Part shown: positions 1-35,496 of the stretch, piece by piece
Position numbering within the stretch: position 1 is the stretch's first letter
How the letters are laid out: every line of letters starts with the position of its first letter
Source: Niabella sp.
GTDB taxonomy: Bacteria; Bacteroidota; Bacteroidia; Chitinophagales; Chitinophagaceae
Direction of reading: 5' to 3'
Assembly: GCA_027493055.1 (NCBI GenBank)
Contig: JAPUDO010000122.1
Span: 1-35,496, forward strand
Length of the DNA: 35,496 bases
Notes under the pieces: model-generated
The model's input: only the letters and a program-made list of their open reading frames with translations
Database searches by the model: none
What the model was told of the DNA's origin: nothing
Program-made: the position numbers and the translations under genes

Positions 1-1
1 G

Positions 2-934
2 GATATTGCAGGATATAATTATACAGAGAGCCGGTATGTAAGCGACCATAAAAAATATCCTCAACGGGTGATATACGGAAGTGAGAACCGCCATGATTTC
101 GGAGCCTGGAAAGCGGTGACAGATAATGAGCATATTTTCGGACAGTTTCTCTGGACGGGTATCGACTACCTTGGTGAATCAGGGAGATGGCCGTCGAGAG
201 GGTTTTATTCGGGGTTGCTGGATTTTGGCGGATTCATTAAACCCCGTGGCTATTTCAGGCAGTCACTCTGGGGCGAAAAGCCTATGGTGTATATAGGCAC
301 TTATCTTGTAAGAGGAAGTAATGTTCCGAAAGATGTTTTGTCGCAGACAGAAGGAAAAAAAGAAGCGTCGCTGTCGATGGATGCCTGGTCGGGCTGGAAT
401 TATAAGGAAGGACAAACCATACGCGTGGTATGCTATACCAATGCATCCAAAGCCAGGCTGACACTTAACGGCAAGCAAATCGGCGAGACAAAAAATTACG
501 ATAACAAAACGGGAATTATTTACTGGGATGTGCCTTATGAGCCCGGTGAATTAAAAGCAGAAGGGATAGACGAAACCAGCAAAACTATTGCTGTTTATAT
601 TGTAAAAACATCAGAGGCGCCGTATAAAATAAAAGTGATCTCTAATTCAGATAATAATAAAGATCAGGTAGCTCAGGTGGCAGTACAGGTTGTAGATAAA
701 AATGGTGTGCCCGTAACGAATGCTGATGTAGATATTACCTGTACTATAACAGGAGGTGGGACTTTGTTGGGTCTTGAAGCGGGGGATAACAGCGATATGG
801 GTGATTATACCGATAATAAACAAAGAACTTTCCGTGGCCGCCTGGTATCCTATATAAAGAAGAAGAGAAAAGCAGAAACAGTAAAAGTAGTATTCAGCGC
901 CTCTTCTATAAAACCCGTTACAGTAGTATTATAA
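2..934 (+). CDS. GH2 beta-glycosidase (beta-galactosidase-like), C-terminal part; 5' end outside window
   Basis: The open frame runs in from the left edge (first complete codon at base 2), so the N-terminal sugar-binding domain and the acid/base region are missing here. Visible is the end of the GH2 TIM barrel: a GYNYTES segment, then VIYGSEN, whose Glu (codon 83-85) sits where GH2 enzymes carry the nucleophile, then FLWTGIDYLGE, a usual GH2 barrel-end motif. After it come a DUF4982-like beta-sandwich (around bases 400-600) and a terminal Ig-like domain with a GGGTLLGLEAGDN segment. The layout matches the complete GH2 at 26352-28733. It ends 17 bases from the stop of the convergent HTCS gene. 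It probably removes beta-linked galactose or a related sugar from oligosaccharides; substrate is inferred only. Confidence 0.88.
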   Translation, partial: DIAGYNYTESRYVSDHKKYPQRVIYGSENRHDFGAWKAVTDNEHIFGQFLWTGIDYLGESGRWPSRGFYSGLLDFGGFIKPRGYFRQSLWGEKPMVYIGTYLVRGSNVPKDVLSQTEGKKEASLSMDAWSGWNYKEGQTIRVVCYTNASKARLTLNGKQIGETKNYDNKTGIIYWDVPYEPGELKAEGIDETSKTIAVYIVKTSEAPYKIKVISNSDNNKDQVAQVAVQVVDKNGVPVTNADVDITCTITGGGTLLGLEAGDNSDMGDYTDNKQRTFRGRLVSYIKKKRKAETVKVVFSASSIKPVTVVL

Positions 935-951
935 AACAAAGAAAATACACT

Positions 952-3900
952 TTAAAGATCTCCATCCTTAGCAATGTAATCTTTAGGTGTTTGCCCGAAT
1001 TGTTTTTTAAAGCATTTTGTAAAATATCCGGGATCAGTAAACCCTACTTCGTAGCAGATCTCTGAAATATTACCTTTGTTAGTAGAGAGTAAATGCGCTG
1101 CTTTTTTGAGCCTTAACGTCTTAATAAAATCGTTGGGAGATAATCCGGTTATATTCTTTATTTTCCTGTATAATGCAGATCGCCCCATAGCCATGTCCTT
1201 TGCAAACTGATCGATCGTGTAGTCTGCATTATTGATGTTTTTCTCAATCAGTTCCATGGCATCAGAAAGGAATAGAGAATCAATGGAAGTTACTGTTACT
1301 TCTCCTGGTTCTACATTAATTTCCTTTTGAAAATATTTTCTAAGTGTTTCCCTGCTTTCCAGAAGTCGCTTTACCTGTGCTATAAGAACATCATGATGAA
1401 ACGGTTTTACCATATATATATCCGCGCCTGTCTCAAGCCCTTTTATTTGTTGCTCTTTTTGATCTACAGCGGTTAACATAATAATAGGTATATGGCAGGT
1501 GGCGATATTTGATTTTATTTTTTCACAAAATTCATTGCCGTCCATTTCAGGCATTAAAACGTCGGTTATAATGATGTCCGGATTATTCGATAGCGCTTTT
1601 TCCAGTCCTTCAAATCCGTCGGCTGCTTCTACTATTTGGTAAATGTTAGAAAAGCAGTTGAACAAATATCTCCTGATTTCAGGGTTGTCATCAACTATAA
1701 GCAGTTTATAACTGTTATGGGGCGCTGTGTTTTGCAGCTCTTTTTCAACAGGGTATACTGGTATTGTGAATGTATTGTGTTCGATGGGCCCCGTGTTGTG
1801 TTGCAAATGAATTTCTGATGACGAATAGGAAGCCTTATTAATAGGAATAGTTACCTGGAAGGTTGAGCCTTTATTGACTTCTGACATAACAGCAATAGAG
1901 CCATGGTGTAATTTTACCAGCTTCTCAACTAACGATAGTCCTATACCATAACCGTATTGTTTTTGATTGGTGCTGGTATTGGCCTGGTAAAACGGCTCGA
2001 ATATATGATCAACCTGGTTTTTAGGGATACCATACCCGGTGTCTTCAATTGAAATAGTTAATTCGCTATTGTTTGCATGGGTTAATTTTAATCTGATTTC
2101 TCCCTGGGAAGGTGTATAGGTAATGGCGTTATATAGCAGGTTGTTTAATATTTTCTCCAGTTTGTCCCAGTCGCACCAGGCGTAAAGAACAGGTTTGTCG
2201 GTAGTAAAGAATAACCGGATATGCTTTCCCTCTGCCAATGCCGCAAATGAGTCTTTGATCATCTCAATGAAACGAATAACTTCTCCTTCCGAAACCGATA
2301 ACGTTAGTTTGTTGCTCTCAACTTTTCTGAAATCCATTAACTGGTTGATCAGCCGGAACAAATGGTCAATATTATTACGTATAAAGGATAAATTTTCTTT
2401 TGTTATATGGTCGGCAAGAGGAGATATTTTACTGGACAGCTGTTCAAGCGGCCCTAAAATAAGGGTCAGTGGTGTTCTGAACTCATGTGATATATTGGTG
2501 AAATAACCAAGCTTTAACTCTTCAAGTTCTTTTATTTTTTCTTTTTCCATTTGCTCCATCTCAAGCCTGTTTTTTAATCGTTCCCGTTCAAGCATATATC
2601 GGATAAGTTGATAAAGACCTGATATTAAAACGACGAAGTAAATAGCATAGGCCCACCATCTTTTCCATAATGGCGTTTCTACAAATATTGTAAATAGGGT
2701 TTCAGGCTGCGACCATACGCCAAGGGCATTGGTTGCTTTTGCCTTTAGAACGTAGTTGCCGGGCTTTAAATTCGCATAAGATGCGTATCGCTGATCTGCA
2801 TTTCTATAAACCCAATCCTGATCAAAGCCTTCTAATTTATAAGCGTAGGAAACCTGTTGCGAGATGCTGTAGTCAGTAGACGAAAACGAAAATGAAAACC
2901 CAATATCCTTGTAGGTAAGGACAGCGCTTCGTTTTGACCAGTCTATTTTTGCGGGGGTTTTTTGCTGGGTGTTCCTGGCCGAAACCTGGAATTCAGACAA
3001 CAGGATTGGAAAATGCTTTGATGTAGTTGGGATGCTATCCGGATGAAAGCTGAAAAATCCACTCATTCCCCCGAAATAGAGGTACCCGTCGCTATCTTTA
3101 GCTAATCCCATTGTGTAGTTTTCTTTTGTGATATTTCCAAATGGGAATTGATAGTTCAGGAAGCTTGCATTGTGCGGTATAAATTTGCAAATACTGTTAA
3201 TAGTGGACAGCCATAAATTACCTTTATGATCTTCCAATATACCGGCAACGTGAAAACCCTGGCTTGAGTTAGAATTGGGAAGAGGAGTATAGGATATAAA
3301 TTCGCTACTGTGCTGCTTACTGTTTTTGACCTGCCTTAACAGGTTTAGCCCGTTAGTAGTTCCTATCCATAATTTACCGTCTCTACTACAGTATAGCGAA
3401 GCCACATAGTTGCTGGACAGGCTCTTTATATCGGAAGGGTTATGATTATACCTGACTGGCTGATTGGTTATATTACCTGCTTTAAATTTCACCAAACCGC
3501 CTCCCCAGGTACCTACCCATATATTGCCCTGTAAATCTTCTGTAATGTCGAATACGTTTTCGTATTGATTAGGTTCGATATAGTCCTTGTAATCTGCAGT
3601 CCGCTTCTTTTTGGAAGAGAGCAATGAGGAGGACAGGGTTTGATCTTTTTCGTTCCAGGTAAAGAGCCCATGAATGGTACCAATCCATATCAGTCCGGTT
3701 CCGTCCCTGTGAATCTTTCTGATAGTTACTTCCGGGAGCTTTTTTAGCATAGGCGGTAATTCAAGGAATCTCCGGTTTATGTAATCATATACCCTGATTC
3801 CTTTTTTTGTTCCTATCCATATTGTTCTTGAATCAAAGGCAAATAAACTTTGCACTTTCCTTTTTTCAATATCCCTGGTTGTATCTGCCAGGGTAAAAAA

Positions 3901-5127
3901 ATGGTCGTTTTGCTGATGGATAGTTTTTTCCTTCGCAATATTGATCCCCCCCGAACCTCCTATTAATATAAGCGGATCTCCGTTAATGACCCACGGCAAT
4001 ATCGCTGCCACATTATTGTTGGAGATACTTTGCCTGTTGACCGGGTTGTTTTGAAAATGATGAAAATTTTCAAAAGAGGTTACAATCTTACTAAGGCCGT
4101 TATAGGTACCTGCCCATAAGGTTCCCGAATGATCGACAAGTGTCGTAAATACTTCATTCTGTACAAGACTGTTAGGATTATGAGGAGTATGCTGGAAATA
4201 TTTAATCAAAATATCGTCGGTTCCGGTATTGAGAGAAAGCATATTTAAACCACCGCCTCTTGTTCCGATCCAGATATTTTGAGTTTTGTCTTCTGTAACA
4301 GAGCGTACATCGTTATGTGATATGCTGTAAGGGGAATAAGGATGATAGGTAAACCTGGTATATGCTTCGTTTTGGATTAATTGCGTAGGCTCTGTTGTTT
4401 TAATTTTAATTAGTCCCTGCCTTGTGCCTATCCATAGATTTTTATGAGAATCTTTATAAATAACATTAATAATATCATTAGGGAAACAGGTCGCCTGGTA
4501 TTTCAGTTCTCCTTTCGGGCCCAGGGTAAATTCAAGCAAGCCTTTATCTGTTCCGATATACAGCTTTTGACCCTTATCTTCATATAAACAATGGATTGTT
4601 TTGTTCTTTAAGGGCTCACTTGCCAGGTTGGATAATGACCTCTCCTTTTGGGCATACCTGGTTAATCCTTTTTCCTTTGATGCGATCCAAATGAGATCTC
4701 CTTTTCCCGATAGGGCGCTGATACTACAGTTTTTAAATTGCTCCAGGATCGGATACTTGCTATACTCTTTAATGAATTTTCTGTTTACAGGGTCATAAAT
4801 GTTTAACCCACTTGATGTTCCAATAATTAACCGGCCTTCATAATCTGCCTGTATGCTGGTGATCACATCATTGGATAGAGCCTCTGTTTTTTCTCTGGAG
4901 TGATATTGCCGGAAGCTGTATCCGTCAAATCTGTTCAGGCCATTTTGCGTACCCAACCATAAAGTGCCCCGGAAGTCCTGGAAAATACAGGTAATTGAAT
5001 TATTCGACAGGCCGTTTATATCAGTATAGGTAGTAAAATTAACAAGACTGTTTTGGGCATATCCCGTTATCAGGAATGTCAATGCCTGTATAATTAAAAG
5101 GACAGTTTTTTGATATGTGTAAATCAT
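952..5127 (-). CDS. Hybrid two-component system (HTCS) sensor/transcription regulator
   Basis: This 1391-residue protein joins sensor, kinase, receiver and DNA-binding domain in one inner-membrane chain, the usual PUL regulator of Bacteroidota. Order: signal peptide (1-25); a periplasmic sensor of about 14 Reg_prop blades with repeated WIGT..GL motifs, consistent with two seven-bladed propellers; a Y_Y_Y domain (about 750-815); a membrane helix (about 823-845); HisKA with NISHEFRTPL, phospho-acceptor His881; HATPase_c with DTGYGIP and YGYGIGLSLV; a receiver (about 1142-1255) with acidic pair Asp1146/1147 and phospho-acceptor Asp1189 in DIIITDVLMPEMDG; and a C-terminal AraC-type HTH. All catalytic motifs look intact. 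It is divergent from the GH105 gene, so it most likely senses a degradation product in the periplasm and activates the 5444-16593 operon. The ligand cannot be read from sequence. Confidence 0.95.
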   Translation of the reverse strand: MIYTYQKTVLLIIQALTFLITGYAQNSLVNFTTYTDINGLSNNSITCIFQDFRGTLWLGTQNGLNRFDGYSFRQYHSREKTEALSNDVITSIQADYEGRLIIGTSSGLNIYDPVNRKFIKEYSKYPILEQFKNCSISALSGKGDLIWIASKEKGLTRYAQKERSLSNLASEPLKNKTIHCLYEDKGQKLYIGTDKGLLEFTLGPKGELKYQATCFPNDIINVIYKDSHKNLWIGTRQGLIKIKTTEPTQLIQNEAYTRFTYHPYSPYSISHNDVRSVTEDKTQNIWIGTRGGGLNMLSLNTGTDDILIKYFQHTPHNPNSLVQNEVFTTLVDHSGTLWAGTYNGLSKIVTSFENFHHFQNNPVNRQSISNNNVAAILPWVINGDPLILIGGSGGINIAKEKTIHQQNDHFFTLADTTRDIEKRKVQSLFAFDSRTIWIGTKKGIRVYDYINRRFLELPPMLKKLPEVTIRKIHRDGTGLIWIGTIHGLFTWNEKDQTLSSSLLSSKKKRTADYKDYIEPNQYENVFDITEDLQGNIWVGTWGGGLVKFKAGNITNQPVRYNHNPSDIKSLSSNYVASLYCSRDGKLWIGTTNGLNLLRQVKNSKQHSSEFISYTPLPNSNSSQGFHVAGILEDHKGNLWLSTINSICKFIPHNASFLNYQFPFGNITKENYTMGLAKDSDGYLYFGGMSGFFSFHPDSIPTTSKHFPILLSEFQVSARNTQQKTPAKIDWSKRSAVLTYKDIGFSFSFSSTDYSISQQVSYAYKLEGFDQDWVYRNADQRYASYANLKPGNYVLKAKATNALGVWSQPETLFTIFVETPLWKRWWAYAIYFVVLISGLYQLIRYMLERERLKNRLEMEQMEKEKIKELEELKLGYFTNISHEFRTPLTLILGPLEQLSSKISPLADHITKENLSFIRNNIDHLFRLINQLMDFRKVESNKLTLSVSEGEVIRFIEMIKDSFAALAEGKHIRLFFTTDKPVLYAWCDWDKLEKILNNLLYNAITYTPSQGEIRLKLTHANNSELTISIEDTGYGIPKNQVDHIFEPFYQANTSTNQKQYGYGIGLSLVEKLVKLHHGSIAVMSEVNKGSTFQVTIPINKASYSSSEIHLQHNTGPIEHNTFTIPVYPVEKELQNTAPHNSYKLLIVDDNPEIRRYLFNCFSNIYQIVEAADGFEGLEKALSNNPDIIITDVLMPEMDGNEFCEKIKSNIATCHIPIIMLTAVDQKEQQIKGLETGADIYMVKPFHHDVLIAQVKRLLESRETLRKYFQKEINVEPGEVTVTSIDSLFLSDAMELIEKNINNADYTIDQFAKDMAMGRSALYRKIKNITGLSPNDFIKTLRLKKAAHLLSTNKGNISEICYEVGFTDPGYFTKCFKKQFGQTPKDYIAKDGDL

Positions 5128-5443
5128 ATTTTTCTTAAAATAATATGAGTAGCAGCCTTTATGAAATTTGTTGAATTTTTATGGAAAGCTGATTGTTTCG
5201 TTTATTATCCAGGGATTAAACTTAGCTTCTTTTATCCGGTAATTTGAGTACAGGAATGTAAGTGTACAATCAGCCCCTGCGATTTAAATGTAAATATCAT
5301 AGAATATCCGCAAATACAATGGATTATTCCTTAAAAGACCGGTTTTTCCCATTTTTTGATCGGAATTTACCAGCCATTTTTTTGATCTGCAGCTACTTTC
5401 GCTGTCCACTTTACTGAAAGTTTTCTATATTAATATTTGTGCA
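5128..5443. promoter_or_regulatory. Divergent intergenic region between HTCS and GH105
   Basis: This 316-base AT-rich gap has no convincing gene. It must hold the promoters of both the HTCS gene (leftward) and the GH105 operon (rightward), and is the expected site of HTCS binding. The only near match to the Bacteroidota -7 box TAnnTTTG that I find on the plus strand is AATATTTG at 5432-5439, only 4 bases before the GTG start, so it may be chance. No match is seen for the leftward gene. The sequence GTAC occurs twice, at the ends of a short AT-rich stretch near 5250-5266, but I cannot call an operator from that. Confidence 0.5.
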
Positions 5444-6583
5444 GTGAAAAAGTATAACGAAGCCATAGTAATTCTATTAGTCATTGTTTTTTGCAGGGAA
5501 GTTTCCAGCGCTCAATCGGCTCATACAGGTAAGGATTTTATTAAAAGAATTATGACCAGGGTTTGCGACTATCAGTTAAATCATTTAAAGGATAGCACGG
5601 TAATGGCTAACGGTATTATAGAGGCAGTCCCTTCCAATGGATGGGTGAGAGGTGTCTTTTTTACAGGCGTGCTTTCAACATTTGAAAGTACCGGGGAACA
5701 AAAATACTTCCGGAAAGCAATGCAATGGGCGGAAAGGAATAACTGGAACCTTGGGCCAAAACTTCGGCACGCAGACGACCAGGTGGTTGCTCAAACCTAC
5801 ATACAGCTATATGAAATAAAGCCTGATCCTAAAATGATAGCGCATTGTTCTCACGTTTTTGACCAAATTGTGGCAAATCCTATGTTTGGCCAACAGGTAG
5901 GATGGTCTAAAGATAATAATTGGTCATGGAGTGATGCTCTATTTATGGCGCCCCCCGCTTTTGCTATGCTAAGCAAGGTTACAAACGAAGAGAAATATAT
6001 TGCAATAATGGATAGTATGTGGTGGGAAACTTCAGACTATCTGTATGATGAGTCTGATAGCTTGTATTACAGGGACATAAATTACAAGCCGGTGAAACAT
6101 GGTAAATATGTAAAAGAACCAAATGGGAGAAAAGTATTCTGGAGCAGAGGTAATGGATGGGTACTGGCCGGACTTGCAAGAACTTTGGCTTACATGTCTT
6201 TATCATACAAAAACAGGAGCAGATTTGAAAAGCAATTCCTGGAAATGGCCTATAAGTTAAAAAACATTCAGCCAAAAGATGGACTATGGCGGAGTAGTTT
6301 ATATGACACAACATCGTACCCCGACCCTGAAACCAGCGGCTCGAGCCTGTTTTGTTTTGCTATGGCATGGGGTATTAACAACAATTTATTACCGGCCGAT
6401 GAGTTCAGACCTGTTGTTTTGAAAACATGGAACGCTTTGGTTAAAAGAGTGAATAGACAGGGTAGGCTGGGATCGGTACAGCGTGTAGGACATAAGCCCA
6501 CAAAAGTATATCCTGGTGATACAAACGAATATGCCGCCGGAGCCTTTTTGAACGCTGCCAATGAAATTTTAAAGATGAAATAG
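5444..6583 (+). CDS. GH105-type unsaturated rhamnogalacturonyl/glucuronyl hydrolase
   Basis: This 379-residue secreted (alpha/alpha)6-barrel enzyme matches the GH88/GH105 superfamily in length and motifs. Family members hydrate the 4,5-unsaturated uronic acid left at the non-reducing end by polysaccharide lyases and so release it. Visible: a signal peptide ending SSAQ (about 1-24); NGWVRGVFFTG (65-75); RHADDQVVAQTY with Asp111/Asp112, the position of the catalytic Asp in this family; WSWSDALFMAPP with Asp164; and the signature WSRGNGWVLAGL (233-244). The start is GTG at 5444, chosen because it gives a complete signal peptide. It is the first gene rightward from the HTCS promoter region and probably heads the 5444-16593 operon. 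I cannot tell whether it prefers a rhamnogalacturonan or a glucuronate product. Its presence implies a lyase acting on the same glycan. Confidence 0.9.
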   Translation: MKKYNEAIVILLVIVFCREVSSAQSAHTGKDFIKRIMTRVCDYQLNHLKDSTVMANGIIEAVPSNGWVRGVFFTGVLSTFESTGEQKYFRKAMQWAERNNWNLGPKLRHADDQVVAQTYIQLYEIKPDPKMIAHCSHVFDQIVANPMFGQQVGWSKDNNWSWSDALFMAPPAFAMLSKVTNEEKYIAIMDSMWWETSDYLYDESDSLYYRDINYKPVKHGKYVKEPNGRKVFWSRGNGWVLAGLARTLAYMSLSYKNRSRFEKQFLEMAYKLKNIQPKDGLWRSSLYDTTSYPDPETSGSSLFCFAMAWGINNNLLPADEFRPVVLKTWNALVKRVNRQGRLGSVQRVGHKPTKVYPGDTNEYAAGAFLNAANEILKMK

Positions 6584-6683
6584 CTTTTAAAAGTTTTTTA
6601 CACAACAGAACAGGATGCTTTGAGGCTGTGTGGGTTGCTGATGTTGTATTATACTTATTTATAATTTTCCTAATTATCTTAAA

Positions 6684-8834
6684 ATGAGATTCTTTTTAAT
6701 AACGGTTTGCTTTTCTCTTTTTCTTAAATGTGCTATTGCTCAGATAGACACAGCCTGTTTTACCAAATGCAGCTGGATGGATCTCAGTTCAGCCGGAACT
6801 ATAGATTGGGCAGTTTTTGGTTACGGACGTCAAAACAGGGATGTACAGGTATCAGCAACAGACTATAAAAAAGGCGGGCAGGGAATAATAAAAGAATTAG
6901 GTATAAAAGGAAACGTTCTGCTGAAAAATGATACCGGGTATGAGCGGATGGTGTGGAATGATGGAACTGTTAATAAGGCAGGAGGCGTTATTGATCCTGC
7001 AGGTATAGGAGTATTCGGAATTATTGCAGCGCTGAGCGATGAAAGTAAATTGATACTTCGGTTTAAACCGCCAGCCGATAGTAAAACGATAAAGGTTTCG
7101 GTGTTCTTCTGGTCATCAGGCGCCGGCATTGCTCATATAAAGAGTGGAAGGAGTGTTACTGACGTTCGGTTTCCGGCCACGGCGGGGGCAATTCAGGTTG
7201 CATTTCACGGAAAAGACCTGCTCGAAGTAGAGCTCAGTCCGCAGCACGGGACGAATTTACAGTTGAAAAGCCTGGCGGCTACTGTTTCTGAAAACAAGCT
7301 TTGGTGGATCAGGGACAACAGGCTTGCCATGTTGTACGCTCCGTTAAGACTATCAGAGATACTAAAATCTGGTTACTCACTTAAAAATATTGACTATTTG
7401 AAAATGGCTACCGACTATGCCGATATAATGATTAAATATGGCAGGGACCGGTATGGAAAAGTTCATAGCCCTTTATTTTCAAATATTCTCACCAGGGAAC
7501 GGCACCCGCAATCCACACCTTACCCTCTTTTTGCTCCGGCGTCTCAAACAGTTTCAAATTCAGGAGCGCTGTCTCTACCTGATTCAATAGTTCCTGCCGG
7601 GAATCCTTATCACAAATTTAATTACAACGTGATTTTAAACTATCCCCAGGGGTTAGGAAAGGAAGGCCCTCACAAAATTACTTTGTTTGGATCTGACCCA
7701 ATAGAGGACAAAGCGCTTTATGACCTGTTGTTTCAACTTTCATCGATCACAGGAAACCCGAAATATGAAACGGCAGCCAGCCAGGCTATAAATTACTGGT
7801 TTAAGCATACTCAGTCTTCTACTGGTCTGTACCCATGGGGAGAACACATGGGTTGGGATCTGTTCAATGACTGTCCGCTTTATTTTAAAGGACCTTCTCA
7901 ATTTTTCTTTGAAGCCAATTACCATGAGGTGAGAGATTTTGTTCCGTTTTTGAAATTATTAACTGCTATCAAACCCGCACCAGGAGACGCTGTTTCACCG
8001 TTGGATAAATATGCTACGGGTATATGGAAGGCTCATTTCTGGAATAAGGAAAAGGCTTATTATAACAGGCATGGAGATTATAATGGTATGGTAAGCCAGC
8101 AGGGAGAGCTGGGCGCTTTCCCTGCACATTTGGCCTTTTACCTGAGGGTTTGGTGTGCGGCTTATTTGCATTCAGAAAATATCCGGTTTAAAAGTGAGTT
8201 AGCGGGTTATTTCAGAGCGGTATTAAAAATGTCATTGGAACGCTGTGAAAAATATGGGTTTTACCCATTCGATTTATCTGTAGATCTGAAAGGTAAAGAT
8301 CCGGGAAAGGAAATACCCCCGCAGTCTGTTCGGTTAGCACATCATTGCGTGTGGCTTGCAAAGCAACTCGAACAACAACTTCCGGATGTTGCGGAAAATT
8401 TACGCGTTCTCGCCCGGTATCATCTGGGAAACCAGGCAGAAGAAGAGACCTTGAAAAATCTGGCCTGGGCAGAACAACTGGATGATATAGACTTCATACA
8501 GGGCCTGCGTAAAGCAGGAAATATACCCAGGCCGGGAAACATTAAAGATTTTTCCAATGAGGTGCAGTCAGAAGAATTTGCAAAAGAAATTCTTTTGAAT
8601 GTATTATATGCAAAGCAAACCGGTAATAATGAATACCTCAGGCTGGCGGAGCACTACGCCAGGATTGCAGCCAAAGTCTTTTTTGATGAGAAATCTCCCT
8701 TGCCAACAGCATTTGCCAATGGTATAAGATCCCGTACGCTTAAAGGACTGGATTTTCCGGATTTTTATTTCAACGGATCGAAGTTGATGAGGGCATTCGC
8801 CTGTTTGGGCCAGGCATTGAAAGAAAAAAAATAA
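6684..8834 (+). CDS. Unclassified secreted protein: N-terminal beta-sandwich plus probable alpha/alpha-toroid domain
   Basis: I do not recognise a named family. The 716-residue protein has a signal peptide ending AIAQ (about 1-20). The N-terminal part (about 25-205) is rich in beta-type segments, with an IDWAVFGYGRQNRD motif resembling carbohydrate-binding beta-sandwiches attached to secreted enzymes. From about 210 the sequence turns helical and repetitive, with GRDRYGKVHSPLFSNILTRE (about 253-272), WGEHMGWDLFND (about 385-396) and several Trp/Tyr/His-rich segments. This resembles (alpha/alpha) toroids of polysaccharide lyases and related glycosidases. The last third continues in helices. 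It follows GH105 by 100 bases and precedes the GH2 gene by 22, so it is probably cotranscribed. A lyase or exo-glycosidase role is inferred from fold impression and context. A non-catalytic role is possible. Confidence 0.8.
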   Translation: MRFFLITVCFSLFLKCAIAQIDTACFTKCSWMDLSSAGTIDWAVFGYGRQNRDVQVSATDYKKGGQGIIKELGIKGNVLLKNDTGYERMVWNDGTVNKAGGVIDPAGIGVFGIIAALSDESKLILRFKPPADSKTIKVSVFFWSSGAGIAHIKSGRSVTDVRFPATAGAIQVAFHGKDLLEVELSPQHGTNLQLKSLAATVSENKLWWIRDNRLAMLYAPLRLSEILKSGYSLKNIDYLKMATDYADIMIKYGRDRYGKVHSPLFSNILTRERHPQSTPYPLFAPASQTVSNSGALSLPDSIVPAGNPYHKFNYNVILNYPQGLGKEGPHKITLFGSDPIEDKALYDLLFQLSSITGNPKYETAASQAINYWFKHTQSSTGLYPWGEHMGWDLFNDCPLYFKGPSQFFFEANYHEVRDFVPFLKLLTAIKPAPGDAVSPLDKYATGIWKAHFWNKEKAYYNRHGDYNGMVSQQGELGAFPAHLAFYLRVWCAAYLHSENIRFKSELAGYFRAVLKMSLERCEKYGFYPFDLSVDLKGKDPGKEIPPQSVRLAHHCVWLAKQLEQQLPDVAENLRVLARYHLGNQAEEETLKNLAWAEQLDDIDFIQGLRKAGNIPRPGNIKDFSNEVQSEEFAKEILLNVLYAKQTGNNEYLRLAEHYARIAAKVFFDEKSPLPTAFANGIRSRTLKGLDFPDFYFNGSKLMRAFACLGQALKEKK

Positions 8835-8856
8835 ATCAATAATAAAATCACTTTTA

Positions 8857-11800
8857 ATGAGCATCAGGGTGCACTTTATATTATGGACCATCTTGTATTT
8901 TGGTAACGTTGGTTTTGCCCGGGATGCCGGAACAAACTACCAGGAACCCATTTGTATTAACAGGGACTGGACATTTAACTATTTCCCTGAAAATGACGAG
9001 CCGGTTTTTTCAGCAAAGCATGATTTTGATGATAAAAAATGGGCAGCTGTTGCGCTACCTCATACATGGTCGGTATATGAGACCACCAGGGAGCTGCATC
9101 CCTTTATCTTAAACCCATCTGAGCAGGACGACCCGTATTGGTGGAAAGGGTGGGGCTGTTATCGGAAAAGGATGTTTTTAGGGGCAGGGTTGAAAGAGAA
9201 AAAAGTGTTCCTGGAGTTTGATGGAGTTCAAAAATATGCTCGCGTTTATGTTAACGGAAAATTTGTTGCTGATCACAAAGGAGGATTTACTTCTTTTTCA
9301 GTAGATATTTCTGATCATCTGAATCTTAACCGGGAGAACTTAATAGTTGTTATGGTAAGCAACCAGCGAAATGATGTGTATAAAATTCCCCCCATGACTG
9401 CAGGAAACTGGAATCTTTATGGTGGCATTTACAGAAGTGTAAGGCTGGTTTTAAAAAACCGGGTGTTTATTCCTTTCCAGGGAAGTGCAGATCATGAAGG
9501 CGGGTCCTTTATTACAACCTCAAACGAAAGTTATGACAGCGCCAACCTGAGTATAAAGACATTTGTGAAAAATGAATCTGCTGTTTCCCAAAAATGCACA
9601 CTGGAAATAAGTATTCTCGGGCCATCAGGAAACCTGGTAGAAACCATCCGGAAAGAGCAGGATCTTCCTGTTGGAACACTTGAAACTTTTGTTGAAAGAA
9701 CGGTGCTGAAAAAACCTCAATTGTGGTCTCCTGAAGCGCCGCATCTCTATAAAGCTGTGATTTCAGTAATTGTAAACGGAAAGCTTTCGGATACCTATCA
9801 AAGCCATTTTGGTGTAAGATGGTACAGGTGGGATAAGAAAGAGAACGCACTTTATCTCAATGATCAGAAAGTTAATATTAAAGGTACTAACAGGCACCAG
9901 GAATATCCGTGGTTAGGTGATGCTATACCCCGGTTCATAACAACATCGGATATGCTGGACATCAGAGTAAATCTGGGGCATAATTTTATGAGAGCAGGCC
10001 ACTATATCAATGATCCGTATTTATATCATTTAGCAGATAGCCTTGGGGTTATTATGGTAGAGGAAGTACCGAATATAAAGAGCATTGATTTTAGCGAAGA
10101 AGTTCAGGAACAGAATGTGAGGGAAATGATCAGGAGGGATAGGAATCACCCAAGCATATTATTTTGGAGCATGGGAAATGAGACATCGGATGCTGCAGAT
10201 TCTAGGTGGGCGTTGGAGGAAGACTCGACCCGGATCATTCATCTTAGAAAAGGAGAGAACGGAGGTGCGTTTATTCAGCATACGCATGCGGATCTGGATC
10301 TTGAACAACTGCTGAGAGTAACCATCAGAGGGTGGTTTGACAGTTCTGATGCGCCAAAGGGGTTTTCGTCTACACCGGTTTCGGGCCAGGCTGCTGGTAA
10401 TGAAACCTGGCAATGGAGAAATGCAATGATAAAGGATGGAAGCACGAGAGGTATTTTAGGTGAAAACTGCTCGGCCTGGTTATATGCGGATCATGGATGC
10501 GACAGGGAGTATCAAAATGCGCCTTTAAAGCATGTGAACGCCAAGGGGTGGGTAGATGCTTACCGGGAGCCCAAATATATTTATTACCTGACGCAGGCGC
10601 TTTATACGGATCACCCGGTGGTTTATATCCACCCCGATACATGGCGGGCTAAATACCTGGATCAGGATAAAGATATTACTGTGGATTCAAACTGCGATGA
10701 AATTGAGCTATTTGTAGATGGCGTTTCAAAAGGAAAATTAAGTCCTTTAGGTAAGGCTTTCCCTACAGTTACTTTTAAAAATATTGTAGTATCGGGATAT
10801 GAGTTGAAGGCTGTTGGGACTAAAAAAGGCAAGAGATATGAGCATATTGTGCGTATGCCCGGAAAGGCATTCTGTATAGAACTGGAAACTAAACAAAGTA
10901 CCATCGTTGCAGACAGATCCGGGATAGCTTTAATCAGGGCAGTTATAAAAGATAATAAAGGAAATATTGTTACAGGTGCCGCTAACAAGCTTATCTGGAA
11001 TGTTTCCGGGCAGGGAACTTTGATAGGCGCGCCGGTATATGAATCTGATTTATCACGTGTAGAAGCGAACAGCGGATCGGGGTATACTGTTATCCCCGTG
11101 AGCAACCTGGTAAGGTCTACAAATGTTCCCGGAAAAATAACTATAGAAGTTTCTTCTCCTGGTTTAAAAGGCGGCACGCTAACGATACAAACCATAAAAA
11201 CCATTTCGCCTGGGTTGGCCGGTGTACGGCTTCCGGAGTTGTCGGATAGCGGGAGAGAAAAAGTGTCCAGGCGTTTTTTATCGGAAAGTATAGATTTTAT
11301 TTTGAAGATCAAGCCCATGGTAAGTGATAGGATGTTGAAGAAAGCTAACCATGAAGAATACGGGAAAACTATAGCATCTCTCATAGAAAAAGAGAATGAC
11401 AGGGTTGATAAAAAAGACACTGCGCTAAAAATTATTATCAGAAAGATCGCTAATTCTGTAGTAAACCAACAAGGGGAACTGGTTGCTGATGACTACAATT
11501 TCTTCGTGTCCCGATACAATCAGTTTATAACGCTGAAGAAGTTGATAGAAAGCCGGAATTTTCATGTTACTTATGAAGACCTGCTAAAAAGATACTATCA
11601 GAACAGCCTTATTAGAAACGATGATCAGACAGTGGATTTTCCTGAGATTTTCCAGGTTATTAAAAGCACACCTTCACGTATGCTCGCTTTGAGAGTCAGC
11701 AATCCCACGGATGAGCATATCAAAGGAACTATTGAAAAAGAATCACTAACTCATAGTGCTGCTATTTATGAACGTTCTTTCAGGGAAGCAATAAACGTAT

Positions 11801-11988
11801 TGTATCCTGGTATGCTGGCATTGGACAAAGATATGCAGGGGCGGATCCTGAATTACCTGGTAAAAATTAATCCTCAACTCGTGTTAGATGGAGACCTGAT
11901 TGTTCAACCTGATACTTCAGGTTTGATAAAGGAAGATGCTGTAATGGCCTTTATACCTGATTTTGACTATTTAAAATCATTGAAATAG
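8857..11988 (+). CDS. GH2 family beta-glycosidase with long C-terminal extension
   Basis: This 1043-residue secreted GH2 enzyme probably removes a beta-linked galactose, glucuronic acid or mannose; the exact sugar cannot be read from sequence. It has a signal peptide ending GFAR (about 1-22), an N-terminal sugar-binding domain with PHTWSVYE and WGCYRKR, an immunoglobulin-like domain (about 215-320), and a TIM barrel beginning at NIKGTNRHQEYPWLGD. Acid/base Glu442 lies in FWSMGNETSD and the putative nucleophile Glu536 in RGILGENCSAW. A DUF4982-like and an Ig-like domain follow (to about 775). Beyond about 785 lies an extra, mostly helical tail of roughly 260 residues not usual in GH2 enzymes. 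It starts 22 bases after the previous gene and lies 70 bases before susC1, within the HTCS-side operon. Confidence 0.9.
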   Translation: MSIRVHFILWTILYFGNVGFARDAGTNYQEPICINRDWTFNYFPENDEPVFSAKHDFDDKKWAAVALPHTWSVYETTRELHPFILNPSEQDDPYWWKGWGCYRKRMFLGAGLKEKKVFLEFDGVQKYARVYVNGKFVADHKGGFTSFSVDISDHLNLNRENLIVVMVSNQRNDVYKIPPMTAGNWNLYGGIYRSVRLVLKNRVFIPFQGSADHEGGSFITTSNESYDSANLSIKTFVKNESAVSQKCTLEISILGPSGNLVETIRKEQDLPVGTLETFVERTVLKKPQLWSPEAPHLYKAVISVIVNGKLSDTYQSHFGVRWYRWDKKENALYLNDQKVNIKGTNRHQEYPWLGDAIPRFITTSDMLDIRVNLGHNFMRAGHYINDPYLYHLADSLGVIMVEEVPNIKSIDFSEEVQEQNVREMIRRDRNHPSILFWSMGNETSDAADSRWALEEDSTRIIHLRKGENGGAFIQHTHADLDLEQLLRVTIRGWFDSSDAPKGFSSTPVSGQAAGNETWQWRNAMIKDGSTRGILGENCSAWLYADHGCDREYQNAPLKHVNAKGWVDAYREPKYIYYLTQALYTDHPVVYIHPDTWRAKYLDQDKDITVDSNCDEIELFVDGVSKGKLSPLGKAFPTVTFKNIVVSGYELKAVGTKKGKRYEHIVRMPGKAFCIELETKQSTIVADRSGIALIRAVIKDNKGNIVTGAANKLIWNVSGQGTLIGAPVYESDLSRVEANSGSGYTVIPVSNLVRSTNVPGKITIEVSSPGLKGGTLTIQTIKTISPGLAGVRLPELSDSGREKVSRRFLSESIDFILKIKPMVSDRMLKKANHEEYGKTIASLIEKENDRVDKKDTALKIIIRKIANSVVNQQGELVADDYNFFVSRYNQFITLKKLIESRNFHVTYEDLLKRYYQNSLIRNDDQTVDFPEIFQVIKSTPSRMLALRVSNPTDEHIKGTIEKESLTHSAAIYERSFREAINVLYPGMLALDKDMQGRILNYLVKINPQLVLDGDLIVQPDTSGLIKEDAVMAFIPDFDYLKSLK

Positions 11989-12058
11989 TAGCGTTGATAT
12001 TAAATAACGATATACAAACAGCTTAACGGTTAAAATTTCAAAGAAAAATAAAACAAAT

Positions 12059-15055
12059 ATGAAAAGTATTAAAAGATCCCTGAAAGCAGGGATGATGACG
12101 ATGCTGCTTATATTCCTGTGCTGTTATAGCCTTTATAGCCAGGACAAAAGAGTAATTAAAGGCGTTGTAAGAGCTGAAAACGGATACGTCGTTTCGGGTG
12201 TAACGATTAGCGTAAAAGGAACTAACCAGTCGGTGATGTCAGGTAATGATGGGTATTATGAAATTTCTCCCAATGTAACATCTGGAGTTCTTTTGTTTTC
12301 ATCAAAAGGTTATATGAGCAAGGATATTGTGTTTGATGCTGCAACTACAAGCATCGATGTATCGCTTGTTATAGAGAACCTGGAATTAGATCCTATAGTT
12401 GTTGTTGGGTATGGCACAATGCGGAAAAGCGACCTGACGGGCTCTGTTTCCTCGGTTACTTCCAGAGATCTCAAGGCTGTTCCGCTAACTAATCTTTCCC
12501 AGGGTTTACAGGGGAGAGCTCCGGGTGTAATGGTGCGTCAGACAGATGCTGCTCCAGGTGGAAATGTTAGTATAAGAGTAAGAGGAGGAAATTCCATTAC
12601 GGCAGGAAATGATGTTCTTTATGTGGTAGATGGATTTGTAGGCGTGGATAACATCAACAATATTAATCCGCAGGATATTGAAAGCATTGATATTTTAAAA
12701 GATGCTTCCGCTACAGCCATTTATGGGGCAAGAGCTTCCAATGGTGTAGTATTAGTTACCACTAAACGGGGCAAAACCGGGAAAACAATGGTAGATTTTG
12801 ATGGATATGTAGGTACTCAAAGTTTTGTGAACCGGCTGAATCTTATGAACTCAGAACAGTATTTAACATTCCTGAAGGAGGCAAGAGGTGCGAATACCTC
12901 GAATGAGGAATTGACGGAAGACTGGCGGCTTAAAGGAAATGAAAGTATTAACACCGACTGGCAGGATGCCATTCTCAGGAATGCACTGATCCAAAATTAC
13001 AGTCTTCGTTTTTCGGGAGGTACTGACAAAACAAAGTATATGGTATCCGGAGAGTATTTTAATCAGGAAGGAATAGTTATTGGATCGGGATTTAAAAGGC
13101 TGGCATTAAGAAGTAATCTTGATTTTGCTGTCAGTAAAAAGATCAACTTTGGTTTAAACCTTGCAATAAGTAATGGAAATCAAAGCACAAGTAATCCTTT
13201 ATTTGCTGTGGGACAGGCACCTCCCACACTTCCTTTGGATTATGTAGGCATTAATCCGTATGATGCGGAAAGAAAGCGATTTGTAAACCCTTATATAGAA
13301 GCGACTAATAACTTTAATGAAAACAAAAGATTAAAACTGCTTGGAAACATTGTAGGAAGTTACCAGATTACTCCGGAGCTGACGTGGCGTTCTACACTTG
13401 GACTTGATATGACGTACCGGGTATCAAATGCTTATGCTAATAAAAAAACAGGAAGCGGAATGGCATTGGAAGGCGGTTTGTCTGGCAGCGCCAGCGCCAC
13501 AAGAGGTCAATATACAGACATATTAAATGAAAATACGCTTACATATAATAAAACATTCAATCAACATCATTTGCTGAATGTTGTTGCGGGATTTACCCTT
13601 CAGGCATTAGAGAATGAGTCTCTTTCGGTTTCCGATAAAAACTTTGAAATTGATGAATTATCCTACTATAATATTGGTAAGTCCGATCCGGGAAGGGATC
13701 AACTAAATGCCGGGTTATCGTATAACAACGAAGGATTGGTTTCTTATCTGGGCAGGGTGAACTATGCCTTAAAAAATCGTTATTTACTTACTGTTAGTTC
13801 AAGAATTGACGGATCATCAAAATTCGGTGCCAACAACCGCTACGCTTTTTTCCCGTCAGGAGCACTTGCATGGAGGATCTCGTCAGAGCCTTTTATGAGC
13901 CATGTTCGCTGGATAAATAATTTTAAACTCCGGACCAGCCTGGGCGTTACCGGGAACCAGGGTATTTCGCCTTATTCAAAACAGGCCACTGTTTCAACCA
14001 GCCAAACGGCATTTGGAACTTCATACAGGCAAAGCTCGCTGGCAAATCCAAATCTGAAATGGGAAACCACTCGTCAATTGGATCTGGGGGTGGATATGGA
14101 CATATTTGACAGAACCATTTCGCTGACTGCTGATTATTATTATAAAAGAACCAAAGACTTGCTGTTTACCAGGGCATTATCAGGTTCTACAGGATTTGGT
14201 AGTAACCTTGAGAATTTTGGTGAGATACAGAATAAAGGGTTAGAGCTTGCTTTGAGCTATAAAAAAGTTTTTGGCGATTTCAATGTGAATACTTCGCTGA
14301 ACTATAGCTTCAACAGGTCAAAGATAATCGACTTGCCGGTTGACCGGGTATTTTCTAATGGACTTATCCTTTTAGAAGGACAACCGGTAGGACTCTTTTA
14401 CGGTTTGAAGAACGATGGTATAATTTTTCCGGAAGATCTGGATGGGCTTTATACGTCAACCCTTCGTTCACAAAGGGCCGGAGAGTTAAAATTTGTTGAT
14501 ATAGACGGAAATGGCATTTTGGATGGAGACAAAGACAGAACAATCATAGGGAATCCCAATCCTAAATTCATTTATGGCTGGAGTAATACGCTTGGATATA
14601 AAAATCTTGAGCTTTCATTCTTTATACAAGGAGTTTATGGTAATGATATTTATTACAGCAATTACGAGTTTATGGATTTGCTGGGTACCCGTGGCCGGAA
14701 TGTTTTTGCGGAATTGGCAGATCCCTCTTTGGTTTATCCATCTCCGGGAGCCATATATCCGCAAATAGGATATGCTATTGAAGATGCTGCCAACTCATCA
14801 CAGATCAAAGATGGGTCATATCTGAGATTCAGGAATATTACCTTAAGCTATAACCTGCCCCAAAAGTTAATATCAGGTATTAAAGCGCGAAATGCACGGC
14901 TTTATATCAGTGCGAATAATATGTTCACATTCACAAAGTACTTTGGTCTTGATCCGGAAATATCCGGATCAGGCACCTTATTAAATGGGTACGACAACGG
15001 AAGTAGTTATCCTGCTTCTAAATCAATCTTAATAGGTATCAATCTTTCACTGTAA
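12059..15055 (+). CDS. SusC-like TonB-dependent outer-membrane transporter, pair 1 (no STN domain)
   Basis: This 998-residue outer-membrane barrel imports oligosaccharides using TonB energy, working with the SusD lipoprotein encoded 11 bases downstream. Visible: a signal peptide ending YSQ (about 1-28); a carboxypeptidase-regulatory-like beta-sandwich with VIKGVVRAENGYVVSGVTI; a TonB-box-like DPIVVVGYGTMRKSDLTGSV (about 112-131); and a plug domain with LQGRAPGVMV and ILKDASATAIYGARASNGVV, the SusC signature. A 22-stranded barrel follows, ending in the aromatic/hydrophobic pattern IGINLSL. The calcium-loop-like VDIDGNGILDGDKD found in many SusC proteins is present. There is no STN domain after the signal peptide, which fits control by the HTCS rather than by the sigma/FecR pair. 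Length is normal. Confidence 0.96.
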   Translation: MKSIKRSLKAGMMTMLLIFLCCYSLYSQDKRVIKGVVRAENGYVVSGVTISVKGTNQSVMSGNDGYYEISPNVTSGVLLFSSKGYMSKDIVFDAATTSIDVSLVIENLELDPIVVVGYGTMRKSDLTGSVSSVTSRDLKAVPLTNLSQGLQGRAPGVMVRQTDAAPGGNVSIRVRGGNSITAGNDVLYVVDGFVGVDNINNINPQDIESIDILKDASATAIYGARASNGVVLVTTKRGKTGKTMVDFDGYVGTQSFVNRLNLMNSEQYLTFLKEARGANTSNEELTEDWRLKGNESINTDWQDAILRNALIQNYSLRFSGGTDKTKYMVSGEYFNQEGIVIGSGFKRLALRSNLDFAVSKKINFGLNLAISNGNQSTSNPLFAVGQAPPTLPLDYVGINPYDAERKRFVNPYIEATNNFNENKRLKLLGNIVGSYQITPELTWRSTLGLDMTYRVSNAYANKKTGSGMALEGGLSGSASATRGQYTDILNENTLTYNKTFNQHHLLNVVAGFTLQALENESLSVSDKNFEIDELSYYNIGKSDPGRDQLNAGLSYNNEGLVSYLGRVNYALKNRYLLTVSSRIDGSSKFGANNRYAFFPSGALAWRISSEPFMSHVRWINNFKLRTSLGVTGNQGISPYSKQATVSTSQTAFGTSYRQSSLANPNLKWETTRQLDLGVDMDIFDRTISLTADYYYKRTKDLLFTRALSGSTGFGSNLENFGEIQNKGLELALSYKKVFGDFNVNTSLNYSFNRSKIIDLPVDRVFSNGLILLEGQPVGLFYGLKNDGIIFPEDLDGLYTSTLRSQRAGELKFVDIDGNGILDGDKDRTIIGNPNPKFIYGWSNTLGYKNLELSFFIQGVYGNDIYYSNYEFMDLLGTRGRNVFAELADPSLVYPSPGAIYPQIGYAIEDAANSSQIKDGSYLRFRNITLSYNLPQKLISGIKARNARLYISANNMFTFTKYFGLDPEISGSGTLLNGYDNGSSYPASKSILIGINLSL

Positions 15056-15066
15056 AATGATAAAAG

Positions 15067-16593
15067 ATGAAATTTTTTCCAGTTAAAAAGTTAGCATGTG
15101 CTTCCCTGGTTGTGCTCATGCTTAGTTCCTGCTTTAAAAATATTTTAGAAGAAAAGAACAAATCGGCCTACCCCTTATCTGCAGTAGACGGTAAAGCGCT
15201 TATTGTTGATGCTTACGATAAGATGGCCGCCATTGCGTCAGACAGGCAATGGTACCTGATGACCGAGACCGCATCCGATAACTGCAATTTTATTGGATCC
15301 AATGCGAGAAGGCGGCAGTTTATGAGCGCAAGAGTTGATCCCGGAAATACAGAGGTGTCCTCTATTTGGGATATTCTTTACGGTGGCGTCTCCAGCGCCA
15401 ACACTGTGTTGTCAAAAATAGATTCTTCTTTTATGAATGAAGAAGAAAGCCTGAGAATTCAGGGAGAGGCAAGATTTTTAAGGGCATTTAATATGTTCTC
15501 GCTTGTAAGGTTTTTTGGAGATGTTCCTATGCCACTTAAGCCGGCACAACCTGGAGATCCCATAAATCCCAAAGCTAGCGCCCTTACTATTTTTAAACAG
15601 GTGATCGAAGACCTGAAATTTGCCGGGAATGTACTGCCGGAGTCTTATGATGGTCAGAGCAGGGGACGGGCAACGGTTCATGCAGCAAGAGCTTTGCTGG
15701 GCAAGGTTTTTTTAACAAGAGCGTCCAGCGCGAAATACAACGAAGCTTTGAATTACGGGGGTACTTCAGCAGACTATGATTCAGCAAAAGTCTACCTTAC
15801 AAAGGTTGTTGATGCGTCTCCACACTCTTTGCTGGCCAATTATAGCGATAACTTTAATATCCTCACTGAAAATAATGCAGAAGCCATTTTTTACATTAAG
15901 TGTCTGGCTAACGGAGCATATCGCAATAAGAACAGGGGAGCGGCAGATTGGGCAGCAAATCCTAACTTGTATGGAGGTAATTCCTATGCACAAACCGCTT
16001 TAACGAAAGATTTGTTAGCGTTGTTTTCAACTTCCGATAGCAGGAAACAGCTTATTGTACAGGGACCCTACACTACGGTACAGGGACAAACTTATCAAAC
16101 AACAGTTTATAGCCGGAATGGCAATGCCTCCTATGGCAACTTAATTTTTTCCTGGAAGTTTTTGGATAGTCAAAACCCCGCTGCTGATGGAGGTGTAGGA
16201 GAGGGATTTCAATTGGGGGGTGTTGACTATCCGGTTATAAGATTTGCAGATGTTTTGTTAATGCTGGCCGAAGCCAAATACGAAACAGGGGATGCGGATG
16301 CTTTACAGGTTTTGAATAATGTCAGGAAGCGAGCCAATACCGGTAACCTTTCAGGCATATCACTTGCAGAGATTATGAAAGAGAGAAGACGGGAGCTTTA
16401 CCTGGAAGGCCATAGATGGTTTGACCTGGTAAGAACAGGCACCCTGAAAGAGCGCGTAGAAGAAGCTGCTCAGACAGAGGGACCATTGATTCATTATGAC
16501 GCTTCCGTTGTTGTTGATCTTCCTAAGGAATATGTATTCCCCATCCCTCAAAGAGAAGTGGATCTGGGTATACCTCAGAATCAGGGTTATTGA
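15067..16593 (+). CDS. SusD-like starch-binding-type surface lipoprotein, pair 1
   Basis: This 508-residue RagB/SusD-family lipoprotein is the lid of the SusC1 transporter and binds the glycan at the cell surface. It has a lipoprotein signal with lipobox MLSSC and lipidated Cys22, and tetratricopeptide-like helices in the N-terminal half (GEARFLRAFNMFSLVRFFGD is typical). The SusD C-terminal signature is complete: EIMKERRRELYLEGHRWFDL followed by YVFPIPQREVDLGIPQNQGY-type ending. Only 11 bases separate it from susC1, so the two are cotranscribed. It is the last gene of the HTCS-side operon, and the next plus-strand frame is a truncated regulator. Binding specificity cannot be read from sequence. 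Confidence 0.96.
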   Translation: MKFFPVKKLACASLVVLMLSSCFKNILEEKNKSAYPLSAVDGKALIVDAYDKMAAIASDRQWYLMTETASDNCNFIGSNARRRQFMSARVDPGNTEVSSIWDILYGGVSSANTVLSKIDSSFMNEEESLRIQGEARFLRAFNMFSLVRFFGDVPMPLKPAQPGDPINPKASALTIFKQVIEDLKFAGNVLPESYDGQSRGRATVHAARALLGKVFLTRASSAKYNEALNYGGTSADYDSAKVYLTKVVDASPHSLLANYSDNFNILTENNAEAIFYIKCLANGAYRNKNRGAADWAANPNLYGGNSYAQTALTKDLLALFSTSDSRKQLIVQGPYTTVQGQTYQTTVYSRNGNASYGNLIFSWKFLDSQNPAADGGVGEGFQLGGVDYPVIRFADVLLMLAEAKYETGDADALQVLNNVRKRANTGNLSGISLAEIMKERRRELYLEGHRWFDLVRTGTLKERVEEAAQTEGPLIHYDASVVVDLPKEYVFPIPQREVDLGIPQNQGY

Positions 16594-16619
16594 GTAGCAT
16601 CTTTGTTAGGAGCAGTGTT

Positions 16620-16627
16620 TATATTTG
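16620..16627 (+). promoter_or_regulatory. Putative -7 promoter box (TATATTTG)
   Basis: TATATTTG exactly fits the Bacteroidota -7 consensus TAnnTTTG and lies 69 bases before the truncated GntR start. The nearest upstream TTTG (16602-16605) leaves only a 14-base spacer, shorter than the usual 17-23, so the promoter is uncertain. Confidence 0.3.
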
Positions 16628-16692
16628 ATTAGCGATTTGAAAAATATACTAATGGAGTTGTTCCGCTCGTAAAAAGTTTGGAAAAGTGTAAA

Positions 16693-16747
16693 GTTTATGG
16701 GTCCTTTTAAAATTGTGTTCAATAAATGGGATAGGAAGGCTGATCAA
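16693..16747 (+). repeat. Direct repeat, copy 1 (start of GntR gene)
   Basis: These 55 bases are identical to 35442-35496, the last bases of the window. The match starts 4 bases before the ATG (gtttATG) and runs through codon 17. One base further upstream the two copies differ, and upstream sequence is unrelated. The right end of the repeat is unknown because copy 2 is cut by the window edge. Confidence 0.95.
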
Positions 16748-17128
16748 ATTGCTTGTGCCATAGCAACAGAAATTGAGAGGGGTAATATTTCTGCAGGTGA
16801 GCAGCTCCCCTCTATTAACAGGTTTAGTATATCTCATAAAGTAGCAAGAGATACGGTTGAAAAGGCTTATAGTATTTTAAAAAAGCAGGGTTTGGTAAGA
16901 TCCATCGCCGGCAAAGGTTATTTTACGGTTAAGAACAAATTAGTCAATGATAAAGCAATAGTTATTGTAAGCAGTATGAGTGGACATGAAGAAATATTGT
17001 GCAATACTTTAATTCAATATCTCAAAAAGGAATTAAATATTGATATCCGGCTGTATCAACATAATAGTAGCCGTCTGCAAAATTTGCTTGAAAATAGCCG
17101 GCTTATATATCAGCATTCTGCTTTATAG
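16697..17128 (+). CDS. Truncated GntR-family regulator (winged-helix domain plus short stump of sensor domain)
   Basis: This 143-residue product has an intact GntR winged-helix DNA-binding domain (about 8-75: DQIACAIATEIERGNI, then GEQLPSINRFSISHKVARDT, then KGYFTVKN). It continues into the first strands of a LacI/periplasmic-binding-like sensor (AIVIVSSMSGHEEI, then NIDIRLYQHNSSRLQNLLEN). Bacteroidota regulators of this architecture are usually about 330 residues or more. Here the frame stops after an unrelated-looking tail, SRLIYQHSAL. The break therefore falls near residue 133, and the effector pocket and most of the dimer interface are gone. Neighbouring frames just downstream do not restore the domain, so a deletion or rearrangement is likelier than a simple frameshift. 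Its first 51 bases equal those of the gene entering at 35446. It is most likely a decaying duplicate; a short DNA-binding product remains possible. Confidence 0.75.
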   Translation: MGPFKIVFNKWDRKADQIACAIATEIERGNISAGEQLPSINRFSISHKVARDTVEKAYSILKKQGLVRSIAGKGYFTVKNKLVNDKAIVIVSSMSGHEEILCNTLIQYLKKELNIDIRLYQHNSSRLQNLLENSRLIYQHSAL

Positions 17129-17293
17129 GTTTTTTTTTATAAGAAATGAATAAATTTAATGTTTAAACGATGATTTCAGCAGGATAGATTATAGGCGTCA
17201 GCGATTGTAATGGGATATAGTCTATGACGTTTTTTATATTTGACAAGCAATACTTACCTGTTTTGATTTTGCCTGGATTATTAGCTGATTTGT

Positions 17294-17307
17294 AATATTT
17301 AAATATT
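17294..17307. promoter_or_regulatory. 14-base perfect palindrome, possible operator
   Basis: AATATTTAAATATT is a perfect palindrome, flanked by GTA on the left and TTAC two bases to the right, giving an imperfect larger dyad. A second dyad, CTGAT-6 bases-ATCAG, follows at 17321-17336. Both lie upstream of the sigma-factor gene. In such AT-rich sequence chance palindromes are common. Confidence 0.25.
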
Positions 17308-17614
17308 GATTACATTTTAACTGATCACTTAATCAGCGCTATAAAGTGCTTAGAGAACGTATTTGAAGGACACCGGCGCAACATTGAGCCTTACACTGAA
17401 TAAAATTAGCCACTTGAATTAACTAAGAAATGTAAAGAACAAAATGTTTATGTAGGCAGCATTTTTACAGTTCTCCTCATAAAATTCCTACTTTGTGTTA
17501 CAGAACCTGAATTTCTATACAACATCTGTTAATATAATACCCACCATATAAAAACAGTCAACATAACTAATGCGCTCAATGGCATTAAATTATCTGAAAA
17601 AAGTCAGCTTTGGT

Positions 17615-17622
17615 TATTTTTG
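17615..17622 (+). promoter_or_regulatory. Putative -7 promoter box of the sigma-factor gene (TATTTTTG)
   Basis: TATTTTTG fits TAnnTTTG exactly and ends 15 bases before the ATG at 17638. It overlaps the alternative TTG start at 17620, so if real it rules that start out. No good TTTG -33 box is seen at the usual distance; TCTG at 17593-17596 is the closest. Confidence 0.35.
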
Positions 17623-17637
17623 CTATTTAAACAGCAA

Positions 17638-18219
17638 ATGCAGGTTGAGAATGTGTCATATTGGATAAATTTAATTGCTAAAAGCGGCGATGAAACTGCA
17701 TTTGCAAAATTGTACAGACATTATTTCTCCGGGTTGGTTTCTTTTTCTTATTCAATGCTAAAGGACAAACAGCGTTGTGAGGAAGTAATTGAAGATGTAT
17801 TTATAAAACTATGGATAAGCCGGGACAGGCTAACATCAATAGACAATATTACGCAGTATTTATATACTGCCGTAAAAAACTCCTGCATTAACGTCCTTAA
17901 TCGGGAACGAAATATTCATTTTGAAGAAATTGGAGATAGCCTTGAAGTTAGTTTTGTGTATGCTGAAAAAAAACTGATTGAAAAAGAGAATTTGAAAAAA
18001 ATAGCAAATGCTGTTAATGCTTTGCCTAATCGTTGCAAATTGATCTTTAGGCTGATCAAAGAGGAAGGGCTTTCATATAACGAAGTTGCAGAACTTTTGG
18101 AAATTTCTATTAAAACGGTTGATACCCAGCTAAATATAGCAATAAATAAAATAGCTGATGTACTAAAAAATGAGTTGCCAGAGTATAAAACATATTACCG
18201 GCGCAGAAACCGGCTCTAA
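17638..18219 (+). CDS. ECF-type RNA polymerase sigma-70 factor (FecI-like, Bacteroidota expansion family)
   Basis: This is a 193-residue cytoplasmic sigma factor. Region 2 is visible (GDETAFAKLYRHYFSGLVSF, then CEEVIEDVFIKLWISRD), as is region 4 with its helix-turn-helix (EEGLSYNEVAELLEISIKTV, then DTQLNIAINKI). It is followed 79 bases later by a FecR anti-sigma factor and then an STN-containing SusC, the standard trans-envelope signalling set. A bound substrate at SusC2 signals through STN to FecR, which frees the sigma factor to transcribe susC2/susD2 and downstream genes. A TTG at 17620 could add six residues, but a TAnnTTTG box overlaps it, so I chose the ATG at 17638. Confidence 0.92.
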   Translation: MQVENVSYWINLIAKSGDETAFAKLYRHYFSGLVSFSYSMLKDKQRCEEVIEDVFIKLWISRDRLTSIDNITQYLYTAVKNSCINVLNRERNIHFEEIGDSLEVSFVYAEKKLIEKENLKKIANAVNALPNRCKLIFRLIKEEGLSYNEVAELLEISIKTVDTQLNIAINKIADVLKNELPEYKTYYRRRNRL

Positions 18220-18298
18220 ATCTGTAAAAAAAAAATCTATATTCTTTTAGGGAATTGAATCTTTTATTGTGTTTTACTAATAAGAGGCCGGAAAATTA

Positions 18299-19330
18299 AT
18301 GAATAACCGAACTTTTATATTACTTCTTAAGAAATCAAAAGACGAATTATCTGAAGCAGAGCAAGAAGAACTATCTGCATTGCTGCAGTATGAGCAAAAG
18401 AGCGTCATGGATGATTTTGAAAAACTGGTTACTGCCAGGTTATGTTTTGATGACCCTGGAGTAGAAGAATCACTGAACCGGGTTATAGGGGAAATAAAAG
18501 AAGGTAAAGATAAAGTATCTGTAAGCAGTATTAAGAGAATGTACTTAAAATATGCAGCAGTTGCTGCGGCTGTTATTATTGTCTTTGGCTTGGCTTGGTT
18601 ATTTTATAACTCCCGCGATGTGAACTATAGTTCTCAGACTATAGTTCTTGCTGAGAAAAAAAATCATGTAGAAGACTATATACTACCGGATGGGACGAAG
18701 GTTAAAGTTAATAAAGCTTCCAGGCTCACTTTATCTGCTGATTTTAATGCTAATACACGGGAGGTGTACCTGGATGGAGAAGCTTTTTTTGATGTGGTAA
18801 AAAATAAAAAGAAGCCGTTTATTGTTCATACCAGTGCAATTGATGTAAAGGTATTGGGAACCGCATTTAATGTCAGAGCATTTCAGGAAGATTCAGTTAT
18901 TGAAACCTCGCTGATACGGGGTGCGGTTGAAGTAAAGGTTAATAAGAATGAGCAGGTTTTTCAATTAAAGCCAAGTGAGAAGATTGTAATAAAAACTAAT
19001 AAAGCTTCTGTAAGGAGCAATAACAGCACTGGGAGTGCACCTGAAATAAAGTTGAGCTCTTTCCATGCATTTGGTAAGGATTCCGTTTTATTAGAAACGC
19101 AATGGACAAAAGAAAAATTAGCTTTTGAAGATGAAAAGCTCAGGGATTTAATTCCCCGGTTAGAAAAGTGGTATAATATTACTATTGATGTAACGGATCC
19201 AACATTGCGAAACTGGAGGTTCAGCGGCATTGTTAAAGATGAAAGTGTAAAAGAGGTATTAGAACTCTTTAAAATCACATCAGGATTAAAGTATAAAATA
19301 GAGAAAGAACATGTGACGATTTATAAATAA
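18299..19330 (+). CDS. FecR-family anti-sigma factor
   Basis: This 343-residue single-pass inner-membrane protein has a cytoplasmic N-terminal sigma-binding part (1-80, with the usual LSEAEQEEL segment), a membrane helix at about 86-104 (YAAVAAAVIIVFGLAWLFY), a periplasmic FecR domain (about 120-215: LPDGTKVKVNKASRLTLSAD, EVYLDGEAFFDV, KVLGTAFNVRAF) and a C-terminal DUF4974/STN-like domain (about 265-343: LAFEDEKLRDLIPRLEKWY). All are normal for PUL-linked FecR proteins. The C-terminal domain is the expected contact for the STN domain of SusC2. It lies between the sigma factor and susC2, 79 bases after the former and 87 before the latter, with a hairpin in the second gap. An A10 run (18226-18235) lies in the first gap. 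Confidence 0.94.
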   Translation: MNNRTFILLLKKSKDELSEAEQEELSALLQYEQKSVMDDFEKLVTARLCFDDPGVEESLNRVIGEIKEGKDKVSVSSIKRMYLKYAAVAAAVIIVFGLAWLFYNSRDVNYSSQTIVLAEKKNHVEDYILPDGTKVKVNKASRLTLSADFNANTREVYLDGEAFFDVVKNKKKPFIVHTSAIDVKVLGTAFNVRAFQEDSVIETSLIRGAVEVKVNKNEQVFQLKPSEKIVIKTNKASVRSNNSTGSAPEIKLSSFHAFGKDSVLLETQWTKEKLAFEDEKLRDLIPRLEKWYNITIDVTDPTLRNWRFSGIVKDESVKEVLELFKITSGLKYKIEKEHVTIYK

Positions 19331-19333
19331 AAA

Positions 19334-19362
19334 GGCGAAAAATGCTGTGAACATTTTCCGCC
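19334..19362 (+). terminator. Stem-loop between fecR and susC2 (attenuator or processing site)
   Basis: GGCGAAAAATG (19334-19344) pairs with CATTTTCCGCC (19352-19362) across a 7-base loop, 10 of 11 pairs with one A/C mismatch. No U-run follows, so it is not a classic terminator. It sits 4 bases after the fecR stop and may separate weakly expressed regulator mRNA from strongly expressed transport mRNA. Confidence 0.45.
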
Positions 19363-19417
19363 GGCTTAAGACAGATTGCTAGTACAATTGCCTATTATTA
19401 ATTAACAAAACAAATGT

Positions 19418-22400
19418 ATGAAAAAAATGCTTGCCCAAGCTCTTTGGGGAATGAGATTTTCATTGACCAAATTTCTGCTTCAAATGAAACTTATTCTTTT
19501 ATTAATCTTGATTCCGGCTTTTCAGGCTTTCTCCTTTGATGGATTATCCCAGGAGCGTATTAATCTTGAATTAAAAGGCCAGCGAATATCGACGGTACTT
19601 AAATATATAGAGAAGAATTACGAGTATCGTTTTTTTTATAGTGACAAGGCAGGATTGAATAAGTTTAAAGTTGACATTGTTGCCAAGCAAGCAACCATTG
19701 ATTATGTAATGCAAAGCCTCTTGGCAACTACTCCTTTTTCATTCAAAAAAATGAATAAAGACCTCGTTGTGATTATTGGGTATGAAAATGATACCCTGGA
19801 GCATACGGTGGCTGGTAAAGTAATTAATGAGTCAGGTACTGCATTGGGAGATGTCAGCATAATCGAGAAGGGGACAAATAATGGCGTTACCACATCCGAA
19901 GAAGGGACATTTACAATAAAAGTTAAGGATGAAAATGCACTGCTTGTGATTTCTGCAGTGGGTTACCTAAGCAAGGAAGTTGCGGTAAAAGATTTTGGTT
20001 TTTTAGAGGTGCAGTTAACCGCATCACTCAACCAGATGGATGAGGTTATAGTTGTGGGCTATGGTGTTCAAAAGAAAGTTTCATCTACAGCTGCTGTTTC
20101 TTCTATCAAAGGCTCAGATATTGAGAACGTTCCTGTTGCCAATATCAGCAGCGCGTTGACCGGCAGGATTCCAGGGCTGATTTCTGCCCAGGGGAGTGGG
20201 GAGCCGGGTAATGATGATGCAGAACTTTATATACGGGGAATGGGAACAACGGGAAATAAAGCACCACTTGTAATTGTTGACGGCGTACCTCGTGAGTTGA
20301 ACCGGCTGGATCCTAATGTTATTGAATCGGTTACTTTGCTTAAAGATGCTGCTGCTGTTGCCCCCTATGGCGTTGCAGGTGCTAACGGCGTAGTACTGAT
20401 TACTACTAAAAGTGGAAAAACCGGTAAAGTTGCATTATCCTATAAAGGATATACAGGCTGGCAAAGTCCAACCGATGTTCCAAAACTGTTGAATTCATAC
20501 GAATATGCGTCTATGCGCAACCTGGCTACTAAAAACGAAAATCCAGCAGCTGCACTGCCGTTTAAGGAAAGTCAGTTAAATGGGTATAAAAAGACAGTAG
20601 AAGGTGCACAGGATGCAGACCCTGACAAATATCCGAATTCAGACGCGATGAGCTTTTTCAGGGATGCGAATACAACTATTACCGGGCATAGCCTTACAGC
20701 ATCCGGAGGGCAGGACATAGCTTCCTATTTTGTGGGGTTAGGTTATTTATATCAAAGCGGCCTTTATGCTACAACTGGTAGTAACAGGTACAACCTGACA
20801 GCTAAGTTGTCTTCGAAGGTTACCAGAACAACTACCATGGCGCTTTCAATAAATGGCTCCCAGCAGCAGATTGCCAGGCCCTGGCTTGATCCGATAACAG
20901 TTTTTGAAAGAGCTATTAAATGGAACCCCACAGTGGCTATTGAATTCACTAACGGATATTTAGCCACTAATAATGGTAACATTACCAATACAATGTATGC
21001 GAATACATTAAGCGGATCAAGACTTAGCGATCGTACGGAAATCTTTTCCCAGTTTTCTATCCAGCAGGAGCTGCCTTTCATTAAAGGGCTAAGTATGAAG
21101 GGGGTATTTAACTATGACCCTACAACAGTATCTAATAAAAACTGGCAGGGGGGGGGAGAGGCTGCCGGCATGGTGTTTTATAATATCGACACCACTAAGA
21201 CTCCTTATGTTTTTACCCCTGTAACGTTATCGTTGTCAAAAACCTTATATCAGAACAGTGAGCAACGGAAGAGGATCACATGGCAGGGGTACCTGAACTA
21301 TCATCGTAAGTTTGGTGCTCATGATATTACGGGATTGTTGGTTGCCGAGAGCAGAAGAACTACATACAGCGTTTTTTCCGCACAGCGGACAAATGGCATA
21401 CTGGATATTGATGAACTTGACTTTGGAAATCCCAATCAAACTTATTGGAGTAACGGGGGCAATTCTTCCCAAACATCCCAGGTTGGCTATGTATATAGGG
21501 CCGCTTATAATAACCAGGGGAAATATTTGCTGGAAGCCAGTGGGCGGTACGATGGCAATTACTATTTTGCACCGGGACATAAATTTGGTTTCTTCCCGGC
21601 ATTCTCGGCTGGCTGGCGCATATCGGAAGAAAAATTCATGAAATCAATAACATGGATTGATAACTTAAAAATTCGGGGTTCCTGGGGTATATCCGGTAAT
21701 CTGGCGGGAAGTCCTTTTCAATACCTGAGTACTTACGCTATTGATGCCGCGTCTTCTTATGTTTTTAATGGTAGCGTTTACCAGGGAGCTAAAGAAAGGC
21801 TTGAACCGAACCCGGATATTACCTGGGAGCGAGCAAAAAAATCGAATATCGGTTTAGAAGTATCACTTTTCTCCAGAAAGTTAAATATTGAGGCGGATTA
21901 TTTCAGGGAAAAGCGCAGCAATATGCTGGTAAGTCCTGCTACTGTAGTTCCTGCAGAGTACGGTATTGCTGTTGCTCAGGAAAATGCAGGAATCATGAGC
22001 AACCGGGGATTAGACCTGAATGTCAATGGCGTTCAGCGCATAGGAGATCTGTTAATTGATCTTACTTTCAATTTTACCTATACTAAAAATAAGCTGATAC
22101 AAACTTTCGAAAATGCAGCTACCTATAATGATCCCAACAGGAGGCGCACCGGCCGGCCGCTTAATACTATTTTTGGCTATGTGGCCGAACGCCTGTTCCA
22201 GGTAGAAGATGACAAAAACGGTGATGGGAAAATTGATGATAAAGATGGTTTTCCCGTGCAAACGCTGGGCGGCGTTGTAGCCCCGGGAGATATAAAATAC
22301 AAAGATCTAAACGGTGACGGCAAGATTGATGCCACAGACCAGACAGCTATTGGAAATCCAAATATCCCGGGAATTATTTACGGTTTTAGCCCCAGATTTT

Positions 22401-22852
22401 CTTATAAGGGATTAGATCTCTCAATTTTAATCCAGGGAGCCACTAAAACAAGTGCTTTTATAAGACAGGAGCTTGTGTGGCTGCTAAGCGGCGCTAATAC
22501 CACCACCTACACGCTCGATTACTGGACTCCTGACAACCGCGATGCAAAAGTGCCCCGCCCTTACGGAGCATCGGGAAATACCAATAACCAGCAAACCTCC
22601 ACCTGGTGGGTATGGGATATCTCCTATCTGCGGATTAAAAGTTTTGAGCTGGGCTATAAAATCCCCGAAGCGTTGCTGAAAAAGACACCGGTTAAATCTT
22701 TCAGGATTTTTGCTTCGGGACAGAACTTATTTACCTCAAGCATTGTGAAAGGTATTGTAGATCCTGAACTCTCTTCAACCGGCAGCAATACGAGAGGATG
22801 GTATTATCCTCAGCAACGTGCATTTTCTGTAGGAGCCAATATTACATTATAA
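19418..22852 (+). CDS. SusC-like TonB-dependent transporter, pair 2, with N-terminal STN signalling domain
   Basis: This 1144-residue outer-membrane transporter and signal transducer has a long signal region ending near SFDGLSQ (about 1-45). An STN domain follows (about 48-118: INLELKGQRISTVLKYIEKN), the part that touches FecR. Next come a carboxypeptidase-regulatory-like domain (about 128-205), a TonB-box-like MDEVIVVGYGVQKKVSSTAA (about 207-226), and a plug with ALTGRIPGLISAQG and LLKDAAAVAPYGVAGANGVV. The barrel ends in SVGANITL. Two EF-hand-like loops (DKNGDGKIDDKD and DLNGDGKIDATD) lie near residues 930-970, as in many SusC proteins. The STN domain and upstream sigma/FecR genes show autoregulated, substrate-sensing expression. 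A G9 run at 21148-21156 (about codons 577-580) is a possible slippage site. susD2 starts 20 bases downstream. Confidence 0.96.
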   Translation: MKKMLAQALWGMRFSLTKFLLQMKLILLLILIPAFQAFSFDGLSQERINLELKGQRISTVLKYIEKNYEYRFFYSDKAGLNKFKVDIVAKQATIDYVMQSLLATTPFSFKKMNKDLVVIIGYENDTLEHTVAGKVINESGTALGDVSIIEKGTNNGVTTSEEGTFTIKVKDENALLVISAVGYLSKEVAVKDFGFLEVQLTASLNQMDEVIVVGYGVQKKVSSTAAVSSIKGSDIENVPVANISSALTGRIPGLISAQGSGEPGNDDAELYIRGMGTTGNKAPLVIVDGVPRELNRLDPNVIESVTLLKDAAAVAPYGVAGANGVVLITTKSGKTGKVALSYKGYTGWQSPTDVPKLLNSYEYASMRNLATKNENPAAALPFKESQLNGYKKTVEGAQDADPDKYPNSDAMSFFRDANTTITGHSLTASGGQDIASYFVGLGYLYQSGLYATTGSNRYNLTAKLSSKVTRTTTMALSINGSQQQIARPWLDPITVFERAIKWNPTVAIEFTNGYLATNNGNITNTMYANTLSGSRLSDRTEIFSQFSIQQELPFIKGLSMKGVFNYDPTTVSNKNWQGGGEAAGMVFYNIDTTKTPYVFTPVTLSLSKTLYQNSEQRKRITWQGYLNYHRKFGAHDITGLLVAESRRTTYSVFSAQRTNGILDIDELDFGNPNQTYWSNGGNSSQTSQVGYVYRAAYNNQGKYLLEASGRYDGNYYFAPGHKFGFFPAFSAGWRISEEKFMKSITWIDNLKIRGSWGISGNLAGSPFQYLSTYAIDAASSYVFNGSVYQGAKERLEPNPDITWERAKKSNIGLEVSLFSRKLNIEADYFREKRSNMLVSPATVVPAEYGIAVAQENAGIMSNRGLDLNVNGVQRIGDLLIDLTFNFTYTKNKLIQTFENAATYNDPNRRRTGRPLNTIFGYVAERLFQVEDDKNGDGKIDDKDGFPVQTLGGVVAPGDIKYKDLNGDGKIDATDQTAIGNPNIPGIIYGFSPRFSYKGLDLSILIQGATKTSAFIRQELVWLLSGANTTTYTLDYWTPDNRDAKVPRPYGASGNTNNQQTSTWWVWDISYLRIKSFELGYKIPEALLKKTPVKSFRIFASGQNLFTSSIVKGIVDPELSSTGSNTRGWYYPQQRAFSVGANITL
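21148..21156 (+). repeat. G9 homopolymer inside susC2
   Basis: Nine consecutive G residues encode part of WQGGGEA in the barrel region of SusC2. Gain or loss of one G would shift the frame about halfway through the gene. Confidence 0.9.
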
Positions 22853-22872
22853 AATCGTTTAAAAATAAAAAT

Positions 22873-24522
22873 ATGAACACTTCTAAAAATATAGGGGTAT
22901 TTGTTGTGGTACTTATTGTTGTCTTGCTGGCTAGCTGTAAAAGGGGGTTCCTTGAAATCGTACCAAAGGATCAGTTAAGTTCAGAAACACTTTTTGCAAA
23001 TAGGGATGGTGCCGACATTTTTTTAAATGATATTTATAGTGTGCTTCCAGATCAGGAAGCTGGTGGCACAACCGATCCCTGGGAAGCCTGGAGCGATAAT
23101 GTAACGGGCCGTTATAGCTGGGGAATGTCGTGGGAGAATTCTGTTACGAGGTCTTATGGTGCCAGTACAAATAACCCCGGCCTGTACAACCACGGCTACC
23201 CTTCTGTTCCGTTCAAATATGACGATGTGTATGTAAGAGTAAGAAAGTGTAACCTGTTTATATCAGAAGTAGGTAAAAATGCAGCAAATCTTGATGAGAG
23301 CTGGAGAAAGCAAAGACTGGCCGAGGTGAGATTTCTGCGTGCATTCTATTATCACTGGCTGTGGATGGCTTATGGAGGAGTACCCCTGATCAAAGAAGTG
23401 CTTAACCGGCAGGAACAGGGAGATGGTATTTTTTATCCCCGTAGTTCTTACCAGGAGACATACCAGTTTATAGTTGATGAGCTGAATGAAATTTATATGG
23501 ACCTTCCAAATGAAGTGGGCACCGGAAGGGCTACCCGGGGTGCAGCATTAACATTAAAAGGGTGGTGTGAACTGTATAATCACAAATATGCTGATGCTGC
23601 AAATACCAACCAGCAGGTAAGAGACCTGGGTAAATACGGGCTTTTTGCCAATTATAATAACCAGTTTCTTACCACGAATAATAATAATAAAGAATCGATA
23701 TTTGCTTATCAGCATCTTTCGGGTTCTAAGAATTCAGGACGTTCGGGTGAATTTGGACCTATGCCTTCGCGCGGGGCGATGCAACCCACACAAAACCTGG
23801 TAGATGATTATTTGATGAAAGATGGGTTACCGATCACTGTATCCCCGTTGTTTAAACCAGATTCTCCTTATATAAACCGTGACCCAAGGTTTTACCAGTC
23901 TATTGTATACGATGGTTCTACATGGCGGAATATCGTATACTATACCAGACAGGGCGGTAATTATTCAGTTAGCTCAAACGCCGAAAGACATACGGGATAT
24001 TTTAGAAGAAAGGGAATTAATGATGGTGTTACAGAAGTAAACGTTCTGGAAGGGCCCAACTATGAGTATTTCCGGTATGCAGAAGTTTTGCTCAACTATG
24101 CGGAGGCCAAAATTGAGCTTAACCAGATTGATCAGTCTGTGTATTCCGCAATCGATAGTGTAAGAATGAGAGCTGGGATACCTACATTAATAAATACGTA
24201 CTCACGACAGCTTACACAACCTGAATTAAGAGATATTGTTAGAAGAGAACGAAGAATTGAGCTGGCATTTGAGAACAAGCGCTATTGGGATTTGATCAGG
24301 TGGAAAACTGCCGAAACCGTATTGAACCAGCCCAAGTATGGCATTAACATAAGCTTACAGAATGGTAAATTGGTGTACAATAAATTTATCGTTCACAACA
24401 TGGTTTTTTATAAAGAGAAAAACTATCTCTTTCCTGTCTTTCAGGGCTGGATAGATCAAAATCCTACTATACGCGCTCAAAATACCGGAGAATTTAATGC
24501 GGGTCAGAACCCAGGGTATTAG
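22873..24522 (+). CDS. SusD-like surface glycan-binding lipoprotein, pair 2
   Basis: This 549-residue RagB/SusD-family lipoprotein is the partner lid of SusC2. The start is ATG at 22873: it gives a clean lipoprotein signal with LLASC and Cys22, whereas the upstream in-frame ATG at 22798 lies inside susC2 and adds a non-signal extension. Typical SusD segments are present: EVRFLRAFYYHWLWMAYGGV (TPR-like core), RAAEVLLNYAEA-like FRYAEVLLNYAEAKIELNQI, and the C-terminal LRDIVRRERRIELAFENKRY with an ending of NAGQNPGY. It follows susC2 by 20 bases and is cotranscribed with it. The gap after it holds a small stem-loop. It is only generally similar to SusD1, so the two pairs probably handle different fragments. 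Confidence 0.96.
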   Translation: MNTSKNIGVFVVVLIVVLLASCKRGFLEIVPKDQLSSETLFANRDGADIFLNDIYSVLPDQEAGGTTDPWEAWSDNVTGRYSWGMSWENSVTRSYGASTNNPGLYNHGYPSVPFKYDDVYVRVRKCNLFISEVGKNAANLDESWRKQRLAEVRFLRAFYYHWLWMAYGGVPLIKEVLNRQEQGDGIFYPRSSYQETYQFIVDELNEIYMDLPNEVGTGRATRGAALTLKGWCELYNHKYADAANTNQQVRDLGKYGLFANYNNQFLTTNNNNKESIFAYQHLSGSKNSGRSGEFGPMPSRGAMQPTQNLVDDYLMKDGLPITVSPLFKPDSPYINRDPRFYQSIVYDGSTWRNIVYYTRQGGNYSVSSNAERHTGYFRRKGINDGVTEVNVLEGPNYEYFRYAEVLLNYAEAKIELNQIDQSVYSAIDSVRMRAGIPTLINTYSRQLTQPELRDIVRRERRIELAFENKRYWDLIRWKTAETVLNQPKYGINISLQNGKLVYNKFIVHNMVFYKEKNYLFPVFQGWIDQNPTIRAQNTGEFNAGQNPGY

Positions 24523-24593
24523 CGGTCCACAAAACTTATATAAATATCGCTTACTTATAATTTTTTATATAGCCTTCTGGTTATGTAAGTGCC

Positions 24594-24612
24594 ATGCATT
24601 TGTTGAATGCAT
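24594..24612 (+). terminator. Small stem-loop between susD2 and the GH127-like gene
   Basis: ATGCATT (24594-24600) pairs perfectly with AATGCAT (24606-24612) across TGTTG and is followed by TTTATAAAA. The stem is short and AT-rich, so it is at best a weak attenuator or processing site that would lower enzyme expression relative to susCD2. Confidence 0.3.
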
Positions 24613-24631
24613 TTTATAAAACGTATTTTTT

Positions 24632-26347
24632 ATGAAATTATATTCTCTGGGAGGATTGTTCTTGATTCTTTCCTGTATGCCAGCTGTAAACGCTCAGCAA
24701 TTGCAGCCTGTTGTATTTGGACAGGTAAATATGGATGGAGAGCTTTCCATCAGGCTGAAAAGAAATTTCAGCAGGCTGGAAAGTGATATTTATCAACCGG
24801 CAAATGTTTTTAATGCGGGAGGAGCTTCTGAAGGATGGCCGGGAGATAAAGAAGGCAGGACAATATTGGGGCTGGTTTTACAGGCACAGGCCAATCACCG
24901 GGATGCCCGTTATCTCGAAGCAATAATAGATCAGTTACCTGACCATCTGAATGAAAAAGGATATTTGGGCCCTGTGTATAAAGATTCTGCCTGGGAGCAA
25001 CAGCTATCCGGACATGGATGGTTACTAAGAGGGCTATGTGCTTACTATGAATGGAAAAAGGATAAAAGAGTAAAATCGATGATAAAGGGTATCATACATC
25101 ATCTTGCTATACCCACAACTGGTTATCATAAGGACTATCCTATAAATCCTTCCGAACGTCAGAGGGACGTGGGCGCTGCAGCCGGAACTACCCTTAATAC
25201 AATCGGTCGCTGGAAGCTTTCAACTGATATCGGCTGTGATTTTATTTTTCTCGATGGTTTGGTGCATGCCTACCAGCTTTTCCCGGAAAGAAAACTACGT
25301 ACGCTGATCGAAGAAATGACAGATCGTTTTTTCCAGATGAAACTGGAATCCATCAATGCTCAAACCCACGCTACACTTACAGCGCTTCGTGCAATACTTC
25401 GCTTCTACCATATTACCGGCGACCGGAAATACCTGGCGGAGGTGGAAAAGCGTTACCTGATTTACCGTAACGCTGCTACCAGCTCCAATTACGAAAACTT
25501 TAACTGGTTCGGGCGTCCCTCCTGGACCGAGCCTTGTGCTATTGTAGATTCGTATATTGTTGCGGTACAATTGTGGCAGTTCTTGAATAATCCCCTGTAC
25601 CTGGAAGATGCCCACAACATCTACTATAATGCTTTATCGCGCACCCAAAGATCCAATGGTGGTTTTGGGCTTGACAACTGTACGCGTCAGGACGAGCCAT
25701 TCCTGAAAGTGGCAGCAGACGAGGCTTACTGGTGCTGTACCATGCGTGGCGCCGAGGGATTATCCGGCGCTGTTCAGTTTAGTTGTTTTTCCGATGCAAA
25801 CAGGGTGATATTCCCGTTCTTTTTTAAATCTGTTTATAACCTGGCAAATGGGTTAAAACTGCAAACGGTAACGGGCTATCCGTTTTCTTCCGATTTTGCT
25901 GTTAAGGTGTTACAGGGCGGCGGTAACAAAGCGTTTACATTTAGCTTCTTTGCTCCCCGTTGGATGGATCATTGTCAGATTACCCTGAATGACGGGCCCA
26001 TTTTCTTTGAGCGAACAAATGGGTTCGTTAATTGTAAAACAGCTTTAAAAGCAGGAGATATACTGTCATTCAGGGCACAAACATCAACCTCGATGCAAAA
26101 GCCCGCAAATACAAAATACAATAAGGCTGACACGTATACGCTCAATTATGGAGTACTGCAGTTGGGAACGGAGCAGAGGGGGTTGTTACAGTTGCCATCT
26201 CCACCGCATCTGGTTCGAAATTCAGACTCCCTATGGAGTATACAACAAACGAATATTATTTTAAGACCTGTATATCACTTACTGGATACTGCAATAAATA
26301 AGCAGTCGGATAAAGCGATGCAGGTGCTATTTGAAATCCCAAAATAA
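24632..26347 (+). CDS. GH127-like (DUF1680 superfamily) putative beta-L-arabinofuranosidase
   Basis: This 571-residue secreted (alpha/alpha)6-barrel protein carries what look like the zinc-site residues of GH127/GH146: Glu300 and Cys302 in SWTEPCAIVDS, and Cys368/Cys369 in EAYWCCTMRGAEG. In the characterised GH127 enzyme HypBA1 the equivalent E-x-C and C-C residues bind zinc and one Cys is the nucleophile. Glu288, in the preceding NYENFNWFG segment, is a candidate acid/base. The signal peptide ends AVNAQ (about 1-21); an ILSC at 12-15 is a poor lipobox. Family members release beta-L-arabinofuranose, but the superfamily also includes other activities. It is shorter than most GH127 proteins (about 650-800), with a reduced C-terminal beta domain. 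It starts 109 bases after susD2 and ends 4 bases before the GH2 start. Confidence 0.82.
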   Translation: MKLYSLGGLFLILSCMPAVNAQQLQPVVFGQVNMDGELSIRLKRNFSRLESDIYQPANVFNAGGASEGWPGDKEGRTILGLVLQAQANHRDARYLEAIIDQLPDHLNEKGYLGPVYKDSAWEQQLSGHGWLLRGLCAYYEWKKDKRVKSMIKGIIHHLAIPTTGYHKDYPINPSERQRDVGAAAGTTLNTIGRWKLSTDIGCDFIFLDGLVHAYQLFPERKLRTLIEEMTDRFFQMKLESINAQTHATLTALRAILRFYHITGDRKYLAEVEKRYLIYRNAATSSNYENFNWFGRPSWTEPCAIVDSYIVAVQLWQFLNNPLYLEDAHNIYYNALSRTQRSNGGFGLDNCTRQDEPFLKVAADEAYWCCTMRGAEGLSGAVQFSCFSDANRVIFPFFFKSVYNLANGLKLQTVTGYPFSSDFAVKVLQGGGNKAFTFSFFAPRWMDHCQITLNDGPIFFERTNGFVNCKTALKAGDILSFRAQTSTSMQKPANTKYNKADTYTLNYGVLQLGTEQRGLLQLPSPPHLVRNSDSLWSIQQTNIILRPVYHLLDTAINKQSDKAMQVLFEIPK

Positions 26348-26351
26348 CATT

Positions 26352-28733
26352 ATGATAAAGAAACTTAAAAGAATTTTACTTACTGTTTTTGTCTGTCTTT
26401 TATCTCATTCGTTATTACAGGCAGGTTTGGGAAGAAAGGTAGAGAAATTTGATTTTGACTGGCGTTTTAACCTGGGCGATGTGCGGGGCGCTGCTGCGCC
26501 TGATTTTGATGATAAGGGCTGGCGGTTGCTGAACGTACCGCACGACTGGAGTATCGAACAGTCATTTGTATATGATAAAAAATTAAGCGCCAATGGATTT
26601 TTACCAGGTGGTGTAGGATGGTACAGAAAGCATTTTTCTATATCTCAAAAGGACCAGGGTAAAAAGATCTACCTTCATTTTGAAGGAGTATACCATCAAA
26701 GTGATGTTTATATTAACGGGCATCACCTGGGGTTTCACCCTTATGGTTATACTCCTTTTGAATATGATCTTACAGATTATATAAGGTTTGGCGAGGATAA
26801 TGTGATTGCGGTTAAAGTGGATCATGCAGAGCTTCCGTCTTCGCGATGGTATTCTGGCTCAGGGATATATAGAAATGTCTGGTTAAAGATATTAGAACCG
26901 GTGCATATTGATCTTTGGGGAACTTTTGTATCAACACCCCGGGTATCCGCCGCAAAAGCGGATGTCAAACTGGAAACTTCCATCAAAAATAACAGTTCCG
27001 TTAACGCTAATTGCACGGTTATAGCAGAGATAATAAACCAGTATGGAGTAAATGTAGGTAGCCATACTACTAGGCTAATCGTAAAGCCGGGAATGGTACA
27101 AAAGGCCGACCAGCAAATCGCAGTTGCTCAACCTTCCCTTTGGTCTCATAAGAGCCCTTATTTGTACCAGGTACGAACTACTGTAAAAAATGGAAAGAAA
27201 ATAATCGATCAAATTACAACGAAGTTTGGTATAAGAACGGTTCAGTGGGACGCGGACAGGGGGTTTTTGCTAAACGGAGATGTTGTAAAACTAAAAGGGA
27301 TGAATCTTCATACAGATGGAGGGGCTGTAGGAACAGCTGTACCTCCTAAAGTATGGCAGCGACGCCTTAAAACCTTGACGGATATTGGTTGCAACGCCAT
27401 CCGGGCCAGTCATAATCCTCCAGACAGAGGGTTCCTGGAACTTTGTGATTCAATGGGGTTTCTTGTAATTGACGAGGCTTTGGATAAATGGCGGAGATAC
27501 GGGTACTATCAGAAGTATTTTGAAGAATGGTGGCAAAAAGATATTGGAGCAATGGTATTAAGAGACCGTAACCATCCCTCAGTTATTTTATGGAGCGTGG
27601 GTAACGAAGTGATTGAACAAAACCTACCATCTGGAACTGATACTGTTAAATTGTTGGTGGATTATGTCCATAAACTGGACCCTACAAGGAAAGTGATGGT
27701 GGGCCTTAACCCTTCCAGGGGGTTCAACGAGAATGGCTTTGCGCAGGCATTGGATGTAGTGGGGTATAATTACCAGGAGCCCTGGTACGAACAGGATAAA
27801 AAAGAGTTCCCGTCCAGAATCTTTGTGGGCACTGAGACGTACTGTTATTTTCGGGGCTATGAAGGTAACAAGATGAATTTTGAAACGCGGAAGAATCCCT
27901 GGTACGATGTAGCAGAAAATGAGTATGTCGCAGGCTCATTTTTATGGCCAGGTATCGATTACATAGGAGAAGTGGGCGGCTGGCCCCTGAAAATAAGGTC
28001 TTCTGGTATCATTGACATTGCTGGGTATCCCAAAACCATTGCAGGTTTTTTTAAAGCAGTTTGGCTTGATAGACCCGTTGTTTCCCTTGCCGTATTAGAC
28101 GATCATGCAGATTTAAAAGTAGACCCTGCCAAGCTGAACTGGTCTTATCCTAGAATGGTTTCTCATTGGAATTTTCCTTACTTTAAGAAACACCTGATCC
28201 GGGTTCATACATTTACAAATTGTGAATCAGTAGAACTGCAGGTGAACCAGCATTCTTTTGGAGAGCGTAAGACTGCTGAGTTTGCCAATAATACAATAGA
28301 ATGGTGGGTGCCTTATGCCGAAGGTCATCTTATTGCTATCGGGAAAAATAATGGAGTTGAGGTCACAAGGGATACATTAAGTACTGCATCTGCTCCTGCC
28401 AGGATTAACCTGAGTACAGGAATGAATAAGATTTTTGCAGACCGGCAGGATGTTTCGATAGTGGAGCTTGAATTACTGGATGAAAAAGGCAACCTGGTTC
28501 CCGATAAAGACCTGAATGTAGCATTTTCTATAACAGGTCCCGGAAAATTAATTGGAATTGACAATGGAAACCAGGATAGCGATGAGCCATTTAAAAGTAA
28601 TGCACGTCATACCCGGTTTGGAAAACTGATCGCGATCATCCAGTCTGACGGCAAGCCGGGTACAATAACAGTTTCAGCAAAATGTCAGGAACTTCCTGAA
28701 GGCCAGTTGATCATTCATGCTTTATCTAAATAG
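26352..28733 (+). CDS. GH2 beta-galactosidase-like enzyme with DUF4982 and terminal Ig-like domains
   Basis: This is a 793-residue secreted GH2 enzyme. The start is ATG at 26352, 4 bases after the preceding stop; an in-frame ATG at 26331 overlaps that gene and would add seven residues before the signal peptide. After the signal peptide (about 1-23) come the sugar-binding domain (FDFDWRFNLGD, VPHDWSIEQ, GVGWYRKHF), an Ig-like domain, and the barrel from LKGMNLHTDGGAVG. Acid/base Glu419 lies in LWSVGNEVIEQ and the nucleophile Glu495 in FVGTETYCYF. FLWPGIDYIGEVGGWP closes the barrel. A DUF4982-like region (about 600-670) and a terminal Ig-like domain follow. It has the same architecture as the partial gene at 2-934. 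Beta-galactosidase is the commonest activity for this layout, but glucuronidase is not excluded. Confidence 0.92.
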   Translation: MIKKLKRILLTVFVCLLSHSLLQAGLGRKVEKFDFDWRFNLGDVRGAAAPDFDDKGWRLLNVPHDWSIEQSFVYDKKLSANGFLPGGVGWYRKHFSISQKDQGKKIYLHFEGVYHQSDVYINGHHLGFHPYGYTPFEYDLTDYIRFGEDNVIAVKVDHAELPSSRWYSGSGIYRNVWLKILEPVHIDLWGTFVSTPRVSAAKADVKLETSIKNNSSVNANCTVIAEIINQYGVNVGSHTTRLIVKPGMVQKADQQIAVAQPSLWSHKSPYLYQVRTTVKNGKKIIDQITTKFGIRTVQWDADRGFLLNGDVVKLKGMNLHTDGGAVGTAVPPKVWQRRLKTLTDIGCNAIRASHNPPDRGFLELCDSMGFLVIDEALDKWRRYGYYQKYFEEWWQKDIGAMVLRDRNHPSVILWSVGNEVIEQNLPSGTDTVKLLVDYVHKLDPTRKVMVGLNPSRGFNENGFAQALDVVGYNYQEPWYEQDKKEFPSRIFVGTETYCYFRGYEGNKMNFETRKNPWYDVAENEYVAGSFLWPGIDYIGEVGGWPLKIRSSGIIDIAGYPKTIAGFFKAVWLDRPVVSLAVLDDHADLKVDPAKLNWSYPRMVSHWNFPYFKKHLIRVHTFTNCESVELQVNQHSFGERKTAEFANNTIEWWVPYAEGHLIAIGKNNGVEVTRDTLSTASAPARINLSTGMNKIFADRQDVSIVELELLDEKGNLVPDKDLNVAFSITGPGKLIGIDNGNQDSDEPFKSNARHTRFGKLIAIIQSDGKPGTITVSAKCQELPEGQLIIHALSK

Positions 28734-28739
28734 CCTCTT

Positions 28740-29732
28740 ATGAAAATAATTTATTGTTTAGCCGGTATGTTTATATTTAGTGTAGTTACCGGCCTTCAGG
28801 GGAAAGCACTTGGCCAGTCTTTTACCCGATCCATTACCTCTCCAATTCTTTTTAAGGGCAATGATTCTGTAGCCTACCGGGACCCCGCCGTGTTATTTAA
28901 TAAAGGCGTGTTTTACCTGTTTTTTACGGTGGTGAAAACGCAAGAAGACGCCAGGATTTATTCCTATACGGCGGTGTCCCGTTCCAAAGATCTGGCACGC
29001 TGGACTCCTCCTGAAATGATTACGCCAAAAGATCAGGATCTGAACTTTTCCAGCCCCGGTAATATTGTACGATTTAAAAATGAATGGATATTATGTTTGC
29101 AAACCTATCCCCGTCCGGGTTATAAGATGGGGCAGAAAATTATGTATGGCAATTCAAATGCCCGGCTATACATTATGCGCAGCAAGGATTTAAGAAAATG
29201 GTCAGATCCAGAGCTTTTAAAAGTACAGGGTGATATTTCATTCGAACAGATGGGAAGAATGATCGATCCGTACTTATTGGAAGATAAAGATTACCCCGGT
29301 AAATGGTGGTGTTTTTATAAATACAAAGGAGTGAGCATGTCTTATACCTACGATATGAAACACTGGGTTTATGCTGGTAACATACCGGATGGAGGAGAAA
29401 ATACCTGTGTTCTGGTCGAAAAAAAACAATACCGTATGTTCCATTCTCCCCACAACGGAATAGGACTAAAGAGATCTCATGATCTTGTTCATTGGACAGA
29501 TGATACGGGCCTGATAACTTTAGGACAGCAAAACTGGCCCTGGGCAAAAGGGCGTATTACTGCAGCAACTGTCATCAACCTCAAGCGTTATAAGCCAGTT
29601 GGAAAGTACCTGATGTTTTTTCACGGTTCAGGACCGAAGACTGAATTAGAGGGTGATTTTGACAAAAATGCTTCCATTGGTTTTGCCTGGAGCGATGATT
29701 TGATGAACTGGACCTGGCCAGGTAAGATGTGA
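28740..29732 (+). CDS. GH43-like five-bladed beta-propeller enzyme
   Basis: This 330-residue secreted protein has a signal peptide ending ALGQ (about 1-26), starting 6 bases after the GH2 stop. It belongs by appearance to the GH43/GH32/GH117-type propeller superfamily. The inferred catalytic triad is Asp48 in VAYRDPAVLF (base), Asp176 in GRMIDPYLL (pKa modulator) and Glu220 in DGGENTCVLVEKKQYRMF (acid). Repeated blade motifs such as SRSKDLARWTPPE, MRSKDLRKWSDPE and WSDDLMNWTWP are clear. Characterised relatives mostly release alpha-L-arabinofuranose, beta-xylose or galactose. The sequence is not a textbook GH43, so the subfamily and substrate are open. A neighbouring gene (29880) encodes a second, divergent propeller. 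Confidence 0.78.
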   Translation: MKIIYCLAGMFIFSVVTGLQGKALGQSFTRSITSPILFKGNDSVAYRDPAVLFNKGVFYLFFTVVKTQEDARIYSYTAVSRSKDLARWTPPEMITPKDQDLNFSSPGNIVRFKNEWILCLQTYPRPGYKMGQKIMYGNSNARLYIMRSKDLRKWSDPELLKVQGDISFEQMGRMIDPYLLEDKDYPGKWWCFYKYKGVSMSYTYDMKHWVYAGNIPDGGENTCVLVEKKQYRMFHSPHNGIGLKRSHDLVHWTDDTGLITLGQQNWPWAKGRITAATVINLKRYKPVGKYLMFFHGSGPKTELEGDFDKNASIGFAWSDDLMNWTWPGKM

Positions 29733-29879
29733 GCTTATTAGGAATTAGTCCGGAGTAGTATCATATTAAACATACTATCTACCAGCAAGCTTCAGGCATA
29801 GTGAGGATTGTCATAAAGGGCTCGTCAAAGCTGTTTTTATATTTTAATGCAGATGTATCATTCTTAAATGTTTAAGATT

Positions 29880-30791
29880 ATGAAAAAGTCTTTTACTCTT
29901 TTTTGCTTCATATTCTTTTTTAGCATATCCCGGGCCCAGGATTTTTATGTGCCGGATACTGAACCGGCATATATAGACCCGGTTTGGCATGGGGGCGCTG
30001 ATCCTGTTGTATTGTGGAACCCCGTTAAAAAAAAGTTTTACATGTATTATACCCAAAGGCGTGCAGACCTGAAAGGGGAAGGGTGGGCGGAAGGATCGAA
30101 AATTGGTATCGCAACATCGAAGGACGGCCGTAAGTGGCAATATGCAGGAACCTGCAAGGGAGAGAGGTTAGAATATCCTGTTGAGGATGATTATTCTTTG
30201 TGGGCGCCTTCTGTAATCTACCATAAAAGAACATTCCACCTGTATGTGAGTTATGTGCCCGGCATCACCGGAAAAATGGGAAAAGGTATCAGTTATATCA
30301 AGCATTATACCAGTAAAGATGGCGAAAACTGGAACTTCAAGTCTTTTATTCCGCTTTCTTCCGACAGGTGTATTGATCCTTGTGTTTATAGAGTTGGAAA
30401 AACCTGGGTGATGGCATATAAAGATGAGGCTCATGGTGCCCGTACCTGGTTGGCAGAAAGTGAAGATCTCAACAGGTGGAAAGTAACGGGTGCCGCCATT
30501 GAAGACCTGCGCCATGAAGCACCTTTTTACTGGAAGCAAAATGGACGCCATTTCATGATTGTTGATGCCTGGAAATTGCAGGCGCGGGTTTATGAATCTC
30601 CGGATGGTTTGAGTAACTGGGCCTATGTTACCAGTTTCCCGGCCGGGCACCCGGCCATCCTGCAGGCCAAAGGTAAAACCTTTCTTATTCATCATACGCA
30701 TGATACGGAAATGCCGCGGCGGACAGCTATATTCATCAAAGAACTGGTTATAGGTGAAGATGGGAAGCCTTTGCCTGTTGCCAGCAAGTGA
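29880..30791 (+). CDS. Second GH43-like five-bladed beta-propeller enzyme
   Basis: This 303-residue secreted protein, counted from ATG 29880, has the signal peptide MKKSFTLFCFIFFFSISRAQ. An in-frame ATG at 29868 would add MFKI and cannot be excluded. Putative GH43-type catalytic residues are Asp41 in GGADPVVLWN, Asp166 in RCIDPCVYR and Glu213 in RHEAPFYWKQNG, with a trimmed set of blade motifs (ATSKDGRKW, YTSKDGENW, AESEDLNRW). The three acidic residues fall at the spacing expected for the propeller superfamily. It lies 147 bases after the previous propeller gene (135 if ATG 29868 is used) and shares only the fold with it. Likely an exo-acting arabinofuranosidase, galactosidase or GH117-like hydrolase; which one is not decidable here. 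Confidence 0.78.
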   Translation: MKKSFTLFCFIFFFSISRAQDFYVPDTEPAYIDPVWHGGADPVVLWNPVKKKFYMYYTQRRADLKGEGWAEGSKIGIATSKDGRKWQYAGTCKGERLEYPVEDDYSLWAPSVIYHKRTFHLYVSYVPGITGKMGKGISYIKHYTSKDGENWNFKSFIPLSSDRCIDPCVYRVGKTWVMAYKDEAHGARTWLAESEDLNRWKVTGAAIEDLRHEAPFYWKQNGRHFMIVDAWKLQARVYESPDGLSNWAYVTSFPAGHPAILQAKGKTFLIHHTHDTEMPRRTAIFIKELVIGEDGKPLPVASK

Positions 30792-30896
30792 TGTATAGAT
30801 CTGTAACCCCTTTTACATTACAGGTGCTTACTTCTCCCTCTTTTAAGAAAGATTAATTCAATAAAAACTTATTCATAACGATTACAGCTTATAAAA

Positions 30897-33053
30897 ATGA
30901 TAAAGAAAAATTTACTCCTGTTCCTTTTTATCTCATTGTTCAGTGGCATTCAAATAGCTTCCGGGCAAAAAATGGAAGGCTGGGTAGGCGCCTATAAAGG
31001 ACGAATGGCTTTTTTTATAAATGGCAAGCCCGTACCTCCGTTAATGTATTCCGGTACGGAGCAGGGGCGTCAAACCTGGAAAGACCCGACCGAAAAAAGC
31101 ATAGCCCAGTTTACTTCCATAGGATACGATATCATTCAAACCGATATGTGGTTGAAATATTCCCTTTTGCCTGACGGTAGTTTTGATGTGACTGGAATTA
31201 AAAGGCAGTTGTCCGGGATTTTAAAAATTAATCCGCAAGCTAAAATCGTAGTACGTATTAATGTTTCTGCACCTAAATGGTGGCTGGATAAATATCCACA
31301 AGAACGGTGCTGTGTTACAAAACCAGGCCCGGATAACAAGGAGTTTGGCGGAAATGTTGCAGAAAGCCTCGCATCAGAAGCATACCGGAGGTTTGCTGAA
31401 GACAATTTGAAACTTTTTTTAAAGGAACTGATAAAACTGCCTGAGTCGGATCGTATTGTAGGTTTTCATGTTGGAGGAGGCGTATACGGAGAATGGCATT
31501 ATTACGGGATATTTAATGAGCCCGATTGTTCCACATCGATGGATATATATTTCCGGAGTTTTGCGAGGCAGAAATATGGTACAATCGATAGTATTAATTT
31601 TTATTGGAATACCCGTTATAAGAATCCGGACGAAATCCGGGTGCCTGGCTATGAAAGAAGATTTGAGGTTGCCGACGGGGAATTCAGAGACGCCCGGAAG
31701 GACAGGCTCGTAGTGGATTATTATGATTGTCAGCAGCAGGCAATTTCGTCGCTTGTTTACAACCTTACAAAGCTGGTGAAGGATACCTGGCCCAGAAGAA
31801 CAATCGTTGGTGTATTTTTCGGGTATTTTTACGGAGGGTTTACGGTAGGTGCCCAGGCCAGCCAGGCCGATATTAAAACCATACTGCAAAGCCCCTACAT
31901 TGATTATCTCGCAGGTCCTTATTACTCCAGGTCAATGGAGGGGTCTGGGTGTTACAGGTCTCTGGCCGCTTCGATGGCGCTGAATGGAAAAATATGGCTG
32001 ACAGAACATGACGGCGGCACACATTTGGGAGGCAGCGGTGCCAATAAAGCCTATTTTCCTGGGATACCGGCTAACGAGGATCAGTCCGTAGCGCGGATGA
32101 GAAGAAATTTTATGTATAGCATCACTGAAAATGGCGGGCAATGGTGGTACGATTTCGGGCCCAAAAGCCAGGGCGGCGGTTGGTGGTCAACACCCCGGAT
32201 GCTGAATGAGGCGAAATCTCTTTTGGCGATCTCAAACAAACAGCTGGAAGCGGGCTATCATTCAACAGCAGATGTGCTGGTAGTACACGATATGTACGCT
32301 TATTACTACAACCGTCCCAAGCGGACTGAGAAATATACGGTTTCCCTGGTAGAGAAAATGGCGGACGCCTTACTGGGCACTGGTGCGTCTTTTGAAAAGA
32401 TCTTTTTAATGGACCTTAAAAAGGTGAATTTGTCAAAATACAAAATGGTTATTTTCTCCCTTACTACCTTATTTGATGCCGACATGCGGGCGTATATCAA
32501 GACTAACGTAATGAACGATGGAAGAACCGTGGTGTTTATGTCGGCAGCGGGCTACACAAACGGCAATGTTAGCTCCACTACTTTCATTTCACAACTTACC
32601 GGAATGAATATTATAAAAGCTCCGCTAACAAAGCGTATGTCTATAGAAATAAGTGGTAAGACTGAAGAGGTTAATACAGATGGAATTTTAAGTCTTTTTC
32701 AGATTGACGATAAAGCGGTAACAACTTCCGGCATCTACAACAATGGATTTGTTGCTGCGGGTTTTAAAAAGATGCATAATTATACGGTGTGGTATATAGG
32801 CGCTCCCCTGGGAGAAAGCCCTGAGATATATAAAATGCTTTTCAAGCAAGCAAATGTTCATTTTTATGTAGAAGGCGTGGTGCCAAAAGATTATATATCA
32901 GTTGGTGGCGGAATGATAGGGATTTATACAGTGAATGGAGGTGTAAAAACAATTTATGCACAAAATGGAAAACCCGTTAAAATAAATATGCACCCGTATG
33001 CCTGCCGTTATTTCAACCTTGTTGATGGTGATCCAATTAACACAGAGGATTAA
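30897..33053 (+). CDS. GH42-like clan GH-A glycosidase (putative beta-galactosidase or beta-mannosidase-type)
   Basis: This 718-residue secreted protein has a signal peptide ending ASGQ (about 1-24) and three visible parts. First is a TIM barrel (about 35-420) with PPLMYSG, RINVSAPKWWL, GFHVGGGVYGEWHYYG (Glu199), FNEPD (Glu208) and IWLTEHDGGTH (Glu370). Next is a Rossmann-like domain (about 440-600: DVLVVHDMYAYYY, KMVIFSLTTLFD, GRTVVFMSAAGYTNG) like the trimerisation domain of GH42 enzymes. Last is a small beta-rich C-terminus. Glu370 is the best nucleophile candidate; the acid/base is Glu199 or Glu208. Bacterial GH42 proteins are usually cytoplasmic, so a secreted copy points to a related family such as the GH42-like or GH164-type groups. 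It starts 105 bases after the propeller gene. Confidence 0.75.
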   Translation: MIKKNLLLFLFISLFSGIQIASGQKMEGWVGAYKGRMAFFINGKPVPPLMYSGTEQGRQTWKDPTEKSIAQFTSIGYDIIQTDMWLKYSLLPDGSFDVTGIKRQLSGILKINPQAKIVVRINVSAPKWWLDKYPQERCCVTKPGPDNKEFGGNVAESLASEAYRRFAEDNLKLFLKELIKLPESDRIVGFHVGGGVYGEWHYYGIFNEPDCSTSMDIYFRSFARQKYGTIDSINFYWNTRYKNPDEIRVPGYERRFEVADGEFRDARKDRLVVDYYDCQQQAISSLVYNLTKLVKDTWPRRTIVGVFFGYFYGGFTVGAQASQADIKTILQSPYIDYLAGPYYSRSMEGSGCYRSLAASMALNGKIWLTEHDGGTHLGGSGANKAYFPGIPANEDQSVARMRRNFMYSITENGGQWWYDFGPKSQGGGWWSTPRMLNEAKSLLAISNKQLEAGYHSTADVLVVHDMYAYYYNRPKRTEKYTVSLVEKMADALLGTGASFEKIFLMDLKKVNLSKYKMVIFSLTTLFDADMRAYIKTNVMNDGRTVVFMSAAGYTNGNVSSTTFISQLTGMNIIKAPLTKRMSIEISGKTEEVNTDGILSLFQIDDKAVTTSGIYNNGFVAAGFKKMHNYTVWYIGAPLGESPEIYKMLFKQANVHFYVEGVVPKDYISVGGGMIGIYTVNGGVKTIYAQNGKPVKINMHPYACRYFNLVDGDPINTED

Positions 33054-33116
33054 AAAGCGGCAATTGCCTGAGATTGTCGTATGTAAAGGAGGATTTTTGA
33101 ATAAAAATAATCGAAC

Positions 33117-35429
33117 ATGATAAAAAGAGCTTTTTGTATAGTAAGTCTTCAATTGCTTGTATGCCTGGCATTTTGCCAGGAATGGAAAGGGCGGTGGATA
33201 TCTACAGAACGTTGCCAGAGTGCTTCCAATACCTGGCTCGCTTACAGGAAGGAATTTACTTTGGAAAAAGAAGTGAAATTGGCCATGGCACGAATAGCGG
33301 TTGATTCTAAATACTGGCTTTGGATCAATGGAAAAATGGTGGTGTTTGAAGGTGGGTTAAAAAGAGGTCCTAACCCCTTTGATACTTATTATGACCAGGT
33401 TGATATAGGTCCTTACCTGGTGGAAGGGAAAAATGTAATTGCAGTCTTGGTATGGTTTTTCGGAAAAGATGGTTTCTCTCATAGCAGCAGCGGGCGGGCG
33501 GGGCTTTTGTTTGACTGTATGGCTGATGAGGTGAATGTATTTTCAGATAGCAGTTGGAGATGTTCTGTATTGGAAGCATATCAAACGGCACCTCCGCCGT
33601 TTCCCAATTATCGCTTGTCAGAGTCAAGTATTTTATACGATGCCAACAAAGAGATGGGAGACTGGAAAGCCAAAGATTTTAAAGGTAAGATAGAACCCGC
33701 TGTGGTTTTGGGCGAAGCAGGAGGCTATCCCTGGAACAGGCTTCATGTCAGGCCAATACCCCAATGGAAGAATGCTGGCTTAATGCCGTATCGCAACGTG
33801 AGAAAAAGCATTTCTGACAAATACGATACCTTGATCTGCGTACTGCCATACAATACCCAGTTAACGCCTTATTTTAGGGTGGAAGCGGAAGCGGGGAAAA
33901 AAATCATTATTGGTACCGATAACTATTTTTTTTTTAAAGGCGGATCTGGAGAAAACATCCGTACAGAATATATAACAAAAACAGGTGTACAGGAATATGA
34001 AGGGTTGGGATGGATGAATGGCCACAAAGTATATTACATAATTCCCCGGGGGATAAAAGTTTTAGAGGTTAAATACCGGGAAACAGGATATCTGGCTTCT
34101 TTTGAAGGGCGTTTTCATAGTTCGGATCGTTTTCTTAATGAGCTTTGGCTGAAAGCACAACGGACGCTGTATGTCAACATGCGGGATACCTACATGGATT
34201 GCCCGGAACGGGAACGGGCGCAATGGGCTGGTGATGCCGTGCTCGAATCTGCACAATCTTTTTATGCACTTTCTTCATCGGCCCATGCACTCTCTAAAAA
34301 ATGGCTGACTGAATTATTGGGATGGCAACAGGACGATGGAAAGATATTTGCGCCTTCCCCGGCGGGGAACTGGAACAAAGATTTACCGGACCAATCGCTT
34401 GCAGCGGTAGGCTACTATGGCTTGTGGAACTATTATATGCATACCGGTGATAAATTATTACTGGAGGAGCTTTATGAGAAGATACGAAAATACATGTTTC
34501 TATGGGAGCCGCAGAAAGATGCTTCTTCGAAGCCGAGGTACGGAGATTGGACCTGGGGAGACTGGGGAAATAACAGGGATATCCCGCTGCTTTATGATCT
34601 CTGGTATTACCTGGCAGTAAAGGGAATGCACCTTACGGCAAAGGAGCTTAAAAAAGAGAGCGATGAAGCATTCTTTCTGCAATATATGCAGGCATTTAAA
34701 ACTGCATTTGATAAAAAGTACTGGACGGTTAGAGGATATCGCTCTGGTAATTATAAGGAAAGTACAGATGACAGGGCGCAGGCGTTGGCAGTCCTTTGCG
34801 ACCTTGTTCCCCGGGAAAAATATCCTGATCTGTTAAAAATATTTCAGACGGAATATCATGCAAGTCCTTATATGGAAAAATATGTATTGGAAGCCATGAT
34901 GGAAATGGGTTATGCCCGGGAAACACTGCACCGTCTGAAATTAAGATACAAATCAATGGTAGATGGCTGGGCGTTTTCGACATTGCCTGAACATTGGCCA
35001 GGTTCAGACGGTCATGTTGCGGGTTCGATAAATCATGCATGGAGCGGCGGTCCCCTGATCATTTGTTCGCAATATATTAATGGGATTGTTCCGCTTATTC
35101 CGGGTTATCGTTTATTTGAACTGACTCCCCACCCCGAATTGATGAACATGGGCACTACAGAAGTAGCCAGCATCGCCGGAAAAATAATAAGCGTTTACCG
35201 TCAGCTTCATTCAGGTTTAGAGCTAAATGTAACAGTACCGGACGGCACCTCGGCAATTGTAAACATTCCTTCCGGAAAACTAAGGATGGTGACTTTGAAT
35301 GGCAAAAAGATTTGGGAAAAGGGCAAATATCTGAAAGGGCTGAAGCCAGATGGAACAAATACCAGGTTGGAATATATTCCTTTTAAAGTTGCTTCAGGAG
35401 TTTGGCGCTTTCAGGCTAAAAATATTTAA
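33117..35429 (+). CDS. GH78-like alpha-L-rhamnosidase
   Basis: This 770-residue secreted enzyme is predicted to cut alpha-linked L-rhamnose from oligosaccharide ends. It has a signal peptide ending LAFCQ (about 1-21), and an N-terminal beta-sandwich (about 25-170) with WKGRWIST and RIAVDSKYWLWINGK, typical of rhamnosidase jelly-roll domains. A second beta domain follows, then an (alpha/alpha)6 barrel (about 335-690) with MDCPERERAQWAGDA, where Asp373 and Glu364/Glu366 lie in the catalytic motif. Further motifs are YGDWTWGDWGNN, STLPEHWPGSDGHVAGSINH and AWSGGP. The C-terminal beta-sandwich has LTPHPEL. The motif is one residue shorter than in classic GH78 enzymes, so this may be a divergent GH78-like subgroup. 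A T10 run (33926-33935) lies in the gene. The GntR gene entering at the right edge starts only 16 bases downstream. Confidence 0.85.
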   Translation: MIKRAFCIVSLQLLVCLAFCQEWKGRWISTERCQSASNTWLAYRKEFTLEKEVKLAMARIAVDSKYWLWINGKMVVFEGGLKRGPNPFDTYYDQVDIGPYLVEGKNVIAVLVWFFGKDGFSHSSSGRAGLLFDCMADEVNVFSDSSWRCSVLEAYQTAPPPFPNYRLSESSILYDANKEMGDWKAKDFKGKIEPAVVLGEAGGYPWNRLHVRPIPQWKNAGLMPYRNVRKSISDKYDTLICVLPYNTQLTPYFRVEAEAGKKIIIGTDNYFFFKGGSGENIRTEYITKTGVQEYEGLGWMNGHKVYYIIPRGIKVLEVKYRETGYLASFEGRFHSSDRFLNELWLKAQRTLYVNMRDTYMDCPERERAQWAGDAVLESAQSFYALSSSAHALSKKWLTELLGWQQDDGKIFAPSPAGNWNKDLPDQSLAAVGYYGLWNYYMHTGDKLLLEELYEKIRKYMFLWEPQKDASSKPRYGDWTWGDWGNNRDIPLLYDLWYYLAVKGMHLTAKELKKESDEAFFLQYMQAFKTAFDKKYWTVRGYRSGNYKESTDDRAQALAVLCDLVPREKYPDLLKIFQTEYHASPYMEKYVLEAMMEMGYARETLHRLKLRYKSMVDGWAFSTLPEHWPGSDGHVAGSINHAWSGGPLIICSQYINGIVPLIPGYRLFELTPHPELMNMGTTEVASIAGKIISVYRQLHSGLELNVTVPDGTSAIVNIPSGKLRMVTLNGKKIWEKGKYLKGLKPDGTNTRLEYIPFKVASGVWRFQAKNI
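33926..33935 (+). repeat. T10 homopolymer inside the GH78-like gene
   Basis: Ten consecutive T residues encode the end of a Tyr codon and three Phe codons in the second beta domain. Such runs are potential transcriptional or replication slippage sites. Confidence 0.9.
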
Positions 35430-35441
35430 CGATTATTCATT

Positions 35442-35496
35442 GTTTATGGGTCCTTTTAAAATTGTGTTCAATAAATGGGATAGGAAGGCTGATCAA
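35442..35496 (+). repeat. Direct repeat, copy 2 (start of GntR gene, truncated by window edge)
   Basis: Identical to 16693-16747 over all 55 available bases. Copy-to-copy distance is 18,749 bases. The left boundary is sharp: 35441 is T whereas 16692 is A, and sequence further left is unrelated. Confidence 0.95.
35446..35496 (+). CDS. GntR-family regulator, first 17 codons; continues outside window
   Basis: Seventeen codons (MGPFKIVFNKWDRKADQ) are visible before the window ends. They are identical at the DNA level to the start of the truncated GntR gene at 16697, so the encoded protein should begin with the same winged-helix domain. Only 16 bases separate it from the GH78-like stop, so it is probably the last gene of the enzyme operon, or autoregulated within it. 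This copy is likely the full-length version, about 330 residues with a LacI-like sensor if family-typical. That is inference because the rest is not visible. Confidence 0.7.
   Translation, partial: MGPFKIVFNKWDRKADQ

Follow-up and report, generated by a model that had tools for sequence, protein, structure and literature searches.

Contigs that are broken at repeats end in a common sequence of the length of maxK, which the available text of PMC10914622 describes for assemblies made with metaSPAdes and MEGAHIT. The contig studied here resembles the cases in that text in two aspects: first, one fixed overlap length recurs at several termini of a single assembly; second, the match consists of the last bases of a contig, with a repeat as the likely cause. 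Unlike those cases, its terminus has a partner inside its own contig and not at another terminus; the other internal partner in the present assembly belongs to the left terminus of contig C121, exactly 55 bases of which are located inside contig C16 at 17744-17798. The window, that is, the whole stretch of DNA that was analysed, is the entire contig C122 (positions 1-35496; 35,496 bp) of an assembly of 131 contigs, and it carries near its middle and at its right end two copies of the beginning of a GntR-family regulator gene, which enclose a set of carbohydrate-related genes.

Identity at the ends of the module

Exact comparison confirmed the 55 identical bases that an earlier note on this DNA had reported for both ends of the module. 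Copy 1 (16693-16747, forward strand) and copy 2 (35442-35496, forward strand) are the same throughout, whereas the bases preceding them differ, which places the left boundary of identity at 16692/16693. As the window is a whole contig, copy 2 is a contig terminus, formed by the last 55 bases of C122. Chance was rejected as the origin of the identity, because exact repeats elsewhere in the window (the last 55 bases left out) reach 15 bp at most, and the longest ones in 20 first-order Markov resamplings measured 13-17 bp. A 601-base query around copy 1 detected just two places in its own assembly (29 of 29 candidates scored). The 55-mer had 0 exact matches in viral contigs, window 16600-17640 gave nothing at E<=1e-5 against plasmids in distant mode, and for structured RNA there was no Rfam match at E<=1 in the region 16500-17700.

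The same length is found at other contig ends. Among the 45 termini compared, five pairs (C1_L/C127_R, C127_L/C14_L, C45_L/C16_L, C15_L/C98_R and C22_L/C50_R) have exactly 55 bases in common at offset 0; the remaining matches are shorter, with match length and offset adding up to 54 or 55 in most of them, and no overlap exceeds 55. The ends of C98, C50 and C106 coincide exactly with the ends of their matches. Because one fixed overlap recurs at other termini and none is longer, the assembly almost surely ended with a k-mer of 55, as far as the contig sequences themselves can tell; the assembler is unrecorded, and the pattern points to a short-read assembly with k = 55. Copy 2 would then amount to one k-mer.

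On sequence grounds it is nevertheless probable that a real direct repeat flanks the module, because assemblers normally come to such a halt when one sequence can be reached by two paths; the true repeat likely begins at 16693/35442 and measures 55 bp or more. The earlier note had gone further and proposed a recent duplication or gene conversion. The direct repeat that this presupposes probably exists, but the dating does not hold: any repeat of at least 55 bases would give the same 55-base match, and copy 2 breaks off after one k-mer, which puts any divergence beyond 35496 out of sight. That copy 2 is still matching where the window ends likewise tells nothing of extent or age, the edge being the contig end. 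An assembly artefact, named in the same note as a possible refutation, accounts for the length and the edge of the identity, but probably not for the repeat itself. Two aspects are of more general relevance. First, the end of a contig can be mistaken for a biological boundary when it coincides with the edge of a window; second, exactly k identical terminal bases reveal neither how old a duplication is nor how far it extends.

A probable exit from the repeat

The last 43 bases of contig C55 (right terminus, 16264-16306, reverse strand) are identical to positions 17373-17415 of the window (forward strand), which we infer to be the right end of the repeat. Besides this one and C122 itself, the own-genome searches covering the window gave no exact match; some of these searches scored all candidates and others the best 40 of 78, 67 and 113. 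The match lies 0.7 kb from the 55-mer, and its position and orientation are as expected if a path that enters the repeat at 16693 leaves it here; by our estimate, random placement in the window would produce such a match in about 1 in 100 cases. The full repeat, R, is probably 723 bp long, with copy 1 extending between the two termini from 16693 to 17415 (forward strand, 33% G+C) and with C55 as the exit. The order would then be A-R-B-R-C55, in which a flank is followed by R, an 18.0-kb polysaccharide utilisation locus (PUL), R again and tRNA-Glu.

We therefore consider, with a probability of about 0.65, that this is an ordinary repeat-caused break of a k = 55 assembly with the order A-R-B-R-C55, in which both copies of R hold the same GntR fragment. 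De Bruijn-graph assembly, with 55 as its final k-mer, would have produced the window as a single contig, whose path would pass through A (the first PUL, 1-16692), R and B (the second PUL), re-enter R and stop one k-mer in, so that exactly 55 identical bases would be left at the end. The GntR gene would have been broken before the duplication, after which both copies would be the same fragment. The most likely, though tentative, origin of the doubling of R is a recombination event in which the accessory PUL B was gained or duplicated next to tRNA-Glu. A real 723-bp repeat would give C122 a neighbour and put an accessory PUL next to tRNA-Glu; apart from that the feature is ordinary, a repeat-caused contig break over a probably real repeat.

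The regulator fragment

The ORF at 16697-17128 (forward strand) encodes a GntR-family regulator of 143 aa that is limited to the DNA-binding part (Pfam GntR, PF00392, E=2e-10, residues 15-76). The 18 homologue ORFs compared, which had been preselected for 300-460 aa, have lengths of 336-361 aa in 17 cases and 301 aa in one; copy 1 is therefore truncated, in agreement with the earlier note. The homologues align up to residue 143 of the protein or position 17143 of the translation at most; past 17143 the matches, for the part of the window shown, have E above 1 only, and in the next 490 bases after the ORF the three forward frames contain 16, 18 and 8 stops. The missing C-terminal part of about 200 residues, which we take to be a sensor domain, was not found after 17143, and copy 1 ends at 143 aa; in the C2 homologue, this part had no Pfam match at E<=0.001. 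A near-identical full-length relative was looked for in 394 family genomes and rejected, the best match besides the window's own having 39% identity. Copy 2 is readable up to residue 17, where the contig ends.

The start of copy 2, with its ATG 16 bp past the stop of the GH78-like gene, encourages a different reading, in which copy 2 is a full-length regulator gene native to this position and copy 1, behind the SusD gene, arose recently as a duplicate of the first part of copy 2. A position behind a carbohydrate gene would suit the regulator family, because a same-strand gene is located just upstream in four of the six full-length homologue loci examined (a carbohydrate esterase (SASA), a sulfatase, a DUF6807 gene and one without a Pfam match), two of them of carbohydrate type. 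A short exit contig leading into the remainder of the gene could also be missing, the smallest of 43 contigs being 3201; absence of another exit contig says little, because among the best 40 of 169 candidates scored an exact partner was not seen for 19 of the 25 left termini and an exact 55-base partner was seen for at least 6. On the other hand, 0 of 46 related GH78 loci (44 from one search, together with G014 and G032, G022 being left out; flanks up to 5 kb, some shorter) contain a gene related to the regulator at E<=1e-5, and a GntR gene beside GH78 in relatives was rejected on this count. Among the examined contigs, C55 at 17373 is the sole start within 16600-17640, where all candidates were scored, and none continues copy 2 into the remainder of the regulator. 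Hence the native operon position after GH78 is not borne out, and neither is the full length that the earlier note had attributed to the other copy, since with C55, the sole candidate exit, copy 2 would be truncated in the same way. A native full-length copy 2 is unlikely, although it deserves to be kept in view. In the preferred order A-R-B-R-C55, both copies would hold the same broken GntR fragment provided that R runs to 17415.

The length of the repeat

The weak point of a 723-bp R is that the overlap with C55 is 43 bases where 55 are expected. This could be due to 55-mers missing at the second junction, or to a third copy outside the contigs examined. In addition, the termini of C15 and C68 are about 81% similar to window 17394-17431, and a dispersed element may for that reason end there, with the C55 match unrelated to the 55-mer. 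The repeat would then be of some other length of at least 55 bp, with its exit outside the contigs examined. We regard this as quite improbable, considering that the 43-base core exists in exactly two copies, one of them at a terminus, and that the distance and orientation of the C55 match would seldom arise at random. When up to three mismatches were allowed, a 23-base core was detected at two places only, both mismatch-free, and the reversed control pattern had one match. In related genomes, the similarity to the C55 end starts at C55 bases 40-48 (G005, two places in G010, and G011), which is where the window match stops and therefore as expected for a junction there. Inspection by eye of the two 40-base ends of R revealed no inverted repeats. 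A misjoin or chimeric path, in which the second entry into the 55-mer is absent from the genome, is scarcely credible. Copy 2 does lie exactly at the contig terminus with nothing readable beyond, but the other exact-55 termini act as ordinary shared repeats and the end of C55 speaks for the existence of a second copy.

Dispersed repeats are present elsewhere in the assembly. The last 55 bases of one of them, to which window 17394-17431 is about 81% alike, are common to the left end of C15 and the right ends of C98 and C68 (208626-208682), and the interior of this repeat is absent from the contigs examined. Copies of a second one, about 250-280 bp long and 90-93% alike, are located at C68:208322-208598, C16:17554-17825, C12:56527-56775 and C121:1-72.

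The module and its surroundings

Module B, between the two copies of R (17416-35441, forward strand, 18,026 bp), has Pfam matches for an ECF sigma factor, FecR, SusC-like and SusD-like proteins, GH127-like, GH2, two GH43-like and GH42-like enzymes and an alpha-L-rhamnosidase (GH78-like), and it is a PUL that ends in the GH78-like gene. A mobile-element gene in the module was considered and rejected: no transposase, resolvase or integrase was detected in the 18 ORFs scanned out of 32 rows, the remaining 14 being alternative starts or overlapping ORFs. To the left of the repeat, at window 952-16593, Pfam matches reveal a second PUL with a hybrid two-component regulator (reverse strand), a GH88-family gene, a pectate-lyase-like gene, GH2, SusC-like and SusD-like genes. 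At the left end of the contig, window 1-903, which holds the final part of a GH2-type gene, shares 83% identity with C67:11714-12613.

On the other side of the proposed junction, C55 carries tRNA-Glu, and gapA and pgk were read from its translations. Its first 195 bases on the reverse strand, before tRNA-Glu, have no match in G001, G002, G003 and G012; the similarity of these genomes to C55 starts at the tRNA. By eye, gene content at this place varies among the four, with dehydrogenase-like ORFs in G002 and G003. Of 16 genomes from the same genus, 1 contains relatives of the GH78 gene at E<=1e-80. Considering these unmatched 195 bases and the rarity of GH78, both sides look accessory, in keeping with the gain of a PUL beside a tRNA gene.

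A sequence of about 155 bp located 3' of tRNA-Glu in C55 (L121, about 16111-16264) recurs at other places in same-genus genomes with 77-81% identity (G010:C2:335138-335311, G005:C3:2502183-2502359, G011:C1:5567872-5568037 and G016:C15:3203-3330). It overlaps the ends of tRNA-Arg in G010 and G005, and a serine recombinase ORF is located close to it in G010, as is a tyrosine integrase ORF in G011. This sequence may mark an insertion hot spot.

Comparison with known systems

The presence of two identical 723-bp copies would open one further possibility, which we consider a long shot: homologous recombination between them could delete the 18.7-kb PUL unit, multiply it or release it as a circle, glycan use would then vary within the population, and the loop in the contig would be the trace of this in the assembly graph.

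Module B presumably represents a Bacteroidota PUL with an ECF sigma/FecR pair. As in other loci of this kind, ECF sigma, FecR, SusC, SusD and glycoside hydrolase genes run in one direction; the repeat at the ends is the sole extra feature, and there is otherwise nothing unusual. The setting can also be compared with genomic islands beside tRNA genes. As in such islands, the gene content looks accessory, and the 3' side of tRNA-Glu in the inferred neighbour is absent from four same-genus genomes. Unlike tRNA-borne islands, this locus has no recombinase among the 18 scanned ORFs, and its repeat holds a broken regulator gene and not the end of a tRNA.
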